Virus record (IMG/VR): IMGVR_UViG_3300047489_000453
Location: 62,001 to 126,000 of that record
Length of the DNA stretch: 64,000 bases
DNA from: a virus
Reading direction: 5' to 3' (one strand)
The notes beneath the pieces are model-generated. The model did not search any database, had not been told where the DNA came from, and saw only the letters and a list, made by a program, of their open reading frames with translations. The position numbers were made by a program, and so were the translations under genes. Shown in pieces: positions 1 through 64,000 of this stretch (positions are counted from its first letter, which is position 1; the number at the start of each line of letters is the position of its first letter).

Positions 1-2165
1 CATCTGCAATCGAGAGATGCTTTAAAAACGGGCTAGGTTGGTCAGACGACGACGCTGCCACGGCTACTGCCAAGGTAACCAAGTCAGTTGTCAACATTCT
101 CAGCAAAAAAACTGACTCTAATTACGAAGTCGAGGACATCCAAAAGGTAATAATTCAGCAGTTATGGGCCAGAGGATACGACGACGCAGCCACTCAATAC
201 ACTTTGTTTAAAGAAAAAAGGCGCAATGAGCGACTAGAGACTCCGGTAGATCCCGAGCTTAGAAAAATGGTCGATGACGACAATAAATACTTTCCATCAG
301 CCCTTCAGTATTACCAGTTTTTAAGTAAGTTTGCCAAATGGAACGAAGAGCTTGGCAGGCGTGAAACGTGGGGCGAGTGTGTTGATAGGGTCATGGATTT
401 CTTTGCCAAGAACAACTTTTACAAAAAGCTATCAGAGCAAGACAAGAAAGACCTTAAAGAATACCTTCATAGAATGGATGCGACTCCAGCCATGCGCGTC
501 ATTCAAATGGCAGGACCAGCCTTGGACAGGTGTAACGTAGGTGTTTATAACTGCAGCTATCTTACCATCTCTGACACCAAGTCATTCAGCGAACTGCTTT
601 ATATCCTAATGCAAGGTACTGGTGCAGGCTTTTCAGTCGAGCGTCAATACGTTAATCAGCTTCCTCCTGTCAGGCGGCAAACTGGCAAGGCTCCAAAGAA
701 GCTGACTATTATTGACGACACTGAGGGATGGTGTGACGCCCTGACCGCTGGTATTGATGCCTGGTTCAATGGCGAAGACATTGAGTTTGATTACTCAAAA
801 ATTCGACCAGCTGGAACAAGGCTCAAAACCAAAGGCGGCAGGGCTAGTGGGCCTGGTCCACTTATGGAGCTTATGTCATTCGCTCGTAACCTTATCCTGT
901 CTAGACAGGGCCAGTCCCTTACTGACATCGACTGCCATGATCTTGCTTGCAAGGTAGGCAAGATAGTACAGGTGGGAGGTGTAAGGCGTGCCAGTGAGAT
1001 CTCTTTAAGTGATCTAAACTCTGTGGAAATGCGTAACGCCAAGGCTGGTTCCTGGTGGACGAATAACCTGCAGAGGACGATGGCTAATAACTCTGCCGTG
1101 TATACAAAGAAGCCGGGAACTATTGAGTTCGTGGAGGAGTGGCTTGCGCTGGCTAAAAGCGGTTCAGGCGAACGAGGTATCTTTAATAGGGAAGGTGTTA
1201 ATAAGGCCCTTCCTGAAAGAAGGAAGCCTTGGACTTTCGGAACAAATCCCTGCGCCGAAATAATTTTGAGACCTTACCAGTTTTGCAACCTTTCCATTGT
1301 AGTTGCCAGGGAAAACGACACGCCTGAAAGCCTTGCTAAAAAGGTTCGTATCGCAACTATCTTTGGAACCATGCAGTCTTGCCTGACAAACTTCAAGTAC
1401 ATTCGTAAAGAATGGAAAGACAACTGTGAGGAAGAAAGACTTCTTGGCGTGGACATTACTGGTCAAATGGACTGCCCTATACTTAGGCCTGGCGCCAAGG
1501 GAAGGGCTGAGCTGCTTGAGAAGCTTAGAGGTATCGTCAACAAGACCAACGAAGAGTACGCAAAGAAGTTCGGTATTCCCAAGTCAGCAGCCGACACATG
1601 CGTTAAGCCGTCAGGTGATAGCGCTGTTATGTTCGGATGCTCTTCGGGTATTCACGCCAGGTTCGCCCAGTACTACATAAGACGCGTTCGTGAGCGAGCA
1701 GACAGCCCAATTGCACATATGCTTATTGACGCTGGTGTGCCTTGGATTGTGGCTCCAGAAGATGCTTCGCTTGTTGCTTTTGAGTTTCCCTGCGCTTCAC
1801 CTAAGGGCGCTATTATCAAGACTCAGCAGACCGCTATTGATCAGCTTGATAATTGGCTTGATTGGAAGCGCCACTGGGCTGAGCATTCTGTGTCTGCTAC
1901 TGTCTATATGGAACAGGATGAATGGCTAGACGCTGGCACCTGGGTTTATAAAAACTTTGATGAGATCTCTGGTATAAGCTTCTTGCCTAGGGACAACGGA
2001 ACTTATACAGGAACACCTTACGAAGAGATCGATGAAGCCGAGTACAAGCGAAGAGTGGAGACGTTTCCACAAGTTGATTGGGCTAAGCTTTCTAGGTACG
2101 AGAAGACAGACCACACTGAGTCAGCTCAGACCTACGCTTGCACTAGCGGCTCTTGCGAGCTGTAA
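1..2165 (+). CDS. nrdJ: Adenosylcobalamin-dependent (class II, monomeric) ribonucleoside-triphosphate reductase, 5' end outside window
   Basis: Reduces ribonucleotides to deoxyribonucleotides for phage DNA synthesis using a B12-generated thiyl radical. The reading frame is open from base 3, so the first recognisable start (TTG at 204) is not the real one. Bases 3-225 encode an ATP-cone-like allosteric domain ending in IQQLWARGYDDAATQY. The catalytic barrel carries an NCSY cysteine, then NPCAEI with a second cysteine 11 residues later (QFCNLS). This is the spacing of C408/C419 in the Lactobacillus leichmannii enzyme. The C-terminus CTSGSCEL has cysteines 5 apart, like C731/C736. These features point to the monomeric class II type. 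It ends just before a bidirectional terminator and faces the minus-strand cytochrome-like gene. Bases 2055-2070 hold one copy of the recurrent 16-bp palindrome. Confidence 0.95.
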   Translation, partial: SAIERCFKNGLGWSDDDAATATAKVTKSVVNILSKKTDSNYEVEDIQKVIIQQLWARGYDDAATQYTLFKEKRRNERLETPVDPELRKMVDDDNKYFPSALQYYQFLSKFAKWNEELGRRETWGECVDRVMDFFAKNNFYKKLSEQDKKDLKEYLHRMDATPAMRVIQMAGPALDRCNVGVYNCSYLTISDTKSFSELLYILMQGTGAGFSVERQYVNQLPPVRRQTGKAPKKLTIIDDTEGWCDALTAGIDAWFNGEDIEFDYSKIRPAGTRLKTKGGRASGPGPLMELMSFARNLILSRQGQSLTDIDCHDLACKVGKIVQVGGVRRASEISLSDLNSVEMRNAKAGSWWTNNLQRTMANNSAVYTKKPGTIEFVEEWLALAKSGSGERGIFNREGVNKALPERRKPWTFGTNPCAEIILRPYQFCNLSIVVARENDTPESLAKKVRIATIFGTMQSCLTNFKYIRKEWKDNCEEERLLGVDITGQMDCPILRPGAKGRAELLEKLRGIVNKTNEEYAKKFGIPKSAADTCVKPSGDSAVMFGCSSGIHARFAQYYIRRVRERADSPIAHMLIDAGVPWIVAPEDASLVAFEFPCASPKGAIIKTQQTAIDQLDNWLDWKRHWAEHSVSATVYMEQDEWLDAGTWVYKNFDEISGISFLPRDNGTYTGTPYEEIDEAEYKRRVETFPQVDWAKLSRYEKTDHTESAQTYACTSGSCEL
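2055..2070. repeat. 16-bp palindromic site, copy 1 (GTGGAGACGTTTCCAC)
   Basis: One mismatch from the perfect palindrome GTGGAGACGTCTCCAC. It lies inside the RNR coding sequence, where it encodes VETFP near the C-terminus. Confidence 0.8.
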
Positions 2166-2180
2166 TACCCAATAGCTAAA

Positions 2181-2216
2181 AAAATCCACTGTAGCTTACG
2201 GGCTACAGTGGATTTT
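2181..2216. terminator. Bidirectional intrinsic terminator
   Basis: Perfect 15-bp stem (2181-2195 with 2202-2216) and a 6-nt loop. T-runs on both strands serve the RNR gene (+) and the cytochrome-like gene (-). On the minus strand the T-run continues into AGCTATT, the tail shared by most terminators in this window. Confidence 0.9.
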
Positions 2217-2231
2217 TATTTGTTAATAGTT

Positions 2232-3272
2232 TTATTCAAACTTAACTATGCCAGCATCTATCAGTTCTTGCCGTAAAGATTCACCCTGGTATATGCCAGA
2301 GTAAGAGATTACGCCAGGACTAAATGGATGGAAACTGAATATACCGTCGCTTCCCCTTACACGGCCATACCAGTCTCGATTAAAGTCGAAGTCGCTAGCG
2401 TGCTTAAGAGTAGACTCATGGCACCTAGTACATGACTTAGTATCCACAGCTATAGTAGCCGCCTTAAAGCCTTTGGGAACAATATGAAACGCTTCCTCAG
2501 TTGTTGGAGCAAATGCATCTTTATTCCACTCTTGCCCTAAGGCGTTTACAAACTTCTGGCTAAGGGCTTTCTTAATCAAGCCATCAGACAGCTTGCCTAG
2601 TGAAGTTGTAGTCACATCGCCTTTGAATATCTGATGCGACTGGTAGACTCTCTTATCTGTGACAGACAACTCTTCGCCGTTAAAGCTGCAGAATCTCTGA
2701 AACTCTTTAAGAGTTGCAAATGGCCTGTACGATGTCATCTTCCAGCCATCGCTTGATTTGCTTCTGAGCCTGACCTCAAAGGTGTAGTATTTCTCTTTGT
2801 AGTAGATTTGAAGAACTTCACCTACTACAGCGCCCTCTGGGTACGCCCATACGTAAGAGGATCTTCTATCGCCTGGCAGAAACTTCTTGCTGACAACAAT
2901 AGGCTTATCCTTAGGCAGCAGCAAGAATTTAAAGGTAGAGAAATTATCGTCTGGAACACTTTCTGTTCCAGCTGGAGACCCCCATGGAAACTCTACATTA
3001 GGGTTGCCGTACAACTCCCTTGGCTTGTCGGCAGATATGTTATACGAGGGAGAGTGAATGCCTGGAAGGGCTCCAGCAAAATCTTGATAAGCTTTAGGCA
3101 TTTCCTTTTCCGTATATATAAGAAGCCTGCTATCTTTACGGATTCTATCTAGAACTCCGTCTTTACTGTCCGGTATATGAGAGGACAGTATCTCGTGCCT
3201 CTCAGGCGTAATAAACTTATAACCGTCGTTTCCTAAAATAGCCGCCAATCCTAGCGCCACAAATGAAAACAT
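2232..3272 (-). CDS. Exported cytochrome c-like protein (single CxxCH)
   Basis: A 346-residue protein of unknown role. It opens with a short hydrophobic segment (residues 1-15) that looks like a signal peptide. It carries one haem-c attachment motif, CTRCH, at about residues 281-285, followed by a C-terminal region with histidines and methionine-poor sequence. The rest is not recognised; similar long proteins with one CxxCH occur in environmental bacteria. Covalent haem attachment needs export, which agrees with the N-terminus. The start is set by AGGAGG five bases upstream of the ATG. A small hairpin (GGCTC/GAGCC) lies in the leader. The CxxCH is certain as sequence; haem binding is inference, because a lone CxxCH can also bind zinc. 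Confidence 0.7.
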   Translation of the reverse strand: MFSFVALGLAAILGNDGYKFITPERHEILSSHIPDSKDGVLDRIRKDSRLLIYTEKEMPKAYQDFAGALPGIHSPSYNISADKPRELYGNPNVEFPWGSPAGTESVPDDNFSTFKFLLLPKDKPIVVSKKFLPGDRRSSYVWAYPEGAVVGEVLQIYYKEKYYTFEVRLRSKSSDGWKMTSYRPFATLKEFQRFCSFNGEELSVTDKRVYQSHQIFKGDVTTTSLGKLSDGLIKKALSQKFVNALGQEWNKDAFAPTTEEAFHIVPKGFKAATIAVDTKSCTRCHESTLKHASDFDFNRDWYGRVRGSDGIFSFHPFSPGVISYSGIYQGESLRQELIDAGIVKFE

Positions 3273-3418
3273 AAAAACCTCCTGTCAAATGGGCTCCCAC
3301 AATCGAGAGCCGGGACTAAGAATAGTACCAACGAGTTAATATTTTACAACTGTTAAATTAATATTGCCGTCTTGATTTAATAGGCAATAGTAATAGACTA
3401 TTGGTGAAAGGAGCCACC

Positions 3419-4246
3419 ATGCCATCTAAAAAAATCGCCGTATTTAGCATCATGCAAAACGAAGATATATTTTCTAGGATATGGGTTAATCACTACTCTA
3501 AGCTAGTTCCTACATCAGATATGTTCATACTTAATCATAATACTTCAACTGAAAAAGCCATGAAGCACCTTGAGGACTTTAAACTAGAGGGCGTTAACGT
3601 CATAGATATAAACAACAGCGTCAGCTTTGATCATGAATGGCTCAGAGACACTGTCAAAGATTATCAAAAGAAGCTATTAGAATCCTATGAAGTGGTAATA
3701 TTTGCCGAGGCCGACGAATATATAGTAATAGACCCAAGTAAAACAAACCTAAGCCTATCAGAATATATTTCAGAATTCTTCAAAGACGGCGTTAAAAACA
3801 CAATACGCTGCACGGGGTACTGCGTTGATCATGTTGTAACACAGGAGCCACCGTTAAATCTTTCAAGGCCAATATTAGCCCAAAGATCCAGGTGGCGCAG
3901 AACCTTTATGTTTGATAAGCCTCTAATATCAAATCAACCTTGCGATTGGCATATAGGATTTCACTGGATTGAAGGCAAAGAAAACTCTCATACACCGGAT
4001 CGTAATGTTTTATTATTACATCTACACAAGATGGACTATTATTTATGCCTGCAGAAGCATGCTGAGTCTTCTAGAAGAAATTGGTCAGAAAAAGACATCA
4101 ACGAAAGAATAGGCGAGCATAACTATATAAGCGGCGACGTGGACCTATATAAATGGTTTGTATCTGGATCTAAGTTTCAAAAAACTGGCAACGAACTTGT
4201 AAAGTATCCTGACTATATAAGGAACATCGATCTACGATATTCTTGA
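3419..4246 (+). CDS. Glycosyltransferase-like protein (GT2/GT92-like)
   Basis: About 275 residues starting at the ATG at 3419, which has a clean AAAGGAG site six bases upstream; the frame is open further back but that start has no ribosome site. The N-terminus has the beta-strand/helix of a nucleotide-sugar transferase, the motif FAEADEYIV at about residue 98 is a DxD-like metal site, and FHWIEG and HLHKMDYY lie in the C-terminal half. It probably transfers a sugar to a virion or host glycan. It is a lone plus-strand gene between minus-strand neighbours, ended by the terminator at 4258-4287. The family is inferred from fold-like motifs only. Confidence 0.6.
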   Translation: MPSKKIAVFSIMQNEDIFSRIWVNHYSKLVPTSDMFILNHNTSTEKAMKHLEDFKLEGVNVIDINNSVSFDHEWLRDTVKDYQKKLLESYEVVIFAEADEYIVIDPSKTNLSLSEYISEFFKDGVKNTIRCTGYCVDHVVTQEPPLNLSRPILAQRSRWRRTFMFDKPLISNQPCDWHIGFHWIEGKENSHTPDRNVLLLHLHKMDYYLCLQKHAESSRRNWSEKDINERIGEHNYISGDVDLYKWFVSGSKFQKTGNELVKYPDYIRNIDLRYS

Positions 4247-4250
4247 TAGA

Positions 4251-4287
4251 TAAAAAAATCAGCCGTAGCGCATAAGCTACGGCTGAT
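4251..4287. terminator. Bidirectional terminator
   Basis: Twelve-bp stem 4258-4269/4276-4287, loop GCATAA. The minus-strand T-run is followed by ATCTATC, a variant of the shared AGCTAT tail. It separates the convergent genes ending at 4246 and 4293. Confidence 0.85.
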
Positions 4288-4292
4288 TAAAT

Positions 4293-4742
4293 TTATCTAA
4301 CCTTATCAAAGTACCTGTCCAGGTTTCTGGACACAAGGGCGGTGACTGCCCTATCCACCTTCAACCCTATTTTGGGCGTCGGGGAGTCTATAGCCAGCCA
4401 CCTGAGGTCTTTGGAGTTTTCTGTCATTTTCTTGTAGTCAGAAAATGACATCTCTCCGAATAGCTCACAGACGACTACTCTGTAAGCTTCCTGGCTAACT
4501 TCTCTCAGCATGGTTTCATTAGGCGTGACAACGTCATCGCCTAACGAGACTATGTTGAACCTCTTCTTGTAGGCTCTTCTATAGGCCTCGGAGAAGTTAC
4601 CGTAAACCTCGCCTGCAGCCAGCTTATCAGCTGGCATATCCATTACCGTCATAACTGGCCTTGGAGTAACGCCCTCCAAGGCTGGCTTGGTGTCGACTTC
4701 GACACCAAGCGCAAGGACTACCGAAAGTAACAAAGCATTCAT
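4293..4742 (-). CDS. Small secreted protein, function unknown
   Basis: A 149-residue protein with a short N-terminal hydrophobic segment (MNALLLSVVLALGVEV), likely a signal peptide. The remainder is soluble, with mixed charged helices. No family recognised. The start is set by AAAGGA seven bases upstream. It follows the 123-aa gene by 25 bases and probably shares the promoter at 5206-5236. Confidence 0.7.
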   Translation of the reverse strand: MNALLLSVVLALGVEVDTKPALEGVTPRPVMTVMDMPADKLAAGEVYGNFSEAYRRAYKKRFNIVSLGDDVVTPNETMLREVSQEAYRVVVCELFGEMSFSDYKKMTENSKDLRWLAIDSPTPKIGLKVDRAVTALVSRNLDRYFDKVR

Positions 4743-4767
4743 GTTTTATCCTTTCTTAAAGTAAAAA

Positions 4768-5139
4768 TTATTTAACCACATCTTTTGCAGATCTTACCAA
4801 AACTATTCGCCTGAACTGGGCGAACGTCTTGATCTCTAAAAGGCCCTCCTGCAGAATACTGCAGGCGACCTTTATCGTCTTTTCCCAACCTTGTAACTCT
4901 TCATCACTTAAAAGCATGATGAGAGAGTCAGTTTGACCCCGGTAAAAATCTACCGTGGTCTTACGCCACTTCTTGCCGCCGAGCTCGGCGAATAGAAAAT
5001 CCGAGCTTGAGGTATATTTACCCCAATTTTTCCTCTTCCCGATTAGGAAGAGTTTCTCTCTCCCTTGGACGCCAAGAGAGCACACGCTCTCTTCGAAACA
5101 TCCAATCGTAAAATCATGATCATGCACTGCAGGTAGCAT
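4768..5139 (-). CDS. Hypothetical protein (123 aa)
   Basis: Not recognised. Soluble, with aromatic and charged residues and several cysteines; no signal peptide or membrane segment. The start has a strong AAAGGAG seven bases upstream. It is the first gene after phage promoter P1, and its leader carries a perfect 7-bp hairpin (5169-5186, loop GAAA on the plus strand). Confidence 0.7.
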   Translation of the reverse strand: MLPAVHDHDFTIGCFEESVCSLGVQGREKLFLIGKRKNWGKYTSSSDFLFAELGGKKWRKTTVDFYRGQTDSLIMLLSDEELQGWEKTIKVACSILQEGLLEIKTFAQFRRIVLVRSAKDVVK

Positions 5140-5205
5140 GTCATTTCTCCTTTAAGATGTCCGTCACGCCATGGCGAAAGCCATGGTTAAAACGCGCGGA
5201 TCACC

Positions 5206-5236
5206 TAATTATGACGCTAAAATGCTTCTAATTTAG
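5206..5236 (-). promoter_or_regulatory. Phage promoter P1
   Basis: Minus-strand -35-like box CTAAATTAG and -10-like box GTCATAATTA, 12 bases apart, the same geometry as six other sites in this window. It reads into the genes at 4768-5139 and 4293-4742. The -35 overlaps the end of the HNH gene. Confidence 0.75.
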
Positions 5237-6000
5237 CTTTTCTTATTTAGATACATATCGCACAAAAATGTGAAAGAAAACTTCTTTAGCTTGTCTCTTA
5301 CGGTCGATATGTTAAGGCCAAACTTCTTAGCCCATCTTGGAAGTGTCATTGATTTGCCCATGTAGCTATACAGCTTAGGCTTGTTTATTTTTTTAGCCAT
5401 TGGAGACGCTGCTATGTCGTCTCCGCTGTATCCTTGGACATACAGGCTGCATACTGTTTCAAAATTAAGTCTAAGCTGCTTACAAAACGCGCTTAGGCTG
5501 AGTATCTCGCCCTTATAAACCACATCTCCGCATACCTTTGGAGGCTCTTCCATTATGGCCTCCTCAAAAGTCAACCCTCTCCTTAGCCTGGTATTTATAG
5601 TGTTGTAACACAGACCGAGATCTTTACACCAAACTGCAAGTGGTTGCTTTTTGCCTTTATATTCTATTATTCTGTTGGTTGACTTGTTTATAGCCTGCAT
5701 TTCAGAGACTATCCATTTCATGTTATTTGTCACGTAACCTTTATCATTATCTATCCTTTCAATCGTAAATTTATCCTTGGGTAAAGGGCATTCTCCAACT
5801 TCATTAAGAAAGTTTAAAAAGCTGTACCTGTAAAAGTCATCAAATACAAATCCTCTTCCGCCGTAGTTCTCATATCTTGCGTGTCTTGGATTGTGACACT
5901 TACTTATTATTCTTTGCCATGTTTTGTACTCTTTATAAAACCGTCTTCCTGGCATTGATGCGCCAGCCACGTCTAAATTTGTGAATGAATAATTTGGCAT
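5233..6000 (-). CDS. HNH-like endonuclease with C-terminal DNA-binding repeats
   Basis: A 255-residue protein of a family common in phages. Residues 20-105 hold the pattern YKTWQRIISKC, YENYGGRGF, FLNFLNEVG, TIERIDNDKGY and NMKWI, typical of the phage HNH-related domain that ends in a row of asparagines. After it come three repeats (about 113-150, 160-197 and 205-245) of the type GKKQPLAVWCKDLGL plus RLRRG, which resemble the modular DNA-binding repeats of homing endonucleases. Probably a selfish free-standing nuclease. No strong ribosome site is seen; the start lies in a short inverted repeat (ATTGGG/CCCAAT). Confidence 0.75.
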   Translation of the reverse strand: MPNYSFTNLDVAGASMPGRRFYKEYKTWQRIISKCHNPRHARYENYGGRGFVFDDFYRYSFLNFLNEVGECPLPKDKFTIERIDNDKGYVTNNMKWIVSEMQAINKSTNRIIEYKGKKQPLAVWCKDLGLCYNTINTRLRRGLTFEEAIMEEPPKVCGDVVYKGEILSLSAFCKQLRLNFETVCSLYVQGYSGDDIAASPMAKKINKPKLYSYMGKSMTLPRWAKKFGLNISTVRDKLKKFSFTFLCDMYLNKKS

Positions 6001-6017
6001 TGGGCCCCCAATATCTA

Positions 6018-6051
6018 AAAAAAAGCCAAGCAGCCTTAAGGCTGCCTGGCT
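6018..6051 (-). terminator. Terminator of the lipoprotein unit
   Basis: Stem 6024-6035/6040-6051 with one mismatch and loop TTAA. On the minus strand it is followed by eight Ts and AGATATT, a variant of the shared tail. Confidence 0.8.
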
Positions 6052-6063
6052 AATTAGTTATTA

Positions 6064-6231
6064 TTACCACTGCTTACGCAGGGTAACAGTTATGTCTATT
6101 TTGTCGACGAGTCTGCAGTCATACGGATTGACTGCAGTCCTAGAAGTCGTCTCGACTGAGTAGGACGTCTTTTCAGTCGACCTACATCCTAACCCTAGAC
6201 ATACCAAAGACAATAAAACAAGCCTGATCAT
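6064..6231 (-). CDS. Small lipoprotein (55 aa)
   Basis: The start is the ATG at 6231, preceded by AAGGAGG with a 5-base spacer. The N-terminus MIRLVLLSLVCLGLGC is a signal peptide ending in a lipobox with cysteine at residue 16, so the mature part is about 40 residues. It could be an outer-membrane spanin or a superinfection-exclusion lipoprotein. It is not proline-rich and has no inner-membrane spanin beside it, so neither role is firm. It is a single-gene cassette with its own promoter P2 and terminator. Confidence 0.75.
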   Translation of the reverse strand: MIRLVLLSLVCLGLGCRSTEKTSYSVETTSRTAVNPYDCRLVDKIDITVTLRKQW

Positions 6232-6262
6232 AAATCCTCCTTGTTGATAAGGGCTTATCATC

Positions 6263-6293
6263 TAATTATGACTCAATTTCAGGCTTAATTTAC
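6263..6293 (-). promoter_or_regulatory. Phage promoter P2
   Basis: Same geometry as P1 (TAAATT and GTCATAATTA). It drives the 55-aa lipoprotein gene. The leader holds a GATAA/TTATC hairpin just before the Shine-Dalgarno. Confidence 0.7.
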
Positions 6294-6297
6294 AACC

Positions 6298-6858
6298 CTA
6301 TTTAAACGGCGGACCTTCGTACCAGGTGACCAGGCTGTACCTGGTACCTGAGGTAACTGGAACAACCCGGTGCTTAATAAAAGATGGGAATACGATGGTT
6401 GTTCCTTTTATCCTTAGATCTGCCGGCATAGGAGACTGCTCATTCATCTGGAACTCGAGATCTCCGCCAGTGTAAGTTGACGGGTCACTAAGCTGCAGCA
6501 CAAACGATAGTTTTCTTTGAGAGTTACTGCCTGACTGTGGAATCCATCGAAGATCCTCATGCCAACCGTAATAACCTGTGTAGGCAGCGTCATACTCTGT
6601 GAACTGTATTTCATGAAATAGATTTATGTCGAAGCCAAATGCTGTATTGGCTCTTTTGCACACGTATTCTATGTCCCTAAACAGCCAGTCCCAATCTGAG
6701 TCAGATCTTTGTATCCACCTTATTTTTGATCTTCTCAAATCAGGGACATTACCATATGTAGTTGCCTGCACAGGTGCAATCTCAAGCGCTTGCTTGACAA
6801 CCTTGTCGCACTGGCTATCAGGCATGTAATTTTTCCACATTTGCCACATTGATCGCAT
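6298..6858 (-). CDS. 2-oxoglutarate/Fe(II)-dependent dioxygenase (prolyl-4-hydroxylase-like)
   Basis: A 186-residue oxygenase that would hydroxylate a protein, nucleic acid or small molecule using Fe(II), oxygen and 2-oxoglutarate. The facial triad is visible: H100 and D102 in WHED and H163 in FIKHRVVPV. R173 lies 10 residues further on and would bind 2-oxoglutarate (GTRYSLVTWYEGP). The length fits the phage PF13640-type family. The start has AAAGGAG upstream. A sigma70-like promoter (TTGACT, about 18 bases, TTTAAT) lies at about 6880-6912. The substrate is unknown; the glycan genes nearby and DNA modification are both possible contexts. Confidence 0.85.
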   Translation of the reverse strand: MRSMWQMWKNYMPDSQCDKVVKQALEIAPVQATTYGNVPDLRRSKIRWIQRSDSDWDWLFRDIEYVCKRANTAFGFDINLFHEIQFTEYDAAYTGYYGWHEDLRWIPQSGSNSQRKLSFVLQLSDPSTYTGGDLEFQMNEQSPMPADLRIKGTTIVFPSFIKHRVVPVTSGTRYSLVTWYEGPPFK

Positions 6859-6914
6859 CTTAGACTCCTTTTGTTAGGTGTATTAAACATCACTACGGTA
6901 CATAAAGTCAATAA

Positions 6915-7075
6915 AGAGAAGATGCCGGCTTCAGGAAGGAGGGTCCGTCCGGCATCTTCGGCCGAGGTTAGGCTGAAAGGGTAAGGCCTGCGCACTCTCG
7001 GCTTACGCCCCCATGCAGCCGTGATGCTGGCAGCCGCTTAAGGCTAGGAGGAGCCTCGGGATTAGGTTATATTAT
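6915..7075 (-). ncRNA. GC-rich structured region, candidate small RNA
   Basis: Non-coding, clearly richer in G+C than its surroundings, between divergent genes. Bases 6962-6967 (CCGAGG) pair with 7054-7059 (CCTCGG) and close a multi-arm fold. Inside it are arms such as CGGCT/AGCCG and AGCC/GGCT, and a hairpin with loop AGGAGG. Reading on the minus strand, the fold is followed by a hairpin with an 8-bp stem (GATGCCGG/CCGGCATC) and a T-rich tail TTCTCTTT, a plausible terminator. That favours minus-strand transcription. It is not a tRNA, as no T-loop is present. The rest of 6859-7199 holds only promoter-like sequence. Confidence 0.45.
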
Positions 7076-7199
7076 CGAGTTCAAAAAGTAAATTCCATAA
7101 TTAATGGACGTAAACTTAAATAACCTGGGTAAATAGCCTATACACTGAAATAATGTATTGACTATAATTCGTAGCTTCAATACTGGGCAGGAAAAAATT

Positions 7200-7835
7200 A
7201 TGGTTATGTACAACCTTTCTCATCTAATTCAATACGATCCTCAAATAGTGTTTGGACCGATACAGGATGATGAAGCTCTGTTTTTATTCTCGCTAGTTAG
7301 GGTTCTTAGACTTAAAAGAATTCTTGAGGTAGGGTTTTTCAAAGGCTATTCAGCCACTAACTTTCTAGCGGCAGTTGGCAAAAAGGGAACTGTCTATAGC
7401 TGCGATATAAATAAGATTACGGCCCTGGAAGAAAACCATAAGCCAATAAGCAAAGACGTTGGAGAATTAACAGCCCAAGACGTAGATGGTCTACCGTTAG
7501 ACTTGGTGTTCTTTGACTGCCACAACCTTATAGCGCAGATGAAATGTTTTCATAAGCTTAAAGAGGCCGGAATAATTACTGATAAAACTATTTTAGCCCT
7601 GCATGATACCGGGACTCACCCAGGCAAGCTCCATACTGCCGTTGTATACACGCAGATAGGGCCCGGAGAGTTTATACACCAGCCGGTTGAAAGAGAGATG
7701 GTTAACATATTTGCCGACATGGGCTACAGCCCTTTATGCCTTAATATGGACATAAGCCGATGCTCTGAGGATGATCTACCGTTTAGGCACGGTCTTACAA
7801 TAATGAGCAAGTTTACCAAGCTAAGACTGTCTTAG
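7200..7835 (+). CDS. SAM-dependent methyltransferase (class I, Methyltransf_24-like)
   Basis: About 211 residues from the ATG at 7200, chosen because AGGA lies just upstream; a TTG at 7158 in frame has no ribosome site. Motif I is RILEVGFFKGYSATNFL with the acidic loop VYSCDIN after strand 2, then DLVFFDCHN and LALHDTG. Such enzymes in glycan clusters methylate sugars or small molecules. It converges with the cupin gene (gap 2 bases) and belongs to the glycan-modification genes of 7-10 kb. The acceptor is unknown. Confidence 0.75.
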   Translation: MVMYNLSHLIQYDPQIVFGPIQDDEALFLFSLVRVLRLKRILEVGFFKGYSATNFLAAVGKKGTVYSCDINKITALEENHKPISKDVGELTAQDVDGLPLDLVFFDCHNLIAQMKCFHKLKEAGIITDKTILALHDTGTHPGKLHTAVVYTQIGPGEFIHQPVEREMVNIFADMGYSPLCLNMDISRCSEDDLPFRHGLTIMSKFTKLRLS

Positions 7836-7837
7836 GC

Positions 7838-8236
7838 TTACTTATCAAGATTTAAATCGCCTATAAACTTACGAGTTATCCTGTAGGAATCGTCATCAAA
7901 GTGTTGAGTTGAGAACTCTGTTATTTTGGCGTCGGTCACACCATAGAACTGATGAACTACCCCAGGCTCGACGTGCCAAGCCTGCCCTGCGGATAGCATG
8001 ATCTGCTTAAAGCTAGGAACGTTGTCTCCAACTACAGGGCTTACAGAATATACAAATAGGACTTTGCCCTCAGTAACTAGTAAGACTTCGTCTTTTATCT
8101 TGTGATAATGATAACTACAGTATCCGTCTTTATTAAGAGTCAGTAGCTTACCGCAGTATTTGTCGCTGTTTGCTACCCATACTTCTGTGCCCCATGTCTT
8201 GGGAGCAAACGTCATTTTATCTACAAATCCCGGCAT
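7838..8236 (-). CDS. Cupin-fold sugar-isomerase-like protein
   Basis: A 132-residue single-domain cupin. The beginning (PKTWGTEVWVANSDKYCGK) and the motif CSYHYHKIKDEVLLVTEG, with H-x-H and E metal ligands, plus PGVVHQFYG later on, match small cupins related to D-lyxose or mannose-6-phosphate isomerases. It probably binds a metal and acts on a sugar or sugar nucleotide. The start has GGAG five bases upstream. A second cupin of the same size is encoded at 33042-33419 beside the other glycan block. Confidence 0.75.
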   Translation of the reverse strand: MPGFVDKMTFAPKTWGTEVWVANSDKYCGKLLTLNKDGYCSYHYHKIKDEVLLVTEGKVLFVYSVSPVVGDNVPSFKQIMLSAGQAWHVEPGVVHQFYGVTDAKITEFSTQHFDDDSYRITRKFIGDLNLDK

Positions 8237-8331
8237 AAGAACTCCAGTTGTCTTAAAACAGCAAGTATGGCATTATTCTACCAGCCCGTGGTCTGGGCTC
8301 ATACATATTATGGCATACAGGCAGAGACAAT

Positions 8332-9057
8332 ATGATAAAAATACCGCTGGTTATAAACAATAGAAACAGGTTTACATATCTTAAAGCCATGATTGACTGG
8401 TTTAAACCTGATCGAATGGCTGAGATAATAATATTAGACAACGACTCCACGTATGAGCCGCTTCTTGATTACTATAAAACATTGGATTGCCAGGTGGTTA
8501 AGCTTGGCAAGAACCTTGGACATACGGCTTTATACAGCTGGAATGGGCATCATAACTTTAAGAGTAAAAACTTCATCTATACAGACCCAGATCTGCTGCC
8601 TACTGAAACCTGTCCTAAAAACATAATACCGTACTTGATGTACCTTAAACATGAGCACTTCTTTAGCAACAAGATAGGAATAATGCTTGAGACCACAGAT
8701 TTGCCTGATCATTATAAGTACAAGAAAGATGTCTTAGAGCTTACTAAGCATTACTGCCACAATAGGCTAAAGACTTGCTTTATAAGCCACGTTGATACAA
8801 CGTTTGCCATGTACGACATTGATAACGTAGCAGGAAAAGAACACTTTCTAGGTAACTGTCTTTTGACCGACAGGCCTTATGTAATGAGGCACCTGCCATG
8901 GTACGAAGACAGTAATAACCTTTCAGAAGAACAGGTATATTACGCAGCCCATGCTGACGCTACTTTTACAAACTTTAGTAATAAAGTTGTTACAGTAGGT
9001 CAGTGGACAAGGCTTACTAGAAAGGACTTGATAGATGAGGGAAAGATAAAAGTCTAG
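8332..9057 (+). CDS. Family 2-like glycosyltransferase
   Basis: A 241-residue GT-A fold protein. The N-terminus IPLVINNRNRFTYLKAMIDW is the usual first strand and helix, IIILDNDST follows, NLGHTALYSW lies after it, and YTDPDLLP is the DxD-like site. The C-terminal part holds DATFTNF. It probably adds a sugar to a phage or host surface glycan. The ribosome site is weak. It ends 2 bases from the convergent methyltransferase gene. Confidence 0.75.
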   Translation: MIKIPLVINNRNRFTYLKAMIDWFKPDRMAEIIILDNDSTYEPLLDYYKTLDCQVVKLGKNLGHTALYSWNGHHNFKSKNFIYTDPDLLPTETCPKNIIPYLMYLKHEHFFSNKIGIMLETTDLPDHYKYKKDVLELTKHYCHNRLKTCFISHVDTTFAMYDIDNVAGKEHFLGNCLLTDRPYVMRHLPWYEDSNNLSEEQVYYAAHADATFTNFSNKVVTVGQWTRLTRKDLIDEGKIKV

Positions 9058-9059
9058 TA

Positions 9060-9830
9060 TCACTTACGCCTAACGGCATGTGCATAAACATAAGAGATAG
9101 ACATCTGAAATGAGCTTATCTCGTTATTGCTGTGCTTTCCGTAAAAAGCGTTAAGTCTATCAACTAATATCTTGTTCTTTTCAAAAAAAGTCTCAACAGG
9201 CGTATAAACCGGCTGCTTATATATTGGCATAAGGCCTGACCTAGTCATGTAGGCGTCGTAGGTATAAAGAGGATAAATTGCCCTTTGAACTGGGAGTATG
9301 TTGCCAAGCTCCCTATGCTCTTTATCGCTTAAAACCATGTGCGCGAACGCTTTGTTTATTCTTTTATAGATATGCCCGCCATGTCTTGCACAGATGGGGT
9401 GAAACCTGATATAGGCCATGCCGTCTTCTTTTAGCATAGTCCTTATCTTATACAGATCGAACACGGGGTCGTGAGAGTGATCAAACACATCGTTCATGAA
9501 AACAAAGTCATAAGGCCCGTAGGTCATGACCTTATTCCATCTTGTTGTCATGGTAGCTGGGTTTTCTTTCCAGAAATCATTCTCATAAAATACAGCATCA
9601 AAGCCTACTGACTCGGCCCCAAGCTCGCGGCAGAGCTTAACTAGATGGCCTGTTCCGCAGCCGTAATCTAATACTTTCTTGTTCTTTACGTCTTTCTTTA
9701 CCACCTCTCGTAAGAACAGCTCTGCATTAGCTTTATGACTGGCATCGCTTCCTTCTGCGTCGACTACTTCTTGCGGTAAAGCTTCAGGCCATTCTTTTGA
9801 CTCAAGCATCTCCATAACTTGTTTTAACAC
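9060..9830 (-). CDS. SAM-dependent methyltransferase (Methyltransf_23-like)
   Basis: A 256-residue class I methyltransferase. Motif I is KKVLDYGCGTGHLVKLC, then ESVGFDAVFY, and PYDFVFMNDVFDHSHDP is motif IV, a pattern typical of enzymes acting on sugars or quinones. The start is GTG with GGAAAGGG upstream, within the end of the PhoH gene; the two are translationally linked (gap 2 bases). The acceptor is unknown; the glycan genes around it suggest a sugar. Confidence 0.75.
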   Translation of the reverse strand: MLKQVMEMLESKEWPEALPQEVVDAEGSDASHKANAELFLREVVKKDVKNKKVLDYGCGTGHLVKLCRELGAESVGFDAVFYENDFWKENPATMTTRWNKVMTYGPYDFVFMNDVFDHSHDPVFDLYKIRTMLKEDGMAYIRFHPICARHGGHIYKRINKAFAHMVLSDKEHRELGNILPVQRAIYPLYTYDAYMTRSGLMPIYKQPVYTPVETFFEKNKILVDRLNAFYGKHSNNEISSFQMSISYVYAHAVRRK

Positions 9831-9832
9831 GA

Positions 9833-10489
9833 TCAGCCCTTTCCTTTTGACTCCGCCTTTTTAAGGGCATCCATTATTGACGCCAGAGACGGGTGCCTTA
9901 CTATCATGCCATCAGTAAATGTTACATAACCTATACAGTCTAATTCTTCAAGAGACTTTGCAAACCTGGCCAGAGCGTTATTGTTTCTAAGATCGCTTTG
10001 GTCAGGGTCGCCACAAATAATAAGCTTTCCGCCCTTGCCTAGTCTAGTGATAAAAGCTTTCAACTGCTCCCATGTGCAGTTCTGGGCTTCATCAAGAATG
10101 GCTACGCAATCATCGAAGGTCCTACCTCTGATCATAGCCAGAGGGACGATCTCCATGGTCTTTATTATCTCTTGAGGCGAGACAGTAGTTATGCGCCTGA
10201 GCACGTCCTCTACTGGAGCTATCCACGGCCCCATCTTTCTGTTTACATCGCCTGGAAGAAATCCAAGCTTTTCGCCGCACTCTACGGTAGGCCTTGTGAG
10301 TATTATTCTATGGCATTTGTTGTTTAGAAATGATGTTATGGCAAGTTTTACAGCTTGATGGGTCTTGCCTGTTCCGGCAGGCCCTATAAAGAAAAGAACG
10401 TCTTTTTTTGGAAATATAGACTCTGACTCTCTCTGCGCCTCGTTAATGGGTAAAAGTACTGGGTTAAGGTCCTTTGGCATTTTTGCCAT
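9833..10489 (-). CDS. phoH: PhoH-like P-loop ATPase
   Basis: A 218-residue PhoH-family NTPase, the SF1-like core without extra domains, as is common in phages. Walker A is GPAGTGKT (about residues 37-44), TRPTVECGEKLGFLPGD is the family signature, CVAILDEAQNCT is Walker B, and GDPDQSDL is the sensor motif. Proposed to be an RNA-linked ATPase or helicase, but the phage role is not settled. The start has GGAG seven bases upstream. A CCGGG/CCCGG hairpin and a palindrome copy lie in the leader. Confidence 0.9.
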   Translation of the reverse strand: MAKMPKDLNPVLLPINEAQRESESIFPKKDVLFFIGPAGTGKTHQAVKLAITSFLNNKCHRIILTRPTVECGEKLGFLPGDVNRKMGPWIAPVEDVLRRITTVSPQEIIKTMEIVPLAMIRGRTFDDCVAILDEAQNCTWEQLKAFITRLGKGGKLIICGDPDQSDLRNNNALARFAKSLEELDCIGYVTFTDGMIVRHPSLASIMDALKKAESKGKG

Positions 10490-10527
10490 TTTATCTCCAA
10501 CCGGGAAAGGCCCGGCATTTAGTAATT

Positions 10528-10543
10528 ATGGAAACGTCTCCAC
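10528..10543. repeat. 16-bp palindromic site, copy 2 (ATGGAAACGTCTCCAC)
   Basis: Two mismatches from the perfect site. It is intergenic, upstream of the PhoH gene and next to a CATAATTA promoter-like box on the minus strand. Confidence 0.65.
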
Positions 10544-10546
10544 TAT

Positions 10547-11140
10547 CTAACGCTGCTTGACCTCCTTCATAAAAGGAGCGTCGTCTATACGGATTAGGGC
10601 AACATTTTGTATGACAGACTCGTAAACAGGTTTTGTGTTCTTCCATATGACTAATCCAAACCTGTCATATTTCTTTCCTGTTTTATCTTTATCGTGCCAC
10701 CTGGATTCAAGCTCCGCCCACGGTATATAGCCTCGACAGTCATCCAAGGCTGGGTCCTCGAAGTACACGTTGTTAGAGTCGTAATCTATGGCTATTACGT
10801 AGTGTCCACTGTCACCTTCAAGCTCTGCTTGAGTGGAAGCCCACGCCTGCACTGTTATTATTACTGGTCGACCTGAGTCTAGATAACTTATAAGTTCAGA
10901 GTCAGACATGTCTTCATGCCATATCGTCTCAAAGCCACGTGACATGGCCGCTTGTTGAAGCTTATCCGGGCTTGTACCGCCTATTGGATCGGAATTAAGC
11001 TCCTCAGCTAGATTAAACTCGCTTTCAATACAGCCCCAGTAGTTAAACACGGAGCTTAAGACAGCTGGACCACAGGTATGGCTGCGCTGCTGCCTTATGT
11101 CTGGTAGGGGTATTCTATTTCCTCGCAGAGTCCTTATCAT
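10547..11140 (-). CDS. C39-like cysteine peptidase
   Basis: A 197-residue papain-fold protein. The catalytic Cys23 lies in SHTCGPAVLSSVFNYWG, His113 in GHYVIAIDYD and Asp129 in FEDPAL, the order and spacing of the Peptidase_C39_2 family. It has no signal peptide and no transport domain. It could process a virion protein (for example the leader-bearing proteins encoded just downstream) or cut a host protein. The gene stands alone after about 120 bases of leader with inverted repeats (AACTTAC/GTAAGTT). Confidence 0.75.
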   Translation of the reverse strand: MIRTLRGNRIPLPDIRQQRSHTCGPAVLSSVFNYWGCIESEFNLAEELNSDPIGGTSPDKLQQAAMSRGFETIWHEDMSDSELISYLDSGRPVIITVQAWASTQAELEGDSGHYVIAIDYDSNNVYFEDPALDDCRGYIPWAELESRWHDKDKTGKKYDRFGLVIWKNTKPVYESVIQNVALIRIDDAPFMKEVKQR

Positions 11141-11262
11141 GGTGGGCTCCCTGCAAGTTAAGGTTTAAGATGTAATAACGAACTACTAATATCCTACCCG
11201 ATTAGTAGTACGGATTAAAGAATTATGGTAAAAAATGACGTAAGTTATTAATTTACAACAAC

Positions 11263-13164
11263 TTACATATAGTTAAGGCTGTTCCTATAGGGCCCAGTTT
11301 GACTCATATAACCCTGGTTCATGGCGGCAGTGACTGGATTACCTTGCTGCTGGGCGCTTGAGGCGCCTCCGCCCATCAATCGACTAATAGCGGCTCCGCC
11401 TAGCAAGCCTCCGCCTGCTAATAGAGCCCATTTGGCCCATGGGTTATTTTGAAAAAATTCTAATGCTGGAAGCGTGTATCCTGCAGCCATTCTACGGCCT
11501 TCACTTTGAGCCGCTAGCGACGAGCCATAATTGCCTAGCCCTTTAACTAACGGCGTTACGGGGCCTTTGAATCGATCGGCTACTGCTTTTGAAGTTTCGT
11601 ATAACGAGCTCAAAGGAGAGGTCTTCAAACCAGTTGCGTATTGTACAGCTTCTAATGGATTCTCCTTAGCCCATTGAACTTTTGCTGCGTCAAAGCTTTT
11701 TGAGGTTCTGTCTACAAAATTGTTAAAGCCTTGGCGCATGTTAGTAAAATTAGGCCTATTAACGTCCTCCCTTACTCTGTTCATTGCTTCTTCGTTGCCA
11801 AACAATCCTCTAGCGGCGTCATATACGCCAGCCCCTGCCCCTCTTAAAGCATTAGTAGTTGCTGGGCTTCTTACGGTATCAACAAAACTAGGTTTTTGCG
11901 GCTGGGCTGCGCCACTATTAGACGAAGACGTTAAGCCTCCAACTATTGGACCGAATGCCGCAGTGCCTGCAGAGCCTGCAGGGCCTGAAAGCGAGTCGGC
12001 TGTGGCGCCTAGAACATTCTTGGCCCCTGTGTAAGTTTGCTTAAAAGCATCAGACATAGGCCCCGCTGCATTAGATAACTGTTTTTGCAGTGGTTTGTAC
12101 TTACGATAAGCCGCAATAGCGCTTGGTGAATATCGGCGCTTACTTGCATTATCTACAATACCCTTGCCTATCGAATTGGCTCCTTGCCAAATAGATTTTG
12201 CCGCATCTAGTGGGTTAGACGGCTTACCGGCTCCCTGAGCGGCGACGTCTTGTATGGCTTTTAGCTTGTCTTTGTCAAAAGGCTGGCCTAGAGAGCTAAA
12301 GTCAAAGTTAGGCCTAGCAGAAGTGTCAGCCGCTGATTTTAGAAGGTTTAAAAGCTCTGATCTTTTTCCAAACATAGATCCGCCGGTAGGGTTCACGCCA
12401 AACGTGCTTCTAGTTGCGCCTATTAGAGCCTTTCTGGCTGACGAGGCCCGTAGCTTCTTGCTAAGAGGCATGACACCGGCTCCAGGAGATGACTTTCTAG
12501 CTCTAGGCAATCCATCAGATGGATCGAAGTTAACTACGCCATCTTTAGAATCACCTGCACCCCTATTAGGACTGGTTACTACTTCGGCTAGTTTTTGCAG
12601 ATTGGCATCTTTAGACCATAAGCTAATAAGCCTGCTCATGGCTTTCTTTTCTCCGTTTTCTTCCATTTTTTCTAGTTTTTTGTAATAGTCTTTGTCGTCA
12701 GTTAAATGATCCATGGCTATTTCTTTAGCCAGGTCTTTATTAACAGTGTGCTCTCTTTCGTGATCGGCCCCCATCTGAAGCGACTTAGCCGGGAAGTCGC
12801 ACGGCCTCTTATCGTCAGCTGCGCCGCCAGGAACTATATCCTGGCTAGATCTAGCTTTAGGCTTGCTATTCTCAGTGTCGCTACCATCCAGGCAGCTACC
12901 TGAGCTACTTTGGTCAGTGCTTTCGGGGTTTAACTTTTTTTTTAAAGCTTTGGTAGCCTCACTCATAGCTTCAGCAAGCTTGCTTATGGCGTTTGCTGCC
13001 TTATCTGCTGGCTTTGAATCTTTTGATTTGCCGTCTGCTACGTGCTCTGGAAGCTTTTCGTCTTTTGTTTCTTTGGCCCACTCGTCACAATTCCAAGAGC
13101 CAGCCTCTCCTTTCTCTTTCAAAGCATAGCATAGTCTACGTTGTGCTTCTGATTTAAACGGCAT
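11263..13164 (-). CDS. Large probable virion-associated protein (633 aa)
   Basis: The beginning PFKSEAQRRLCYALKEKG is a motif found at the start of many uncharacterised tailed-phage proteins. The middle is low-complexity, rich in Ala, Ser, Gly and Asn with many lysines, and probably flexible. Near the C-terminus WALLAGGGLLGGAAISRLMGG is a glycine-rich hydrophobic segment, as in its neighbours. The start has TAGGAG seven bases upstream. The company of the leader-bearing proteins at 17-25 kb suggests an internal or ejected virion protein; this is inference. Confidence 0.65.
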   Translation of the reverse strand: MPFKSEAQRRLCYALKEKGEAGSWNCDEWAKETKDEKLPEHVADGKSKDSKPADKAANAISKLAEAMSEATKALKKKLNPESTDQSSSGSCLDGSDTENSKPKARSSQDIVPGGAADDKRPCDFPAKSLQMGADHEREHTVNKDLAKEIAMDHLTDDKDYYKKLEKMEENGEKKAMSRLISLWSKDANLQKLAEVVTSPNRGAGDSKDGVVNFDPSDGLPRARKSSPGAGVMPLSKKLRASSARKALIGATRSTFGVNPTGGSMFGKRSELLNLLKSAADTSARPNFDFSSLGQPFDKDKLKAIQDVAAQGAGKPSNPLDAAKSIWQGANSIGKGIVDNASKRRYSPSAIAAYRKYKPLQKQLSNAAGPMSDAFKQTYTGAKNVLGATADSLSGPAGSAGTAAFGPIVGGLTSSSNSGAAQPQKPSFVDTVRSPATTNALRGAGAGVYDAARGLFGNEEAMNRVREDVNRPNFTNMRQGFNNFVDRTSKSFDAAKVQWAKENPLEAVQYATGLKTSPLSSLYETSKAVADRFKGPVTPLVKGLGNYGSSLAAQSEGRRMAAGYTLPALEFFQNNPWAKWALLAGGGLLGGAAISRLMGGGASSAQQQGNPVTAAMNQGYMSQTGPYRNSLNYM

Positions 13165-13221
13165 TGCTCGACTCCTAAAATTTATTGCATTAAAAATTCT
13201 AGCAAACTGCAGAGGCAGGCG

Positions 13222-13956
13222 CTATAGGTTATTTAGATTGAAAAACTTTCGATATCTAGCGGCCTTAGCCTGGGTTCCAGTGTAAGTTACTCCTTTGTCG
13301 GTGAAGTCCGTAGCTGGATAATACCCAAACAAATTGTTTTTTGGCACTATGTTTGATTTAAACTTTGCCAGCAGGCCCTCATCTAATATTGCAAAGTTCT
13401 TATTGCAGTAGTTCATAACTTCTAAGTCTAAGCACCACATAAGCTTAGATGGTTTTAATAAGTCGCTTGCAACTTGATTTACCGTGCTTACGACATCTTT
13501 TCTAAAGAAATTTACCATCATGTTTTTAGGCCTGGTCTTATCTACAAAGACCCTTGGCAGCCTGTACTGGTGATACTTACTAAAGATGTCGTTTATTCTT
13601 TTAATGTCTGGCTTTTTTATAGCAACAACGTCTACGTCAGTCAGCCCGACGTGGTCATCTACGACAGGCATTGAAAGCCACCTGCTTAGCGCGTAGTAGC
13701 CGTAGCAAGCTTTAGGTCTTTTATCCTTTTCTGGCAGCTCTATCTGTGAGAAGTTTGCGTTTATTTCTTCAAAAGTTATTGGGTCGTGGGTAATAAGTAT
13801 GTCATTGTCTGAGCAGTACTTGTCTACAGATTTATTCTTAGGGCCTACAAACCTTAAAGAAAATCTGGCGTTTGGCCAAAACTTCTTTATAGAAGTGTGC
13901 CAATTTAGAAAAAACAAATCAAAATATACCTGCTCTGCTGCAGTGTGAAATATCAT
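13222..13956 (-). CDS. Glycosyltransferase-like protein (GT8-like)
   Basis: A 244-residue protein of GT-A type. YGYYALSRWL, then VGLTDVDVVAIKKP with a DxD-like pair, match transferases that read a nucleotide sugar. Its start codon overlaps the stop of the FkbM gene (ATGA), so the two are translated together. It belongs to the glycan block of 13-17 kb. Confidence 0.6.
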   Translation of the reverse strand: MIFHTAAEQVYFDLFFLNWHTSIKKFWPNARFSLRFVGPKNKSVDKYCSDNDILITHDPITFEEINANFSQIELPEKDKRPKACYGYYALSRWLSMPVVDDHVGLTDVDVVAIKKPDIKRINDIFSKYHQYRLPRVFVDKTRPKNMMVNFFRKDVVSTVNQVASDLLKPSKLMWCLDLEVMNYCNKNFAILDEGLLAKFKSNIVPKNNLFGYYPATDFTDKGVTYTGTQAKAARYRKFFNLNNL

Positions 13957-14579
13957 GAAGGGATATAAATCCTCTCGTGCATTATTGATTCATATTTTGT
14001 GTAGTTTCTTTGAGCAAGCCAAGACTCTATGTCTGCGTCTTTAAACCCAAACCTTTCACCGTGGCTCATCCATTCCAAGGCAATTACTGGTCTATATTTC
14101 TCTATGGTAACAGCCGAGCCTCTTAGAGCAGGAAGCTCCCAGCCTTCTATATCGAAATGGATTAAGTCGCAGCCTTCAAGCCCCAGGTCGTCTACCATTA
14201 GAGTGGGTATAAGACCGGTAGTCTCAGGTATTATTGAATAACATCCGATGTTCTTTTTGCTGTTGGTCAGGGCTACGAGCTGCCTGCAGTCTCCTATGCA
14301 CGCCTGCTGCTTAAAAACATTAGCAGCAGAGGCGTTTAAGGTAAGGCAATAAAAATTAAGATTGTCGGGCTCAAATGTATAAACGGACTTAAATATGTTT
14401 CCGTAAAGCTTAGGATAAAAGCCGCAGTTACCGCCGGCTTGTACAGCTACATTTTTATTTTTGCAGTGTGACGAGATTATTGACGGTAAGTCTTTTTCTC
14501 TTTGAAGCCAAGGCCAGCATTTCATGTCTTTAGAGGGCCAGTACCAGCCGTCTTTTAAAATAACTTCTTTTTTTAGCAT
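13953..14579 (-). CDS. FkbM-family methyltransferase
   Basis: A 208-residue class I methyltransferase. VAVQAGGNCGFYPK is motif I, TFEPDNLNFYCLTLN is the FkbM signature after strand 2, and DLIHFDIEGWELPALRGS is motif IV. FkbM enzymes in surface-polysaccharide clusters O-methylate sugars. It follows the GT9 gene and is coupled by an ATGA overlap to the next transferase. Confidence 0.85.
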   Translation of the reverse strand: MLKKEVILKDGWYWPSKDMKCWPWLQREKDLPSIISSHCKNKNVAVQAGGNCGFYPKLYGNIFKSVYTFEPDNLNFYCLTLNASAANVFKQQACIGDCRQLVALTNSKKNIGCYSIIPETTGLIPTLMVDDLGLEGCDLIHFDIEGWELPALRGSAVTIEKYRPVIALEWMSHGERFGFKDADIESWLAQRNYTKYESIMHERIYIPS

Positions 14580-14604
14580 TTATGTGGCCTCTTGAGTTTT
14601 CTGA

Positions 14605-15381
14605 TTATACCTTACCGGCTTTCAGGGCGTATACCCAATCTCTTATGATTTCAGGAGTTATTCTGTTCATTGCCGCCGTACAGTGCGAACACTTTATCTT
14701 CATTCCACAGGGCGTACCACCTGTGAATATGTTTACGTGGATTGGGTATCCAGTCTGAACTGGGGATATGTAGCCGCCAAATATTACCACCGCTTTCTTA
14801 TTTACAGCAGCAGCCGCATGGTGCAGCCCTCCTTCCGGTAGAACGCATAGCGCTATATTTGATATCAAGGAGGCGGCATGCCTAAAGCTCGGTGGCTGTA
14901 TTACATTTATACCTTTTATCTTTTTGTATTCTGGTTTTGAGATCTGTACCCAATTGACATCTGGCGCCAGGCTTACTAGCTTTTCCCAGTTAGGCCAGCC
15001 CCAATCTTTGTTTACAGTGGCTATTTGTTTTAAGTTTGGCTCTATTATTACAGCGTCTCTACCTATCTTGCCTGCATTATCAATACCGTACTTAATCTCC
15101 TCGTCTGTAAAGAAAAACTCTCCAACAGAAGGACCGACGTTGGTCCACGTCCTTTTTTCTTTTGTCTCACTGGCCCTATATCTTCTTCCTGCGTTTGCGC
15201 CTATCCAGTGTACAAGTGCGCCCCTTTTGACTTCTTCAATGGTTGCCATATTAGGATTATTGAAAAATACTTCCGACCATCTCTGGCGGTTTTTATCCAT
15301 TTTTACGGCAATTTTACGATTAATGGTCTTGGCGAGTATTTTTACCTCACCAGTAACCATAAGGTCGTCACCTAGCCCCAT
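14605..15381 (-). CDS. Family 9 glycosyltransferase (heptosyltransferase-like)
   Basis: A 258-residue GT-B protein. The C-terminal half holds the family pattern SLISNIALCVLPEGGLHHAA and KKAVVIFGGYISPVQTGY, where heptosyltransferases bind the sugar nucleotide. It is shorter than bacterial enzymes (about 320-350), and the N-terminal domain begins MGLGDDLMVTG. The start has AAAGGA seven bases upstream. A cysteine pair at the C-terminus (KCSHC) could bind metal. Confidence 0.75.
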   Translation of the reverse strand: MGLGDDLMVTGEVKILAKTINRKIAVKMDKNRQRWSEVFFNNPNMATIEEVKRGALVHWIGANAGRRYRASETKEKRTWTNVGPSVGEFFFTDEEIKYGIDNAGKIGRDAVIIEPNLKQIATVNKDWGWPNWEKLVSLAPDVNWVQISKPEYKKIKGINVIQPPSFRHAASLISNIALCVLPEGGLHHAAAAVNKKAVVIFGGYISPVQTGYPIHVNIFTGGTPCGMKIKCSHCTAAMNRITPEIIRDWVYALKAGKV

Positions 15382-15392
15382 GACTCATTCCT

Positions 15393-17216
15393 TTACATTT
15401 TCATACGAAATTTTTTATACCATACGGCGAACATAACTATAGTGAATAGCTCTTTTTGGGCATTTAGCCCAGGTCCGGCTGACGGCTTGCCGCTTGCCTT
15501 TTTAGGACCGATATGGTTTACATTATTTAAATATTTGTTGTCTATATCTGCGGAGTTTATTTCGAATATTTCCATTATTTCCCGGTCACTAAGAATATCT
15601 CTGAAATAAGCCCTTATAGGTGAATTCTTCTTGGCCGGGTAGGCCTGAGTGCCGATTACCCAATCGTCAGTAGGAGCCCTCCAGCCTGTCTTGTTTTTAG
15701 TTGTTATAAACTCTGGGAGCTTTGAGTTGTAAGCAAGCCTTAGTAAGTTTTTATTGCACTGATCCCATCTTAGCTTGGAATGCTTTGGAGCGGCTTTTAG
15801 GTTTCCAGGTATACTTCTAGCAAAGTTTTTAAAAACATTACACATCATTGGAAACCTGGCTTCCATTCCAAAGGCCATTCCCAACTTGTCGTTTCTTACT
15901 AAAAAATCCTCACTTAAAGTGTGGAGGCTCTCTATGTACATTATGTCATTAAGATTATTACCAGTCAGGCCGCCTTTTGGAATCCACGACATAAGATACT
16001 CGTGCTGATCTTTGTTTGTAAGCGCCTTTGCTGGATCTAATAGTTTTCTGTGGTGTAGCCTAAGGCTGTCAAGCCTGTCATTAAAAGTGGCATGATTAAA
16101 GTAGTGCTTGTACCCGGCTAGCAGTTCGTCTCCTCCGTCACCGCTCAATGTGACTATTACGCCGTTGTCGCGCAGAAACTTATTAGTGGCGTAATAAGCC
16201 GAGTAACTTTTACCCTGCCTAGGCTCTTCAAGGGCCAGAACCGCAGACTCAAGATTGTCCAGCCAAGCCTGTTCGTTTATTTTTATTTCTTTATGGTCAG
16301 AGCCATAAAGCTCTGCAAGCTGCTTGGCTAAGACGGCATCCTCGTTATGGTTGCACTTTTTATGCGGAATATCAAATTTTGTGGAAAAGGTATGGGCGCT
16401 TATACCAAGTGATTTTGACATTTCGTAAAGAACAGACGAGCTGTCCATGCCGCCGCTAAGAAACAAGCCTACCTGCCTGCGCCCCATAAGTGTCATACTT
16501 ACGGCTTGTTTAAGCTTATCGTGAAGTAGAAGCGGAATGTCTTCTTCGTTCGAAGTAAATGGGTCTATCGGCCTGTTATTAATATTACTGCTATATTTGA
16601 CTCCTGTTCTTATATCCAGCTCTATAATTTCACCGGGTACAAGCCTGCTTATATTCTTGAAGCACGTTATTGGCCCGGCCGTCAGGCCTGAATAATAGAA
16701 GTGCTTGAACCCGTCTATGGACACTTTTCTCTCAAACCCAAGCTCAAGTAAGCTTGCCACCTCTGACGAGAATGCGAGTTTATTTTTTAGATATCCATAG
16801 AATAAAGGCTTGGCTCCGTTACTATCCCTTGCCAGTAGCAGCTTCTTTGATTTCTTATTATAAATAGCCACGGCAAACATACCGTCGCACTCGTATAAAA
16901 AGTCTTTTCCAAACTTTTCATACCCTTTGATTAAAACTTCGGTGTCTGTATCAGACACGAAGTCGCCGCCTATCTTAGCTCTAAGGGATTTGTAGTTATA
17001 GATTTCGCCGTTGTATACCATGACACTTGATTCAGTGTGCCATGGCTGGCTTGATTGTGGAGGCGTATCCACTATTGATAAAAGATTATGCCCCAAGGTT
17101 ATAAAGTCGTCGCCCCATATACCTTCGCCGTCTGGGCCTCTGTGTCTTGCTTTTTTAACCATGGCCGGCATGGCGCCGGTGTCATCTTTCCAACAAAATC
17201 CATGAATACCGCACAT
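15393..17216 (-). CDS. asnB: Asparagine synthetase B (glutamine-hydrolysing)
   Basis: A full-length 607-residue enzyme that makes an amide from a carboxylate using glutamine and ATP. The mature nucleophile Cys2 (MCGIHGF) fixes the start. The glutaminase domain has HRGPDGEG, MVYNGEIYNY and SDTDTEVL. The synthetase domain has the PP-loop FLSGGMDSS at about residue 255, and TLSGDGGDELLAGY. In polysaccharide clusters such enzymes often amidate sugars rather than make free asparagine. Its place between GT9 and leader-bearing proteins fits glycan modification. A diverged copy of the 16-bp palindrome (two mismatches) lies at 17057-17072. Confidence 0.92.
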   Translation of the reverse strand: MCGIHGFCWKDDTGAMPAMVKKARHRGPDGEGIWGDDFITLGHNLLSIVDTPPQSSQPWHTESSVMVYNGEIYNYKSLRAKIGGDFVSDTDTEVLIKGYEKFGKDFLYECDGMFAVAIYNKKSKKLLLARDSNGAKPLFYGYLKNKLAFSSEVASLLELGFERKVSIDGFKHFYYSGLTAGPITCFKNISRLVPGEIIELDIRTGVKYSSNINNRPIDPFTSNEEDIPLLLHDKLKQAVSMTLMGRRQVGLFLSGGMDSSSVLYEMSKSLGISAHTFSTKFDIPHKKCNHNEDAVLAKQLAELYGSDHKEIKINEQAWLDNLESAVLALEEPRQGKSYSAYYATNKFLRDNGVIVTLSGDGGDELLAGYKHYFNHATFNDRLDSLRLHHRKLLDPAKALTNKDQHEYLMSWIPKGGLTGNNLNDIMYIESLHTLSEDFLVRNDKLGMAFGMEARFPMMCNVFKNFARSIPGNLKAAPKHSKLRWDQCNKNLLRLAYNSKLPEFITTKNKTGWRAPTDDWVIGTQAYPAKKNSPIRAYFRDILSDREIMEIFEINSADIDNKYLNNVNHIGPKKASGKPSAGPGLNAQKELFTIVMFAVWYKKFRMKM

Positions 17217-17269
17217 ACGATTCTACTCCATCGTAATTATTTTTACGCTAGTAGGTATGTATTGCACAG

Positions 17270-17983
17270 TTATTTGGGTGGTTGGTAGTTAGGGCTTAAA
17301 ACGCCGCTTCTATATAAATTATACAGGTGGTACGGCAAAACAGGGGCGGCCGGCGCTGGGTGCATTCCAGCGCCGTGAGCTATAGCATCGGCGGTGGTGT
17401 GACCGGCTAAGTGCCCCAAAGCTTTAGGAGCATGCTGAACTGCTAGATTTGAAGCTGTATGGCCTACGGTACTGGCAAGATGAGGCTGAGCTGCCTGTGC
17501 CGCAGGTGCGAGAATCTTGCCTCCATAATAACCTGCTGTGCGGCTAGCCCCTGATATTCCTAAAGTTGACGCCATCGTATTAAAAGCGTGCTGGTCTTGC
17601 TCGCTTTTTTGCCTAAATTTTTCGGCCTCTAGCCCTTTAGTAGGGAAGCTTTTTTGCTCCCCAAGCCTTGCAGTTTCTTTAAGCCTTTCCAGGTCTTGCT
17701 GCTTAGTAGTCAGGCCTTTATGGCTAAGATAGTCACTGGCTTGCTGCTGCATAGTAGGAGCTTGCCTGGACGCCCACAGCTCATTTAGCGTAGGGTTTTT
17801 AGATGGACTAAAGGAGCGATCTGGAGGAACAGGAAGCGGTCGACCTCTACCGTCTAAAGGTCTTATACGGTCAGGGCTATTATACGGCTGAGGGGATTGG
17901 CCGCCTGGCGCTACCGGTTGATTGCCTGCGGCAATTTTTCCCATAAGCTTGCCAAAGTTTTCCGCTCTTCGAATATTAATCAT
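17270..17983 (-). CDS. Leader-bearing probable internal virion protein (237 aa)
   Basis: It begins with the shared leader (INIRRAENFGKLMGKIAAG). The rest is rich in Pro, Gln, Ala and His: residues 25-80 are a proline-rich linker, 85-125 a charged helix, and 130-225 an alanine- and glycine-rich region. No enzyme motif. Other copies of the leader start at 18636, 19717, 20622, 21196, 23582 and 25282. It is the last gene of this run. Confidence 0.65.
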   Translation of the reverse strand: MINIRRAENFGKLMGKIAAGNQPVAPGGQSPQPYNSPDRIRPLDGRGRPLPVPPDRSFSPSKNPTLNELWASRQAPTMQQQASDYLSHKGLTTKQQDLERLKETARLGEQKSFPTKGLEAEKFRQKSEQDQHAFNTMASTLGISGASRTAGYYGGKILAPAAQAAQPHLASTVGHTASNLAVQHAPKALGHLAGHTTADAIAHGAGMHPAPAAPVLPYHLYNLYRSGVLSPNYQPPK

Positions 17984-18009
17984 GTATCACCTGTAAGTAT
18001 TGTATAATT

Positions 18010-18636
18010 CTAGCGTTCTAGGCTTTTACTCACTGCATTATTAACTGCTTTTTGAGCACTTATTGGATCTGTTAGTTTAATTGAACTGCCTGCTACGTTT
18101 CTAGCGTAATTACCCCAAGATCCTGCAGGAGTAAATAGGGCTTTAAGTACGCTTGGGCCTTTGTATGCCAGCGCCAAATCACCACTTGAACCTATTAACC
18201 CATGTCCTCTTTGTAGATTGTAATCAATCATTGCTTGGTGTTTAGCTTTGTTTTCAGCTTCCCATGCCTCTCTTTGCTCTGGACTGGCTGCGGCCCACCT
18301 GCTTTTATCGGTAGGAAAATACTTTCCGGCTGCTTGGTCTTTTGCTCTTGCAGTGTCAGACATCTCATAACTTGCATTGTACTTTTTGGGGGGAGAGCCT
18401 GATAAACTTGGAGCCGCATTATTAGCCTGGTTCCACATCTTATTTTGTTGTTCAAATCCTAAAGGTTGTTTTGTTTCTTTAAGGTTTACGCTTTTAACAG
18501 GAGCCCCCAGTTTGCCAGGAACTGGTGTTACTGATAAAGGGTCGGCAGAATTGGCGGAAAGATTGTCAGCTGCTATCTTTCCCATAATCTGGCCAAATCT
18601 AGCCGCTTTGGTAAATCTATTCATTATTTTACTCAT
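18010..18636 (-). CDS. Leader-bearing protein (208 aa)
   Basis: The leader reads MNRFTKAARFGQIMGKIAAD, where the ATG at residue 5 could be the real start. The annotated ATG overlaps the preceding stop (ATGA), which favours coupling. The body is polar and low-complexity with one charged helix (about 110-140) and a hydrophobic patch near 165-180. No known family. Probably an internal or ejected virion component, by its shared leader and position. Confidence 0.65.
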   Translation of the reverse strand: MSKIMNRFTKAARFGQIMGKIAADNLSANSADPLSVTPVPGKLGAPVKSVNLKETKQPLGFEQQNKMWNQANNAAPSLSGSPPKKYNASYEMSDTARAKDQAAGKYFPTDKSRWAAASPEQREAWEAENKAKHQAMIDYNLQRGHGLIGSSGDLALAYKGPSVLKALFTPAGSWGNYARNVAGSSIKLTDPISAQKAVNNAVSKSLER

Positions 18637-19193
18637 GAGTCAGCCGTTAGCTTACTTACGTTGTTTTCACCAGTTACGTTTTTCTTTTTGCAGCCAACCG
18701 GAATATAGAATCCTAATTGTGGAGACGTCTCCAAACCATAGCTCCGGCGTATATCCTCAAGATTATCACTTTCTATTGAAATTGCCCATAGCTTTTCGTA
18801 CTCACCGTTAGCTGGGAGCTCTACTATTGGGCCTAAAGTATAGTTATAAGCGTGCCCTCTTTCAGTTACTTTGTCAGGGCCGCCAATCTTATCTACTTCG
18901 GCTTTGGTCATTACTTTAATAGCAGCCTCAGTACGATTATTACGCACAACAAACTCAGCGCCAGGCTCATGTAGGGCATCGAATACTCCTTTGATTAGGG
19001 AAGCTGGGACAGTAAGTTCTATGCCGCCGTTAGGGCCTGCTTGAAGCCTACCGGATAAAGCATGCACAGCCGTATGTGACCCTGCTTTGCATAGATGCCC
19101 GTGAGCCTGACCTAATGAAAAGAACTCGGAGTCGATGAGCTTTGCTCTTTCGATTCCTTTAGATAAACCCAACGATAGCGGCGGTATGGTCAT
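18633..19193 (-). CDS. Hypothetical protein (186 aa), start region duplicated nearby
   Basis: It begins MTIPPLSLGLSKG and lacks the leader of its neighbours. A central segment (GIELTVPASLIKGVFDAL and following) looks like a compact alpha/beta domain. No family recognised. It is coupled by ATGA overlaps to the genes on both sides. A 14-codon remnant of its first 11 codons lies at 19707-19751. One copy of the 16-bp palindrome lies at 18719-18734, coding for LETSPQ. Confidence 0.65.
   Translation of the reverse strand: MTIPPLSLGLSKGIERAKLIDSEFFSLGQAHGHLCKAGSHTAVHALSGRLQAGPNGGIELTVPASLIKGVFDALHEPGAEFVVRNNRTEAAIKVMTKAEVDKIGGPDKVTERGHAYNYTLGPIVELPANGEYEKLWAISIESDNLEDIRRSYGLETSPQLGFYIPVGCKKKNVTGENNVSKLTADS
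18719..18734. repeat. 16-bp palindromic site, copy 3 (GTGGAGACGTCTCCAA)
   Basis: One mismatch from the perfect palindrome, inside a coding sequence. Confidence 0.8.
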
Positions 19194-19717
19194 TTGACTG
19201 AACCAGGTATAAGCCCTTTAGGATTAAAAAGGTAAGGTAATGCACTGGCGGCATTGCTATTGTATTCGTTGTTAACTCTCATACGAGAAGCTGCTATACC
19301 ATTAATATCTCTAGGTGGATTTGCCCTGTTCATATTGGCTAGTTCGTTATAGTGCTTAGCGTTAGATAGTTCTCTTACTTTATCAGATACGTTAGCTGAT
19401 CTCCACGGACTTGCCGCTGGTGAATCGCTGCGCTTGGGATCTTTAGCGACAGATAGTTGGTTTCTGTTATCTCTATTAGTATTTAACCAACTGTTAGGAT
19501 TAACAAATCCACTGGGGTCTTTTAATCCCCACAGCTGGCTTCTTGCGTCGCCTGTACTAAGACTTCTTCTTTCAGCCTCGCCCGGACTATTAACGATTGT
19601 ACTGATGCCGTTGCCTTTAGGGACATTATCGTGCTGGGGGTTAAAGATATCATTTCTAGGACGCTTGGCCATTCTGCCCATCATTCTTCCAAACTCTTCT
19701 GCTTGTTTAATACTCAT
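19190..19717 (-). CDS. Leader-bearing protein (175 aa)
   Basis: Leader SIKQAEEFGRMMGRMAKR, then an Asn-, Ser- and Arg-rich, probably disordered body without known motifs. The DNA of the leader matches the start of the gene at 19780-20622 over about 35 bases without a mismatch, so one leader was copied from the other recently. There is no own ribosome site; the ATG lies inside the end of the 14-codon remnant ORF, which would feed ribosomes into it. Confidence 0.65.
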   Translation of the reverse strand: MSIKQAEEFGRMMGRMAKRPRNDIFNPQHDNVPKGNGISTIVNSPGEAERRSLSTGDARSQLWGLKDPSGFVNPNSWLNTNRDNRNQLSVAKDPKRSDSPAASPWRSANVSDKVRELSNAKHYNELANMNRANPPRDINGIAASRMRVNNEYNSNAASALPYLFNPKGLIPGSVK

Positions 19718-19751
19718 TTGATAAACCCAATGATAGTGGAGGTATGGTCAT
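19707..19751 (-). pseudogene. Remnant of the MTIPPLSLG gene start (14 codons)
   Basis: It encodes MTIPPLSLGLSNEY and stops. The first 11 codons repeat the start of the gene at 18633-19193 with a few silent changes. It keeps an AAGGA site seven bases upstream, and its stop overlaps the ATG of the next leader gene. It now looks like a translational leader left by insertion of the 19190-19717 gene. Confidence 0.6.
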
Positions 19752-19753
19752 TT

Positions 19754-19812
19754 TTAATCCTTATAAGTTACCTTGCCAATTACTCTAGGAAATCCTTATA
19801 AGTTACCTTGCC
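19754..19812. repeat. Imperfect direct repeat (about 28 bp, two copies)
   Basis: The segment ATCCTTATAAGTTACCTTGC occurs twice, about 34 bases apart. One copy is the 3' end of the gene at 19780-20622 (GKVTYKDF), the other lies just beyond its stop and supplies the ribosome site of the remnant. This is a scar of local duplication. Confidence 0.75.
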
Positions 19813-20622
19813 GATAACTCTACGACTCCCTCCATCAGAGCTTGGAGGTAGGGCTATTTCTCCGCCCCAATTCATATATGGACCTGCTTTTTGTCTACTA
19901 TAAGTGTTAGGGTATTTACTAGTATCGAGTATCTGATTCACAAGATGTCCGTAGTAGCTCCTCTCGGCGTCTGTTCTAGCAATGTTTTCTCTAGCCTTTA
20001 TGATGAGTGGCTCTGAATAGTACGGAGGTTTTTGTCTCAACTCTCTTGCAAGGTCAGCCCGAGCTCTTTGGTGCTCAAAGTCAGCTCTGTTTTGTTTTGT
20101 AGTTGCGTCATCAAGGTCACTTTGATAACGGAGACCTTCGAACTCAGGTATGCGGTTTAAATCAATCGGGTAAGGTTCATCTGGGTAATAATTTTTATAT
20201 TTTTTACGATAGTAGTCATCCATCTCTGCTTTTGTAGGCTCTCTAAACCTATGCCTACTCCAGAAATTAGATGAGGAATCATCTGATTTAGGGAGGCTAG
20301 AAGGTGAACCTTGCAAGTGCTTTTTAACTTCCCTTTCTAGCACTCTCTGTTCAGCCTGTCTATACTCGTCGTCTGAAGGCTTACTAGCAGGAATTAGCTT
20401 ACCAGCCAAGTGGCCCAATCCGGCTCCAGCCAAACCACCTAATCCTGCCCCAATCATAGCTCTTCTCAACTTATTCTCTTTGGTTCCTTTAAGCCAGTCA
20501 TAGATAGCGGTGCCTCCGCCACCTATAGCTGCCCCTGCCAAGGATGATAACATTGTAGGGCTTAAAGCTACTGCCCTTTTACCCATCATTCTTCCAAACT
20601 CTTCTGCTTGTTTAATGTTCAT
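19780..20622 (-). CDS. Leader-bearing protein with glycine zipper (280 aa)
   Basis: Leader NIKQAEEFGRMMGKRAVA. Residues 22-75 hold two glycine-zipper hydrophobic segments (SLAGAAIGGGGTAIYDWL and MIGAGLGGLAGAGLGHLAG) separated by a basic loop, a layout seen in proteins that insert in membranes. The remainder is charged and helical with many Arg, Tyr and Asp. No enzyme motif. A membrane-inserting virion protein is a fair guess. The start has AGGA nine bases upstream, overlapping the end of the preceding gene. Confidence 0.65.
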   Translation of the reverse strand: MNIKQAEEFGRMMGKRAVALSPTMLSSLAGAAIGGGGTAIYDWLKGTKENKLRRAMIGAGLGGLAGAGLGHLAGKLIPASKPSDDEYRQAEQRVLEREVKKHLQGSPSSLPKSDDSSSNFWSRHRFREPTKAEMDDYYRKKYKNYYPDEPYPIDLNRIPEFEGLRYQSDLDDATTKQNRADFEHQRARADLARELRQKPPYYSEPLIIKARENIARTDAERSYYGHLVNQILDTSKYPNTYSRQKAGPYMNWGGEIALPPSSDGGSRRVIGKVTYKDFLE

Positions 20623-20626
20623 TGCA

Positions 20627-21196
20627 TTAAATTCCTATTGTTCCGAGGGCTTTTTCATACCAAGGTTTTTCTTCGTCTGAATGGAGTAGCGGAAGCGCTT
20701 CTCTAAGATATTCAGGCTTCAGTAAACCATACTCTTTTAATACTTTAGCAGTAGCCAATAAGTTTCTATTGTAGCGTGAAGCGCCTAAGTGGCCCATACC
20801 GGCCCCTGTCAAGCCGCCCATAGCTGCAAGGCCTAACGACTTACCTAGCCCCTGCCCTGTGTACTTACCGGCTACCCCGCCTGCAGCAGCTCCTACAAGT
20901 CCTTTAATGATAGACTCAGCCTTTGGGCTTCTCTTCATTTCTGAGAACTCATAGCCTTCGTCTTTCTTATCAGCCAACTGCTTGATCATGTCGTTAAATG
21001 TTCCTCTGGAAAGACCGGCTGATTCCAAGGTATCAGTAGGGTCAACCAAGGCCCTGGCTTGATGGAACATGGACAAAGCGTTGGACATCTGCTGCGGGCC
21101 AGTACCTCTAGCAACAGAGCCTAAGTCCCTAAAGGCCGCTGTCTTAGCCAGATTTGCTCCAAACTTAGCCGCATTAAGGTACCTGTTATTGGACAT
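20627..21196 (-). CDS. Possible in-frame internal gene (189 aa) with leader
   Basis: An ATG at 21196 inside the peptidase gene has AAGGA seven bases upstream and opens with NNRYLNAAKFGANLAKTAAF, a clear version of the leader otherwise found only at protein starts. It also has its own glycine zipper (GAAAGGVAGKYTGQGLGKSL). Either two genes fused by loss of a stop, or a second product is made by internal initiation. Confidence 0.5.
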   Translation of the reverse strand: MSNNRYLNAAKFGANLAKTAAFRDLGSVARGTGPQQMSNALSMFHQARALVDPTDTLESAGLSRGTFNDMIKQLADKKDEGYEFSEMKRSPKAESIIKGLVGAAAGGVAGKYTGQGLGKSLGLAAMGGLTGAGMGHLGASRYNRNLLATAKVLKEYGLLKPEYLREALPLLHSDEEKPWYEKALGTIGI

Positions 21197-22261
21197 GATT
21201 GTTTCCTTATTTAAAGTATCCGCAGCTTTGGCCATTGGCTTTTTAGCTTTTGGCTTTTTCTTCTTTGCCTTTTCTTTTTCCCTAATAGCGTCCCTAAGCC
21301 TAGTAAGCTTTGTAAGGGCTAGTTCTTTGGGAATATTGTACTCTTTTGAATAAGCGTCGGCGTACTCGTCCAAGTAACTTTGTAAGGCCTTTTCATCTCC
21401 AAGAGATTTTCTACTGCCCAATGCCGAGCCTATAGAATAACCCAGCGGAGTTCCAATACCTTTTCCTACAACGTTACCAGTTAAGGCTCCTAGTATGCCG
21501 TAGCCTAGTGGCCCAGCCGGTGATCCTCCGCCGATTGCTGAGCCCTTCATGGCGCCCAATATACCGCCTCCAACTGTTCCAAGAGCGCCGCCTAAACTAT
21601 GGCCCCAATAACTGCCAAGCCCCATAGGTTTGGTTCTAGCCGATTGCTCCAGGGTCTTTACTAAAAGATCTGGGTCAAGCTTTGTCTTGGCCGCGCCGCT
21701 TAGTAGTCTATCTTTGCCTTTGTTCCAGGCCGCATGTTCCATCCATAAAGTAGGCGCAAATCGCTGATATAGGCCAGCGAGTGCGCTTCTTACTTTATCC
21801 TCAGGATCGTATTCATTAAAGTCAGTAGCATGGCCCAGCTCGTGCATCAATACGCCTGGGTTTCCAGAAGGAAGCCATACCTCGTCGGGAGTGCTCCAGT
21901 AAGCGTCGCCAAGCTCCTGGGTGTGAAACTGCTCTTTAGGAAAGTATTTGTTTTTAGCTTTTTCATCTATGAACGGGTTTTGAAACGAGGCTTTATCTTC
22001 GTCAGACACCCTTGGGTTCATTTTGACGCGCTTTTCTAAGTCATCAAGACGTGAACCATGCAGGCCTATTCTAACGTTATTGAGCGCATTATGGGTGGCG
22101 GCAGCCTCCATAGCTTTTCCGATAGCCTTAACTTGTTTAAGATTAATAGTGCCGCCTTCATTAGCTCCGCTACCTGTAGGCCAGGCTGGATCGTAGACAG
22201 GCATCTTATAGTGCTGATAAGCGTCTATGGCTTTTTTTATCATGTCTTGTACATTTGTCAT
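20627..22261 (-). CDS. Glycine-zipper protein with HExxH metallopeptidase motif (544 aa)
   Basis: The start is taken at the ATG at 22261, 10 bases after GGAGGAG and overlapping the stop of the previous gene; the frame is open to 22330. The motif LMHELGHATDF (H140, E141, H144) is a zinc-peptidase signature. It is followed by a long glycine-zipper region (GGALGTVGGGILGAM to GYSIGSALGS), a lysine-rich linker (KAKKKKPKAKK), and then a second leader-like stretch and a second glycine zipper. The C-terminal third can be made alone from an internal ATG at 21196. Probably a virion-carried peptidase that reaches the host envelope; the substrate is unknown. Confidence 0.7.
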   Translation of the reverse strand: MTNVQDMIKKAIDAYQHYKMPVYDPAWPTGSGANEGGTINLKQVKAIGKAMEAAATHNALNNVRIGLHGSRLDDLEKRVKMNPRVSDEDKASFQNPFIDEKAKNKYFPKEQFHTQELGDAYWSTPDEVWLPSGNPGVLMHELGHATDFNEYDPEDKVRSALAGLYQRFAPTLWMEHAAWNKGKDRLLSGAAKTKLDPDLLVKTLEQSARTKPMGLGSYWGHSLGGALGTVGGGILGAMKGSAIGGGSPAGPLGYGILGALTGNVVGKGIGTPLGYSIGSALGSRKSLGDEKALQSYLDEYADAYSKEYNIPKELALTKLTRLRDAIREKEKAKKKKPKAKKPMAKAADTLNKETIMSNNRYLNAAKFGANLAKTAAFRDLGSVARGTGPQQMSNALSMFHQARALVDPTDTLESAGLSRGTFNDMIKQLADKKDEGYEFSEMKRSPKAESIIKGLVGAAAGGVAGKYTGQGLGKSLGLAAMGGLTGAGMGHLGASRYNRNLLATAKVLKEYGLLKPEYLREALPLLHSDEEKPWYEKALGTIGI

Positions 22262-22262
22262 T

Positions 22263-23582
22263 TTAGGCGCTCTCCTCCACTCTTCTTTTCTTACCAAACT
22301 TTTTATCGACAAGTTTGTTAACTCCCTCAATATCAGAGGGGTCCATGTCGTAAATTTCTTTTTTAGCTATTCCAAGGTTTATAAGATCCTTAGTCGGCCT
22401 GCTAGTTAAAAATGGGCCGCCCCATTCTGGGTGCAGGTGAGTGGCTTTGAGCCCAGTGTACGAGTCTTCTGAGACATGTTTATTTAACAAATTAGCCGCT
22501 AATAGGGCTGCATAGTCGCCAAAGTTGTATTGCTTATCAAACTTGCGACCGCCTCTAACGTGATCAAGGGAGCCGCCTAAGTTGTCAAAGACTGAACTAG
22601 CGGCATAATTTAAATAATTTCCTGGAACTTCAGCCGGGTCGTCAACGAATAACCTTGTTAGAAACCTTGGTTCCTTATTTCTAACTATACCAGTTGGCCA
22701 TATTTTGCTTGAATCGCCGCCTATGCCGTTAATTTTTAAAGGCAGGTCGACAGCCATCATAAGCTGTTTTGGTGTTATATCCCTATAAAACAAACCAGCT
22801 CTTTTATTAAAGCTAGGAGCAAACGGACTATTCAAAGAGAAGCCGTTTGAATACAGGTCGTTATAGGCATTCATGTGATGAATGTCGTTTAGTCTGCTTA
22901 TTGCTCTTAGCTTTCTCATAGACTCGTCCCTGTTATATACAGGGTCAGACAAAAGGTCTCGCTTGGTAGCCCCCTGAGGAAGCCTTAGCATTAAATCTTT
23001 TATTCCTTCGTTCTGGGCTTTTCTAGAGAAGTAACCGCCTATACCTGTTAGCCCGCCAAGACCTAACCCGCCTATAAGAGAGGCCCCAAGAATTTTATTA
23101 AGATTAGTATCTTGAAGCTGTGAGCCCAGTGCGGCTCCGCCTAAAGATCCTGCGAGAGCGCCACCTAGGCCGTGAAGTAAGGCGCCTTTAGCTGGGCTGG
23201 AAAGAAGTTCCTGGGCTGGAGTGCCGTAAGACGAGAAAATACGCGGAAACCATCTAGATTCCCCCTCCTGCATTTTCTTTTTATCTTCTTCAGTAATGTC
23301 CCTTCGCTCGGCTACTGGCATGTTTTCTTGGACGGCCAGGTTCTTTATACCGTAAGCGCTTGCCCATTTATAAGACAAGTTAAACGGCTTATAGCCTGCA
23401 GCGCTGACATGGGTGCGCCTGGCAAGATCTGACTTTCTAAGGTTTTTGGGCATCCTGACTGGTTTTTTGGACTCATGCTGCCCTTCTTCCTTGTCGTCTT
23501 CCTCTTCGTCTTTTTTAACTTCTTCCGCAGCTGCTTTTCCAAGATACCTTGCGAACTCGGCTGCCTCGTTAAACCTATCCAT
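22263..23582 (-). CDS. Leader-bearing glycine-zipper protein (439 aa)
   Basis: The N-terminus DRFNEAAEFARYLGKAAAEE is the leader, followed by an acidic/lysine-rich stretch (about 21-45). Residues 130-190 form a glycine zipper (GLGGALAGSLGGAALGS and ILGASLIGGLGLGGLTG). The C-terminal half is a soluble domain without recognised motifs. It is coupled to the peptidase gene downstream. Probably an internal virion protein. Confidence 0.65.
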   Translation of the reverse strand: MDRFNEAAEFARYLGKAAAEEVKKDEEEDDKEEGQHESKKPVRMPKNLRKSDLARRTHVSAAGYKPFNLSYKWASAYGIKNLAVQENMPVAERRDITEEDKKKMQEGESRWFPRIFSSYGTPAQELLSSPAKGALLHGLGGALAGSLGGAALGSQLQDTNLNKILGASLIGGLGLGGLTGIGGYFSRKAQNEGIKDLMLRLPQGATKRDLLSDPVYNRDESMRKLRAISRLNDIHHMNAYNDLYSNGFSLNSPFAPSFNKRAGLFYRDITPKQLMMAVDLPLKINGIGGDSSKIWPTGIVRNKEPRFLTRLFVDDPAEVPGNYLNYAASSVFDNLGGSLDHVRGGRKFDKQYNFGDYAALLAANLLNKHVSEDSYTGLKATHLHPEWGGPFLTSRPTKDLINLGIAKKEIYDMDPSDIEGVNKLVDKKFGKKRRVEESA

Positions 23583-23600
23583 GGTTATCTCCGGTTAAAA

Positions 23601-24857
23601 TTAGGCCATTCCAATTCCTGGTGCAGCCTGGTCTCCCTTGACGATTGATAATATCTGCATGATGGCTTTCTTTTTTAAGTCATCACTATTAAGTAACATG
23701 GGCATAATCCGCCTTAGAGCGTCTGTCTTTCTAGGATACCTGTCACTCATATAGTAATCTAATACCTTCTGTGCGTCAGCTGGAGTAGCTACTGGTTTTC
23801 CAAGATCTTTAGAGTAATAGCGTTTGGCTTCGCTAAGGTGGGCACCCCATTCAGAAGGATTTCCAACATATTTTGCGGTAGTATCAAACTCGCTTGGAGA
23901 CATATTTATCTTTTTTAAAAATTTTTTCATTACTTCGATTTGAGGTTCGCTTATGATCTGAGTCATATTTGTCGAATCGGCAGGCCCAAACGCAGCGTGG
24001 GTCATCTCGTGCCCCAGTATAGAGTACCTGTCTTTTGCGTCAGGATTTAATACAACGTCCCCATAACTACTGAATGGTCGTCTAGGAGCGGCTCCTCCTA
24101 GGTTCTCTCTGCTAACTTTACCTCCATAGGTTGATCGGCCAGAATTGACTATCTTTATCATCTTGTCGATGTCGCTACCTTTACTGCTTATGTTAATAGG
24201 GGCGTCGAGGTCTTTTTGATTAAAAGTAACTAGGCCTAGCTTTTTAGCATCGTCTCTGTACTTTTCGGCATTTTCAACGGCCTTGTCAAATCCGCCCTCT
24301 GTGTCTTTGTAAAAAGGACTTACCACTTCTCTTAAAGAGGCCTTGGCCGAAGTCTCATCTGGAAACTTGAATCTATTTAGTTCGTTAATCAGGCTAGTGC
24401 TAGCCACTTGCCTTTTGTCTTTTGATGGTGGCTGATATGTAGTTTCGCCAGGATTTCTGTTTGGTTGTTGGGGAGTGCTGCCGCCTCTGGCCTGCCCTAA
24501 AGAAAGTAAAGATTTACGCAACGAAGGCACGACTCCTACAGCTCCGCCTATACCGGCGCCTGTAAGACCTCGACTAAGTGCTTCTCGAAGTCTTGACTTA
24601 TCTTTCATTTCGTAGACAGGATCACCATCCTTGTCATACATTGGCTTGCCTTTTTTATCCTTCTTCTGAACATATTCAGATCTAGGAAACAAGGCTCCAT
24701 ACAAAGCGCCAACAGGCCCACCGATAGAGGCACCTATGCCTGCCCCTCTAAGAGGGCTTTCGTCCATATTTAAATCCCCAAACCTGTGAGCCAACCCTAC
24801 TATGGGGGCTATTAGTTTAGGAAGAGGCGCAGCGGACTTGTTGTGACCTTTGTTCAT
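23601..24857 (-). CDS. HExxH metallopeptidase-like protein with glycine zipper (418 aa)
   Basis: Residues 36-56 (LRGAGIGASIGGPVGALYG) and 95-112 are glycine-rich hydrophobic segments. The motif LGHEMTHAAFG (H283, E284, H287) is a zinc-peptidase signature, and NPSEWGAHLSEAKRYY about 50 residues later supplies glutamates for a third ligand. It lacks the short leader of its neighbours. It is the second predicted peptidase of this run and may act on the host envelope during entry or in capsid maturation; neither is shown by sequence. Confidence 0.65.
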   Translation of the reverse strand: MNKGHNKSAAPLPKLIAPIVGLAHRFGDLNMDESPLRGAGIGASIGGPVGALYGALFPRSEYVQKKDKKGKPMYDKDGDPVYEMKDKSRLREALSRGLTGAGIGGAVGVVPSLRKSLLSLGQARGGSTPQQPNRNPGETTYQPPSKDKRQVASTSLINELNRFKFPDETSAKASLREVVSPFYKDTEGGFDKAVENAEKYRDDAKKLGLVTFNQKDLDAPINISSKGSDIDKMIKIVNSGRSTYGGKVSRENLGGAAPRRPFSSYGDVVLNPDAKDRYSILGHEMTHAAFGPADSTNMTQIISEPQIEVMKKFLKKINMSPSEFDTTAKYVGNPSEWGAHLSEAKRYYSKDLGKPVATPADAQKVLDYYMSDRYPRKTDALRRIMPMLLNSDDLKKKAIMQILSIVKGDQAAPGIGMA

Positions 24858-24868
24858 TTGCCTATACC

Positions 24869-25282
24869 TTAAAACAACTTCTTAGGAGTTTTACTTTCAA
24901 TAACAGGAGACTTAGCCGGTAAAGGCTGTTCCTGGGGTAACTTTATATTAGACCAATCTATATCCTTTGGCGCCATACTACCTTGCGGAGTAAACGTAGC
25001 CCCTGGCTGGATTACGCCGTCTTTCATTATGGCCTTGGTAGTACCCGGACCAGTAGCACCTGCTGCCGCCCTGGCTGCTTGACCTTTTCTATATAGTTCC
25101 TGCCTAGTTTTATATATGTCGTTTTCTCTCCAGGTATAAGCCTTTCCATCTTCTGGCTTAGGCCTTGGTAGAGTTTCTGGAGTATATCTAGGCATATATG
25201 GCGGGCCTGCTAACTCTAATGGAGCGCCTGCGGCTTTTCCCATTCTTGCTCCAAAGCTTGCCGCTTTTTGAAATCTATTCAT
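24869..25282 (-). CDS. Leader-bearing proline-rich protein (137 aa)
   Basis: Leader NRFQKAASFGARMGKAAGA, then a Pro-, Lys- and Ala-rich body with no fold apparent (ELAGPPYMPRYTPETLPRPK and so on). Probably disordered. It sits at the 5' end of the leader-gene run. Confidence 0.6.
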   Translation of the reverse strand: MNRFQKAASFGARMGKAAGAPLELAGPPYMPRYTPETLPRPKPEDGKAYTWRENDIYKTRQELYRKGQAARAAAGATGPGTTKAIMKDGVIQPGATFTPQGSMAPKDIDWSNIKLPQEQPLPAKSPVIESKTPKKLF

Positions 25283-25284
25283 AA

Positions 25285-25539
25285 TTACTCATTCCTAGTA
25301 AAAACGTAAGTAATAAAGGATACCACTATTAACAACAGGCCTATGGGGGCTGTGAAGAAAAACCATAAAAAAGGCAATGCCGCCCCAGCTGATTTGTCGT
25401 TGGCTGGTAAATTCCATATGGCTGCAAAATAGGCTTCTGCTCTGCTTGGACTAATAAAGAAAGCCGGTAACGGCCAGCAAATTCCGTAGATTCCGGCTAA
25501 TAGTAGTATGACTGCAAATATATGGGCGTATAACTTCAT
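25285..25539 (-). CDS. Small membrane protein with two transmembrane segments (84 aa)
   Basis: Hydrophobic segments at about residues 5-30 and 52-78 with a polar loop between. It could be a holin, since size and topology fit class II holins and the next gene upstream is an inner-membrane coiled-coil protein, but nothing in the sequence proves it. It stands 2 bases from the leader gene. Confidence 0.6.
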   Translation of the reverse strand: MKLYAHIFAVILLLAGIYGICWPLPAFFISPSRAEAYFAAIWNLPANDKSAGAALPFLWFFFTAPIGLLLIVVSFITYVFTRNE

Positions 25540-25547
25540 TTGTTTCC

Positions 25548-25970
25548 CTAAGCAGCGTCATGAATTCTTGGTTGTATGCCGTTAACTTCCTGTTCAAACA
25601 ACTTTCTTTTAAGTCCTATAATCTCTTCTTCCAGCTGAATGACTCTCTTTCTAAGTTCATCATTCTCTTTTCTACAGTTACGTCTGTCATTCTGCAGTTC
25701 TTCCATGTCTTTTTTCAAGTCCACTATCTCGTTTCTAATAAAATCGTGCATGGACTTGGTAGTTTCAACTATCATTCGATACTCTTCAAATATGGTGTCG
25801 TGCTCCTTATGCTCCATTCTTTGCTGCTGAAGATTGAGCTTTTGCAGCTCAACCTCCGCAGTCTTTGATGTCTTTAACTTATTTATGTAAATCATAGATA
25901 CGGCGCCAGCGATTGAGCCGATGGCGCCTATGATGATGCTAACTGCTGACAGGGCTATTTCAAAACTCAT
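25548..25970 (-). CDS. Membrane-anchored coiled-coil protein (140 aa)
   Basis: One N-terminal transmembrane segment (residues 5-30, IIIGAIGSIAGAVSMIYI), followed by a long coiled coil (about 35-125) rich in Glu, Lys and Leu. The layout resembles an inner-membrane spanin, and with the two-TM neighbour it may form a lysis module. No matching outer-membrane lipoprotein lies beside it; the nearest lipoprotein is at 6.1 kb. Confidence 0.6.
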   Translation of the reverse strand: MSFEIALSAVSIIIGAIGSIAGAVSMIYINKLKTSKTAEVELQKLNLQQQRMEHKEHDTIFEEYRMIVETTKSMHDFIRNEIVDLKKDMEELQNDRRNCRKENDELRKRVIQLEEEIIGLKRKLFEQEVNGIQPRIHDAA

Positions 25971-25972
25971 AG

Positions 25973-26788
25973 TTATCTCCCTGGGTTAGTTAGGTTTAGA
26001 GTGTTTCTAGAAATAGGATCAGGAGCTGGGGCGGGTCCTGGGTTAGTAGAATTTATAACAGCCTGGGATATAGGAGCAGTATCGCCTGAAGATTGAGCCG
26101 ATGCAACCACTTGTGGCTTGGGTATAGTAGCTCCATAAGCATTTAACTTACTCAAAATTTCGGCCTGTCTTGCCTTCATCTTGGCAAGCGTAGCTTTAAG
26201 ATCCTTTAGTTGATTGTTAAGTGAATCTATTTCTTTCTTGCTAAGGTTCCTTGTGGCCCTGCCGTTGATGGCTCTATCCATTTGATTAATTTGCGCTTCT
26301 GTAGCTGGGATTTGCTTTTTGATATTAGCCAATTCAGATTGAAGGGCCGCTATATCTGCAGGCACCCCTGAGGAACCTCCGCCGCCAGAAGACGCACTGT
26401 TCTTGGCGGCATTATATTCTTTGTTGAGGACTACTAAAATGTCGGTGTACTTCTTTGATACGGAGTTAAGTTGGTCTTTACGTGGCCTGTACTGCTTTTC
26501 AAACGACTGAACCAGCTCAACCGCGCCTTTTACAGCAGGGTCCGCTAGCACCTTTTTAATGTCAGTAACTCCGGCTGCAGCGTACTTGTCCAAGGTTGCT
26601 TTATATATAAGGTTGTAAGTCGATACTGAGTTCTCGTAATTAAACTTGAGAAATAACAAATTATCCAAATCCCTGGCTGCGGCTTCAACCTGACTTACGG
26701 TCTTATTGCCAATACGGCCTTTCATGAACTTGTACGAGTCAAGTCCCTGTAAGGCAGTCATAGTAGGGGAATAAGGAATAGCGGCCAT
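25973..26788 (-). CDS. Coiled-coil probable virion protein (271 aa)
   Basis: Residues 60-130 and 150-220 are long helical coiled coils separated by a Ser/Gly linker (SASSGGGGSSG). The last 30 residues (AVINSTNP and PDPISRNTLNLTNPGR) match the tail of the next gene's product. No family recognised. Probably structural. Confidence 0.6.
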   Translation of the reverse strand: MAAIPYSPTMTALQGLDSYKFMKGRIGNKTVSQVEAAARDLDNLLFLKFNYENSVSTYNLIYKATLDKYAAAGVTDIKKVLADPAVKGAVELVQSFEKQYRPRKDQLNSVSKKYTDILVVLNKEYNAAKNSASSGGGGSSGVPADIAALQSELANIKKQIPATEAQINQMDRAINGRATRNLSKKEIDSLNNQLKDLKATLAKMKARQAEILSKLNAYGATIPKPQVVASAQSSGDTAPISQAVINSTNPGPAPAPDPISRNTLNLTNPGR

Positions 26789-26831
26789 CTTAGCTCCTTG
26801 CGCTTAGCGCTTATGATATAGGTCAAATCAA

Positions 26832-27797
26832 CTATCTTCTTGCTGGGTTAGTTAGATTTTTTACATTGTTTGAAATGGGGTCAGGTTTAGCTGGCTTTGG
26901 AGGATTAGTCTGAGCTATTACTGCAGATGACGGCTTTAAAGCGGCATTCTTTGTAGGAGCCGGTTTTGGAATAGGCCTGCTCTTCAAAGACTTAGCCGCT
27001 ATCGCGAGAGCCCCTTTGACTTGATCGAGGGTGGCTTCTTTAGGCAGCTCTCTTGCTATTTTAGACAGGTCTGTATTTGATAGCTTGTTTCCATCAGGCA
27101 CAAGGGTAGCTGCCAGGCCAAGAGTGGTTAGATTCCAAACCAATTGCTTAGACGCCAATCCATTATTCAATACGTTGGTTATATTGCCCGGAGTAAATGA
27201 GTCTTTGTTTACTTTGTTTGGATTGGTCAAGTCTTTTAAAGAATTCTGATAGTTAAAGGCTGCTTGTGCTTCTTGTCTGGCGCCAGCTACGGCCACGTCG
27301 TTGGCCGCCCTGGCATCAGCTACTATTGAACCCATTACTTGGTCAGGAGATGGAAGTGGAGATTGATTTGGATTGTTAGGGCTTTTGTAGTTGTTAATAG
27401 TAGACTGGGAGTTGAATATGTCCTTATTGTATTTTGTTATCTTGGCGTTGAAATCAGCTTCTGCCTGCCCTGGGTCGCCAATATAGCCGCCCGCAGATCC
27501 AGCAGATTTTAGCTTTCCGCCGTTTCTTATCACTATGGCTTTCCACTTATCTACCTCTAATTGAAGTTTTGTATAAGTAGCAAAGCTATAACCAGGCGCT
27601 CTTTGGTCAGGGTTAGCTACTTTAAAGTCCGCCAAAGCCTTGTAAGCGTTGTTATAAGACGTGGCTATTGATGTATAGTACTTTATTCTTTCGTTGGCTA
27701 TTACGATAATATTGTTTGCTCTGATTACGGTAGTCGGGGCGCCTGAGAACCCTGCTGCTGGTTTGTCGACGTCTATTCCTTCATATATAAAAGCCAT
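26832..27797 (-). CDS. Coiled-coil probable virion protein (321 aa), paralogous tail
   Basis: Helical and alanine-rich, with tyrosine- and asparagine-rich linkers. Its C-terminus (AVIAQTNP and PDPISNNVKNLTNPARR) repeats that of the 271-aa protein, so the two share a terminal module that may bind the same partner. A palindrome copy and a terminator lie in the gap upstream. Confidence 0.6.
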   Translation of the reverse strand: MAFIYEGIDVDKPAAGFSGAPTTVIRANNIIVIANERIKYYTSIATSYNNAYKALADFKVANPDQRAPGYSFATYTKLQLEVDKWKAIVIRNGGKLKSAGSAGGYIGDPGQAEADFNAKITKYNKDIFNSQSTINNYKSPNNPNQSPLPSPDQVMGSIVADARAANDVAVAGARQEAQAAFNYQNSLKDLTNPNKVNKDSFTPGNITNVLNNGLASKQLVWNLTTLGLAATLVPDGNKLSNTDLSKIARELPKEATLDQVKGALAIAAKSLKSRPIPKPAPTKNAALKPSSAVIAQTNPPKPAKPDPISNNVKNLTNPARR

Positions 27798-27821
27798 TTT
27801 TAAATTACCCCATATAAAATT

Positions 27822-27837
27822 GTGGAGACGTCTCCAA
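27822..27837. repeat. 16-bp palindromic site, copy 4 (GTGGAGACGTCTCCAA)
   Basis: One mismatch from the perfect site. It is intergenic, 25 bases upstream of the 321-aa gene and just past the preceding terminator. Confidence 0.8.
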
Positions 27838-27842
27838 AAATA

Positions 27843-27875
27843 AAGGCCCTGCGGTAATTTTACACGCAGAGCCTT
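27843..27875 (-). terminator. Terminator of the 154-aa gene
   Basis: Stem of two helices (AAGGC/GCCTT and CTGCG/CGCAG) with a single mismatch between them, followed on the minus strand by a T-rich tail. Confidence 0.75.
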
Positions 27876-27895
27876 AGTAATTAAAGCAATATTTA

Positions 27896-28360
27896 CTAAT
27901 CCATGTCATCCGACGTGAACAATATCTCAGGGCACTTCTCGGAAAGCATCATTACGTCGTATTCAGTAGGGTAGTGTCTGAGGGCTGACCTTATTAGTTC
28001 TTTAGTTTCGTCCGTTATTACATCTTCTGATCGATCATTTATAAGAAGATTGGTAAGAAGCGTTCTAGCAAAGTTTATACTTCTTGCCCTTTCAAACGGT
28101 AAGGTCATATGAAAATCCTCAGCCTGATCCCATTCGACGTCACACCTGTTTACTTCCAAGATCTTATCAATTAACGACTTAAGTTTATCAGGATCATTGT
28201 TCATAAGAGTGTTAACCTGAAGTTCCCTCGGATCCCCTCCCCGAGGACCTACGGCTACTGTGAGCTCAGGGCAAGTAATATGAGTGTAAACTGCCCACTC
28301 CGCCTGCCGCATCTCGAAGCTTTCGCCATGATGCGGGTACCTTAGCGACGATAAAGGCAT
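27896..28360 (-). CDS. Hypothetical protein (154 aa)
   Basis: Not recognised. Soluble alpha/beta protein with conserved-looking patches (YTHITCPELTVAVGPRGGD and FHMTLPFERA). Two starts are possible: the ATG at 28360 has GGCAGG too close to it, and the ATG at 28312 has no site. An acidic C-terminus (SDDMD). Confidence 0.6.
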   Translation of the reverse strand: MPLSSLRYPHHGESFEMRQAEWAVYTHITCPELTVAVGPRGGDPRELQVNTLMNNDPDKLKSLIDKILEVNRCDVEWDQAEDFHMTLPFERARSINFARTLLTNLLINDRSEDVITDETKELIRSALRHYPTEYDVMMLSEKCPEILFTSDDMD

Positions 28361-28449
28361 CCTGCCACGCCGCTCCTAACCAGCTGACACTCTCAGCTAA
28401 ACTTCAGGTCAACGGCGGTATTCTATAGTATTGGCTGTCTTTGTCTATA

Positions 28450-29175
28450 CTATTCTTCGTTTTCGTCTTCTATCTCGTCTGTACTGGCAAAGTATATCTT
28501 TATCTCTTTTATGATATCCAGGCGGTTTAAAGACGGAAACAACATAAACAAAGCGTCTCTGACTTTACTTGGATTAGGCGTTATCTGGCACATATCCGGG
28601 TCGTTATCGGCTATGTGCATGGTTATTTGAAGAAATGGTGGCTTTTCGCCGTCGTAGTCGTCCTCATATTCGTCAGAGTTATCTTCGTATATTACGGCGT
28701 CTTCGCTATCACTATCGCTATCGCTGTCACTGTCATAAGATGACTCGTAACCCAAAGCCTCAAAGCTGGCTTCAAAGTTTTCGTCTGAGTCAGAGGATGA
28801 ATCTGAGTCAGACTCGCTCTCCCATGTACCCCAGGGCTTCTCCTCGTCAGCAAATATGTCGTCGCTTACTTCTTCGCTTTCTTTATTTACCTTGGGTTCT
28901 CTAACTTTTACCGTGTGCATAAACAACGGACCAAATCCACCTGACTTTGACTTCTCTACTAGTTTAGTAAAGTATTCGTTAAGAGCCTCTTTTGACTCAA
29001 ACCCCATTTCGGCAATGATGTCTATCATTATGAAGGTGTCGTAGACAGGCAGGAACTCGTCGTTAGGCGCCGTTACAACACCTACTAGGGCTCTGTCGTA
29101 TCCTTCTATAAGAGATATCTTTGGATAAAGGCCTTTTAACTCTTCGGCCGTAAGTTTTTTATTGCTTTCAAACAT
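28450..29175 (-). CDS. Acidic protein with Ser-Asp repeats (241 aa)
   Basis: Residues 1-95 and 195-241 form ordered parts. The middle (about 115-185) is a strongly acidic, disordered region with runs of Ser-Asp (SDSDSSSDSDE and YDSDSDSDSDSED) and Glu/Asp. Such stretches act as DNA mimics, calcium binders or linkers; the sequence does not decide. The weak promoter P8 lies only about 12 bases upstream, giving a very short leader. Confidence 0.65.
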   Translation of the reverse strand: MFESNKKLTAEELKGLYPKISLIEGYDRALVGVVTAPNDEFLPVYDTFIMIDIIAEMGFESKEALNEYFTKLVEKSKSGGFGPLFMHTVKVREPKVNKESEEVSDDIFADEEKPWGTWESESDSDSSSDSDENFEASFEALGYESSYDSDSDSDSDSEDAVIYEDNSDEYEDDYDGEKPPFLQITMHIADNDPDMCQITPNPSKVRDALFMLFPSLNRLDIIKEIKIYFASTDEIEDENEE

Positions 29176-29186
29176 AATGTCACCAC

Positions 29187-29216
29187 AAATTATGAAGTGT
29201 AATTATCTTGATTAAG
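29187..29216 (-). promoter_or_regulatory. Phage promoter P8 (weaker match)
   Basis: CTTAATCA and TTCATAATTT with 11 instead of 12 bases between. It lies directly upstream of the acidic protein gene. The rest of 29217-29420 holds an inverted repeat (ACGTAAGT at 29358-29365 with ACTTACGT at 29381-29388) and a 10-bp hairpin (29400-29424) over the next stop codon. Confidence 0.5.
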
Positions 29217-29420
29217 TTGTATTACTTACCGGCTGCTAAATCAACCATAAGTGGAAGCTAATCCACTATTTTGTCTAATAAAAGTATACTGCAGTTATTC
29301 TTATTTTTAAGAATCTATTCTCACTTTTAAGAAACGGGTCGTAAATTTGTAAATTTTACGTAAGTAGAAACGTAATAAGGACTTACGTCGAGTCGGGGTT
29401 TAAGGTAAAGGAAGTTTACC

Positions 29421-29687
29421 TTAAGCAGTAGGGGGTTGCAACTTATTTTTAGCTAAAAAAGGATTATCTTCTTTATCACCTAACTGCTTCTGTGTCATAG
29501 GGTTAGGTGATATATTCTTATAATTGAGAATAGATGGTTTCATTTTTTTATTATTAGAACCAACATAGCCCAGATTACCCATGGCTGACTTAACAGCTGG
29601 ACCGCCTTTAGTACAGTTACAGAAGTCATAACCTGTCAGTAGGGTTAATATTTTTTTAACAGCTTCTAATTTATCGTTATTAGCCAT
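29421..29687 (-). CDS. Hypothetical protein (88 aa)
   Basis: The start is taken at the ATG at 29687, which has AAGG about 7 bases upstream; the frame runs open to 29708. The N-terminus is helical (NDKLEAVKKILTLLTGYDFC), the rest polar and asparagine-rich. No family recognised. The stop lies inside a perfect 10-bp hairpin. Confidence 0.6.
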   Translation of the reverse strand: MANNDKLEAVKKILTLLTGYDFCNCTKGGPAVKSAMGNLGYVGSNNKKMKPSILNYKNISPNPMTQKQLGDKEDNPFLAKNKLQPPTA

Positions 29688-29691
29688 GATT

Positions 29692-29934
29692 CTACCTTGA
29701 TGATACAAATGGGGTCATTTTGCCGTTATCCAATACAACTTTATCAGAGGCGTGTTCAGCGCAAAAGTCTAAGAATGACTCGAAGTGATTCTTAATATTG
29801 ATAATATCCATGTCAGACAGGCTTGTGTCAGCCTTGATCCTTGCTGATATAAAGTCATCAACAAGAGTCTCTACAAAAGATTCATACTGATCACCTGTAA
29901 ACAACCTAAGATTGGGTCGCTTTGACATAGACAT
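29692..29934 (-). CDS. Hypothetical protein (80 aa)
   Basis: Small, soluble and helical (FVETLVDDFISARIKAD and IKNHFESFLDFCAEHA). Its ATG overlaps the stop of the preceding gene (TAATG), so it is translationally coupled. Not recognised. Confidence 0.6.
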   Translation of the reverse strand: MSMSKRPNLRLFTGDQYESFVETLVDDFISARIKADTSLSDMDIINIKNHFESFLDFCAEHASDKVVLDNGKMTPFVSSR

Positions 29935-30311
29935 TACTTACCCCCTGTAATAGGTGCTGATGTATCAATTTGATTCTCTGTCCTAGGTGAGGCCAGCATC
30001 TCAGTTGGACCCATGACATTGATAGATACAGATGGTGACGTAATAGTGCTGGACTTATTAAAAGGAATCTTCTCGCCTGTGGATAATATGACAGCTATGC
30101 CTGTATCAATATACTCCATGGCTACAACAGGTTTTTGGCTGATAAGTTCCTTTGACGATTTGATAAAATCAATCACTACTTTATTTGTTGCGTCGTCTGG
30201 ATTGCTCTTATCCTTCCAATTCGTATATAGCCAGGTAAGTAAATCAGGATCATCCTGGGTATACACATTGAACCCGACCGTGTTTTTAAGATACTGAGAC
30301 ATAGCTGACAT
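29934..30311 (-). CDS. Hypothetical protein (125 aa)
   Basis: Soluble, with helices in the first half and a beta-rich segment (AVILSTGEKIPF) in the second, ending in a low-complexity tail. Not recognised. First of a three-gene set with the 80- and 88-aa genes. Confidence 0.6.
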   Translation of the reverse strand: MSAMSQYLKNTVGFNVYTQDDPDLLTWLYTNWKDKSNPDDATNKVVIDFIKSSKELISQKPVVAMEYIDTGIAVILSTGEKIPFNKSSTITSPSVSINVMGPTEMLASPRTENQIDTSAPITGGK

Positions 30312-30329
30312 ATGAAAGCCTTTCTAGTA

Positions 30330-30659
30330 CTACTTCATGTTTAGTTTCATTATAGTTAGCCCTATGGCAACTATAAGGGAACCCAGTGTTACATATTTAT
30401 TAGCGTTTAGACCAAAAAACACAAGAGGGATTACATAATCTGTTAGTATAACCGCAAATTCCCAGCAAAGGCTAAAGAAAAATATCCTGTCAGTGGTCTG
30501 GCATATCCTTACTCCACTGACCCATAGAGATCCTATAAGGAAACTGCAGCACAAAGACATTGCATAATAATACTTGGACTCACGTATGCTATCTGTGTAA
30601 GAGAAAACTAAAGAGGTGCTATAAACTAGTACTACCATAAACAGAATTAGGTAAGCCAT
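30330..30659 (-). CDS. Integral membrane protein (109 aa)
   Basis: Four probable transmembrane segments (about 2-20, 32-50, 58-80 and 86-104) with few charges between. Function unknown; could alter the host membrane. A perfect palindrome copy lies 29 bases upstream. Confidence 0.65.
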   Translation of the reverse strand: MAYLILFMVVLVYSTSLVFSYTDSIRESKYYYAMSLCCSFLIGSLWVSGVRICQTTDRIFFFSLCWEFAVILTDYVIPLVFFGLNANKYVTLGSLIVAIGLTIMKLNMK

Positions 30660-30687
30660 AGGCCCTCCGTTGTAGTAGTGATTGATT

Positions 30688-30703
30688 GTGGAGACGTCTC
30701 CAC
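30688..30703. repeat. 16-bp palindromic site, copy 5 (perfect)
   Basis: GTGGAGACGTCTCCAC, exact palindrome, in the gap upstream of the membrane protein gene, close to a terminator. Confidence 0.85.
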
Positions 30704-30740
30704 TTTTGATTGTACATTATTATTGGCAGCACCTGATAGC

Positions 30741-30780
30741 TAAAAAAATCACCTCCAATCCCCTAAGGGATGGAGGTGGT
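30741..30780 (-). terminator. Terminator of the 112-aa secreted-protein cassette
   Basis: Stem CACCTCC-ATCCC with GGGAT-GGAGGTG (30750-30778, one bulged A) and loop CTAA. On the minus strand TTTTTTTAGCTATC follows. Confidence 0.88.
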
Positions 30781-30785
30781 TTTAT

Positions 30786-31124
30786 TTAGTTGGTATCGCC
30801 ATCGCGATACCATGTACCGCCCGTGAAGGGCAGCTGGACAAGGGTTACCTTGTCAGCGCCCTCACCAGATGTGGCTACTCTGGTGAATCCCACATTCGTG
30901 ACTGTCCAACTTCGTGAAAACACGAAGGCTTTAAGTCCTATCTTCTGTGGGAGAGACGCTTCTTGGTAACCTGCACATTTGTCAGCGGACGGTAGTCCGC
31001 TGTACTGTGACAGGTCGTAAGCGGAAACGCCAACCGCTATCAACAGACATGTAAACGCCGCCAACAGAAGTTTGTTAAATATATTAACAACCCCTGCTAT
31101 AAAAGCCATTACAGTCTCCACCAT
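30786..31124 (-). CDS. Secreted or membrane-anchored small protein (112 aa)
   Basis: The start is the ATG at 31124, eight bases after AAAGGAG; earlier in-frame ATGs overlap that site. The N-terminus (MVETVMAFIAGVVNIFNKLLLAAFTCLLIAV is split by polar residues) is a signal or anchor. The mature part (about 80 residues) has two cysteine-poor beta-like stretches. It is a single-gene cassette with promoter P3 and a 9-bp leader hairpin (31177-31198). Confidence 0.65.
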   Translation of the reverse strand: MVETVMAFIAGVVNIFNKLLLAAFTCLLIAVGVSAYDLSQYSGLPSADKCAGYQEASLPQKIGLKAFVFSRSWTVTNVGFTRVATSGEGADKVTLVQLPFTGGTWYRDGDTN

Positions 31125-31214
31125 GGCATTTTCTCCTTTCATAAAAGAGGGCATGCCTGCCCTATATGAGATTAAGAATCATTCACGTCTGAATGATTAA
31201 CCTATCCCTTCATA

Positions 31215-31245
31215 TATCTATGACACATTTGTGCCTTGAATTAAG
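31215..31245 (-). promoter_or_regulatory. Phage promoter P3
   Basis: CTTAATTCA and GTCATAGATA separated by 12 bases, reading into the 112-aa gene. Confidence 0.8.
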
Positions 31246-31261
31246 GGCATGGGTGATAGCT

Positions 31262-31304
31262 AAAAAAATAACCCAACCCACTATTCAGTGGGCTGGGAGA
31301 TTTT
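31262..31304 (-). terminator. Terminator of the 45-aa cassette
   Basis: Stem CCCA-CCCAC with GTGGG-TGGG (31272-31297). It contains the stop codon of the 45-aa ORF and is followed on the minus strand by a T-run and AGCTATC. Confidence 0.85.
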
Positions 31305-31418
31305 TATTAGTGCCAGGGAAGATATCCCTAGCATAACCAGACCAACCAGTCTTTCGGTTGGGCTGGAGTTAAATCCAAAGCTAAGCATTAGACCCAGGGT
31401 AATCATGATTTCAAACAT
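31281..31418 (-). CDS. Small membrane protein (45 aa)
   Basis: Start ATG at 31418 with AAGGAGG five bases upstream. The protein opens MFEIMITLGLMLSFGF, has a polar stretch NSSPTERL, and ends in a second hydrophobic segment (VGLVMLGISSLALIKI). It probably spans the membrane twice. The stop falls inside the terminator stem. It follows the 60-aa gene in the same unit. Confidence 0.6.
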   Translation of the reverse strand: MFEIMITLGLMLSFGFNSSPTERLVGLVMLGISSLALIKISQPTE

Positions 31419-31450
31419 GATTACCTCCTTTCTGTATGACCAAGTCCCCC

Positions 31451-31633
31451 TTAGGAGAAGGACTTGGCGGCCACAGCGTTAACTGGTAACGCTTTGTGGC
31501 CTGACGAGAAGATCTTTGACCTGGCAACAACGCCGGTCTTAGATTCTTCTCTAATGGACTCTTCTTTCGGATGAGCCCATACAATCCGTCTTGCTTTTGA
31601 CAGAAGCAAGAAAAACTGTGTGCTTGACTGCAT
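31451..31633 (-). CDS. Small basic protein (60 aa)
   Basis: The start has AGGAGG four to five bases upstream. Residues 5-12 are hydrophobic; the remainder is basic (KARRIVWAHPKEESIREESK). Not recognised. The stop lies within a CCAAGTCC/GGACTTGG hairpin (31440-31467). Its leader has a 7-bp hairpin (31669-31685) below promoter P4. Confidence 0.6.
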   Translation of the reverse strand: MQSSTQFFLLLSKARRIVWAHPKEESIREESKTGVVARSKIFSSGHKALPVNAVAAKSFS

Positions 31634-31705
31634 GTTACCTCCTATAACACTATCAAGCTGGGATCAGGGCCACATCGCATGTGGCAGATAACCCGTCCCT
31701 TCATG

Positions 31706-31736
31706 TATATATGACACGGTAACGGGTTGAATTAAG
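31706..31736 (-). promoter_or_regulatory. Phage promoter P4
   Basis: CTTAATTCA and GTCATATATA, 12 bases apart, upstream of the 60- and 45-aa genes. Confidence 0.8.
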
Positions 31737-31748
31737 TGGTCCAGTAAT

Positions 31749-31784
31749 AGCTAAAAAAAAAGAACCCGGCCTTTCGGCCGGGTT
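31749..31784 (-). terminator. Terminator of the 94-aa cassette
   Basis: Perfect 9-bp stem AACCCGGCC/GGCCGGGTT (31763-31771, 31776-31784), loop TTTC. On the minus strand it is followed by nine Ts and AGCTATT. Confidence 0.9.
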
Positions 31785-31790
31785 GACTAC

Positions 31791-32075
31791 TTAGTAGTCT
31801 GACGCCGGTGAGGCGTCATTCTTTTTATTTTTGGGCTTTCGCTTCTTCTTCAGAAGCTTAGCCCGCCGGATTAGGCGAGCAGCCCGCTTGGCTTCCCGCT
31901 CGTTGTCGAGACGGGTAATGGCAAGCAATACCTCCTGTTGGAGGGTTGCTTGCGCATGCCTCTTCTTCATTAAGTCGTCAAGGCGACGACTTAAGAAGAT
32001 TCGGCTATGCAGCTCGGCCGCCAAAAGGCCAAGCCCGAAACAAAGGATACATCCAATGATGTACTCCATGTCCAT
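31791..32075 (-). CDS. Small membrane protein with basic tail (94 aa)
   Basis: One N-terminal transmembrane segment (residues 4-22, YIIGCILCFGLGLLAAEL), then a helical region and a strongly basic tail (RAARLIRRAKLLKKKRK). The layout suggests an inner-membrane protein binding nucleic acid or lipid on the cytoplasmic side. AAAGGAG lies seven bases upstream. The leader has a perfect 8-bp hairpin (32108-32127). Confidence 0.65.
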   Translation of the reverse strand: MDMEYIIGCILCFGLGLLAAELHSRIFLSRRLDDLMKKRHAQATLQQEVLLAITRLDNEREAKRAARLIRRAKLLKKKRKPKNKKNDASPASDY

Positions 32076-32162
32076 TGTTATACTCCTTTCAGTATAACGA
32101 GGTCAGCGTCTGCTCAAACGAGCAGACTGTAAGCCGCCTCTAATGGTTATGTCTCTTTCATG

Positions 32163-32193
32163 TATATATGACACGTTTATGGCCCGAATTAAG
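32163..32193 (-). promoter_or_regulatory. Phage promoter P5
   Basis: CTTAATTCG and GTCATATATA, 12 bases apart, upstream of the 94-aa gene. Confidence 0.8.
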
Positions 32194-32204
32194 GCCTGGT
32201 AAGT

Positions 32205-32345
32205 GATGCCTAAAAACATCTAGATCAACGCCAGCGACAGACTGCACTAGCGTTGATCGGTAATCCCCACGCATTATGGCCGTCGCCATAATGCAATATG
32301 ATGGTCGCTCAATATTCGCTCGGGGCTTGCGAATAGCCAACATAT
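32205..32345 (-). ncRNA. Candidate small RNA unit without ORF
   Basis: It has the layout of the neighbouring cassettes (promoter P6, hairpins, terminator) but no ribosome site and no convincing ORF. Reading on the minus strand there is an ATTCGC/GCGAAT hairpin, then a perfect 10-bp hairpin (GCATTATGGC at 32271-32280 with GCCATAATGC at 32285-32294), then a 9-bp terminator stem (32223-32231/32250-32258) followed by TTTTT. About 140 nt. A 61-codon frame in this stretch has no ribosome site and runs through all stems. Confidence 0.55.
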
Positions 32346-32349
32346 CATT

Positions 32350-32380
32350 TAATTATGACGCAATTATTGATTGGATTAAG
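32350..32380 (-). promoter_or_regulatory. Phage promoter P6
   Basis: CTTAATCCA and GTCATAATTA, 12 bases apart, reading into the structured non-coding unit. Confidence 0.75.
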
Positions 32381-33003
32381 TTGTTCCATAAGCCTGTTGT
32401 TCCATGTCTTGTGAGTTGTGGAACGCGTGGAACGCGTGGAACGACTTTATGTAACTTGTTATGTTTAAAGCAGTTATATTAATACATGTTGTTCCAAGTT
32501 CAATAAAAGCTGTGGAACGCGTGGAACAATCGCATGTAACTTGTTATTCTTAAAGTACTTACATAAATATATGTTGTTCGATAAAACTCTTGTCACTTTC
32601 TTCACCCTAGGTGCTAGTAACTGATTAGAGTTCCCCTATAAGGGACCATCTAATCCCTAAGCTCCCGCTGGCCCTACTAAGGATTGTGATTAAGGTACTT
32701 CTTGACCCATAGGTTCCTATGGTCCTGAAGGTCCTTGATAACATTCTCGTGGTTTATCCTGTATTGGAGACCATGGTAATCGAGAAGCTCGTTTACCTTA
32801 TTGGTATCCTCTAGGTCCCATGAGGTCCTTAGGGCCTGACTAGCTAACCAAGAGCTAACTATGGGCTTTCCTAGCTTATGGCTATTAGGCCTGTCGTATG
32901 CTCTTATGAGAGATTCGGATAAATTATTAAATTTAAAAGACTTATGCTTATATAGTCTGTTCCATAAACCCGCTGTTCCAAGTTCGATAAAAGTTGTGGA
33001 ACG
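32381..33003. repeat. Iteron-like repeat region (GTTCCA/TGGAAC)
   Basis: The hexamer GTTCCA or its complement occurs 11 times, in two clusters (32381-32587 and 32955-33003). It includes a tandem 9-mer GTGGAACGC and two 55-60-bp imperfect copies (32449-32510, 32534-32587) of a block starting ATGTAACTTGTTAT. A third partial copy lies at 32961-33003. Bases 32381-32676 otherwise hold no gene. Possible origin or protein-binding array. Confidence 0.6.
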
Positions 33004-33030
33004 TTTTAGATTTATGACACGTTGAAACAA
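32677..33030 (-). CDS. Hypothetical protein (117 aa), start uncertain
   Basis: The C-terminal 80 residues look like a real soluble helical domain (NKVNELLDYHGLQYRINHEN and DLQDHRNLWVKKYL). The first 30 residues are encoded by the third GTTCCA repeat and by a P-like promoter box (33009-33018), and no ribosome site precedes the ATG. The true start may be downstream at a non-ATG codon, or the gene may be decaying. Confidence 0.45.
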   Translation of the reverse strand: MFQRVINLKRSTTFIELGTAGLWNRLYKHKSFKFNNLSESLIRAYDRPNSHKLGKPIVSSWLASQALRTSWDLEDTNKVNELLDYHGLQYRINHENVIKDLQDHRNLWVKKYLNHNP

Positions 33031-33041
33031 AATGATTTAAA

Positions 33042-33419
33042 CTAAGACATGCCGCCAGTGTCTTCTCTGAGGATATCCTCTTCGGAAACATTGACGGAGT
33101 AGATCTCTATGGCCTCGGTGTCTTCCATGGCATGAAACTTATGGTTAACGCCTGGCATTACTTTGATAGAGTCGTTGGGTCCAAGGTATAGAATTGAGTA
33201 AGGAGTTTTATCTCCCTCTTTAAATAGCTCGACGGCCAACTTACCCGATATGATGTAAAACTGGTTCCACTTATGAGTATGCCTGTGATTTGAGCAGAAC
33301 CCGCCTTTCTTTATGGTTATATGGCAAGCCTGGAATACGTTGTCTATGTGCATGATATAATTCATGCCCCATAGCTTTTCTTCCTGCCTAATTTTTATTA
33401 TCTGTATGTTCTTGTCCAT
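33042..33419 (-). CDS. Cupin-fold protein (125 aa)
   Basis: Single-domain cupin. CSNHRHTHKWNQFYIISG carries the H-x-H metal ligands, and PGVNHKFHA the second motif. The first strand is KLWGMNYIMHID. Similar cupins isomerise or epimerise sugars. It opens the glycan block of 33-40 kb. A TATAAT-like box lies about 25-30 bases upstream. Confidence 0.7.
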   Translation of the reverse strand: MDKNIQIIKIRQEEKLWGMNYIMHIDNVFQACHITIKKGGFCSNHRHTHKWNQFYIISGKLAVELFKEGDKTPYSILYLGPNDSIKVMPGVNHKFHAMEDTEAIEIYSVNVSEEDILREDTGGMS

Positions 33420-33465
33420 ATTGCACCTAGGCCTGGCTACAACTTAATTATATCTTATTTTATCA

Positions 33466-34506
33466 TCATCCTTCTATAAGTCTTTTCCATTGTGAAAGAA
33501 ACTGGCTTCGGGCAGCCCTTCTACCTGACGCTGTATTTTTACTTATCGACAACAGGCCGTCTTTAATAGCGTTTACAACTACCTCTATGAATGCCTCTGG
33601 ATTAGGTTCTGCATACATTACGCCGCCCTTTGAGCCGCCACAATTACAGGGCACTAGTCTTCCGTTAACACCGTCTGTAATTATGTTTGATATAGGCGGC
33701 ACATCGTAGGCTATAACCGGCGTACCCATATAAAGAGACTCTATGCCAACCAAGCCGAATCCTTCTATTTCAGCTGGCCACAATACAAGATCATGCTTGC
33801 TGTAAAGAATAAGTGAGCTGGTACAAGTTGTTTCATCAATAACCAACTTAATAGACTTATGTTTTGTAATAAATTTAGCTAAGGATTTCTTACAAGACCA
33901 AGGCATACTCTTGGGGCTGTGCGATATAGTTATAACCACGTTTGGAAGCTTAGCCTGAATACCTGTCAGTATTTCATAAAGTGAATCCAGGTCACATCTT
34001 AGGCCTTGGCTTGAATGCAACGGAACTAGTATTCTAGGGGCATCCAAGTTTATATCAGATGCTTCTTTTTTAGTTATTGGAATAGGGCTGTCCCACTGAA
34101 TAGTGGAGGCGTCTCTAATATTTACTTCCTTCTGCAGAGTATTAGTATTATCAAGGCAAGGCGACACGACATGGGCACATATCTTAAATGACGACCTTAT
34201 ATAACCTGGCAGGCAGTCCCATGGCGCCAAGGCTATTGTTACTATTGATTTGCCTACTTTTTGAACAACTTCTCTACTAGGTGGTACAGGCCATATGATA
34301 TGGCTTATATCGCTGAGCCATTCCTCGTATGACATGTCTTTTGGAGTTTTTACTATGCTATCCCAGTTACAGCCGTAATGGTGCTTGGGAATCTTATTGC
34401 TGAATAGAGTTGTTTCGTATCCTATTATTTTAAACGAATCTGCTAATCTCAAGGCCGCGTATACGGCATCGTGTGGTTTATACTGGACATCGAAGCCTAT
34501 TTTCAT
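33466..34506 (-). CDS. Family 4 glycosyltransferase
   Basis: A 346-residue GT-B enzyme. The C-terminal domain has the GT4 signature EIEGFGLVGIESLYMGTPVIA with the catalytic E-x7-E, and DGVNGRLVP. The N-terminal domain is short and begins KIGFDVQYKPHDAVYAAL. Probably adds a sugar from a nucleotide donor to a surface glycan. It abuts the next gene (2 bases). Confidence 0.82.
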   Translation of the reverse strand: MKIGFDVQYKPHDAVYAALRLADSFKIIGYETTLFSNKIPKHHYGCNWDSIVKTPKDMSYEEWLSDISHIIWPVPPSREVVQKVGKSIVTIALAPWDCLPGYIRSSFKICAHVVSPCLDNTNTLQKEVNIRDASTIQWDSPIPITKKEASDINLDAPRILVPLHSSQGLRCDLDSLYEILTGIQAKLPNVVITISHSPKSMPWSCKKSLAKFITKHKSIKLVIDETTCTSSLILYSKHDLVLWPAEIEGFGLVGIESLYMGTPVIAYDVPPISNIITDGVNGRLVPCNCGGSKGGVMYAEPNPEAFIEVVVNAIKDGLLSISKNTASGRRAARSQFLSQWKRLIEG

Positions 34507-34508
34507 AA

Positions 34509-35132
34509 TTAGTTATGCGTAAATAAGTACCCATCAACCTTACTGGGCTTGAATGATGGATTCTCTTTAAGTTTGTTAACATACTCCCAGTCCGCTGCAA
34601 AGCTGTCACTGTTCCATTTAGAGCTTCCTACTAAGTCAGTATGAGCTATCCAGCCTCCTGCGTCTATAGCTCCTCTTTTAAGTTCTGTCTTTAGTGGTTT
34701 CCATAACTTATGGCTATGAACCATGTTACAGTATGCAAAGTTTGCTTTGTTATCCAGGGCGGTGCTTACCATCCACTCTAGATACACAGGAGCGTACCAG
34801 CAGTCAGCATTCATAGTTCCTATCCAGTTACAGCCAAGCCCCTTGCATATATCAAAGCCGGCCTGGCGCATATTGTGTCCAAACTTATTGGCTCTGGTAT
34901 CAGTGCTGTATTTAATAAACCTCTTATCCTTACCTATGGCAGAGACGCAGGCTTCCTCTGCTTCAGGAGTCCATGGGCCATCATGCATAATACATGCTGT
35001 GAAATTTCCGAATGTTTGGCATTTTAGGGCGTATATAAGAGATGATAGGCAATTTGTTTGATTGTAGGTTACTACAGCGAGTCCTACCTCGTTTGAGGTA
35101 GGTATCTTTCTACGCTTCCAGTATCTCATCAC
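34509..35132 (-). CDS. Family 2 glycosyltransferase (207 aa)
   Basis: GT-A fold: VGLAVVTYNQTNCLSSLIYAL is the first strand and helix, CIMHDGPW the donor-site loop, and GTMNADCWYAP the DxD-like site. Short for the family, so it lacks extra domains. Its ATG overlaps the stop of the preceding transferase. Confidence 0.75.
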   Translation of the reverse strand: MMRYWKRRKIPTSNEVGLAVVTYNQTNCLSSLIYALKCQTFGNFTACIMHDGPWTPEAEEACVSAIGKDKRFIKYSTDTRANKFGHNMRQAGFDICKGLGCNWIGTMNADCWYAPVYLEWMVSTALDNKANFAYCNMVHSHKLWKPLKTELKRGAIDAGGWIAHTDLVGSSKWNSDSFAADWEYVNKLKENPSFKPSKVDGYLFTHN

Positions 35133-35983
35133 TTTATCCTTAAAGAGCCTTTACCGGCGTTCCTTCCTGACGGGTGTCTAGTAACGCCTCTGTAGTGAAA
35201 AACAAAGCTTGAACAGGCTATTGAGTTTGATATGCCTAGTTTTTTCCAACGACCCATAAGTTCGTCTTCGTTTTTTACCATTTTATATTTTGGATTAAAG
35301 AATTGGCCTTCAGACAAATTATAGGCGCCAGCTTTCCATGTCTCTGCCTTGGATGCCAGACAAAAGCCATTTAGCGGGCCCTTTTCTATAATTCCTTTGC
35401 ACGAATCATATAGCCGGGTAGATACGCCGGCTATATATTCGTCAGAATCATTTACAGCATAGTCACTTATAAACCTTTTGACGTGCTGCCTAGGCCTGTG
35501 GCCCGGTGCATTCGTCATCGGCCCCACCACGCCTGCGCCTGCGCCTAGAGACTCTACGATTCCCTGACTCCACAGGCGGGGGAACTTCAGATCGGAGTTC
35601 CCCGCTATTATCACTTGGGCATGGTGCTCCAAGGCCAGGCTGATTCCCTTGTTCCATGACCGTGTCAAATTCTTGTCGTTCCGGGGGAATCTGAACGTCT
35701 GCAGTCGCGTCTTGGGATACTTCGACCACATTTCCGGGTTCCACTGCGGGCTCCCGTCGTCCACAAGAATCACTATCCCGTTCGCAGTGTTCGCCAGGAA
35801 GCTTTCCACAGCTATTTTCGCATAATCGAACTGGTTGTACGTCGGAATTACCACAGCTATTGTAGGCTGGGGCGTCTTGAAATGAGCCTCCAGCAGGTAC
35901 GCTGGCCTCCTTGCTCGTACAAGCCGGAGCAGCTTCTTCTGTTCCTTCGACCCCTTGCGGTCCTGTAGGCCCGGTACATCCAA
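35129..35983 (-). CDS. Family 2 glycosyltransferase starting inside the methyltransferase gene
   Basis: A 284-residue GT-A enzyme. TIAVVIPTYNQFDYAKIAVESF is broken here only by the 20-letter limit (core IPTYNQFDYAKIAVESF), then VILVDDGSPQW, NLTRSWNKGI and AGNSDLKF (DxD-like), and PLNGFCLASKAETW. The ATG at 35983 has AAGGAG seven bases upstream. Its first 164 codons lie within the gene at 35490-36737 in another frame, and both frames are open there. That stretch is visibly richer in G+C than the rest of the gene. Confidence 0.8.
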   Translation of the reverse strand: MDVPGLQDRKGSKEQKKLLRLVRARRPAYLLEAHFKTPQPTIAVVIPTYNQFDYAKIAVESFLANTANGIVILVDDGSPQWNPEMWSKYPKTRLQTFRFPRNDKNLTRSWNKGISLALEHHAQVIIAGNSDLKFPRLWSQGIVESLGAGAGVVGPMTNAPGHRPRQHVKRFISDYAVNDSDEYIAGVSTRLYDSCKGIIEKGPLNGFCLASKAETWKAGAYNLSEGQFFNPKYKMVKNEDELMGRWKKLGISNSIACSSFVFHYRGVTRHPSGRNAGKGSLRIK

Positions 35984-36737
35984 TAGCTCCTTCAGGCAAA
36001 AATGACTTCTCTGGGAAAAATTCTTTAGGCTCAGGCTCCCCGTAGCAGGGGCTAACTTGAGACATCAAGAGATTTCCAAATCCTTTTAAAGTATTAGGAG
36101 TAAGCTGGGCAGTACACCTCATACGAAGAACTTTTATCTGTAGAGGACCCTGGCCATAAGGGTTCTTATCAAAAGTGTCTACTGGATCAAGTTCGGTAAG
36201 AGTGATGCCGTGCTTCTTAAGAACGTCTGTACACTTTAGCAAAAAGGCACAGCCTTTATCAAAAATGCCGGGGTAGCAGTCATCTAATAAGATATGGGTG
36301 TTTGCACCGCATACATGTAGAACGCCTTCGAGGTCGCTGGTAATAGTTTCAAGGCTATGCCCTCCATCAACAAAAACTACGTTTGCTGTAGGAATGCCGG
36401 TAACGGCTTGCTCCAAAGTTACTCTGGTGTCGCCTTTTACCAGTTGCACCTTGCTGGCACCTGCGGCTATAAGCTTTTGCCTAATCTCTTCTCTGTTCAT
36501 GGCCAAGGCAGGTTTGCCGAATTCGTTTGCATTTACCTCTACGGTCATGTCTTCAAACAGATCAAACCCGTAGTATTCAATGTTGGTTCTTCCAACTTTC
36601 TTGGCAAACTTAATCATGGCAGTTGCCCTTACGCCATGATGTACGCCAATCTCTACAATTCGGAAGGGCTTGTTCTTTTTGCTATCGTTAGCTGTGCTAG
36701 AAATAGCTTCATTTAAATTATCGTACCTACTAGCCAT
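35490..36737 (-). CDS. SAM-dependent methyltransferase with overprinted C-terminal tail (415 aa)
   Basis: Residues 1-235 form a class I methyltransferase of the CmcI/Methyltransf_24 type: RIVEIGVHHGVRATAMIKF is motif I, then YYGFDLFEDM, VVFVDGGHSLETITSDLEG and HILLDDCYPG. From about residue 250 the protein runs on for 165 residues in a second frame over the next gene. That tail is disordered, starts with collagen-like triplets (GCTGPTGPQG), is rich in Cys, Pro, Gly and Glu, and ends with a run of six arginines. The domain's natural end is near the next gene's ribosome site, so the tail may be a product of stop-codon loss. Confidence 0.75.
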   Translation of the reverse strand: MASRYDNLNEAISSTANDSKKNKPFRIVEIGVHHGVRATAMIKFAKKVGRTNIEYYGFDLFEDMTVEVNANEFGKPALAMNREEIRQKLIAAGASKVQLVKGDTRVTLEQAVTGIPTANVVFVDGGHSLETITSDLEGVLHVCGANTHILLDDCYPGIFDKGCAFLLKCTDVLKKHGITLTELDPVDTFDKNPYGQGPLQIKVLRMRCTAQLTPNTLKGFGNLLMSQVSPCYGEPEPKEFFPEKSFLPEGAIGCTGPTGPQGVEGTEEAAPACTSKEASVPAGGSFQDAPAYNSCGNSDVQPVRLCENSCGKLPGEHCERDSDSCGRREPAVEPGNVVEVSQDATADVQIPPERQEFDTVMEQGNQPGLGAPCPSDNSGELRSEVPPPVESGNRRVSRRRRRRGGADDECTGPQA

Positions 36738-36746
36738 AATTAACTC

Positions 36747-37463
36747 CTACAAGGGTTTATCAGTTTTGCTTCTAGTGTACCCAGAAGTATCCTTAGGTTC
36801 TGGTAACTTATCAAGTCCTAATTCAGTTCTGAGCTTTACGTAGTCAGAGTCGTGGACCTTACCGCCGCAACCCAATAGCGGTGATAATGATAATACCGGA
36901 ATTTTAGCCTTTTCTCGAGCTAATTTTCTAGCAACATAGGTCCATTCTCTGTATTCAGCATAAACATCAGCTGGATCAAGACCGTGAAATCTCACATGTT
37001 GGTTGTGAGAATGGTGGTCTCCGCCTAGGCCTGACATGTCAACTCCGATTAGAAATATAGCTCTGGCTCCCATTCTGCAGGCCATATCTATGGCGGTCTG
37101 CTGAACTCCTCTGCCTATGAATAAAGTATTTTTGTCTTTTCCCAAAAACCCAGACCATTCAGGGTTAGTTTTAAAAACGTATCTGTTAGGGTCGTCAAAG
37201 GGTAGATTTGTAGGTGGTTTTTGTTTTACTATCCATTGGGTTTCTACGTCAGGATTTGACTTAACTACTTCTCTATATTCAACTTCCAGCTCAGGGTGAA
37301 CTGTTATTGAATAAGTAACTTTAAAGTTCTTATAAGCTTGATTGAGGCCTATAGATACTCTTCCACCCAAAAGGTCTTTGGGTATAAGCCTGGCTGTTGG
37401 GCCTGTTCCGACTATATAGATATCTGCGCCTCTATGTTTTCCGTAGAGTTTATCTATTAGCAT
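36747..37463 (-). CDS. DUF115/MptE-like Rossmann protein
   Basis: A 238-residue protein. DIYIVGTGPTARLIPKDL is a GPS-type loop typical of the family, then VSIGLNQAYKN, FIGRGVQQTAIDMACRMGA and IFLIGVDMSGLGGDHHSHN. In bacteria this family includes enzymes that transfer nonulosonic acids or other activated sugars. The gene overlaps the GT8 gene by 7 bases. A similar product is encoded at 38268-38879. Confidence 0.6.
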   Translation of the reverse strand: MLIDKLYGKHRGADIYIVGTGPTARLIPKDLLGGRVSIGLNQAYKNFKVTYSITVHPELEVEYREVVKSNPDVETQWIVKQKPPTNLPFDDPNRYVFKTNPEWSGFLGKDKNTLFIGRGVQQTAIDMACRMGARAIFLIGVDMSGLGGDHHSHNQHVRFHGLDPADVYAEYREWTYVARKLAREKAKIPVLSLSPLLGCGGKVHDSDYVKLRTELGLDKLPEPKDTSGYTRSKTDKPL

Positions 37464-38215
37464 TTGAACTTTTCCAAGTACTTTTTGTAATGTGGATGAA
37501 GCCCCTGTGTTAGTCTTTTATCAAGTTTAGGCTTGCTCCAAAGGTCTAACGCAAAATTAAAATCAGCCTTTGAAACCGCTCCAGCAGTTATAGCTTTGAG
37601 AAGTTCGGATTCCCATAAATGAGCCAGAGGATGATTGGGCTTATACCAAGGCTGCTCAGGTTCCTTTGTATAGTGCAGAAGCCTGGTTGTCATCTCTTCG
37701 TATACGTTAAAGTGATTCCAAAATGTAGGTATCTGCAATGGTTTCTTATCCATGAAAGTAAGGTGCATAAAGTTTGCGTAGTTATAGCCCCTTCGTAGCA
37801 TGTCCCATAGATCTACAGGATTCCACCCTACCCTGGCGCAGTCTATAACCATTACAGAAGTCTGAGGCCACGGGTTTTTATTAAACTTATCTGGTTGATA
37901 AGTACAGGCAACAGACTTGTCGCCCATGCTGTTTTTATAATTAAATAGTTCTGCTATGTCGCCAAACACGAGCTGGTCGGCGTCTAAATAGATGGCGTGC
38001 CCTTCATAGTTACAGGCATGAGGAATCATAAACCTTCTGAGGCTAAACCCTGTACCCTGGTGAAGCCCTGATGGAACTTCCCAGTTAGCTCCTATCATTG
38101 GAGTTATTTTAATCTCACGTGAAGTATGCCTCTTTATAGAGTGAGCTAAAACGTCCATTGGCACTTTGGTTTTAATTTCTGTGCCGACGAATATTCTTAT
38201 AGGGCCTTCAGACAT
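37457..38215 (-). CDS. Family 8-like glycosyltransferase
   Basis: A 252-residue GT-A enzyme. FSLRRFMIPHACNYEGHAIY leads to LDADQLVFGDIAELF, the GT8 DxD signature, then TSVMVIDCARV. The usual C-terminal HWxGxxKPW is replaced by NHPLAHLWESELLKAI. AAAGGAG lies upstream. Confidence 0.75.
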   Translation of the reverse strand: MSEGPIRIFVGTEIKTKVPMDVLAHSIKRHTSREIKITPMIGANWEVPSGLHQGTGFSLRRFMIPHACNYEGHAIYLDADQLVFGDIAELFNYKNSMGDKSVACTYQPDKFNKNPWPQTSVMVIDCARVGWNPVDLWDMLRRGYNYANFMHLTFMDKKPLQIPTFWNHFNVYEEMTTRLLHYTKEPEQPWYKPNHPLAHLWESELLKAITAGAVSKADFNFALDLWSKPKLDKRLTQGLHPHYKKYLEKFKC

Positions 38216-38267
38216 AACGTTCTCCTTTAATATTGCGCTACTATAGCGATATCCTTTTTAAATTTCA

Positions 38268-38879
38268 CTACTGATTTTGAAAAATGGGGGCTATATCAGT
38301 GCCATACTGTTTCTTGGTAAGCTTGAACTCCGAGAACTGGCCGTCAAATGAACTTCGGCCATTTGCTAGTAAATCCTCTTTGTTAAAGTGCTTGCTATAG
38401 GTTGATCCGCCGTCTATGCCTATTGTGTATATCTTTTTAATGCCGGCTATGGCTAACAAGTTCATTACGGCAACAGAGCCAAATAGCCTTACTCTTACTG
38501 TAGGACCCATTGTTTTAAGGCTTTTTTTATTAGTCCTGCTGCTGTTGTAGTAGAGTACGTTATCGAACTTTAATCCGCCCTGCATCATAATATCCACCAA
38601 GGATTTACCCCCTGGTTTAAAATTTATATGCGGTTCCCACGGGCTTACCAGATATTTACACTTAAAGTCACTTGCCTCGGTGTGAACATCAAGGTCTATG
38701 GCGTGACCCAAAAGACATGGTATTTCAAACATCACGTGGTTTAGAGCTACAACATTATATTCATTAAGATTCAGCTCTTTTATTCTTTCAAACGAAGGTC
38801 CTTTTCCTGCCACCAGCCACGGCTTGTCAGACGCATAAGACCTTATCCAGTGAAAGAATGGAGATAATTTGAATCTCAT
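38268..38879 (-). CDS. DUF115-like sugar-transfer protein (203 aa)
   Basis: LVAGKGPSFERIKELNL is the family's nucleotide-binding loop, followed by NVVALNHVMF and IYTIGIDGGSTYSKHF. It resembles the 238-aa protein two genes downstream in layout, so the two may act on related sugars. Its ATG region is coupled by ATGA overlap to the gene before it. Confidence 0.55.
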   Translation of the reverse strand: MRFKLSPFFHWIRSYASDKPWLVAGKGPSFERIKELNLNEYNVVALNHVMFEIPCLLGHAIDLDVHTEASDFKCKYLVSPWEPHINFKPGGKSLVDIMMQGGLKFDNVLYYNSSRTNKKSLKTMGPTVRVRLFGSVAVMNLLAIAGIKKIYTIGIDGGSTYSKHFNKEDLLANGRSSFDGQFSEFKLTKKQYGTDIAPIFQNQ

Positions 38880-39637
38880 AGACTTATACCGTCCATCATC
38901 TTTCTTATAAGGATGTCATGGTCTTCTGAAAGAGCCTTGAACAGAGCTTCTTCTGTAATTGCGTGTGATTCTTTTTTTATAAAGTGGTCATACATTCCAG
39001 AGGCTGATAGCCTTGTCTGGGCGGCCGACCTACTGCCGGCTCCGTGATGGTAAAACATGTGGCCATATATGCCGCCAAATAGCGGATGAAAGTTAATTTT
39101 GTTTGTTCTAACCATTGGAAGAAAGTCTCTGTCAAAATCAACGTAGTTTGTTGACAGTTCGGTAAATAGGTCCCCCAGCATGTTAATCTGGGGTCTCATG
39201 TTAAAATTTATGCCTTTTTCTATGAGAGTTCTGTGGGCCATAAGAGCGCAGGGATGAGGAAAGGTGTCAAAGTTTTCACACCTTACTATGGCAACTCCTA
39301 GCTTTCCCTTTTCTGACATAAGTCTTTCGCACACTATAAACCAGTCATCAGTTATAGGCCAGGCGTCGCTGTCTAGAGTCAAAAACCAATCACAGTCAGA
39401 GCTCTTAAATGCTTCTGTCAAAGCCAGTAGGCCGCTTAGATGGCCTTTATTGTAGTTCCAAGACTTTACTATTGAGTAACCACTATTTACCCACGGTAAC
39501 TCGGCGGCTCCGTTTATGGCTACTTTTTTTATAATCTCTACGTGCTTGGTTTTATCAAGATAACTAGATTGAAGGCGGGCCCATACTTTGTTTCTTTCTG
39601 TAGGTGCCGCTACAGTGCAGGCCATTATTTTAGACAT
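38876..39637 (-). CDS. Glycosyltransferase (GT2/GT25-like, 253 aa)
   Basis: SIVKSWNYNKGHLSGLLALT and CDWFLTLDSDAWPITDDWF (DxD) define a GT-A donor site, and FGGIYGHMFYHHGAG follows in the C-terminal part. Probably adds a sugar in the same pathway as its neighbours. The ribosome site is weak. Confidence 0.7.
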   Translation of the reverse strand: MSKIMACTVAAPTERNKVWARLQSSYLDKTKHVEIIKKVAINGAAELPWVNSGYSIVKSWNYNKGHLSGLLALTEAFKSSDCDWFLTLDSDAWPITDDWFIVCERLMSEKGKLGVAIVRCENFDTFPHPCALMAHRTLIEKGINFNMRPQINMLGDLFTELSTNYVDFDRDFLPMVRTNKINFHPLFGGIYGHMFYHHGAGSRSAAQTRLSASGMYDHFIKKESHAITEEALFKALSEDHDILIRKMMDGISL

Positions 39638-39647
39638 TTTTATCTTT

Positions 39648-40205
39648 CTAAATATCTACAAGGTTCTCGGACATTTTAACTTTGGGCACGTTATGGGCTT
39701 TCTTAAGGCTTGAATAAATTGCGCACCAATAAAAATTCTTATCTTTGTATCCAATCGACTTACCTATACCAAATCTGTCGTACTTTCCAAGAATTATGGC
39801 CTTATGGGACTCTGACGTAAACCATGACTTCATTAGCCCTTTAGCGTCTCCGTTTACAGAAAATGATATACATTCGCCAAGAAGCTCTGGTTCCCTGCCT
39901 ACTATTGCCATTCTTTGGACTGGTCCAAAGAAGCTAAATCCCATATGTGAAACGCTTTGTGAATTAGACATCCATGTCGCATGTGACTGGGCTACCAAGG
40001 CACAATCAGAGTCCATTACTAGCGGAGGCAGTTCATATACTTCCCTAGTTTTGTTGTGCAGCTCTAGTATTTCAACTGCCTCGGTATTGGTTATCATGTT
40101 GTCATCCTTGACGGATGGCCTTGTGGGCCTAACGTCCATGATCATCCTAAGGAAGCTGCTTATAGCATTCATCAAAGTATTTACCAGCCTTCTACATTGT
40201 GCCAT
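39648..40205 (-). CDS. CAP-superfamily (SCP/PR-1) protein
   Basis: A 185-residue protein with one CAP domain from about residue 42: LELHNKTREVYELPPLVMD, LVAQSHATWMSNS with the first metal histidine, SVSHMGF, and ESHKAIILGKYDRFGIGKSI with NFYWCAIYS. No clear signal peptide precedes it. CAP proteins are mostly secreted, and their phage role is unknown. It overlaps the portal gene by 14 bases, so it may be made with the virion genes. Confidence 0.75.
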   Translation of the reverse strand: MAQCRRLVNTLMNAISSFLRMIMDVRPTRPSVKDDNMITNTEAVEILELHNKTREVYELPPLVMDSDCALVAQSHATWMSNSQSVSHMGFSFFGPVQRMAIVGREPELLGECISFSVNGDAKGLMKSWFTSESHKAIILGKYDRFGIGKSIGYKDKNFYWCAIYSSLKKAHNVPKVKMSENLVDI

Positions 40206-42111
40206 ATTGTTGCTGTAATACCATCCTTGCGCCCTGGGTCTGGGCCTGCTGCCTAATATTATTTATGGTCTGTTTAACCAAGCTATGTATCACTGGATCC
40301 TGTGATTTAAGCTTTGTCATCTCAGACTGTCTCTGCGACTCTGGCATAGCAAGCATTTGATTTGCTAGAGCGTTTGCTTTGTCCTGTAGATCCTGTGGCG
40401 TGATCTTTTGGTTTGGAGCAGTAGGTGTGGCAATAGACATACCTTGGGCTGCCATACCAGCTGCCCCTGACGGAGGGGCGCTTTGAGCTGGGCCTGGAGG
40501 AGGCTGAGCACCAGCAGGAGCCTGCCCTCCGCCTTGATCTCCTTGAGCTTGAGATTGCATAAACTGAGTTGTGACAGACGGGGCCATCTGCTCCATAAGG
40601 GCAGAATCCTCCATATTCTTTTGCATTTTGGCCTGCTCTTCTTGAACAAACCTTTGCTCGTCAAGAATCTGTCTCTGCTCTTCTTTGAAGTCCATTCCAA
40701 GACTGCGAAGCACGCCTGTTTGGCTAACCTGCTGTGCCTGCATAAGCTGCATCTTGGACATAATGAGCTGTACATCATCAAGAATGGTAGGCTTGATAAG
40801 GCGGCAAGTAGCCGGCTCCCATCCAAAAGCGTCGCCGATGGATTTGGTAGTCTCTGTAAGAAATCCGTTAAGGCAGTGTATTAGGTACTGCCAGCTAGAC
40901 TCAAATAGCCTTATAGCTGGAAGAGCCGCCTGTAGGCTTAGAGTGCCTCTGTACAATTCTGCTGGCATACCAAAGCCGTTTAACAGCATATTTATACCTG
41001 ATTCAAGCAGATCGGTAGGAGCCAGGTTTCTGGCTTCTCCGCCAAGCATTTGGTATTGAACAGGTGTGCTTAAGAAGTGCCATGACGCTGGGTCTCTGCG
41101 TCTCTTTCTTAACATAGCCTGAACCTGACCTCGTAACCCGCCAAGATCCATATTCATCAAAGGATCTCCAGCCTCTGGCAGCGAGCTTGATTGGGGCGCA
41201 GGAGTAAGCACTCTGAACGGTATTACATAGTCTAGAGCTATGGCTTCGTTATATCTGTGAAGGACTTGGCAATACCAGGCATGTCTGAAATTAACTAGCG
41301 TTCTAGAAATACCCCATCCTCTTGACCTAACTCCTGACAGGGTAGGTTCGTACATATGGTGCACGGCTTTCCTATCAAATAGCAAAAAACCGTTAGCTGC
41401 TATGGCTTCTACTATTTCCCATGGAGCAGTCTCTAAAACTTGAGGATCTCCCCTTCTTACCTGCATCCTATAGTCTTCTGGTATTCTCCAGAGATAGTCT
41501 CTGTTATCCCTGACAGGGTCGTACCTTACTTCCATCTCAAAAGCCGGCCACCTTCTTACTCTTACTTCCTCTGGCTCATTAGTTCTTCTGTCTACTCTTT
41601 TCCAGTGGCCGCTGTATTTACACCTTGGGCAATTTGCGTGGAAATCGGGCATTTTCCATTTAAAAGAAAAAGCTGGGTTATTAATTACCTGCTTTAATGG
41701 AACGTCTAGACTGCACTGTGGGCAGTAAAGATAGCGCCTAAATGGAATTACTAGGGTTGTGAAGCTGTTACCGTAGCATAGAAAATCAAGGCCTACCGAA
41801 TGCAGTATGGTCCTTATGTCTAGAGTATCATTTAGAAATGATAGGTACTTCTGCTTCTCGTCGTCGCCTATATCTTTATCGTTCAGGCCTCTAATCTCAA
41901 TGTCAGTGATAAAATAGCTAAGAACTCTACGAGCCGCTTCACGAATCATTGAGTTTGAGTGAAATATGAATTCGCAATACCTCAAAGCATCCCTGATATT
42001 CTCAGGCATTACTGTTGATGCATAATCCATGAACGGATCTGGAAAAGGCTCGTCGCCCCTACTATTTAAAGCCCAGCCCCGTCCTAGCGCGCCTTCTGAG
42101 TAATCTGACAT
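40192..42111 (-). CDS. Portal protein
   Basis: A 639-residue protein with the layout of a phage portal: an N-terminal helical part with RYCEFIFHSNSMIREAARRVL, a central wing (VGLDFLCYGNSFTTLVIPF) and a stem/crown with LLESGINMLLNGFGMPAELY and LFESSWQYLIHCLNGFL, patterns seen in portal proteins of large phages. A zinc ribbon (CPQC and CPRC, about residues 130-165) is inserted. The last 150 residues are Gln-, Pro- and Ala-rich. AGGAGG lies eight bases upstream. It would form the dodecameric DNA-entry channel at one capsid vertex. Terminase and capsid genes are not in the window. Confidence 0.65.
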   Translation of the reverse strand: MSDYSEGALGRGWALNSRGDEPFPDPFMDYASTVMPENIRDALRYCEFIFHSNSMIREAARRVLSYFITDIEIRGLNDKDIGDDEKQKYLSFLNDTLDIRTILHSVGLDFLCYGNSFTTLVIPFRRYLYCPQCSLDVPLKQVINNPAFSFKWKMPDFHANCPRCKYSGHWKRVDRRTNEPEEVRVRRWPAFEMEVRYDPVRDNRDYLWRIPEDYRMQVRRGDPQVLETAPWEIVEAIAANGFLLFDRKAVHHMYEPTLSGVRSRGWGISRTLVNFRHAWYCQVLHRYNEAIALDYVIPFRVLTPAPQSSSLPEAGDPLMNMDLGGLRGQVQAMLRKRRRDPASWHFLSTPVQYQMLGGEARNLAPTDLLESGINMLLNGFGMPAELYRGTLSLQAALPAIRLFESSWQYLIHCLNGFLTETTKSIGDAFGWEPATCRLIKPTILDDVQLIMSKMQLMQAQQVSQTGVLRSLGMDFKEEQRQILDEQRFVQEEQAKMQKNMEDSALMEQMAPSVTTQFMQSQAQGDQGGGQAPAGAQPPPGPAQSAPPSGAAGMAAQGMSIATPTAPNQKITPQDLQDKANALANQMLAMPESQRQSEMTKLKSQDPVIHSLVKQTINNIRQQAQTQGARMVLQQQYGTM

Positions 42112-42156
42112 ACAACAAGCCTCCTAAGGCCCACTAGAAACAATTGTTTTGTAAGA

Positions 42157-42915
42157 TTAAAGAACACCATTGCCTGGTTTAAATTCCTTGGGTTTCTCAT
42201 CAATATAATCATAACCGCTTTGTGGAGACGCCTCCACTTCTTTATCCTTATCAATATTGTCCTTAACTTCGTCTGGAAGATCCTTTTCCTGGCTTATTGG
42301 AACCAGGCAATGCTCGTATGGGCCGAACTTATGGTGTATTGCTGGCGGCTTGATAAGGAACAAGCTATCTATGCCGTCAACCATAACGCCTATAAAAGCA
42401 GCAGACTCATTAGCCAGCTTGCTTGTAAACGGATAAAACTCTCCTGAGCCAGCATACCTTAAGTCAGTTGTTAAAACCAGATAACCAGGAACTACTGTTA
42501 CCCCATGATATTTGTAGTTCAAAGTTGCCAATCCAGGCATATCAAAATAAACTCTTACAGATGGCGGAATTACGGCAGAGTCTGGTAAAGGTGCTGACGG
42601 GTGGACATGATTACCGCCGTCTAAGGTAGGAGACACTGTGCCAAGATTAGGAGGCGGAGACCCGGTAAGATCGCTTCTAAATTTCTTCAAGTTTTCAGCT
42701 ATTACCTTTGATCTGTCAGTCTCGCTTAAAGACCTTAGCTCATTTACCTTGTCTTGTTTGACAGCGTACGGGTTGCCGCCTAGAGACTTCATAGCATTAA
42801 GGTCTATAGTGAATGAGTCTAGTTCATGGGGGTCTACTACTATTTTTGTTACGTTTTTGTTTGAATCTATGTTTGATCCATTGGTTATAGAAGCCAGGCC
42901 ATTATGATCATTCAT
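42157..42915 (-). CDS. Hypothetical protein upstream of portal (252 aa)
   Basis: Residues 1-110 are polar and probably flexible; 115-210 form a beta-rich domain (VRVYFDMPGLATLNYKYHG and VVPGYLVLTTDLRYAG). Acidic tail. Not recognised; perhaps a virion assembly factor by position. AAAGGA lies upstream. The palindrome copy at 42222-42237 codes for VEASPQ in its C-terminus. Confidence 0.6.
   Translation of the reverse strand: MNDHNGLASITNGSNIDSNKNVTKIVVDPHELDSFTIDLNAMKSLGGNPYAVKQDKVNELRSLSETDRSKVIAENLKKFRSDLTGSPPPNLGTVSPTLDGGNHVHPSAPLPDSAVIPPSVRVYFDMPGLATLNYKYHGVTVVPGYLVLTTDLRYAGSGEFYPFTSKLANESAAFIGVMVDGIDSLFLIKPPAIHHKFGPYEHCLVPISQEKDLPDEVKDNIDKDKEVEASPQSGYDYIDEKPKEFKPGNGVL
42222..42237. repeat. 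16-bp palindromic site, copy 6 (GTGGAGACGCCTCCAC)
   Basis: One mismatch from the perfect palindrome, inside a coding sequence. Confidence 0.8.
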
Positions 42916-42991
42916 CTGTTATTCCTTTCGTTTACCTAACAATGTTAGTTTATAATCTAACTTTTTACTGTTTTACGTCTGAATAAGCAAC

Positions 42992-43156
42992 ATGATATCA
43001 ATAGAAAGGATTATAAGTTTTCTTGAAGAAGTCCAATTATTTATTGAGACTAGCACTTGGTTCCATTATGTTTTTGCCTTGTCTGCCGTATATCTTACGA
43101 TTAACGCCCCGCTTATTATAGACTACTTATTAGGCAGTGATCCTTTTGATGGCTAA
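42992..43156 (+). CDS. Small plus-strand membrane protein (54 aa)
   Basis: An ORF on the opposite strand to all neighbours, starting 35 bases after a TATAAT box (42951-42956) and stopping just before a bidirectional terminator. It has a helical start (ISIERIISFLEEVQLF) and one hydrophobic segment (WFHYVFALSAVYLTI). The ribosome site is weak, so expression is uncertain. Confidence 0.45.
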   Translation: MISIERIISFLEEVQLFIETSTWFHYVFALSAVYLTINAPLIIDYLLGSDPFDG

Positions 43157-43160
43157 TAGC

Positions 43161-43197
43161 TAAAAAAAATCACAGGAGCGAACTCCTGTGATTTTTG
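43161..43197. terminator. Bidirectional terminator
   Basis: Perfect 11-bp stem AATCACAGGAG/CTCCTGTGATT (43168-43193), loop CGAA, with T-runs on both strands. The minus-strand tail is AGCTATTAGCC. Confidence 0.9.
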
Positions 43198-43198
43198 G

Positions 43199-43399
43199 TT
43201 AGTCTTCGTAGATCATCTCTACGACCTCTAACCGGTAGCAGTCGTTACCAAGAAAGTTTTCTAGCTTCTTGGTCAGGTCAAGCATTGATTCTGCTTTGAC
43301 CATGGTTCTATACTGCCCTCCGCCTGGGAGTACAGTCCTGGATGGGCAGGGGTAAAGCCACGCTATTACTGCGTAGCTTGTTTCATCTTTTTCTTCTAT
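43199..43399 (-). CDS. Hypothetical protein (66 aa) apparently starting at ATA
   Basis: The frame encodes a convincing small protein (EEKDETSYAVIAWLYPC, MVKAESMLDLTKKLENFLG, LEVVEMIYED), but no ATG, GTG or TTG lies between its upstream stop and residue 33. An AAGGAG site lies eight bases before an ATA codon (43397-43399), which also overlaps the stop of the preceding gene (AATAG). An ATA start, an error of one base (ATG expected) or a ribosomal slip from the upstream gene are possible. Confidence 0.5.
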   Translation of the reverse strand: MEEKDETSYAVIAWLYPCPSRTVLPGGGQYRTMVKAESMLDLTKKLENFLGNDCYRLEVVEMIYED

Positions 43400-43590
43400 T
43401 GTACTATCTCCTTATAAAAGGGATAAACCTTAACAACATAAACTTCAACAGTGTTATTCGAAACCGTCTCTATCCTAACGTCGCCAATGAAGTTGTTTTC
43501 ATCGGCAAATTTTAACGCTTTATGGACTATCTGTCTTTCCAATACAGTATCCAAAGACCAGTTGTTACAAACTTCAGCCTGAAGAATCAT
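43396..43590 (-). CDS. Hypothetical protein (64 aa)
   Basis: Small alpha/beta protein (TVLERQIVHKALKFADENNF and NTVEVYVVKVYP). The ATG at 43590 has GGAGG ten bases upstream. It follows the terminator hairpin of the large non-coding region. Not recognised. Confidence 0.6.
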   Translation of the reverse strand: MILQAEVCNNWSLDTVLERQIVHKALKFADENNFIGDVRIETVSNNTVEVYVVKVYPFYKEIVQ

Positions 43591-43611
43591 AGTAACGTAA
43601 CCTCCGTGTTA

Positions 43612-43661
43612 AAAAATGAACCGGGTCTATCAAAACGAATGATTTAGTTTGATAGACCCGG
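43612..43661 (-). terminator. Terminator of the large non-coding RNA
   Basis: Perfect 14-bp stem CCGGGTCTATCAAA with TTTGATAGACCCGG (43621-43634/43648-43661), 13-nt loop, followed on the minus strand by TTCATTTTTT. Confidence 0.8.
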
Positions 43662-44232
43662 CCTGGTATGACGCCCGCCCAGACAGAATAGTTACAAGAC
43701 CGAAGTCTTTTATTCCCTGAGGCCGAACGGCGTTTTTGAGAAGATCGCTCAGACCTGGCTTTAGTTGACTAGCAGGGTTGAAAGCTTATAGCAGTAACCC
43801 AAGGCCAACAACACCAGCTGTTAGGTATAGTAATCCGCCGACGCTAATCGACAAACCTCTATACTAGCCGAACACCTTCTCCCCGTTAGATAATGCTACT
43901 TCACGGTTTAGGCAGCATTCTGACTAGGCGCTCTGGAACTAAGGGTATATCGAAACGAGTCAGACTAGTTATTAAAGGCTTGCGCCCTTAAAGGTCAGAA
44001 TGAGGTATTCGAAACGGCCTAAGCCTTATCTTAGCTCTGATCGACCTGGAAGTAGGTAGGCAAACTTATTACTGCGTTGGCGCTACTTGCGAGTCGCACG
44101 AAACCCGGTAAGAGAGGTATGTGTTTTATACTCTCCGCAGGGTAAGGCAGCAATGAGCCAGCTACGTACTCAGACTGGAGACGTCAGATTCTCCGGCCAC
44201 CGGAACTAATTGCTCAGCTCCGATACGAAGGA
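43612..44232 (-). ncRNA. Large structured non-coding RNA candidate (about 620 nt)
   Basis: No ORF of any length is convincing here on either strand, in a genome that otherwise leaves few gaps. Many complementary segments exist: 43994-44002 with 43916-43924 (9 bp), GGGTT/AACCC at 43775-43800 with an inner GCT/AGC, CTGAG/CTCAG at 43717-43752, and ACCC/GGGT around a GAGAGTAT hairpin near 44105-44145. On the minus strand AAGAC-UUCG-GUCUU forms a classic cUUCGg hairpin (43697-43710), and GTTTCGA is repeated in two T-loop-like arms (44005-44016, 43946-43957). The unit ends in a perfect 14-bp hairpin with a T-run (43612-43661). It is preceded by genes read from promoter P7. Size and setting recall the GOLLD and ROOL RNAs of phages; membership is not shown. 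Confidence 0.65.
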
Positions 44233-44922
44233 TTACTCCTCCGATTTTTTTATTACCTTGCTTTTCTTAGCAAGGTTATAGCCCATTCCCAGCTTATTAA
44301 GCTGGTGCTGAAAGCCGTATTGGGTTATGAAGTTTCCTTCATCACCCAGTAGGCCCTCAAAATCATAACACTGCGGGTTATCATCCCCCAGAACGAACCC
44401 CTCTGGGAGGAGTTCGTTGGGGATGAAAGTAAAATCCCCCATTTTATTTTTTATTAAGGTTTGGTAAAGAGCGTCCAGCTTTTTAGGCTCGTTAGAGCCC
44501 GCAAACCTGGACAACCCACCTATATCCAACACGTCTAAGTCTGGTACCTGACTTTCTAAAAAGCCGGTCACCAGTTTTGGTTGTCTCATGTGAACGCATT
44601 CCTGCGTCGACAGCCTAGCCTCCGCTAGGCAAGCAGCTGCCGCCACATACGGGTTTTTTCCCAGCCCGTGAAGGGCTGGTATGAACGAGCAGACTGCCTG
44701 GCGCTTGCCATCGCGCCACTGCCATATGGTAACCGAACGGTTACCATATCTGGACAGACATATTACCTTTTCAATAGGTAATATTTTGTTGAGCAGCACT
44801 GTCTTTGGCTTCTCTGGAAGCCAACACATCCACGCTTTGTCGTCGAACTTCCCACCAAATATCCTTTTTACTCCTAGTTCGGCGACCTGATCCATAGAAA
44901 CCTCAGACGCTACTACATCCAT
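44233..44922 (-). CDS. Hypothetical protein (229 aa)
   Basis: Soluble alpha/beta protein with no recognised motifs; VTIWQWRDGKRQAVCSFIPA and YDFEGLLGDEGNFITQYGFQ are its more distinctive parts. Basic C-terminus. AAAGGAG lies seven bases upstream. It is the last gene before the large non-coding RNA in the P7 unit. Confidence 0.65.
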   Translation of the reverse strand: MDVVASEVSMDQVAELGVKRIFGGKFDDKAWMCWLPEKPKTVLLNKILPIEKVICLSRYGNRSVTIWQWRDGKRQAVCSFIPALHGLGKNPYVAAAACLAEARLSTQECVHMRQPKLVTGFLESQVPDLDVLDIGGLSRFAGSNEPKKLDALYQTLIKNKMGDFTFIPNELLPEGFVLGDDNPQCYDFEGLLGDEGNFITQYGFQHQLNKLGMGYNLAKKSKVIKKSEE

Positions 44923-44941
44923 GACTGACTCCTTTCATGGG

Positions 44942-45190
44942 CTACCTTCTGGGCAGCCATTTAACGCTGTCAAAAGGGACAGCTACCTTGGTGCGCCTTG
45001 CACCTCTATCGCCACCTTTAAGGGTGCAGATAAGTCTGTTCCCCTTAGAGTGGCGGCGAGTAACTTCTATGTACTCGCCATCTATTAGGACATGCGGCTT
45101 CAAGGGAAGCCTCTTATTCCCCTTGTTTGAGCCTTTACTAAAAGCCCAAACAAGGAACCCTATGATGGATATGGCAAATAATGCTTCCAT
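44942..45190 (-). CDS. Small membrane protein (82 aa)
   Basis: The start is the ATG at 45190, six bases after AAAGGA; the frame is open to 45229. One N-terminal transmembrane segment (ALFAISIIGFLVWAF) is followed by a basic beta-rich domain (HVLIDGEYIEVTRRHSKGN). First gene behind promoter P7. Confidence 0.6.
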   Translation of the reverse strand: MEALFAISIIGFLVWAFSKGSNKGNKRLPLKPHVLIDGEYIEVTRRHSKGNRLICTLKGGDRGARRTKVAVPFDSVKWLPRR

Positions 45191-45230
45191 TGGGTGTCCT
45201 TTCTTGTCGCCAATAACACATGGCAACATA

Positions 45231-45261
45231 ATATTATGACGCGTTTTTGCCCTGAATTTAG
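45231..45261 (-). promoter_or_regulatory. Phage promoter P7
   Basis: CTAAATTCA and GTCATAATAT, 12 bases apart. It reads into the 82- and 229-aa genes and probably the large structured RNA. Confidence 0.78.
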
Positions 45262-45263
45262 GG

Positions 45264-45626
45264 CTAGGAATTGAACTCTTCGTCGTCGTCGATCACATCT
45301 GGATCATCAAAAAGAAAGCCGTCTACGTCTATCTCGACGGAGTCATCGACATGGGTAAGATCGGCTTCGATAATGTTGTTACTTGATATAAGCTTTCTTG
45401 GAGGAAGTGAAATGTGCCATCTCTCGCCTTTGACTATAAAGCAAGATACTCTTTTCTTGACTAGTTTTCTAAGCTCAACTACAAGGTCGTCCTTGGCAGT
45501 AAACTCCTTGCACTCGGGCTTTCCAAAATCAGGCACCACTATCAGATAGAACTTGTCAGGGTTGCTATCTTCAGCATGGCCTGTTTCAGGTTCGCTCTGG
45601 CCATTGTGCATCTGGTCCGCCTTCAT
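45264..45626 (-). CDS. Hypothetical acidic protein (120 aa)
   Basis: A beta-rich core (KFYLIVVPDFGKPEC and SCFIVKGERWHISLPPRK) and an acidic tail (DDPDVIDDDEEFNS). The ATG at 45611 has a better placed AAGG than the one at 45626. It overlaps the gene before it. Not recognised. Confidence 0.6.
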   Translation of the reverse strand: MKADQMHNGQSEPETGHAEDSNPDKFYLIVVPDFGKPECKEFTAKDDLVVELRKLVKKRVSCFIVKGERWHISLPPRKLISSNNIIEADLTHVDDSVEIDVDGFLFDDPDVIDDDEEFNS

Positions 45627-45885
45627 AAATAATCGTCAAGGCAATTAATACTGCTCGGCTAGTCATATCCTTGTCGAGCCACCGGCTGCTAATTCCTGGT
45701 GGAGACGTAGACACAATTGTAACCCTGTTAGTAGCAACCCAATAGTTAATAGACTCGTCCAGAGGCTCAGTTACTTTAACCAGTCTCCAGTCATCAGGCG
45801 CTGCTCCTGCTGGTCGCTCGTATATTCTTTCTTCCACGAAAGTTTTAGTCTTTAAAAGCCTGGACTCATTGGTCGAGTGGTTCAT
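45586..45885 (-). CDS. Hypothetical protein (99 aa)
   Basis: Soluble (KTFVEERIYERPAGAAPDDW and SINYWVATNRVTIVST). It overlaps both neighbours by 20-41 bases, suggesting coupled translation. A half-site of the palindrome lies at 45699-45714 (three mismatches). Not recognised. Confidence 0.55.
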   Translation of the reverse strand: MNHSTNESRLLKTKTFVEERIYERPAGAAPDDWRLVKVTEPLDESINYWVATNRVTIVSTSPPGISSRWLDKDMTSRAVLIALTIIYEGGPDAQWPERT

Positions 45886-46531
45886 TATTAATAGCCCTCA
45901 TTAACCTTATAGCTTCCCTATCTGCCGGTTTTTTAACTAGCTGTGGTACAGGGTAACCTGTGCATATCCAGCTGCAGGCAGATCCTTTTAGATCCCAAAC
46001 ATAAGGTTCTATGAACTTTCCTGGCATCTTCGGGTCAGGTATCTTAACCTTTACAGCCTCACAAAGAAACATGTAATTTTTGGCCCTATTTAGAATAGTC
46101 ATCTTTCCAATAGCTTTTTCTATATGTGGCCAGTGCTCAATTGAAGTAAAAGCCAACATCCTGTCATGGCCGCCGCTGTTGTCAATAAAGTCAAAGTTAC
46201 TGAATAACTTTCGGTTAAAAGTAAGAATGTTTACAACATCGTCTTTGCCACACCAGGCCTGATATTCGGCAAGGGGGTCAAAGTCTAATCCTCCCTTTGA
46301 GAACAGGGACGTATGGTTAAAGAATACGAAGTCCGAGGACAAGTCAGATAGCGAGCTAGACACATCAGCCCTTTTAAGAGGGGGCATCTTTTTGAGCTCT
46401 TCGGCTGACGGGGTATCTATTCTGCCGTCAACAATGCCTTCCTCTACCGGAACTTTTCCTATTAGCTCATACTCCGGTATGGACTTCATGTAGTCTTCTA
46501 CAACTTCTTGTGATAATCTCTTGCCGCTCAT
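45866..46531 (-). CDS. Hypothetical protein (221 aa)
   Basis: Mixed alpha/beta protein; FVFFNHTSLFSKGGLDFDPL and HDRMLAFTSIEHWPHIEKAI are distinctive, and a cysteine pair (SACSWICTG) lies near the C-terminus. Not recognised. Part of the operon leading from the DNA-repair genes. Confidence 0.6.
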   Translation of the reverse strand: MSGKRLSQEVVEDYMKSIPEYELIGKVPVEEGIVDGRIDTPSAEELKKMPPLKRADVSSSLSDLSSDFVFFNHTSLFSKGGLDFDPLAEYQAWCGKDDVVNILTFNRKLFSNFDFIDNSGGHDRMLAFTSIEHWPHIEKAIGKMTILNRAKNYMFLCEAVKVKIPDPKMPGKFIEPYVWDLKGSACSWICTGYPVPQLVKKPADREAIRLMRAINNEPLDQ

Positions 46532-46533
46532 TA

Positions 46534-47484
46534 TTATTTCCTAGGTATGGTTAGCACTATATTTGAGTGTTTATCCCTTACAAAAACACTGGTCTCGTCT
46601 GAGAAGCATTCGTAATAGTTAGACTTGTCAACCATTATTGATAAAGCCTCAGAGTCTTTTACTTTATCGTCAGAGTCGGCTTCCTGGAAAGCTAGAAAGA
46701 CTACGCCTCTGGCGCACGTACTTAGTGTGCAATTGTTAAAGCACATATGGGCCTTTTTAAGGCTGGTATAGTTCTTTTCAGAATAACCGTACCCGGCGCT
46801 CAGCTCGTCTACAACCATGACTTCAAGAGTTTTAAGTTTGCTGCCCTCGGCCATTAAATCTTTAATACCGCCACTACTGCGGCATTTTAATCTACCCTGC
46901 CAGTCTTCAGGTTTGACTCTTTTATAGTTTTTATTGAGCTTTTTGTTAAAGGTTTTAAGGCTTAGATGCAGGCAGCAATTTTCATTAATTTCACACCTAT
47001 CTAGGACATGAGCTATTACTGCGTCTAGGTCTTCGCGTTTACCGAGGAAAATATTAGGCACGTTGGAATTGATAATGTCGTCATTATCAAACCCAGCGTC
47101 AAACCTTTGCATATACTTTTCCCTGTTGTACACAGGTTTAAGAGACGGCATAGCTTTAGTGGACGCTGCCTGCTTGATCTTAACTACATTGTCAGAAAGG
47201 TACTTGGAGGCCTTTCCGCATGCCTTTGAGATTCTAAACGATTCTATAGGCGTAGCCTTGGCTATATGGATTACATCTTTTTTCAGCTTTTCAACGGACG
47301 CCTCGTCAGCGCCCATGGCTACTGCTTTTGACTTAATATCGTCAAGCGCCGCTTTTTCCAGCATTCTAGACAGCCTTAAGGCGTCCATAAAATACAGGCT
47401 GCTGGTGTTGTCTCCTGTCTCAAGTAAAAGACTTTTGAAAGAGTCCTTTGTAGCCTCAGTTATTTTCCTGTTACTTACTCTCAT
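46534..47484 (-). CDS. Hypothetical protein (316 aa)
   Basis: The start is taken at the ATG at 47484, eight bases after AAAGGA; the longer frame to 47529 would overlap the RuvC gene more. Helical, lysine-rich N-terminal half and a C-terminal domain with many cysteines (ENCCLHLSL and HMCFNNCTLSTCARG). Not recognised; its place next to RuvC suggests a DNA-related role. Confidence 0.6.
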   Translation of the reverse strand: MRVSNRKITEATKDSFKSLLLETGDNTSSLYFMDALRLSRMLEKAALDDIKSKAVAMGADEASVEKLKKDVIHIAKATPIESFRISKACGKASKYLSDNVVKIKQAASTKAMPSLKPVYNREKYMQRFDAGFDNDDIINSNVPNIFLGKREDLDAVIAHVLDRCEINENCCLHLSLKTFNKKLNKNYKRVKPEDWQGRLKCRSSGGIKDLMAEGSKLKTLEVMVVDELSAGYGYSEKNYTSLKKAHMCFNNCTLSTCARGVVFLAFQEADSDDKVKDSEALSIMVDKSNYYECFSDETSVFVRDKHSNIVLTIPRK

Positions 47485-48112
47485 TGCCGTTATCCTTTCT
47501 TTTATCAAATCCCATTCCATATTGCTCAACTGCTAGAGCGCAAACATATACGGAATCGGCTATGTTATCAACTCCAGAACTTTCATATCCTTCAGGGTCA
47601 AAGTCAAATCCAAACTCGTTATTACAAGCTTTGATTATATCTACCTTGTTGGCATTACCTTTTCCAGTTGCTCTTTTCTTTATAGTACCTATAGGCATTC
47701 CAGTGCAGGGTACACTGTTTTCTTCGGCCCAAGTGCTTACTGTGGCTTTGAGGGCTCCAAACCATTCGCAGGCAGGAGCGGCTCTTGCCAGTAAAGCTCC
47801 GGCACTCATAAAGCCTGTTCCGCTAGGAGGTGTATATCTTACGTCTTCATACGCAATAAGATCAGGTTTTATAGCTGACAAGAAATGCCTCAACCTAATA
47901 AACCTTATAGCGCCGGAATCATACGGCCCAGCCGACAAGTCTAACTGACCGGCATAAATTCTGGACTTGTTTATTCTGTCGTCTACGAAGCAATACGAGT
48001 AGCCGCAGTTCGTTCCAAGGTCTAAGCCTAGCACTGTCGCCATTCCAGTTACTTTGTTTAAAGCAACTTTTTCGGCCAGTTCGTCGGGATATCTTTCTAC
48101 GTTTAGTTTCAT
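47471..48112 (-). CDS. RuvC-like Holliday junction endonuclease
   Basis: A 213-residue RNase H-fold resolvase. The catalytic acids are visible: D31 in VLGLDLGTNCGY, E89 in LIAYEDV, and D182/D186 in GVDNIADSVYV. It would cut branched DNA before packaging. It begins right after the exonuclease stop (TAAATG). Confidence 0.85.
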   Translation of the reverse strand: MKLNVERYPDELAEKVALNKVTGMATVLGLDLGTNCGYSYCFVDDRINKSRIYAGQLDLSAGPYDSGAIRFIRLRHFLSAIKPDLIAYEDVRYTPPSGTGFMSAGALLARAAPACEWFGALKATVSTWAEENSVPCTGMPIGTIKKRATGKGNANKVDIIKACNNEFGFDFDPEGYESSGVDNIADSVYVCALAVEQYGMGFDKRKDNGNESK

Positions 48113-48891
48113 TTAACAGCTTTCATAATTGAATTTTTTGCTGACTCACAAAGTTTTCTGTATTCCTCAAACAAGTAATGCGTAAGTCTGCAGTCGTAAT
48201 CAGCCTCGTGGGCTGACCCAGTCATGTTGTACTTGTTGACTAGGTCGTACTTCTTGGCACAATGCCTGTCTAACGATGAGTATATTCGGCCTCCCTCGTT
48301 AACAAGTCTAGATGTAAAACTAAGCCAGTTATCGTCTTGAAACGGAGTTATTTTACTCTGCAGGCCTCTTTCTATGGCCATGGTGTCAAAGTAATTTATA
48401 CCCATTTTATCAAACTCAAAGTTCTCGTGATCGCCCAGTACTTGTTTTATATTATTATTCAACATTGGCTGGTCGAATCTTAGCCCGTTATGTGCTATCA
48501 GGCTGAAGTTATGGGACTTACAGATTTTTATAATATCCAAAAAATTTGTAAAAGCCTCATGAACAGGGACACCGTCCTTTTTCATTCTTTCAATACTATG
48601 CTTGTATGCCAGCTCTTGGTTATTGCTACGAGCCTGCATGTTGGCTCGGGTTGTAGCCATTCTGTTTTCAAGCCAGTCGCAAAAATGCTTATCTTTGTTA
48701 TGTGTCCAGTCTGGAGTATAGTTGGAGCACTCAATAAGCTCTTTGTTGACTACAACGGCGTATCCTAGTTGAACCACTAGGTCGTTATTGAAGTCCAGGC
48801 CTGTTGTTTCAATATCAAAAACCAAATAGTTTACTGGCAGAGGTCCAAGCTTGGACACTGTCTGCAGTAACCATATACTGCCGTCATCCAT
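48109..48891 (-). CDS. DnaQ-like DEDD exonuclease
   Basis: A 260-residue 3'-5' exonuclease. ExoI is FDIETTGLD (about residue 25), ExoII is IAHNGLRFDQPML (about 132) and ExoIII is HEADYDCRL (about 228), a DEDDh-type set. It could proofread or degrade host DNA. No polymerase domain. It overlaps RuvC by 4 bases. Confidence 0.85.
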   Translation of the reverse strand: MDDGSIWLLQTVSKLGPLPVNYLVFDIETTGLDFNNDLVVQLGYAVVVNKELIECSNYTPDWTHNKDKHFCDWLENRMATTRANMQARSNNQELAYKHSIERMKKDGVPVHEAFTNFLDIIKICKSHNFSLIAHNGLRFDQPMLNNNIKQVLGDHENFEFDKMGINYFDTMAIERGLQSKITPFQDDNWLSFTSRLVNEGGRIYSSLDRHCAKKYDLVNKYNMTGSAHEADYDCRLTHYLFEEYRKLCESAKNSIMKAVK

Positions 48892-48906
48892 GACTATCCG
48901 ATCGCA

Positions 48907-49404
48907 CTAGAACCAGGAACTTATCTTTCTAAGAATCCGTCCCAAGAAAGATTTATTCCCTAAACATAAATTATTGGCTGCCTTGACGGCCTGCTCCTCA
49001 AATCTCTTGTCATTGAGCGGAGACGGCTCATCTTCAACAAGTACGTCTCTTATGCCAAGATAAAAGGCAGCCAGCATAGTTTCTCCCATGGCAGCGTAAG
49101 CCAGTGTCCTTGCGTCAGGGCTGCAATCAAATAAGCCACTGGCCTGGGCCGCTTCCTTGGGATTATTTGGGCATTCTTCAGGCTTATTGCACATGGCCAT
49201 AAAAGTGGCCAAGGCCTTAGCCGTTTTAAGAAGTTCTTCGTCGCTTATCTTGTTCTTGTCTATAAAAGACAGCGCCCAGGCCTCGCCTGTTCCGCTAGCT
49301 ATTCTGTCCATGGCTGCTCGCATTATCCAGGGCCAGCAGTACGCTATATCCCTGCTGGGGTTGTACCTTCTCTTGTCTACGTGCCCTAGGATATTGGTGG
49401 CCAT
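48907..49404 (-). CDS. Hypothetical protein (165 aa)
   Basis: Helical and alanine-rich (KTAKALATFMAMCNKPEECP and GETMLAAFYLGIRDVLVED), with no recognised motif. GAGGA lies upstream. It abuts ThyX. Confidence 0.6.
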   Translation of the reverse strand: MATNILGHVDKRRYNPSRDIAYCWPWIMRAAMDRIASGTGEAWALSFIDKNKISDEELLKTAKALATFMAMCNKPEECPNNPKEAAQASGLFDCSPDARTLAYAAMGETMLAAFYLGIRDVLVEDEPSPLNDKRFEEQAVKAANNLCLGNKSFLGRILRKISSWF

Positions 49405-49409
49405 AGTAT

Positions 49410-50087
49410 TTAGTCCTCGCTATTCCAATGTTTAAAACTATCAGGAAACGCTCTTTCAGCTATACTGGACATGCATTCGGCGTATTTTCTTATCTCGTAT
49501 TGGGCAGCCGTACTATTTCTAAGTGATAAGAAATGCATCAAAGACCTAAGATTACACGAAGCGAACATAGCGGTATAAGTGCATACCGGCAGAACTCCTC
49601 TGGCAATCTCTCTGGCTACTCCCGCCTCTATTAGACTGTTGTATGTCTCGGCAGCCTTTTCATTCTGCTCTACATACAATTTGTCTAAAGCTACGTCTTT
49701 AAATTCTCCTTCGGACGCTTGTTTGTTAGTCTTTGACTGGTATCTCCAGTTAACGGGCTTATAGAACTCCAAGGGCACTGTCTCATTCATTTTTAAATAG
49801 CGCATACTCCATTCGTTGTAACTCCAGCCCGCTCTGTGTCTGTGCCACTCTCTTAGCACAAATATAGGGGCTTTTACAAAAAACTTAAGGAAAGTATGTT
49901 CAAATGGAGAACCGTGATTATTCTTTATAAGGTACTTTATTAATTTGCTGTCCTGCTCTGTTAGTGTTTCTGACTCCTTGGCGTAGCTGACCCTAGCACA
50001 GTTAACTACATCCAAGTCAGAACCAGAATAGGATACTAACTGCAGCTTTGAAATTCCGTCGCCTAAAGGATCCATAACCTCAATCAT
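49410..50087 (-). CDS. thyX: Flavin-dependent thymidylate synthase
   Basis: Makes dTMP from dUMP using FAD and methylene-tetrahydrofolate. The ThyX signature RHR-x7-SxR is RHRAGWSYNEWSMRY (residues 83-97), with HTFLKFFVKAPIFVLREWH before it. The 225-residue length is normal. It complements the RNR and the dNMP kinase in nucleotide supply. Confidence 0.95.
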   Translation of the reverse strand: MIEVMDPLGDGISKLQLVSYSGSDLDVVNCARVSYAKESETLTEQDSKLIKYLIKNNHGSPFEHTFLKFFVKAPIFVLREWHRHRAGWSYNEWSMRYLKMNETVPLEFYKPVNWRYQSKTNKQASEGEFKDVALDKLYVEQNEKAAETYNSLIEAGVAREIARGVLPVCTYTAMFASCNLRSLMHFLSLRNSTAAQYEIRKYAECMSSIAERAFPDSFKHWNSED

Positions 50088-50098
50088 AATAGCGCTTT

Positions 50099-51040
50099 CT
50101 AGTCGTTGTTCGACTTAATAAGGTCTAAGCTTAACGAGGCTGCACAATTTATGCAATAGCCTGATTTATCCGCGTCCATCCATTCAAGATGATTGCATTT
50201 TTTACATTCCCCAGAAATATAAGATTTTCTTTTAACAGCAGCCTCACATTGATCTGCTCCGGCCGGGCACCTGTGGCAGTGCAGGCTCTTTGGCATACTA
50301 AGCGGGCACGTAAAATCGTCACTAGGATGAATGTTTCTAAATCTTTTCTTTAATAAGGATCTATTTTGATTTACCAGATAGTCTGAACAAAAGAACTTTG
50401 TGTAATCAGGCTTATCGCCTTTTACAGACAAATGGTCAAAGTAGCCAAAAAAGTACAGGCCGAACATATACGATTCATCTAGAAAAGGATAGCTAGAGAC
50501 TGCTCTTGATGTAGGAGAAGACACAGGTCTGCTAAAGCCCATTCTGTATCTGGCAAAATTAAACATATCTGTCGACCAGAACTTCTTTATTCTAATTCCG
50601 CTGGCTGGTCCGCTGTGGATGTCTAAGTCAAGCCAAGCACCGCGCTGAGTAGTGCCGTCCTTAAAAGTTCTTATGGCCCTTTCTACACCTATTATTTGAA
50701 TAAGACCCCAGTCAGACCTGGATCTCCAGTCATTGTCGTATATAGGGTTGCCGGACATAACATAATCAAAGTTGCCGGCTATCCTGGTCGCTATTGTCTT
50801 TATGTCTTTAGCTGTAAGAGGCTGTCTTACATATTTGATAAGCAAGTCCTGGGCGCATGTAAGGTTTATACAGGACTTCGGAATACAAAACGCCAAAGCA
50901 TTAGTAGCCCTATCAAAATTATTATCGGCAAGGACGTTACCAGAAAAAGGGTTAAGAGAATCAGAAACTCTTTTCCTGACGTCCTGTATTTTGAAGATAG
51001 AAATCTTAACTTCTTCATGCTTAAAATCCTTTTTTGACAT
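50099..51040 (-). CDS. Hypothetical protein with C-terminal zinc-binding cysteines (313 aa)
   Basis: The start is the ATG at 51040, just after GGAGG. The first 240 residues form an unrecognised alpha/beta domain. The last 70 hold ten cysteines in pairs (HCHRC, GECKKC, YCINC), likely two zinc ribbons. A nucleic-acid role is plausible but unproved. Confidence 0.65.
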   Translation of the reverse strand: MSKKDFKHEEVKISIFKIQDVRKRVSDSLNPFSGNVLADNNFDRATNALAFCIPKSCINLTCAQDLLIKYVRQPLTAKDIKTIATRIAGNFDYVMSGNPIYDNDWRSRSDWGLIQIIGVERAIRTFKDGTTQRGAWLDLDIHSGPASGIRIKKFWSTDMFNFARYRMGFSRPVSSPTSRAVSSYPFLDESYMFGLYFFGYFDHLSVKGDKPDYTKFFCSDYLVNQNRSLLKKRFRNIHPSDDFTCPLSMPKSLHCHRCPAGADQCEAAVKRKSYISGECKKCNHLEWMDADKSGYCINCAASLSLDLIKSNND

Positions 51041-51051
51041 GTGGCCTCCAA

Positions 51052-51774
51052 TCATAGCCCTATGGGCGGCTCATCGTAGCCCCTTCTCTTTGAGGCTGAT
51101 TCTTTTCCGTTCTCGTCTGCGTTTATAGCTATACCTTTGTTAAATTTTTTAAGTCTAAGTCCTTCATGCTTTATAAGCTCTCCAAGCAATACATCACCGC
51201 CCCTATGCTTTAGATCTTTATGTGGCCAGTCGTATTTACTTAGTAAGCTTGACTTTATAGACCACCAACCGCCTGTTGCAAAAAGCGTCCTATTAGACAC
51301 CATGCTAGGCTTGAACCACGAACAGTGGAGACGTCTCCACTCATTTTGTTTTGGAAAAGATATTACCTGATACAGGGACCCTATCATGTCTGCCATTGTC
51401 TCTACCATGAAGTTCTCAACTTCTGTGAGCCACTTGACTGGACTAGGATCTTTTATATAGCTATCGTCATCAAACCACATTACATAATCTGTAGTTATTG
51501 GATCTGTTTTCCAGAGTAGCTCTCTCATCGCTGGATACTTATAGATCTGTGGATTATTTTCTAAGGTTATAAGTCTTTCGGGCTTTTCAAATAATTTTTT
51601 TATTACGCTTCTAGTCCTGTCGGATATCTCGTTACAGGATATTCTCACAGGCGTGCCATTATTATAAAGCTCGCTTATAGGCTTTAAGCACCTATAAGCG
51701 AGCTCAGGATAGTCTCCGTATAGAAGACAGCATACAGTGGTAGACCATCTAGATGGTCGTAATTCACTAGTCAT
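51052..51774 (-). CDS. Family 2-like glycosyltransferase (240 aa)
   Basis: TTVCCLLYGDYPELAYRCL, then ITTDYVMWFDDDSYIKDP with the DxD motif, and TLFATGGWWSIKSSLL. It stands alone among DNA genes, far from the glycan blocks. It carries a perfect palindrome copy at 51325-51340 (encoding WRRLH). Confidence 0.72.
   Translation of the reverse strand: MTSELRPSRWSTTVCCLLYGDYPELAYRCLKPISELYNNGTPVRISCNEISDRTRSVIKKLFEKPERLITLENNPQIYKYPAMRELLWKTDPITTDYVMWFDDDSYIKDPSPVKWLTEVENFMVETMADMIGSLYQVISFPKQNEWRRLHCSWFKPSMVSNRTLFATGGWWSIKSSLLSKYDWPHKDLKHRGGDVLLGELIKHEGLRLKKFNKGIAINADENGKESASKRRGYDEPPIGL
51325..51340. repeat. 16-bp palindromic site, copy 7 (perfect)
   Basis: GTGGAGACGTCTCCAC, exact palindrome, inside the glycosyltransferase gene. 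Confidence 0.85.
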
Positions 51775-51775
51775 G

Positions 51776-52708
51776 TTAACGGGCTATTTTGCTCTTTCCA
51801 GACCTTGATGAAGAATCGTCTCTCTTCTCCGAGGTCTTCTTTCTTTCAGAGCTGTTCTTGATGATGGTGCCAGGAATTTTTCCTGTATACTCCGTAACTC
51901 TATCAATAAGCTCCGCAAGATTCTCAAGGCCCTCATTTACAGAGGCGGCCTGTTGAGCAAAAAGCTTTAAGTCCTCATCAGAGCCTGTTTCAATAGCCTC
52001 ATTTACGTCAGATAGAAGCTCATCGACTTTTGTCTTAAGCTTAAGGCCGTACCTACAGCTGCCGGTTATTATCTGTTTAAATAGAGACTTAACATTAGCC
52101 CTAACGTTATTTACCTTCTTTGCCTTCTTATTACCATATACGAGCTTAACTTCTGCAGCCAAAGCCCTTACTGATAACTTGTTCTCTACGGCAAGATTGA
52201 TCATCTTTCGCCTATCCTCGTGAGGATCGGTAGAGGACGAAGACTCTGGAATGTGAAGAACATTTACAAAGTGCGACCAAGTCAGGGTCATGCCTTTGTT
52301 TTCTGCTCCGTCAAGAACGGTCTCAAGCTCTTTCTTATTAACGTACATATTGCTGAATTTGATGGTCTTATACATGGTTGACCTATCAACTCCAAGCGCT
52401 GTCGCCATTAGATTAACGGCAGCCTCACCGTATTTTGGATTTCTATTAATCTCAGCTGCTACTGAGCCCCTGTCGTAGTTGAAAGTCACGATATCGCCCC
52501 TATGGTCTTTATAGGCTTCCTTTTCTTTTTCATAGATTTGACGAAGACCTTCGTCCATTCCTTCTATTGCTTTCTTTCTAAGCTCAATTTCCGCAGTAGA
52601 CAGCTTGGAGACATCATCGCTAATGGCTTCGTCTGCGTCCACATTATGCTCATTTACAGCGGCTTTGGTTGTTTTCTCAAGTTGTTCAAATTTTTCACTC
52701 ATGCTCAT
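51776..52708 (-). CDS. Putative ParB/KorB-like helix-turn-helix DNA-binding protein
   Basis: A 310-residue, mostly helical protein. AAVNLMATALGVDRSTMYKT is a helix-turn-helix, followed by a helical region (TLTWSHFVNVLHI, then RKMINLAVENKLSVRALAAE) that resembles the second DNA-binding region of KorB- and ParB-type proteins. The C-terminal 60 residues are Lys/Ser/Asp-rich. No clear N-terminal CTPase motif is present. It is a candidate for the protein that reads the 16-bp palindrome. GAGG lies upstream. Confidence 0.5.
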   Translation of the reverse strand: MSMSEKFEQLEKTTKAAVNEHNVDADEAISDDVSKLSTAEIELRKKAIEGMDEGLRQIYEKEKEAYKDHRGDIVTFNYDRGSVAAEINRNPKYGEAAVNLMATALGVDRSTMYKTIKFSNMYVNKKELETVLDGAENKGMTLTWSHFVNVLHIPESSSSTDPHEDRRKMINLAVENKLSVRALAAEVKLVYGNKKAKKVNNVRANVKSLFKQIITGSCRYGLKLKTKVDELLSDVNEAIETGSDEDLKLFAQQAASVNEGLENLAELIDRVTEYTGKIPGTIIKNSSERKKTSEKRDDSSSRSGKSKIAR

Positions 52709-52731
52709 ATGGCACCTCAGGTTTAAAAAAA

Positions 52732-53916
52732 TTACTCTCCGGCAACGTCCGGTAACGATAATTTATTAAAGAAAAGAGCCCAGGCAATCCTTTCTAGCCT
52801 GTCTTTTGAAAAGTAGTTCAAAAGGAGCTGTTCCCTGCATTCCTTAATAATCACATCAATCAAACACATGACCGACTTAGTCGGCCATGTCTTTGATCTT
52901 TCAAATATGGAGAAAGATCCTCCATCAGCGTCTGAGCCAGCAAGCGTCTTTGAAAGACACTTCTTGGCCATCAAGTAAGTCATACCAGCCCTATCGGTAA
53001 GAAACTCTATAAGCTGCTTAAATCTTTCGTCATCTTCTCCGTCGCCTGTAAATCCAAGCGATAGGGCTCTATTGGCTTCTATTCTTTTTTGTAGGCTAGC
53101 CTGCGTGAAGGTAGCGTTACTAAGTCTAGAAGATACCCCGGTTATAAGATTAGAAAGTTTACCTATTAAATCTCGACCTGAATGGGCCACTCGACCAAGT
53201 TTACCATAGGGTGCCGACATCATGGAATCTGTACTATCGATCAGTACTATTGTTGCCTTGATTGCGGCGTCTCCTATTTCGCTATTACTTACTAACAGGC
53301 CTGGAGTTAGGTCACAGTCGTCGTATCCATCGACAGAATATACGATTGATATTTTTCTATCGTATATGAGTGCGGACCTAAAACTGAACTTAATACCAGT
53401 AGCTTCTACTATCGACGATACCGCCGTAAGGAAGTCGTTATTTGAAATCCTTCTATACTTTGCACCTACTACAGCCTCAATAACGCTTGATTGCGTATTA
53501 ATGACAGCTTGGAAGCCAAATAGTCTGCCAAATCTTTTCTTGAGCGCGAGGTTGTATAGAGCGGCCGCTTCGCCTACCGTAAAATCTTCGTCAGGGTCAG
53601 CTTTCATTCTAGACATCTTGTCTGGGTCGTCTGGAAGTCTTCTAAGACCTACAAGATCAGATAAAGAAGAAGCCAAGCCTGAAGACAGAGCCTTGCAGAC
53701 CTGGCGTAAAGCTAACCACGACATCTTTTCACCCGAAATGGTTTTAGCCTTTCGGCTTAAAGCCAGCTGGGTTTCGTCATCTATCATTACAATCTCAGTA
53801 ATCCTCTCCTGGTCAGACAAGTAGTCAACAAGCTTGTTGTACTGGCTGGCAGTGAACATCATGCCGTCAACGTGTACGGCCAGTGACTCAGGATTACTGG
53901 AGTTGTAATTAGCCAT
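52732..53916 (-). CDS. Hypothetical protein (394 aa), possibly DUF932-like
   Basis: The start is taken at the ATG at 53916, where ATGGCTAA overlaps the previous stop; the frame is open to 53964. An alpha/beta protein with VDGMMFTASQYNKLVDYL, FQAVINTQSSVIEAVVGAKY and RALSLGFTGDGEDDERFKQL. It resembles phage/plasmid proteins of the DUF932 type only loosely. In an operon with RecA-like and small genes, so probably DNA-related. Confidence 0.55.
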   Translation of the reverse strand: MANYNSSNPESLAVHVDGMMFTASQYNKLVDYLSDQERITEIVMIDDETQLALSRKAKTISGEKMSWLALRQVCKALSSGLASSLSDLVGLRRLPDDPDKMSRMKADPDEDFTVGEAAALYNLALKKRFGRLFGFQAVINTQSSVIEAVVGAKYRRISNNDFLTAVSSIVEATGIKFSFRSALIYDRKISIVYSVDGYDDCDLTPGLLVSNSEIGDAAIKATIVLIDSTDSMMSAPYGKLGRVAHSGRDLIGKLSNLITGVSSRLSNATFTQASLQKRIEANRALSLGFTGDGEDDERFKQLIEFLTDRAGMTYLMAKKCLSKTLAGSDADGGSFSIFERSKTWPTKSVMCLIDVIIKECREQLLLNYFSKDRLERIAWALFFNKLSLPDVAGE

Positions 53917-54295
53917 TTTCTTTTTCGTCCCAATAATACTCAACGGTCTTTTCACAGAATCCATTCTTATCTGAGCTACCAGAAATGGTTACTGACATAG
54001 AAACGTTGGCTGGCTTGACCATATCAATAAGGGACTTGGCTGCAGAGCTAACAGCTGCACCGAGGTTGTCAATTGTGGGATTTGATCCGATAAGGACGCT
54101 CATCCAGTCCCTATCAAAGTTTTCCCTGTTCTGCTTATCTTCCTCGGTCATATGCTTAGGGCTGGGAGAATATGCCACTTCGACATTGATAAATCTGTCT
54201 CCGTTTCCAGGAGTAGGTTCGCCAGTTGTCTGGCAAGTTCCTGGAATGTTCATAGATTTCCAAAGCCTTACATACAAATTACTTTTATTGCTCAT
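53909..54295 (-). CDS. Hypothetical protein (128 aa)
   Basis: Soluble, with a central helix (NLGAAVSSAAKSLIDMVK) between beta-like ends; acidic C-terminus. Coupled to the 394-aa gene. Not recognised. Confidence 0.6.
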   Translation of the reverse strand: MSNKSNLYVRLWKSMNIPGTCQTTGEPTPGNGDRFINVEVAYSPSPKHMTEEDKQNRENFDRDWMSVLIGSNPTIDNLGAAVSSAAKSLIDMVKPANVSMSVTISGSSDKNGFCEKTVEYYWDEKENG

Positions 54296-54307
54296 TGATT
54301 ACTCCAA

Positions 54308-54850
54308 TCATCTAGACCAACTAACTGATTCAAGGAACTGATCGAACGGCTCGATCACAAAAGATTCCTCTTTGCTCAGTGTCCTTACAATCTTCATAGA
54401 ATCACTAACAGAGCTGCCAAGCTTTCCTCCAAACCTGCTAGATTCACAGTTATGCAGGCAGCATAGCTTCCATTTTGGCCAGTTAAAAACAACTACCAAA
54501 GGCTTAGTCATAAAGTCAGGTGCCGACTTCCAGTTGGCTTCTTCCTCCTTCCATGATAAATATAGGTCTGTCTTTTTAAACTTTTTGTACAGGCCGTCCC
54601 ACATGTCTCTGACCCATGGGACTTTCTTATAAACAAGCCTGACAGGAAATCCTGAGAACTCCTCAGAAAACCAGGCCAGCGTCACTCTGGCTGAAGAAGT
54701 CTGCGCTTTACACGCAGACTTCAATTCGGACATTGTTCCTACAGACGGAAACCTGTTAACAAGGACTTTTACTGCTGCCTCGGCTGAAGAGGATTCAGAG
54801 TCTATACCAACAGGCCTGTCTTTAAAAAAGCTGTCTCTGTCGTCAAACAT
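54308..54850 (-). CDS. Hypothetical protein (180 aa)
   Basis: Tryptophan- and lysine-rich centre (LVYKKVPWVRDMWDGLYKKF and VVVFNWPKWKLCCLHNC). AAGGAG lies upstream. It directly follows the RecA-like gene and may assist recombination; the sequence gives no proof. Confidence 0.6.
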   Translation of the reverse strand: MFDDRDSFFKDRPVGIDSESSSAEAAVKVLVNRFPSVGTMSELKSACKAQTSSARVTLAWFSEEFSGFPVRLVYKKVPWVRDMWDGLYKKFKKTDLYLSWKEEEANWKSAPDFMTKPLVVVFNWPKWKLCCLHNCESSRFGGKLGSSVSDSMKIVRTLSKEESFVIEPFDQFLESVSWSR

Positions 54851-54859
54851 TGGAACTCC

Positions 54860-56041
54860 TTAGCTGCACTCGCCAGACATCTGGTCACAGTACGGGACAT
54901 TGATCTTAAATGGAGTCCTTTTTCTTATACCATGCATCTTGTCCAGGCTAAGCCTTACTTCTTCGTTGTCCTCTATAGCTTGCCCGATTTCAGTCCAGCT
55001 GGTCTTGTTAAGCCCTAAGAGAGAACAATCTGCTGTCTTTCTGGCCTTGTCTATGTTTTCAAGGCCTAAGAACGAACACACTCTACCTTTTCTTGTAGGG
55101 GACATGGCGTTGATGACCGCTATAGAGGCTTCATGCCAATCCCATACTGTATGCTGTAGCCCATTCTCATCATGGGTCCACTTCATAGACACAGTTATCT
55201 CTCTGTTCTCACCAGCGTTACTTAGTGAGTTCTTCTCCATGACAAGCTCGACGATCCTTATGGATTCATTAAGCTTTTCAATCTTTTCTTTCAAAGACGT
55301 GTATATCTTCATGGTGGCGTGATAGGTTAGGGCCTCTCCGCCGGGAATTCTCTTTATGTTGAACCCCCTGGTATCCTTAGATATCTTTACGTGATTTACG
55401 CCTATGAAGCTAAATGGCCATATTCTCAGCTCATTGAACATAAACTTACAGTAGGTATTTATAAGATTGGCACCTTTGGCAAATCCTATGGAGGCGTGAC
55501 CTTGCTCCCATATGTCGCTGATATCAGAGTCGGTTGTAACGCCTGTAAGCGAATCAACTCCAATAGCTACGGGGAACGGGCACCCGCCTAGTACAGGATA
55601 CATGTCCCTTCCTTTTTTCATCCAAGAGGTAATGCTCTTCTGCCATTCCTCTATAGACCCGCATAAGTTGGTAGGAAAGTTTTTATCTCTACTATGGCCA
55701 ATTATGCTAGCCCTAAGGTCAGGGGTATCTCTTGCTTCAGTAAGGTTGTAGACATAACCACCGCTGTTATCTACGTGCCATTTAAACATTTCAAACAAGA
55801 AAGCCGTTTTGCACGAACCACTAGGGCCGTACAGCTCTGTCATTCTTGATAAAGGGAAACAGTCATTTTGAAAAAAGTACCTTAGACTAAAGGCTTTTAA
55901 TGGAAGACCTATAACGACTTCCTGTGACTCGTCCCCTATGTACACATCATTTCTACCCAGGCTGTTCTGTGATGAGCTCATCTGTGAAGAGAAGAAGTCA
56001 GTTAAAGTACCTTGTGCAATTTCAGCTTTCTTTTTAGCCAT
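54860..56041 (-). CDS. RecA/UvsX-like recombinase
   Basis: A 393-residue RecA-fold ATPase for strand exchange and recombination-dependent replication. Walker A is GPSGSCKT (72-79), FPVAIGVDSLTG (about 155) is Walker B, and FIGVNHVKISKD with IPGGEALTYHA covers the L2 and sensor region. The N-terminal 60 residues and the C-terminal helical part differ from bacterial RecA. GAGG lies upstream. Co-located with exonuclease, RuvC and the possible ssDNA-binding protein. Confidence 0.85.
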   Translation of the reverse strand: MAKKKAEIAQGTLTDFFSSQMSSSQNSLGRNDVYIGDESQEVVIGLPLKAFSLRYFFQNDCFPLSRMTELYGPSGSCKTAFLFEMFKWHVDNSGGYVYNLTEARDTPDLRASIIGHSRDKNFPTNLCGSIEEWQKSITSWMKKGRDMYPVLGGCPFPVAIGVDSLTGVTTDSDISDIWEQGHASIGFAKGANLINTYCKFMFNELRIWPFSFIGVNHVKISKDTRGFNIKRIPGGEALTYHATMKIYTSLKEKIEKLNESIRIVELVMEKNSLSNAGENREITVSMKWTHDENGLQHTVWDWHEASIAVINAMSPTRKGRVCSFLGLENIDKARKTADCSLLGLNKTSWTEIGQAIEDNEEVRLSLDKMHGIRKRTPFKINVPYCDQMSGECS

Positions 56042-56083
56042 GATTACCTCTATGAAAAATTATGAATAGTTATGAGATTAGGT

Positions 56084-56117
56084 AAAACTCCCCGGCTTAA
56101 AACCGGGGAGTTTTAAA
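56084..56117 (-). terminator. Terminator of the 470-aa gene
   Basis: Perfect 12-bp stem AAAACTCCCCGG/CCGGGGAGTTTT (56084-56095, 56103-56114). It lacks the AGCTAT tail. Confidence 0.8.
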
Positions 56118-56123
56118 TAGTTA

Positions 56124-57536
56124 TTACTGACCAGATACGTTGTTGTTCTGTCTAGCTCGCCTTAGTTTTTCTTTGATGTCATCTCGGATCTTTTCAGCTC
56201 CTTCAGACGACTCAGAGATACTATGGCTGATAATGCTGGACAAATCAGACATGTTATTTATAAGTGGAGCCACCTGCTCTTGAAGAGGAGTAGGGGCCAC
56301 TGGGAAAGGAGGACGTCCTTGAACAGCAGGCGATGCTGGGAAAGGATAAGTAGGAAGCTCTGGAACCTGTGGAACCTGTTGAACAGGTGCAGGTACCGCA
56401 GGAACTTGATACGGGACAGCAGGTTGCTGATAGGCATAAGGCTGAGCCATAGGCTGAGGAACAGGCTGCTGAGCCGGTTGCCACTGCAATCCTGGATTGG
56501 CTACTGTAGTTGCCATAAGCCCTACCTGCCTTAAGAACTCGCTTCCAAAGGAAACAAAATCTGCGGGCAGCAGTCTTTCGTATCTATCCCTGAGTGCATG
56601 AACAACTAATCCAGCACTTGCTGGGTTATCGCGCATGCTGTCTATAATAAACCTTACCTGCTCTTCATCTGAAGGGAAGGACAGTGAGTCCCTGATTGGA
56701 GTTGCCACTCTCTTGGCGATCATGGCAATTTCTTCATTGTTGAAAGTAGCAGGAACTCCCCTGTGGGATTTGGTAAGAATGCAGTCATAACCAATAGGCT
56801 TCATCTTTGAGTTGTATGAAGACATAGGCTGCTGAGGCTTCATGGCCTCGTAGCCTCTAGGCACGAATCCCATTTCAAAGAACATCATGAACGAGCCTTC
56901 GGTAAGGCTCACAAAGTCACCATGTTTGAATCTGAGATTTGGATCTTCAGACGTTACTCCGCTAGGGCTGTTGATTTCCCTATTCATAGCAGTCCATGCT
57001 GATTTTTTAAGAAGCATGAATACTGTTTGGTGAGTAGGAGCCAAGCCGTCTGGAGGAGTATTAGGTTGGCCTTTATATTCATAAATGGCGCACCTTACAA
57101 GAAGAGCTGTATCCGGCCTTGAGATAAGAGCCGACCTTCCCTGGCCGCCTTTAAGCATAAGCGCCCATTCCTGAGGGCCTCTCATCTTGCCGTTCTCTAC
57201 CTGCTTTACCAGATCATAAATAATAACCGCAGGGTTATTGCGGGTATCATAATGTCTGTCTTCGGGGTCGTAAGCTATCCATGACTTCTGTGGGTTACCA
57301 AATCCAAGTACCATAGAAGCAGCGTAGAACCAACCCGAGAAGTCGTTCTCCGTGTATCTTGATGGTTGGAAATTATTACCCTGGATACAGGGAAAAACTC
57401 TGATGACAGTAGGGTCCGATTTTGACCATGAAGGCCGCTTAATCATGCCAGAGCCTGGCTTAAGAATATGATCCCCTCTGTTAGACTCCCTAGCAGCATT
57501 TTCGCTAGGCATTTTAAAACCTTGAAAACCAGTCAT
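56124..57536 (-). CDS. Hypothetical abundant DNA-metabolism protein, possible ssDNA-binding protein (470 aa)
   Basis: The start is the ATG at 57536, after GGAGG with a 5-base spacer; the frame opens further back to 57596. An unrecognised folded domain covers about 20-320 (SKSDPTVIRVFPCIQGN and QEWALMLKGGQGRSALISR). A Pro/Gln/Ala linker (PQPMAQPYAYQQPAVP) and a charged helical end follow. Its place beside RecA and its own terminator suggest an ssDNA-binding or annealing protein. This is a guess. Confidence 0.5.
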   Translation of the reverse strand: MTGFQGFKMPSENAARESNRGDHILKPGSGMIKRPSWSKSDPTVIRVFPCIQGNNFQPSRYTENDFSGWFYAASMVLGFGNPQKSWIAYDPEDRHYDTRNNPAVIIYDLVKQVENGKMRGPQEWALMLKGGQGRSALISRPDTALLVRCAIYEYKGQPNTPPDGLAPTHQTVFMLLKKSAWTAMNREINSPSGVTSEDPNLRFKHGDFVSLTEGSFMMFFEMGFVPRGYEAMKPQQPMSSYNSKMKPIGYDCILTKSHRGVPATFNNEEIAMIAKRVATPIRDSLSFPSDEEQVRFIIDSMRDNPASAGLVVHALRDRYERLLPADFVSFGSEFLRQVGLMATTVANPGLQWQPAQQPVPQPMAQPYAYQQPAVPYQVPAVPAPVQQVPQVPELPTYPFPASPAVQGRPPFPVAPTPLQEQVAPLINNMSDLSSIISHSISESSEGAEKIRDDIKEKLRRARQNNNVSGQ

Positions 57537-57595
57537 TGAAACCTCCGAAAAATTTCGACCGTAAAAACGGTCTGGCCACAAAAAAATAAGTAACA

Positions 57596-58075
57596 CTAAG
57601 ACTTTTTTATTAGCTGGAGTTTTTCCGCCAATAGGGAAACTTGAAGATTTAATAAATTTAAATCACCAGAATTTTCTAAGATATGAGTACAGTCTTCTGC
57701 CTTGTAAGTCAACGTTGGATCTGCACTAATTCCAGGTCTTTCAACCCATACCGCGTAACTAATATAACCCCTTTCTATACAAGACTTTAATTCTATTTTA
57801 TCCCTTATACCTGTAATAACTTTAGCTTTTTCAAGACACATCCTTACTAATTTAGTGGGGTCGTCTTTTCTAAAATCATTAAGTATATTATACCACTCCA
57901 TTCGCCTTTTATGACGAGTTTCCCAGGCAGTTTGCTCAGGTATTTCAAGGGCATCCGCAACTATGCCTTTGCATACCCATGAAGCACTTCCTGCATATTT
58001 AAGGCCTGTTAATTTGGAAAACATAAACGCTGCGGTATCTTTTCCAGATCTTCCATGGCCGCAAAAAGCTATCAT
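57596..58075 (-). CDS. Deoxynucleoside monophosphate kinase-like P-loop protein
   Basis: A 159-residue kinase. The P-loop is AFCGHGRSGKDTAA at the very N-terminus, and GIRDKIELKSCIERG and YAVWVERPG are typical of phage dNMP kinases. Shorter than T4 gene 1 (about 240). It would raise the dNTP supply together with RNR and ThyX. The ribosome site is weak. Confidence 0.75.
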   Translation of the reverse strand: MIAFCGHGRSGKDTAAFMFSKLTGLKYAGSASWVCKGIVADALEIPEQTAWETRHKRRMEWYNILNDFRKDDPTKLVRMCLEKAKVITGIRDKIELKSCIERGYISYAVWVERPGISADPTLTYKAEDCTHILENSGDLNLLNLQVSLLAEKLQLIKKS

Positions 58076-58151
58076 ATTTGACCTTTCAGCTAGCAGGTCA
58101 CCCTATTCTATTCATTTTTTAAATTTGTCAAGCCTAACAGCAAATTAATTA

Positions 58152-58167
58152 GTGGAAACGTCTCCAC
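58152..58167. repeat. 16-bp palindromic site, copy 8 (GTGGAAACGTCTCCAC)
   Basis: One mismatch from the perfect site, intergenic between the kinase gene and the 84-aa gene. Confidence 0.8.
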
Positions 58168-58171
58168 ATTA

Positions 58172-58426
58172 TTACTTCTTAGAATCCTTAATTGGTTTCA
58201 TAGCCTTAATATCTCTAAGCATTCTTCTTAATAACCTGGCCACTTCTTCTGGGCTTTCAGCCCCTAAGGTTGCCTCCGTGTGCCCTATAACTTTGTTATC
58301 TTTATGTGTTATCTCTCTGAGAGCATACCAAGGGTCTTTCTTTGTACCCATATTTACTAGGCCGTAGCACCATGCGAAAGAATAGGTTGGTTCGCTTATT
58401 TCTTCTTTAACTTTAGTCTTTTTCAT
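58172..58426 (-). CDS. Small protein of a paralogous pair (84 aa)
   Basis: The segment FAWCYGLVNMGTKKDPWYAL with HKDNKVIGHTEATLGAES matches the 82-aa protein at 60074-60322 over about 60 residues (DPWY, HK, GxES and RM in the same places). Resembles a small phage family of unknown function. GGAGG lies upstream. Confidence 0.7.
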   Translation of the reverse strand: MKKTKVKEEISEPTYSFAWCYGLVNMGTKKDPWYALREITHKDNKVIGHTEATLGAESPEEVARLLRRMLRDIKAMKPIKDSKK

Positions 58427-58445
58427 AAATCCTCCGTTGTTTAAG

Positions 58446-59573
58446 TTAGTAACAATACCGAACTCTTGAATAAGGCGTTATTTGTTCAATCATATTTTTA
58501 AGTTTACCTTTAAGTACTGTCTTATCTGGTCTTGAGTATGAGAGAACGTTGGGCTTATTAGGTTTTGGTGTCAGGCCGAAAGGCCCTCCAACCATCATGC
58601 TATGTGCCTTGGGGGCATAGGCGTTTACCATTTCAAATTGCTTCTCTGAATGAGTGAGAAATATTATCTCATAAGCAAGTTGCTTTTTTACACCTAAGAC
58701 AAGCACGTCGTCTATTAGTTTAAGTAAATCGCTATATTCTTTTTCGTAGTTATCTGTGACTACGATAGGTGACAAGTTTAAATGCACCTCAAACCCAGCC
58801 AAGAACAGCTTATTAGCGGCATTTAACCTGTCTATTATTGGAGCAGTATTCATCTCTAAAATTTTACGATGATGCTCTGGCATCACTGATAGCCTAATCC
58901 TGTGATGACTAGGCCTTACGCAGTTCTTTATAAATGAATCAAAACTTGCAGACTTAGTAGCAAAAGACGTTTTTGCGTTAGGTATGGCGGATATCTTATT
59001 CATAATATCAACAACATGACCTGGAAAATTATCATGAGCTGTGAGCTGGTTGTCCAGTGTACAGTCGCTATCACAGCCTAGATCAAAAGTAATCCAATCG
59101 CCATGCTTAGGGTCTCTGTATTTTTCAAAGTCCCTATGAGTTAGAGATATCATTTTTTCTCTGTAAAACTCTAAGTTGTCCATGGTGTGTTGCACCATGT
59201 TTACAACTTCATAAACATCGCCATATAGTTTTGGGTAGTTATTCAAATAATGACGCTCTGTGTAGCAATAGGTGCAGCCGAAAGCGCACCCTTGCGTCAT
59301 CATAAGGCCCGGCAGAAAATCCGTAGAATTGCCATTAGGATCAGGCTTCCACTTAGCTGCTCTGTGTAGCAAGGCGGCTTTGGTGCCTTTTTCTCTGAAA
59401 TGGTCTTTGTATTCTGCGCTTACATTTCCATATTTTGGATTGTAAGCATGCGTGTTTGCTTTAATTATAGATACCCTGGCTTTAGGATGTGCCAGAGTCA
59501 TGTGATTTAAAAGTTCAGAATCAACTTCTTTCTCGCTAACATATAGTTCTTTTACTGATACTTTTTTCTCCAT
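58446..59573 (-). CDS. Radical SAM protein, spore photoproduct lyase-like
   Basis: A 375-residue radical SAM enzyme. The cluster motif C-x3-C-x2-C is C96, C100 and C103 (QGCAFGCTYCY). FDLGCDSDCTLDNQ, TKSASFDSFI, RIRLSVMPEHH and VHLNLSPIVVTDNY follow in the order seen in spore photoproduct lyase relatives, and the protein ends RVRYCY. SP lyases reverse a thymine dimer; this phage copy may repair DNA or modify another substrate. AAGGAG lies upstream. Confidence 0.75.
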   Translation of the reverse strand: MEKKVSVKELYVSEKEVDSELLNHMTLAHPKARVSIIKANTHAYNPKYGNVSAEYKDHFREKGTKAALLHRAAKWKPDPNGNSTDFLPGLMMTQGCAFGCTYCYTERHYLNNYPKLYGDVYEVVNMVQHTMDNLEFYREKMISLTHRDFEKYRDPKHGDWITFDLGCDSDCTLDNQLTAHDNFPGHVVDIMNKISAIPNAKTSFATKSASFDSFIKNCVRPSHHRIRLSVMPEHHRKILEMNTAPIIDRLNAANKLFLAGFEVHLNLSPIVVTDNYEKEYSDLLKLIDDVLVLGVKKQLAYEIIFLTHSEKQFEMVNAYAPKAHSMMVGGPFGLTPKPNKPNVLSYSRPDKTVLKGKLKNMIEQITPYSRVRYCY

Positions 59574-59588
59574 ACAAAATTTGTCTCC

Positions 59589-59697
59589 TTAAAACTCAAA
59601 AGAATGGTACTCGTCTCCTAACGCTCTTTTTGCAGCTTTCTTTACAAGCCTCGTCAAAGTTAGGATGACGAGGCTTTTTAGTATTAGGGGTTTTCAT
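59589..59697 (-). pseudogene. Chimeric remnant: sigma-gene start joined to the end of the 82-aa gene
   Basis: Bases 59646-59697 copy the first 52 bases of the sigma gene with one mismatch (MKTPNTKKPRHPNFDEA). Just after, in another frame, LVKKAAKRALGDEYHSFEF repeats the end of the product of 60325-60573 (about 75% DNA identity). The join is a deletion scar of an old tandem duplication. Confidence 0.7.
59646..59676. repeat. 11-bp-stem hairpin, copy 1 (duplicated)
   Basis: AAGCCTCGTCA with TGACGAGGCTT, 9-nt loop, followed on the plus strand by TTTTA. It is identical to the hairpin at 61223-61253 in the sigma gene start and could act as a plus-strand terminator. Confidence 0.75.
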
Positions 59698-59872
59698 TAA
59701 TGCGATCTTCGTGAATGAAATTTTTGCCTACAAATTTAGGGTCAGCGAACATAAAGATGCTGTCCGTAGGAACCAAGTCCTGCTTGATGGAGATGCTCCA
59801 ACGAGCATTCATGAAGAATGCCACATCTTTTTCATGTCTTAATCTCATAGCTTGTTCTTCAGTATGATCCAT
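59684..59872 (-). CDS. Hypothetical protein (62 aa)
   Basis: Small charged protein (LRHEKDVAFFMNARWSIS). AAAGGAG lies nine bases upstream. Its end overlaps the remnant. Not recognised. Confidence 0.6.
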   Translation of the reverse strand: MDHTEEQAMRLRHEKDVAFFMNARWSISIKQDLVPTDSIFMFADPKFVGKNFIHEDRINENP

Positions 59873-59884
59873 GCGTATTCTCCT

Positions 59885-60064
59885 TTAACTCTTACAAAAG
59901 GTGTGATCGTCTATGTTAAAAAACAGCTTTGAAAACACAATAGACCTTAGGACGGTCTGTTGTTTTTCTGTTAATCTTTTAAACAGCTCTCCGCGGCTTT
60001 CACCAGAAAGCTGATACATAGCAACAATCAAATTCACCATTTCCTTTTCCTGATAATCTACCAT
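59885..60064 (-). CDS. Hypothetical protein (59 aa)
   Basis: Starts at 60064 after AAAGGAG. Helical (MVDYQEKEMVNLIVAMYQLS and ELFKRLTEKQQTVLRSIVFS). It may be a small regulator; LTEKQQTVLR recalls the beginning of a helix-turn-helix, but this is weak. Confidence 0.6.
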   Translation of the reverse strand: MVDYQEKEMVNLIVAMYQLSGESRGELFKRLTEKQQTVLRSIVFSKLFFNIDDHTFCKS

Positions 60065-60073
60065 GCTACTCCT

Positions 60074-60322
60074 TTACCGTCGGGGTTTAGTCGCCGTTGG
60101 ATTAACCAGCTCAATTACGGGATGGTCGAGGGCGTCCATCATCCTTTGAAGCTGCTGCTTTAAGCCTTCCAGCGACTCACTCCCTAACCTAGCTGTCACT
60201 CCTATGTGGGAAGGTGCCTTTATGTCGCCTTCTTTGTGCACAACTTCTTCTATTGTGTACCACGGATCTCCACCGTTATACACCTTTCCAACTTCAAACA
60301 CCCTGTAGTCCCATGTAAACAT
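60074..60322 (-). CDS. Small protein of a paralogous pair (82 aa)
   Basis: Partner of the 84-aa protein at 58172-58426: WDYRVFEVGKVYNGGDPWYT, VHKEGDIKAPSHIGVTARLG and LQRMMDALDHP. GAAGGAG lies upstream. Function unknown; the conserved aromatic and DPWY residues are the main marks. Confidence 0.7.
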   Translation of the reverse strand: MFTWDYRVFEVGKVYNGGDPWYTIEEVVHKEGDIKAPSHIGVTARLGSESLEGLKQQLQRMMDALDHPVIELVNPTATKPRR

Positions 60323-60324
60323 TA

Positions 60325-60573
60325 TTAATCTCCTTCATATTCACAAGAATAGTAATCGCCTTTTAGCGCCCTTTTTACAGCCTTCTTTACGAGCTTGTGA
60401 AACTTGCCGACTATTACTCTTTGCAGTTCCCTTTTTATTAGCTCAAAATTACCGTCGTCTACTAAGTCAGGGTCTAACCCTATGTTCTTAAGATCCTTGT
60501 CTCTAAGACAAATCTTTTTTCCGCCCGGGAATGAGAGGTTTACGTGTCTTTTTTGGGTCCTTTTTTTGGTCAT
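60325..60573 (-). CDS. Hypothetical prot (82 aa), second copy of its tail nearby
   Basis: Basic protein with KICLRDKDLKNIGLDPDLVD and KLVKKAVKRALKGDYY. The latter reappears in the remnant at 59589-59650. AAGGAGG lies upstream. It directly follows the sigma gene. Confidence 0.65.
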   Translation of the reverse strand: MTKKRTQKRHVNLSFPGGKKICLRDKDLKNIGLDPDLVDDGNFELIKRELQRVIVGKFHKLVKKAVKRALKGDYYSCEYEGD

Positions 60574-60584
60574 AGTAGTCCTCC

Positions 60585-61274
60585 TTAGTCTAATTTACTT
60601 CCATACACGCCGTCATATAGCCTGTAGCAGTACTCCGGTAAACGAACACCGTGTTCGTTCATCAACTTTCTAAACTTTTTGTCGTAAAACATAACCCTTC
60701 TTATTCGCTCAATAGCCAGGCTTTCCAGCTGCCTTATCCTTTCTCTGGTGAGTTCTAAAATGTTTCCAATAGCTTCCAAGGATAGCTTTTCGTAGATTCT
60801 CTTTTTCACTATGTACTGCTGTCTACCATCAAGCTTGGACAACATGTAATTACTAAGACTGCTTGCTTCTCCAAGCTCCAGTAAAAAATCCGTAGGCCAG
60901 CTGTAGTAGTCTCTACGGTCTTTATGGGCTATGTTGTTTAGCCTTAGTCGGTAAAGTACCTTGGCTTTAAAGTTGTCGTCACGTACCCCCGACTTTCTAT
61001 ACTTTGCGCTCAAACGATCTGAGTCGGTCTTTATTATCCTAAACACATAACTAAACACCCTAGTCATAAAATAAGTGCTAAACTCACCTTTGTTTTTATT
61101 CCAGCCCCATAACGCAGTGTTAAATCTTATTAACAAGATTGCCCAATAGTCTTCAGCGTCTCCACCAAACAACTTAGATACCTTTATGGCGGCCCAGTAT
61201 AGAATGCGCTGATACTTTATCCAAGCCTCGTCAAAGTTAGGATGACGAGGCTTTTTAGTATTAGGAGTTTTCAT
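60585..61274 (-). CDS. Sigma70-family RNA polymerase sigma factor
   Basis: A 229-residue phage sigma factor. Region 2 covers about residues 40-85 (DYWAILLIRFNTALWGWNKN and EFSTYFMTRVFSYVFRII). Region 4 lies at about 160-200 with LSLEAIGNILELTRERIRQLE, the helix-turn-helix that reads -35 boxes, and IERIRR after it. Region 1.1 is absent. It should redirect host polymerase to phage promoters, most simply the P1-P8 set. Codons 7-18 form an 11-bp hairpin in the mRNA; no ribosome site is visible, and the ATG overlaps the previous stop (ATGA), so it is coupled to the 182-aa gene. Confidence 0.88.
   Translation of the reverse strand: MKTPNTKKPRHPNFDEAWIKYQRILYWAAIKVSKLFGGDAEDYWAILLIRFNTALWGWNKNKGEFSTYFMTRVFSYVFRIIKTDSDRLSAKYRKSGVRDDNFKAKVLYRLRLNNIAHKDRRDYYSWPTDFLLELGEASSLSNYMLSKLDGRQQYIVKKRIYEKLSLEAIGNILELTRERIRQLESLAIERIRRVMFYDKKFRKLMNEHGVRLPEYCYRLYDGVYGSKLD
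61223..61253. repeat. 11-bp-stem hairpin, copy 2, inside the sigma gene start
   Basis: Identical to the hairpin at 59646-59676. It forms near the start codon of the sigma mRNA. On the plus strand TTTTTA follows, so it could also stop antisense transcription. Confidence 0.75.
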
Positions 61275-61822
61275 CAGTTATTCGAAAACTTTGGAAGTTT
61301 ATGCATCTTATATAGTGTGTCATCAAACTTATCACGGCAGGACTCGTTAATCGTAAGCTTATCCAACGAAACCACATCGTCACCAATGACACTAACTTTG
61401 GAAACAAAATCATCCATGCAGGCATCCACGTAAGCACCATAAGAGTCTTTACGCATTACGATTACATCGCCAAATACAGCTGGAATTAATAATTGGTCAT
61501 GCATGTCTTGTGGTATTTGATGTTTTAAGATGAACATTGCCACCATGTTCAAATTAGACTCATCGACTACATAATCTCCATGCTCATCACGCTCTAGCTC
61601 CTTATGAGCACTGCTGGCAAATACCAACTCGTACCCATCATTAATTTTGACTCTTACCAAATCTCTACAATCCAGGTACCTGCAACAGGCAGCGCTGTAT
61701 TCACTGTCATCGTTTGGATGTGTAAAGAACTTACACACGGAGCCAGCTATAATCATTGAATCTTTGCTACATTCGCTTTCTTGCGCCTTAATTACCCCAA
61801 CACTAACGGATTTCTTACTCAT
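61274..61822 (-). CDS. Hypothetical protein (182 aa) upstream of sigma
   Basis: Beta-rich segment (RVKINDGYELVFASSAHKEL) and cysteine-rich N-terminal half (SVCKFF, SAACCRYLDCRDL). It could bind a metal or partner the sigma factor; not recognised. AAAGGA lies upstream. Confidence 0.6.
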   Translation of the reverse strand: MSKKSVSVGVIKAQESECSKDSMIIAGSVCKFFTHPNDDSEYSAACCRYLDCRDLVRVKINDGYELVFASSAHKELERDEHGDYVVDESNLNMVAMFILKHQIPQDMHDQLLIPAVFGDVIVMRKDSYGAYVDACMDDFVSKVSVIGDDVVSLDKLTINESCRDKFDDTLYKMHKLPKFSNN

Positions 61823-61873
61823 TGTATTCCTTTCTGCTTTGCTTCAAGGTAATCATACCCTTTGAAAACAAAA

Positions 61874-61896
61874 GCCCGCCACAACAAGTGACGGGC
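61874..61896 (-). terminator. Tandem terminator 1
   Basis: GCCCG-CAC with GTG-CGGGC, one mismatch, loop AACAA. On the minus strand TTTTGTTTT follows. Confidence 0.75.
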
Positions 61897-61967
61897 CGCA
61901 CGCAAAACTATAGTCAGTAATAAGATACTTATACACGCGCCTCTCGGCAAGCATGTATAAATAAAAA

Positions 61968-61990
61968 GCCCGCCACAACGAGTGACGGGC
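61968..61990 (-). terminator. Tandem terminator 2 (near-identical to the first)
   Basis: The same stem with loop AACGA, 94 bases upstream of the first in transcription. Between the two lies a TTATACA/TGTATAA inverted repeat (61929-61960). Bases 61823-62047 hold no gene. Confidence 0.75.
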
Positions 61991-62047
61991 AGCAAGGCTT
62001 AGAATCATTGATTATGATATGGCATTCAGCTAACGGGTCAACGTAAA

Positions 62048-62788
62048 TTATAAAGATATTAGAAAAGGATCGATGTCTGAGCCAAGAGCCTTTAAAGCCT
62101 CTTTAGCATATCCCCCAGATCTTTCTTTATCTGAAAGATACTCAAGGGCGCTTTCTCTAAAATCTTTATTGCTTAAAATAAACTTCCAACGCTCTAAGTA
62201 AGCTTCTTCGATCTTTAAGCTGCTTTTAAATCTAGTGTCGACAACATCGTCATCGTTAGTACGAAACTGAATGCTGGCCCTGTAGCGGCTTCTTGAACTT
62301 TTTAATTTTTCAATCTTTATGCCTGGATAGTAGTGTTTATAGAACTTTCTATTTAATGCGTTTTGCCAAGGATCTACAGGTCTTAGGTTTTCTATATTAT
62401 CGTTTAGTGAGTTATTGTCTTTATGGTCTATAAATTTATTCGCTATGTCAGCTTTACTGTTATGCAACATGTAAACTATTCTGCTTGAAAAAAGCCGCAT
62501 AGGTACCTTGTTTACGGTTAAATAAACTTGGTAGCAGTACCTGTCAATTGTGGCGCTTTCACCAGAAGTTCTAAGACTTCCAGCCGGCTTACCGGCATTT
62601 TCTGTGTTCCAAGCCTGAGACGTTTTGCTATTAGAGAAATGATGACTTGGTCTTTTTTTCCACCTAAGGCACGAAGGCGATGTTTTGTCGTAAATAAAGC
62701 ATTCTTCCAAATACTCTACTGGAGGCATGTTCCTAGTTCTTATATTAAATTTTTTGTCTTTCTTTACGACTTGAACCCAATGTTTCAT
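62048..62788 (-). CDS. HNH homing endonuclease
   Basis: The start is the ATG at 62788, after GGAGG; the frame is open to 62833. Residues 90-150 hold the HNH core (RIVYMLHNSKADIANKFIDH, NLRPVDPWQNALNRK, with HKDNNSLNDN between). The C-terminal part resembles AP2-like DNA-binding modules of phage endonucleases (KSSRSRYRASIQF). It lies 31 bases from the DNA polymerase gene, the usual target of such free-standing endonucleases. Confidence 0.8.
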   Translation of the reverse strand: MKHWVQVVKKDKKFNIRTRNMPPVEYLEECFIYDKTSPSCLRWKKRPSHHFSNSKTSQAWNTENAGKPAGSLRTSGESATIDRYCYQVYLTVNKVPMRLFSSRIVYMLHNSKADIANKFIDHKDNNSLNDNIENLRPVDPWQNALNRKFYKHYYPGIKIEKLKSSRSRYRASIQFRTNDDDVVDTRFKSSLKIEEAYLERWKFILSNKDFRESALEYLSDKERSGGYAKEALKALGSDIDPFLISL

Positions 62789-62819
62789 GATGGCCTCCGG
62801 TGCCTTAAGTGAAAAGATA

Positions 62820-64000
62820 TTAATGCTGCGCAAACTTTTCAGGTATACCCATGGATTTGCAGTCTTCTTTAGTCAATGGGATTGACCACTTTGTAAAAAC
62901 TTCAGTGGCTATTCCAAGATTGTAAGGACCGCTATCTCCACTCCTACGTGTACCGTCCAAGTGGCATGAATATATATCAACTTTATTGCTCATGCAAGAG
63001 GGTAATACGTTTTCTACCACCCAAGACACGCACTCATAAGGTACTTCTAATATTACAGCGTCGTGTACCTGCAATATTATGTCATACCACATACCTGATG
63101 GAGCAGATTTTCTATACTCGTAAATATGGTCAAGAGCCCTAGACATTGCGTCAGCAACGCAGGACTGAATAGGGAAGTTCATGCTTTGTCTTTCATACTC
63201 AGCAATTACCGACCTATCCGTAGTAGGAGCAAACCTCCTGTATCTTCCAAACGCATTACATACCCAGCCTGGGGTCTTTACCCTTGATTTACATTCTTGA
63301 AAATATACTGGTAGCGCAGGATACATGGCGACTAGACCATTTATTAAATCTTGAGCTTCATTGACAGATATCTCAACGCCTTCTTGTTTTGCTTTTCTGG
63401 CTGTAGACTCCGCTCCTTGGCCGTAAGCGTATCCAAATACCACAGCCTTGGCTGCTGTTCTCAAGCCGGACTTGCCTGCCTCTTTTAATCCTTTCTTGGT
63501 TGGCGGGCAGGAGAGCTTAAAGGTATTAACAGCAACATTGCTATGGATGTCGTAATAGTCAGGATCAGACTCTGGAAGATTGGCTCTCATGACATGGTTA
63601 ATCATGTTCTTATCGCCTGATTGCCAGGCCATAATAGCCAGTTCTGCACCTGTATAATCAGCCTCGACAAGAACATGCCCAGGTCTTGCGCTTATAGCAG
63701 ATCTGAGAGGATAAGAGTATTCAAGGGACAAACTTGGACCGTGAGCAGAAAATATAGCCTTGTATCTGTCTTCTATAGTCTTGCCAAGGTTCTGCATATT
63801 GGGCCTGGAAGAAGACGCCCTTCCAGTTTCTTTGGTCTGCGAGAACATTGACCTGACTCTGTTATCAGAATGTATATAGGACAGCAGACCTTTTTCGTAT
63901 ACAAGGTCGCCGTCGTCATCGACCATCTCCATCCCGTCTTTATCGCACTCAGGCGGCCTAAGCACGGTTGTCTTAAGGTAGTGCAGTGCCCTGACATCCC
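62820..64000 (-). CDS. polA: Family A DNA polymerase (PolA), 5' end outside window
   Basis: The palm/fingers part of the replicative polymerase. The frame is open to the window end, so the GTG at 63965 is internal. Motif A is VEADYTGAELA, motif B RTAAKAVVFGYAYGQG (Arg, Lys, Phe and Tyr-Gly in place), and motif C QVHDAVILEV. The position matching E. coli Phe762 is Phe. In motif C the usual HDE is HDA, an uncommon change. It should replicate the phage genome. It ends 31 bases before the HNH gene. Confidence 0.92.
   Translation of the reverse strand, partial: DVRALHYLKTTVLRPPECDKDGMEMVDDDGDLVYEKGLLSYIHSDNRVRSMFSQTKETGRASSSRPNMQNLGKTIEDRYKAIFSAHGPSLSLEYSYPLRSAISARPGHVLVEADYTGAELAIMAWQSGDKNMINHVMRANLPESDPDYYDIHSNVAVNTFKLSCPPTKKGLKEAGKSGLRTAAKAVVFGYAYGQGAESTARKAKQEGVEISVNEAQDLINGLVAMYPALPVYFQECKSRVKTPGWVCNAFGRYRRFAPTTDRSVIAEYERQSMNFPIQSCVADAMSRALDHIYEYRKSAPSGMWYDIILQVHDAVILEVPYECVSWVVENVLPSCMSNKVDIYSCHLDGTRRSGDSGPYNLGIATEVFTKWSIPLTKEDCKSMGIPEKFAQH

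Follow-up and report, generated by a model that had tools for sequence, protein, structure and literature searches.

Lineage-specific, evenly spaced palindromes in a group of large phages, probable docking sites for a ParB-like phage protein

Results

The window analyzed here is a 64,000-nucleotide stretch, positions 62001-126000 of the 136,787-b virus record IMGVR_UViG_3300047489_000453 (G000 in what follows). A UvsX-like recombinase, a family A DNA polymerase, a ribonucleotide reductase and a tail-lysin match identify its source as a phage, and terminase and tail genes are present in its relatives. The genes lie almost all on one strand, and the cumulative GC skew displays no repeated switches. 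Megablast with the first 25 kb retrieved no near-identical DNA from named phages; the named relatives, Salmonella phage Arash and Vibrio phages D69, D181 and D148, are distant, their terminase and RNA polymerase sequences being ~30% identical.

The palindrome GTGGAGACGTCTCCAC, centered on ACGT, is a repeated element of this phage. All eleven copies listed in the initial annotation were recovered at their coordinates (Table 1): the window contains 11 matches with at most three mismatches, for 0.12 expected (100 dinucleotide shuffles, maximum 2). Seven of these have at most one mismatch, as had been reported, and the eight main sites are indeed split between four intergenic and four intragenic positions. 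Among the three copies that had been described as weaker, the one at 34103 is real, that at 17057 is uncertain, and that at 45699 is probably a chance match. Further copies were found beyond the window, the entire 136,787-b record carrying 21 GTGGAGACGTCTCCAC sites with at most two mismatches and not a single match to the reversed control pattern. Alignment of the sites yielded a symmetric motif of ~24 bp, AATAGTGGAGACGTCTCCACTATT, with A/T flanks; since the motif reaches this far, the TTG that had been proposed to precede the site is corrected to an A/T-rich symmetric extension.

Table 1 Palindromic sites and associated genes in the window
Feature	Position	Strand	Observation
Site, 1 mismatch	2055..2070		In ribonucleotide reductase gene, near 3' end; present at aligned G006 position
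Site, 2 mismatches	10528..10543		Intergenic
Weak site, 2 mismatches	17057..17072		In gene; absent from G006 and G003; uncertain
Site, 1 mismatch	18719..18734		In gene; position common to G005, G006 and G003
Site, 1 mismatch	27822..27837		Intergenic
Perfect site	30688..30703		Intergenic
Degenerate site, 3 mismatches	34103..34118		In glycosyltransferase gene; kept in G010 and G013
Site, 1 mismatch	42222..42237		In gene; kept in G005, G010 and G013
3-mismatch match, probably chance	45699..45714		No site in any relative aligned there
Perfect site	51325..51340		In gene adjoining candidate binder; codes WRRLH
Candidate cognate protein, 310 aa	51776..52708	-	DUF1016_N-like / ParB-type helix-turn-helix, ~residues 73-191, then two long helices
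UvsX-like recombinase gene	54860..56041	-	Near candidate binder; context
Site, 1 mismatch	58152..58167		Intergenic

An exact scan for the 16-mer across 2.9 million viral contigs returned 52 stretches, the majority on a small number of multi-copy contigs. Whole records, near-identical strains among them, carry 25 (G005, 190 kb), 20 (G006, 181 kb), 15, 14, 12, 12, 11, 10 and 9 copies. G005, G006, G003, G010 and G013 align only partially with the phage of the window, at ~73-74% DNA identity. The wide spacing noted in the initial annotation proved more even than random placement would produce, with a coefficient of variation (CV) of the gaps of 0.41, against ~0.96 for random placement, a regularity that none of 20,000 simulations reached. 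Similarly, the gap CV in G005 is 0.44 versus ~0.96, and over-even spacing was detected in each of eight genomes (P of 0.016 or less, sites with at most two mismatches). When the gaps are pooled, lengths of 7-8 kb are the most frequent. The regularity is moderate (CV 0.4-0.6), some pairs of sites lying less than 1 kb apart, and the interval is ~7 kb in the phage of the window and 4-15 kb in the other lineages described below.

The sites are kept in relatives despite diverged flanks, with a mean identity of 0.89 for the 16-mer versus 0.64 for the flanks; random positions gave 0.70 versus 0.70. This comparison pools pairs whose flanks are no more than 0.8 identical, and it is slightly biased, as the alignment may be anchored in part by the conserved 16-mer itself. 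Neither outcome that the initial annotation had named as refuting it, a lack of copies elsewhere in the genome or the disappearance of sites from close relatives that retain the neighboring genes, was thus observed. Many sites occupy the same aligned base in relatives, where the flanks are 51-70% identical. Among 116 sites of seven phages, 93 lie inside genes, in all three frames (34/47/12), and encode VETSP, SGDVST or WRRLH-type peptides in unrelated proteins; a protein motif was rejected, as three frames give three unrelated peptides. In the same 116 sites, both arms of the palindrome vary alike, and base pairs 2-8 display 43 changes on one side only and one double change, none of them compensatory, while the three compensatory cases at pair 1 do not exceed the expectation for independent changes. 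Of the 127 sites in eight genomes, 25 lie at least partly outside called genes, versus 12 expected: the sites are somewhat enriched between genes, yet mostly intragenic. Among hosts, a scan of bacteria and archaea (84,980 species) for exact matches to the phage consensus gave 28 hits, one each per contig, and no contig with more than one copy. The maintenance of position at ~64% flank identity, the three frames and peptides, the lack of compensatory changes and the even spacing indicate selection on DNA rather than on RNA or protein. On this comparative evidence, the palindromes are very probably selected sites for a protein, and we refer to them as putative protein-binding sites.

Searching with the major capsid protein revealed a large phage family (58-100% identity). 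Outside the clade with this word, 44 of 47 relatives have no site and the other three have one two-mismatch match each. Early motif scans of G017, G023 and G040 were swamped by coding-sequence repeats, and 2.5 kb bins and masked palindromes were then used. The resulting unsupervised scan for dispersed palindromes recovered the known word in G005 and a different one in other lineages. In all, eight further lineages each have their own dispersed and evenly spaced word. Seven of these words are palindromic: the TCTTGACGTCAAGA-type word of G017, with freer inner positions and also written TCTTnnCGnnAAGA (27-28 sites), AGTATTnnAATACT in G019 (38 sites), AATTTGTCTGCCGGCAGACAAATT in G023 (13 sites), AATTTTGATCAnnTGATCAAAATT in G030 (30 sites), AATTTTATTCACGTGAATAAAATT in G041 (14 sites), ATCTAAAAAGTACTTTTTAGAT in G052 (15 sites) and TAAAAnCGnTTTTA in G056 (27 sites). 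The eighth, GGTAAATARGAACC in G027 (18 sites), is asymmetric and occurs on both strands, though the genes are nearly all co-directional. Shuffled genomes gave 0-4 matches at the same threshold, and a specificity matrix showed each word to be limited to its own lineage or to close relatives by HTH protein. Each of the nine arrays is over-regular, with P values from 0.017 to 1e-5 against random placement along the genome and a combined P of ~3e-20 when the lineages are treated as independent. In G040, which has the candidate-binder gene, the motif scan found no clear word; a TTTTGATATCAAAA family provided a weak lead, too degenerate to be accepted.

We then compared array positions between lineages, using protein alignments to project sites onto G005. 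For seven lineages with other words, 37 sites could be projected, few of them from the most distant lineages. Not one is as close as 60 bp to a G005 site, and their distances to G005 sites are broadly as random. By contrast, 13 of 18 sites of G006, which has the same word, lie within 60 bp of G005 sites. Non-homologous positions combined with even spacing suggest that what is selected is one site every few kilobases and not the control of particular genes. Selection thus appears, from these alignments, to act on spacing and not on the locus.

The initial annotation had suggested a phage helix-turn-helix (HTH) protein as the binder, for which the product of the 51776-52708 gene is a plausible candidate by sequence. 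Its predicted structure consists of helices, two of them long and C-terminal; pLDDT in the HTH region is mostly 77-93. The best 20 fold matches in the PDB are all ParB, Spo0J or Noc, with high probability (0.96-1.00) but modest E-values (0.05-0.34). The HTH_ParB profile gave three weak matches among eleven phages, all in the HTH gene, and the HTH alignment profile matched a single PDB sequence, that of a Rev protein, over the region of the C-terminal helices. We found no ParB_N (CTPase) domain in five records (E up to 1). Ten records each were searched for ParA-type AAA_31, with all 14 controls positive, and for tyrosine integrase, some of these records being incomplete; neither was found. The protein of the window also matches, weakly, the N-terminal domain DUF1016_N (Pfam PF17761), at 20.2 bits and below the curated cut-off of 32.8, while its G017 and G027 orthologs, ~20% identical to it, score above it (35.1 and 34.7 bits). 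DUF1016 proteins carry a nuclease domain; no nuclease domain was recognized in the candidate.

Among same-word phages, orthologs share 36-60% identity, and their HTH blocks are conserved. The DUF1016_N profile is positive in 25 of 34 records, with a single match in 24 and two in G044; it overlooks the gene in G000 and G005, both of which have it, and is negative in seven further records. The syntenic place of the HTH gene is kept in G017, G019, G023, G027, G030, G041, G052 and G056. In the lineages checked, the gene adjoins a glycosyltransferase-like gene and is near a UvsX-like recombinase gene, and it shares a block with the genes for DNA polymerase, primase and helicase. A contig search with the HTH protein identified nine loci, all in site carriers, of which two were new (site gaps of 7,439, 7,497 and 4,232 b); as most of the nine were carriers already known, this test is not fully independent. 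A further expectation was borne out by G022: its HTH protein is similar to the one in G027, and it has 7 strong copies of the G027 word. Over eight lineages, lineages with more similar motifs also have more similar HTH proteins (Spearman 0.50, Mantel P 0.006), the gene ranking 10th of 34 by Spearman and 5th by Pearson. As a way to pick the binder, however, covariation failed: nine of 33 core genes perform equally well or better, so that it does not single out the HTH gene. Presence/absence relative to G017 returned a long gene list that did not indicate the binder, which is present but diverged in G017. Taken together, the sequence comparisons and the predicted fold make this HTH protein the likely binder of the sites.

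Discussion

Our best explanation, which we put just short of an even chance, is that the palindromes are double-stranded DNA sites for a symmetric dimer of the HTH protein, organizing the genome at even intervals. Dimers would dock on the palindromes and mark the phage genome at fairly even intervals, and the marked genome might then be bridged, condensed or tethered during replication. ParB-like spreading is less likely, since the CTPase domain was not detected. The proposal of a genome-organizing role, not single-gene control, made in the initial annotation is supported by the even spacing in nine lineages and by the re-laying of the arrays at non-homologous positions, and we lean modestly toward such a role rather than silencing or a recombination landmark. 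It is also quite possible, though somewhat less likely than not, that these phages possess an undescribed system in which a ParB-type HTH protein without CTPase or ParA marks roughly constant intervals, selection preserving the spacing and not the loci, so that a change of word is followed by the laying anew of the whole array.

Several other readings have to be weighed. The arrays had also been called stoperator-like, and membership of that class is not supported, as symmetric palindromes differ from asymmetric, predominantly oriented stoperators and no tyrosine integrase was detected in the ten records searched. What survives is the mechanism, a phage repressor on the sites that blocks transcription elongation genome-wide, and we regard it as rather unlikely. 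The lineage-specific words do resemble the repressor consensus of Cluster A, which differs between phages and drifts with the repressor (PMC6550527), and co-directional genes would suit it, but 93 of 116 sites lie inside genes, the search of these records found no tyrosine integrase, and even spacing at non-homologous positions is not expected of operon targets. Moreover, symmetric sites can have no single orientation with transcription, unlike most stoperators (PMC6550527). Replication or recombination landmarks, at which the HTH protein would load a recombinase or helicase, or protect ends, at intervals, are unlikely as well: the position of the gene near the UvsX-like recombinase and within the DNA polymerase, primase and helicase block speaks for them, as does even spacing, which suits a per-length need, whereas the GC skew lacks repeated switches. 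Known Chi-type sites, in addition, are short and directional, which counts against landmarks.

Because the phage binder is only a candidate, the sites could belong to a host protein exploited by the phage; this is improbable, as no contig from 84,980 species has more than one exact copy and differing words in related phages would require many unrelated host factors. Packaging or ejection marks, such as virion anchoring or pausing sites, would account for spacing that is even over the whole genome, but the candidate binder sits among replication genes and not structural ones, and we know of no packaging system that uses many palindromes of 16-26 bp; we consider this very improbable. Finally, a palindrome in RNA can form a hairpin, and part of the sites are intergenic, as terminators or processing sites would be, yet the majority are intragenic, compensatory changes are absent from pairs 2-8 of 116 sites with only three cases at pair 1, and the window has no Rfam match. 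RNA hairpins are hence strongly disfavored by the sequences and hardly credible.

Genome organization by docked HTH dimers would have broader implications. Large, mainly uncultured phages of this group carry lineage-specific palindromes every 4-15 kb that probably serve as docking sites for a ParB-like phage protein, an arrangement that looks like an undescribed means of organizing a viral genome. If true, large phages order their genomes with dedicated, evenly spaced protein docking sites; to our knowledge, comparable ordering is known only from bacterial chromosomes and plasmids, and never so regular. The joint evolution of recognition and site array could be studied in nine natural lineages, each of which has a word of its own and an orthologous candidate, and the regular array would give the structure of phage genomes during infection a length scale that can be measured.

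No description of such arrays was found in open-access papers, and the known systems closest to them, Noc, ParABS, KorB and stoperators, each differ in a defining feature (CTPase domain, ParA or site asymmetry). Stoperators are 13-bp sites, predominantly in one orientation relative to transcription, and Cluster A mycobacteriophages have up to ~30 dispersed repressor sites (PMC6550527). The recognition sequence is asymmetric in the repressor structure paper (PMC9283540). The present arrays share with them many dispersed sites (21-25 per genome) and a word that drifts with lineage (PMC6550527), but they are palindromic, unlike the 13-bp, asymmetric and transcription-oriented sites of these temperate phages (PMC9283540, PMC6550527). 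KorB of plasmid RK2 is a ParB-family protein that acts over long range from palindromic operators (PMC11790492). It does so as a CTP-dependent clamp with KorA, whereas no CTPase domain was found in the five phage records searched and the phage sites ignore gene boundaries. With ParABS, the arrays have in common a 16-bp palindrome with an ACGT centre, as in parS (TGTTTCACGTGAAACA), and a ParB-type HTH in the predicted fold. Neither ParB_N (0 of 5) nor AAA_31 ParA (0 of 10) was detected, the former result counting against a classical ParB, and ParABS systems, including the dispersed centromeres of the phage-plasmid N15, have a cluster or a few sites rather than ~25 evenly spread ones. The sites (NBS) of Noc, which acts in nucleoid occlusion, are dispersed over the Bacillus genome. 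They are 16 bp long, like the present ones (PMC8429893). Noc binds them through a ParB-type HTH, as the candidate may do in the phages. Noc, however, is a CTPase with a membrane-targeting amphipathic helix, while ParB_N was not detected in the five phage records searched. We know of no counterpart in the Noc system to the even spacing and lineage-specific words. By analogy, the phage system would nevertheless work most like Noc-type dispersed marking, its 16-bp sites being dispersed and Noc structures figuring among the fold matches of the candidate.

Site distribution in relatives of the phage

G005 and G006 are two near-complete phage genomes that carry the same 16-bp word. In each of them, sites are missing from a single 20-25 kb sector located at tail-fibre-like genes. 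Among related phages lacking this word, the asymmetric word of G027 has seven strong copies in G022 (at 1907, 10380, 26953, 49792, 65726, 89181 and 122595), on both strands and widely spaced. Across the whole genome of G040, which has the DUF1016_N gene encoding the candidate site-binding protein, no clear dispersed palindrome was found, and matches to TTTTGATATCAAAA were degenerate only. Repeat arrays were recorded in G023.

An evenly spaced element of a different kind is present in a distant relative too, Salmonella phage Arash, as indicated by five regular copies of a ~220-bp element that contains inverted parts. Neighbouring copies around the genome are separated by 34-40 kb (circular gap CV 0.075, P 3e-5). 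In the passages located, the Arash paper makes no mention of this repeated element.

Features of the relatives and of the record
Feature	Location	Strand	Remarks
Site-free sector	G005 185049 to 14862		across contig end; assumes contig ends join
Site-free sector	G006 66792-92269
1485-aa protein	L065:3408-7865 (G005)	minus	alignment to Arash gp206 and RpoB plus RpoC regions
CsrA-like protein, 61 aa	L069:12096-12281 (G005)	plus	by-eye reading of sequence
Repeat arrays	G023 184942-190196		units roughly 90-100 bp; AAGTGTGCTTTGC, CAGAACATAATC
~220-bp element, five copies	L112:26621-26842, L113:16368-16589, L114:124-345, L114:38471-38692, L115:23245-23466		Arash, OQ632216.1; extents approximate
Spore photoproduct lyase family gene	window 58446-59573		radical SAM match

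Putative transcription proteins and other features

The 1485-aa protein of G005 appears to be a fusion of the beta and beta' subunits of RNA polymerase, since 81-98% of its length aligned to Arash gp206 and to RpoB and RpoC regions of other records. Proteins with sigma region 3 or region 4 are also encoded, and a CsrA-like protein was recognised by eye in G005.

The longest stretch of the record without a called gene (93143-95041, window 31143-33041) lies near the perfect site at window 30688 and is overlapped by short ORFs. The phage also carries a spore photoproduct lyase family gene.

Follow-up and report, generated by a model that had tools for sequence, protein, structure and literature searches.

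A short leader shared by unrelated proteins of a large phage, and its Lys-x-Ala ending in phage head proteins: a candidate capsid-targeting propeptide

The stretch of DNA analysed here, hereafter the window, comprises 64,000 nucleotides (bases 62001-126000) of a 136,787-base IMG/VR virus record (IMGVR_UViG_3300047489_000453). Window coordinates are used for the gene cluster described first, and genome coordinates refer to the whole 136.8 kb record. Between 17.2 and 25.3 kb of the window, the minus strand carries seven in-frame copies of a leader of about 18 residues with the consensus MNRxEKAAAFGxMMGKxA, distributed over the following genes:

Window 17270-17983, minus strand: candidate cargo protein of 237 aa, no known family; leader MINIRRAENFGKLMGKIA at 17930-17983.
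Window 18010-18636, minus strand: candidate cargo protein of 208 aa, no known family; leader MNRFTKAARFGQIMGKIA at 18571-18624, four codons past the first ATG (MSKI-).
Window 18633-19193, minus strand: 2H-phosphoesterase-like protein (below the Pfam cut-off), leaderless, ending in ..NNVSKLTADS.
Window 19190-19717, minus strand: candidate cargo protein of 175 aa, no known family; leader MSIKQAEEFGRMMGRMA at 19667-19717.
Window 19780-20622, minus strand: candidate cargo protein of 280 aa with a glycine-zipper-like stretch; leader MNIKQAEEFGRMMGKRA at 20572-20622.
Window 20627-22261, minus strand: putative metalloprotease module M1 (HELGH; N-terminus MTNVQDMIKKA), internal leader MSNNRYLNAAKFGANLAKTA at 21137-21196 and glycine-zipper body.
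Window 22263-23582, minus strand: candidate cargo protein of 439 aa, no known family; leader MDRFNEAAEFARYLGKAA at 23529-23582.
Window 23601-24857, minus strand: putative metalloprotease M2 (HEMTH), with the N-terminus MNKGHNKSA (KxA at residues 7-9) in place of the leader.
Window 24869-25282, minus strand: candidate cargo protein of 137 aa, its body sharing 60% identity over 88 aa with a protein of the sister phage G003 that also bears the leader; leader MNRFQKAASFGARMGKAA at 25229-25282.

An earlier sequence-only reading had named seven protein starts (17983, 18636, 19717, 20622, 21196, 23582, and 25282) as sharing the pattern FxxAxxFGxxMGKxA. Pattern scan and hidden Markov model (HMM) found all seven to be real and leader-bearing, although the literal pattern is strictly present in just two copies and the others require a looser form, A..[hyd][GA]...[GA][KR].A. 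Over the whole record, this working pattern returned the seven leader frames and one chance match adjoining a stop codon. Six copies stand at protein starts, as had been proposed, but the one at 21196 does not: it starts with an ATG and has an AAGGA resembling a ribosome-binding site upstream, yet lies in frame within the continuous ORF 22261-20627. De novo clustering of N-termini returned a group of six. Codons differ in 58 of 115 like-residue pairs between copies (69.9 expected if independent), and the conservation is therefore mainly at the protein level rather than that of simply recently copied DNA. The leader is amphipathic, with a hydrophobic moment (muH) of 0.36-0.59 against a genome 90th percentile of 0.40.

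The head and tail module lies outside the window, at genome 1-62 kb, a region that also encodes an SNF2-type helicase and includes:

Genome 36364-37293: major capsid protein (MCP), phrog_2522.
Genome 38324-39622: scaffold-like protein.
Genome 39776-41215: predicted gp21-like protease.
Genome 47680-57457: multi-subunit RNA polymerase, split.

Relatives were retrieved through the MCP (80 viral contigs of up to 235 kb), and those already described are Salmonella phage Arash and Vibrio phages D69, D148, and D181, at about 29% identity. An HMM of the leader, as the earlier reading had proposed to build, gave exactly seven matches in this record (E 1e-7 to 5e-11). In five sister phages it found between four and six copies each, on other proteins, and 20 more distant relatives yielded no match at that level; this phage and its five sisters make up the leader-bearing clade. 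The leader form of this clade can also be given as MNRLEKAAAFGAMMGKRA. When the HMM was built from the leaders of the other phages only, five of the seven copies of this phage ranked on top, three of them significant (E 1e-7, 2.5e-5, and 7.5e-4) and two at E 2.7-3.9, and the copies at 19717 and 21196 were missed; reversed and shuffled translations gave nothing below E 3. Pattern scans found no convincing copy outside the clade in 2.9 million viral contigs and none in 84,980 prokaryote genomes. Being absent beyond these six phages, the leader is not essential for the phage family. Among open-licence papers, none was found that describes this leader or a KxA prohead site.

The bodies behind the leaders are unrelated, as the sequence-only reading had it: once leaders were masked, the single within-phage match was the leader of 19717 and 20622 itself, which the mask had missed. 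A short N-terminal peptide common to otherwise unrelated proteins is one mark of a T4-type capsid-targeting sequence (CTS), and it is found here. The leader is also gained, lost, and moved. In this genome, the DUF6321 protein (50501-51397) begins with MADKSKPGLWAN and has no leader, and its relative in sister phage G004 (L120:9163-9771) has the leader followed by SANKPGLWAN. M1 and its leader are continued by differing bodies, namely the glycine-zipper body here, M2 in G003, and something else in G025; M2, a separate gene here, is fused in G003 behind M1 and the leader. A start codon is missing from two internal leaders (L117 has ACG, and L121:10864-12873 has none), which are readable only as part of a longer protein. 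On sequence grounds, then, the leader is a module that also serves as a joint between swapped domains, and free-N-terminus targeting cannot apply to the internal copies.

Further leaders and joints occur in the same phages. A second leader of 18 residues, MRSFNKLANLHRVFFKRA, precedes one to three proteins in each of the five sisters and none in the genome of this phage, and in G006 three adjacent proteins have MAFNYKAIQQVKEA-like starts; nearly all leaders of these two families have the KxA ending. The 2H-phosphoesterase module ends at VSKL[A/S/T] in five phages: a stop follows shortly past VSKL in this phage and in G001, and different modules continue after ..VSKLA in three others. Further SKLA sites stand ahead of NUDIX and DUF4269 domains in G003. 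A shared N-terminus in Arash (IEFYGDTLEVV..ARRLVENLGL) was considered as a leader and rejected, as it looks like a folded-domain family.

Searches of the candidate cargo against Pfam and PHROGs mostly returned no family. Searches for relatives found none for the 2H protein, which also had no PDB sequence match, and placed those of M1 within the clade only; the structure prediction of the M1 module (pLDDT 40) was too poor to use. Part of the 17270-17983 protein resembles the C-terminal half of L119:13532-14584 (30% over 93 aa). The latter was considered as an ADP-ribosyltransferase from a motif seen by eye and set aside, as neither Pfam nor a PDB sequence search gave a match. Among the cargo and cluster proteins are two HExxH proteins, DUF6321, a NUDIX protein, and one resembling P-loop kinases, a content that would fit host-delivered enzymes better than parts of the shell. 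Seven of the ten leader-cluster proteins have KxA within their first 30 residues (expected 2.0). The 2H protein sits within the cluster and has no leader, which counts against reading the leader as a packaging signal.

The key evidence lies in the end of the leader, which would fit proteolysis. None of the 18 residues varies more than position 17 (2.69 bits), which is flanked by a near-invariant K16 and an invariant A18, as would be expected of a P3-x-P1 cleavage site. An unbiased scan for residue pairs over-represented at given spacings in head-module proteins (about 1,500-1,900 tests) ranked KxA first in this genome (85 observed, 44.8 expected), in Arash (56 against 28.1), in D69 (55 against 26.9), and in G015 (73 against 42.5), and sixth in G006 (101 against 68.3); in tail modules and the remaining genes, KxA was near or below expectation. 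The MCP has KxA about 25 residues from its start in 98% of 64 homologues, with R, Q, N, T, or E in the middle, and the capsid proteins of Arash (LVKEA) and D69 (LTKEA) keep it at the equivalent place. In the protease, KxA occupies residues 38-40, and neither K38 nor A40 varies among 41 sequences. The scaffold has two N-terminal KxA sites, kept in 76% and 90%, in which any one letter accounts for at most 26% of middle residues. The KxA ending of the leader is hence common to the N-termini of the capsid protein, the protease, and the scaffold, and this pattern of conservation looks like what a maturation protease would prefer at P3 and P1. KxA is also repeated inside head proteins, with 17 occurrences in the protease and 13 each in 42003 and 44800.

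The product of 39776-41215 is predicted to be a T4 gp21-like prohead protease. Its AlphaFold2 model (pLDDT 81) aligned best to T4 gp21 (5jbl; Z 10.1, 146 residues, 3.0 A), followed by herpesvirus proteases at a clearly lower Z of about 5, so that the predicted model has the fold of the gp21-like, herpesvirus-assemblin-type prohead proteases. Foldseek alone gave no useful match with this model and missed gp21. The assignment rests on one aligner, on where the gene lies in the genome, on a weak match of the G006 homologue to a PHROG "head maturation protease", and on invariant His and Ser residues (H61, H102, and S164 in 41 sequences). The conserved candidate site for cleavage ends in Ala.

The leader, its clade, its modularity, and the KxA signal with its conservation are established at the level of sequence. 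We consider it quite probable that the leader is a T4-like N-terminal capsid-targeting propeptide that loads cargo into the head and is removed by a prohead protease specific for KxA. The amphipathic helix MNRLEKAAAFGxMM would dock the cargo onto the scaffold or shell while the prohead assembles, the prohead protease encoded by the phage itself (39776-41215) would cut after the Ala of G-K-x-A, and the body thus freed inside the head would be delivered together with the DNA when the next cell is infected. KxA sites in the major capsid protein, the scaffold, and the protease would be cut by this enzyme too, and cargo polyproteins would be split by it at SKLA joints and internal leaders. The earlier reading, in which a common address with cleavage after GKxA may load the proteins into the capsid for ejection, is partly supported: the address and the cleavage gain strong independent support at the level of sequence from the KxA sites in the head module, MCP, protease, and polyprotein joints. 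Against the propeptide reading stand deviating copies (LAKTA, MGRMA, and GKMFGA in one sister), the internal leaders, the absence of the leader beyond the six phages, and the prohead proteases of T4, phiKZ, and SPN3US, which cut after Glu (PMC5694885), so that a cut after Ala would be a different specificity. The chances are about even for the broader proposal that this is a large-phage family in which a Lys-x-Ala prohead protease and interchangeable leaders and joints turn almost any enzyme or string of enzymes into head cargo, cut into separate effectors within the capsid before delivery.

An unlikely alternative is that the leader is a packaging tag retained on the cargo and that KxA is a motif for docking to one partner rather than a cut site. 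The many internal KxA in some head proteins, such as the 17 in the protease, are more than a cleaved mature protein easily tolerates, and internal leaders would still be usable as docking points. However, a docking motif does not sit well with conserved KxA at the propeptide position of the capsid protein, near the N-terminus of the protease, and at polyprotein domain joints, nor with the fixed K and A around a free middle residue, which resemble known protease motifs ([A/S]xE; PMC5694885). It is considerably less probable still that the leader sends its proteins to some other place, such as the virion RNA polymerase, the membrane of the host, or a phage compartment within the cell, its KxA ending being coincidental: an amphipathic leader would also suit membrane or partner binding, and some bodies have glycine-zipper-like stretches, but two different leader families of the same phages both have KxA at residues 16-18, and KxA enrichment is confined to head modules. 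Scarcely credible is a reading in which the leader merely begins a common folded domain, which the earlier reading had named as refuting its proposal, or reflects a recent gene-family expansion. The nearly identical leaders of 19717 and 20622 do indicate local duplication, but masked bodies have no similarity within this phage, homologous proteins occur with and without the leader, and the leader is also found mid-protein between unrelated modules.

Among known systems, the capsid-targeting propeptide proposed here works most like those of T4, a resemblance drawn by analogy with no claim of common descent. T4 internal proteins carry short N-terminal propeptides (10 residues in IPIII) that take them to the prohead core, where gp21 cuts them, and targeting and processing residues in these propeptides are separable (PMC9026906). 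Like the leader as read here, the CTS of IPI, IPII, IPIII, and Alt are short N-terminal propeptides on otherwise divergent proteins, and those of T4 are cut by its own prohead protease. The T4 motif ends in Glu, whereas the present leader has another sequence, ends in K-x-A, and also forms internal joints in fused ORFs; in contrast to T4, two or more leader families coexist in the sister phages. SPN3US and phiKZ, whose head proteins are cut at AxE or SxE, always after Glu (PMC5694885), are comparable in being giant phages, in having a virion RNA polymerase, and in cutting their packaged proteins at a single tripeptide motif. They differ in the cut after Glu, in several propeptides of more than 100 residues, and in that the shared N-terminus is found on paralogues, the first 15 residues of SPN3US gp53 and gp54 being identical (PMC5694885). 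In P1, the first 30 residues of DarB suffice to carry a reporter into the head, and the cargo is believed to enter the cell (PMC9024508); DarB is one protein of 250 kDa, and a leader shared by many proteins is not described in the available part of that source (PMC9024508).

Arash, D69, D148, and D181 resemble this phage in their head module, in having a protease homologue, and in being enriched in KxA. They differ in that the leader was found neither in Arash nor in a 50 kb stretch of D69, and their capsid protein is as distant as noted above. Mass spectrometry of Arash virions detected the RNA polymerase beta subunit most, along with the helicase and the protease homologue, in a long list of 116 proteins that may include contaminants (PMC10585845). 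These data show that such particles are rich in packaged proteins and say nothing on leader-bearing proteins being among them. The capsid protein of Arash was covered to 86.64%, which is compatible with a missing N-terminus and proves nothing (PMC10585845).

If the proposed reading is true, the leader would tell from sequence which proteins of a dark phage enter the head and probably reach the host, and would do so for a widespread phage family in which hardly any cargo is annotated. KxA would then be an added prohead protease specificity beside the Glu-cutting ones reviewed and would predict the maturation sites of capsid protein, scaffold, and protease in described relatives such as Arash, and the leader would be a short tag with which proteins could be loaded into large capsids.

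Additional, differing proteins of the sister phages bear a second leader family, MRSFNKLANLHRVFFKRA, of which no carrier was found in the window's own genome, and a third family, MAFNYKAIQQVKEA, occurs in a stretch (L126) of the relative G006.

Leader carriers and a large multi-domain protein in sister-phage stretches (L117, L119, L120 and L121) and L126
L120:13091-14904, second leader
L121:3697-7516, second leader
L119:5190-6293, second leader
L119:15048-15536, second leader
L117:932-1378, second leader
L126 (G006 94882-96714), third leader, on three neighbouring, differing proteins
L121:15158-19069, 1303-residue protein with 2H phosphoesterase, acylphosphatase and other stretches, separated by KLA sites (K-x-A, candidate protease cut sites)

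In the more distant Salmonella phage Arash, gp48, gp117, gp139 and gp207 (n = 4) have in common the N-terminal stretch IEFYGDTLEVV..ARRLVENLGL, which looks like a true folded domain and not a leader. The N-termini of L119:13532-14584 and Arash gp96 resemble ADP-ribosyltransferase motifs (YHGT..I..GL and HHGT..I..SGL, respectively), a likeness that Pfam and PDB sequence searches did not support for the L119 protein.

Elsewhere in the window, glycosyltransferase-, methyltransferase- and asparagine-synthase-like genes, recognized by eye, are numerous at 3401-17216 and 33042-39637, which suggests surface glycan or nucleotide-sugar roles. The protein at 58446-59573 resembles radical-SAM by eye (motif CAFGCTYCYTE) and is possibly spore-photoproduct-lyase-like.

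Outside the window, the head module (L003) contains:
genome record 47680-57457, split genes for the beta and beta' subunits of RNA polymerase, together with a helicase gene of the SNF2 type

The head module of Arash likewise holds such genes, and the polymerase and helicase are abundant in its virions (PMC10585845); this suggests that the window's phage also carries a virion RNA polymerase.

Follow-up and report, generated by a model that had tools for sequence, protein, structure and literature searches.

A methyltransferase (MTase) reading frame and a glycosyltransferase (GT) reading frame overlap out of frame in the 64,000-nucleotide stretch of viral DNA analysed here (positions 62,001 to 126,000 of IMG/VR record IMGVR_UViG_3300047489_000453; hereafter the window), which raises the question of whether the same bases encode two proteins or whether the MTase frame has run on into its neighbour by chance. 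A first-pass annotation had proposed overprinting, in which a long C-terminal tail of the MTase is encoded over the catalytic part of the GT.

Organisation of the locus

The MTase gene (35490..36737, minus strand), delimited by its open frame, a Pfam match and its relatives, encodes a protein of 415 aa with an extended C-terminus, in which an enzyme domain (residues 1 to ~205) is followed by a variable linker and then by the overprinted tail. It matches Methyltransf_24 (PF13578) with 46 bits against a Pfam gathering cut-off of 26.3, and the homologue in the related lineage L001 also scores above this cut-off (31.3 bits). The MTase frame (36737-35490, minus strand) overlaps the GT frame (35983-35129, minus strand) at 35490-35983, the latter being read +1 relative to the former. 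The GT frame is open beyond the CTG codon at 35896, up to the TTG at 35983 and past that codon. The likely extent of the GT gene, based on Pfam and the analysis of its start, is 35129..35896 (minus strand), beginning at the CTG, and the likely true dual-coding overlap of the MTase tail frame with the +1 GT frame is about 407 bp (35490..35896, minus strand). The out-of-frame overlap reported in the first-pass annotation is thus retained, and its length of 494 bp is reduced to a conserved ~407 bp if counted from the CTG, or ~363 bp if counted over the catalytic core.

The GT scores 41.1 bits against Glycos_transf_2 (PF00535; gathering cut-off 23.3). The match covers GT residues 44-157, inside the overlapped half, and includes the DDGS donor-site motif recognised in the translation (35750..35761, minus strand), in agreement with the earlier placement of the donor motif inside the MTase frame. 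The motifs IPTYN, VDD and SP are invariant in all ten lineages compared below. Profile and motifs together identify this protein as a GT2-family glycosyltransferase, for which transferase activity is predicted.

The pair is located in a run of glycosyltransferase-type genes. The next gene encodes a second short GT2 protein, GT207 (34509..35132, minus strand), which in outgroup clusters comes directly after a tail-less MTase. Upstream of the MTase is an MptE/sialyltransferase-like gene (36747..37463, minus strand). In L001 and L003 it is fused in frame to the MTase, forming a single open frame of 638-641 codons (L001:1527-3443 and L003:1509-3434), and the MptE-like part, the MTase and the tail may be a single protein in these two lineages. 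The virus record that contains the window comprises 136,787 bases and also encodes a ribonucleotide reductase, a UvsX-like recombinase and a DNA polymerase. A 607-aa protein encoded elsewhere in the window (15393-17216) has a weak QueC-like match related to queuosine biosynthesis and a strong match to an uncharacterised PHROG.

Relatives of the gene pair

Scans of viral contigs for the GT, with duplicates checked, identified nine lineages besides the window, namely L001/L002, L003, L004, L006, L007, L008, L009, L010 and L016/L017/L018, which makes ten lineages on 13 contigs. The identity of the GT among the ten lineages is as low as 43%. A search with the tail alone added no new lineages. In annotated phages nothing matched the MTase, and the GT had only weak matches of a generic GT2 kind; a search of genome contigs with the GT returned distant bacterial GT2 proteins only. 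Among solved structures the MTase profile had no match and the GT profile matched generic GT2 proteins only; a literature search on this MTase/GT pair found nothing relevant.

Conservation of the open tail frame

The MTase frame is open for 120-136 codons beyond the GT PTYN motif in each of the ten lineages, the window included, and the MTase reading is continuous into the tail in every lineage whose upstream part was examined. The conserved tail of the window, located over the GT catalytic core, consists of 121 codons and a stop (35490..35855, minus strand). The stop, TAG (35490..35492, minus strand), occupies an identical position relative to the GT codons in seven lineages, including the window; in L009, L010 and L016 it comes 6-16 codons further on. 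Stop codons in the tail frame of relatives, named in the first-pass annotation as the sign of a chance extension, do not occur in the overlap of any of the ten lineages, while the same phase in the remaining half of the GT contains 9-16 stops in each, and 11-17 are encountered when the overlap is read in the third forward frame. Given the synonymous codon usage of each genome, 6-12 tail-frame stops would be expected per lineage, and the probability of observing none ranges from 6e-4 to 3e-8; because the ten lineages share ancestry, these probabilities are not independent and must not be multiplied.

The G+C content is 0.57 over positions 35500-35999 versus 0.40-0.45 in the flanks, confirming the earlier observation that the overlap is richer in G+C than its surroundings. 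Two causes had been offered for this, the demands of two stop-free frames and the acquisition of a foreign segment. The peak recurs at the corresponding place in every relative, as dual coding predicts, and so bears no mark of recent acquisition; the notion of a GC-rich acquired segment was rejected, since the peak tracks the dual-coded stretch in every lineage.

High G+C content could also leave a frame open with no selection acting on it, the MTase having lost its stop and the tail being junk kept open merely by the local composition of the GT gene. The overlap is indeed GC-rich, and of four bacterial GT homologues examined, one, L137 (66% GC), has an open tail phase and shows no sign of a tail; stops interrupt this phase in the other three. 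However, in every lineage the high G+C content is limited to the overlap and declines where the tail stops, stops are absent in ten of ten lineages, synonymous sites are conserved here and saturated elsewhere, and the residues of the tail are themselves conserved. A chance open frame was rejected on the stop counts together with third-position conservation, and we regard this explanation as exceedingly improbable.

Selection on the second frame

Between the window and seven lineages, identity at fourfold degenerate sites of the GT reaches 0.68-0.73 within the overlap and 0.29-0.42 over the remainder of the gene; sites of this class in the neighbouring GT4 gene give 0.30-0.39, which is near saturation. 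When the window is compared with L010 and L016, the overlap shows hardly any rise in fourfold identity (0.29 and 0.35, respectively), so that support in these two lineages comes from the absence of stops and from residue similarity. Third-position variability in the MTase reading changes from ~0.6 before the overlap to 0.03-0.3 within it, as expected, and DNA identity drops at the tail's stop.

Similarity of the tails was compared with a null in which the GT proteins were held fixed and synonymous codons were redrawn at the overlap's own composition. It exceeded the null mean in every pair, with z values of 1.6-9.9 and a mean of 5.7. A second test, at the amino-acid level, kept matching third positions and redrew only the differing ones in two sets of disjoint pairs. 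Tail residues were altered more conservatively by the real third-position changes than by random ones (Stouffer z 4.48 and 3.87), and the non-overlapping half of the GT, used as a control, gave z values of -0.78 and -1.82. This test separates constraint on a protein from mere constraint on DNA.

The distinction matters for the possibility that a DNA or RNA element, such as a regulatory structure or a packaging or recombination site, causes the third-position constraint with no second protein involved. DNA conservation is extreme in the initial part of the overlap (identity 0.74-0.98 over 30 codons), and a conserved stretch could have passed between L006-L009 by recombination. However, the constraint covers the whole tail and stops where the tail stops, substitutions track amino-acid similarity in the tail frame, and this frame lacks the stops that abound in the third forward frame. 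RNA structure as the source of the constraint was rejected, since folding of the overlap gave no covariation (2/65 pairs). An element of this kind acting in place of a second protein appears very improbable. Over the first 30 GT-core codons L006-L009 share 0.89-0.94 of their DNA, compared with ~0.5 in places within the C-terminal half; this very high identity at the beginning of the overlap may be due partly to recombination, or to extreme constraint.

The tail aligns across the ten lineages, and several controlled tests place its frame under purifying selection, in support of the overprinting proposed at first. The preservation of both frames by selection over ~400 bases in ten diverged phage lineages is well supported, and at the level of sequence comparison the overlap is confirmed as real, conserved dual coding and not a chance extension.

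Translation start of the GT

The first-pass annotation had the GT start with a good ribosome site at TTG 35983. The Shine-Dalgarno (SD) sequence is only 2 nt distant from this codon, which is too close, and the frame is closed in relatives: L001, L003 and L004 contain GT-frame stops between the position equivalent to the TTG and the catalytic core. TTG 35983 was rejected as the start on these grounds. In L001 the GT-frame stop immediately precedes a conserved CTG.

A strong SD sequence, AAGGAGG (35906..35912, minus strand), is present inside the MTase frame and is conserved or nearly so in relatives. The likely GT start, CTG (35894..35896, minus strand), follows 9 nt after it, and a second CTG is adjacent (35893-35891). 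An SD of strength comparable to that of the window together with a CTG is found in L006, L008 and L010, and a weaker SD with a CTG in L004, while in L001, L003 and L007 the SD-CTG spacing is ~12 nt. The CTG is replaced by GTG after an SD in L009 and by ATG after an SD in L016. L004, L007 and L010 have no ATG, GTG or TTG before the PTYN motif; the other lineages do have GTG or TTG candidates, poorly placed, apart from the GTG and ATG of L009 and L016. In most lineages the SD of the GT is the strongest of the cluster, on an assumed anti-SD sequence. CTG is an inefficient start codon in E. coli. The conserved strong SD, the series of CTG, GTG and ATG at the same place and the want of a usable ATG, GTG or TTG in L004, L007 and L010 make initiation at CTG the preferred reading, and the GT of the window likely initiates internally at CTG 35896.

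The main rival to internal initiation is +1 ribosomal frameshifting at TTT-C, where tRNA-Phe would slip from UUU to UUC and produce an MTase-GT fusion beside the MTase with its tail. The sequence TTT C occurs shortly before the GT core in nine of the ten lineages and specifies Phe in both frames, several lineages lack ATG, GTG or TTG starts, and fusions of the MTase are evidently tolerated, given the MptE-like fusions of L001 and L003. This rival is weakened because L016 lacks TTTC and has an SD and ATG at the equivalent place; in addition, L009 has an SD and GTG, the SD is conserved and in most lineages unrivalled within the cluster, no stop codon follows the TTT, and Phe in both frames yields TTTC anyway. 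We consider frameshifting unlikely and favour internal initiation at the CTG.

Composition of the tail and state of the MTase

Features common to the aligned tails of the ten lineages are conserved cysteines, an acidic segment resembling ERQEPD and a run rich in Arg. In the window the cysteines are arranged as C-x3-C-x7-C-x6-C (35763..35822, minus strand). They occupy tail positions 12, 16, 24 and 31 in eight lineages, with Arg in place of the first in L007, and positions 12, 16, 21, 28 and 34 in L010 and L016. The Arg-rich stretch near the end of the tail, RRRRRR in the window (35529..35546, minus strand), is kept in all lineages. Disorder-promoting residues account for 59-72% of the tail, and by its composition it is probably a disordered segment that is Cys-rich, then acidic, then Arg-rich. 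It matched no family in Pfam or NCBIfam, and assignment to a known domain was rejected accordingly. Its most likely role would be binding, with the cysteines holding metal and the arginines contacting nucleic acid or an acidic partner, which is a guess from composition.

Of the disordered Cys/Pro/Arg tail with collagen-like triplets described initially, the cysteines and arginines proved to be conserved, and the triplets were found in the window phage only, outside the conserved overlap. The collagen-like sequence GCTGPTGPQG (window 35952-35981) belongs to the MTase linker upstream of the CTG and is absent from all relatives.

The DGGH and DDxY-type motifs of the MTase are kept in the window, L004, L007 and L010, and one or other is altered in L001, L003, L006, L009 and L016. 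In L009 (2091-3431) the MTase core is 25-36% identical to the others and the tail is 51-64% identical to those of the nearer lineages; the GT constraint alone would give a tail identity of about 0.3. The altered motifs, and the better preservation of the tail than of the core in L009, suggest that the tail may matter independently of methylation. Persistence of the tail beside altered motifs (L001, L003, L006, L009) would also suit translation of the tail frame from a start of its own, as a small protein and not as the MTase C-terminus, but the uninterrupted reading from MTase into tail noted above argues against this, and we give such a protein little credence.

Origin of the overlap

The tailed MTases group together in a single clade (support 99/96), separate from the outgroups L019, L020, L022, L161 and L162 and from other Methyltransf_24 proteins. 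In L019 and L020 a tail-less MTase is followed ~35 bp downstream by GT207, with no GT between them. The GT2 fold is widespread, and the tail is restricted to a single MTase clade. The tail-less outgroups without the GT, together with the single clade of tailed MTases, point to the tail as the newer, overprinted product; the GT would be the older frame.

Other genes were noted beside GT207 homologues. In a different phage arrangement a protein that looks FtsZ/tubulin-like by eye (L154:2294-3577; GGGTGSG motif) is encoded upstream of a GT207 homologue. Proteins that appear caspase-like by eye (MKKALCIGINTY...) are encoded after GT207 in outgroup clusters (L164:4642-5454, on the same contig as L019, and L162:5600-6469).

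On the simplest history, a GT2 gene would have arrived directly behind the MTase gene, or over its end, in a phage glycan-type cluster. With loss of its original stop, the MTase would have come to read ~135 codons into the other frame of the GT gene, and this extension would have been recruited as a selected, probably disordered tail in which a Cys cluster is followed by an acidic middle part and a terminal part rich in Arg. A single transcript would then yield two proteins, the MTase with its tail and the GT, the latter started inside the MTase frame from a strong internal SD and, in most lineages, a weak CTG. As judged from sequence data, we consider this explanation as a whole to be quite probable; within it, we infer that both proteins are made, where the GT starts, the order of the evolutionary steps and a role for the tail. 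A bolder version, in which a new Cys-cluster/Arg-rich domain was born by overprinting, gained importance and has been kept even where the MTase motifs have eroded, with the GT made from a conserved internal CTG behind an unusually strong SD, is put forward tentatively as somewhat less likely than not.

Comparison with known overlaps

The best-known phage counterparts are spanins of the Rz/Rz1 type (PMC6139136). Lambda Rz/Rz1 and the P2-type spanins share with the present pair an out-of-frame overlap on one strand of a dsDNA phage genome; in spanins both products are functional, the +1 frame is common and gene callers often miss the overlap. However, spanins are two partner lysis proteins, whereas here two glycan-type enzymes overlap, the newer product being a tail at the C-terminus of the upstream one, and the older frame encodes a catalytic core. 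A terminal overlap is also known in phiX174, between the 3' end of gene A and the 5' start of gene K (PMC8227390); unlike this small ssDNA phage, the 137 kb virus record studied here would have little need to save 400 bp. Overprinted disordered proteins that arose de novo in viruses (PMC8227390) resemble the tail in being phylogenetically restricted, without a family and rich in disorder. Loss of a stop into the neighbouring gene, proposed as the origin of unidirectional overlaps (PMC3887535, PMC2478687), is also the origin proposed here.

It is the length of the overlap that sets it apart, and the early remark that such overprinting is rare agrees with published surveys. Palleja et al. accepted no co-directional overlap longer than 60 bp as real among those studied, the longest true one, holD-rimI, being 56 bp (PMC2478687), and for DNA viruses the median overlap is 15.6 nt, or 14 nt for +1 shifts (PMC8903798), in contrast to ~400 bp here. 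Dual coding over such a distance is very unusual in dsDNA phages.

Long same-strand overlaps in prokaryotes are usually dismissed as misannotation (PMC2478687), whereas this one has been retained over ~400 bp despite saturated synonymous sites, in phages that are not short of genome space. The locus would offer a workable example of how a protein can be born by overprinting in a dsDNA phage, and outgroups without the feature are available for comparison; its natural series of CTG, GTG and ATG starts would allow weak internal starts to be tested.
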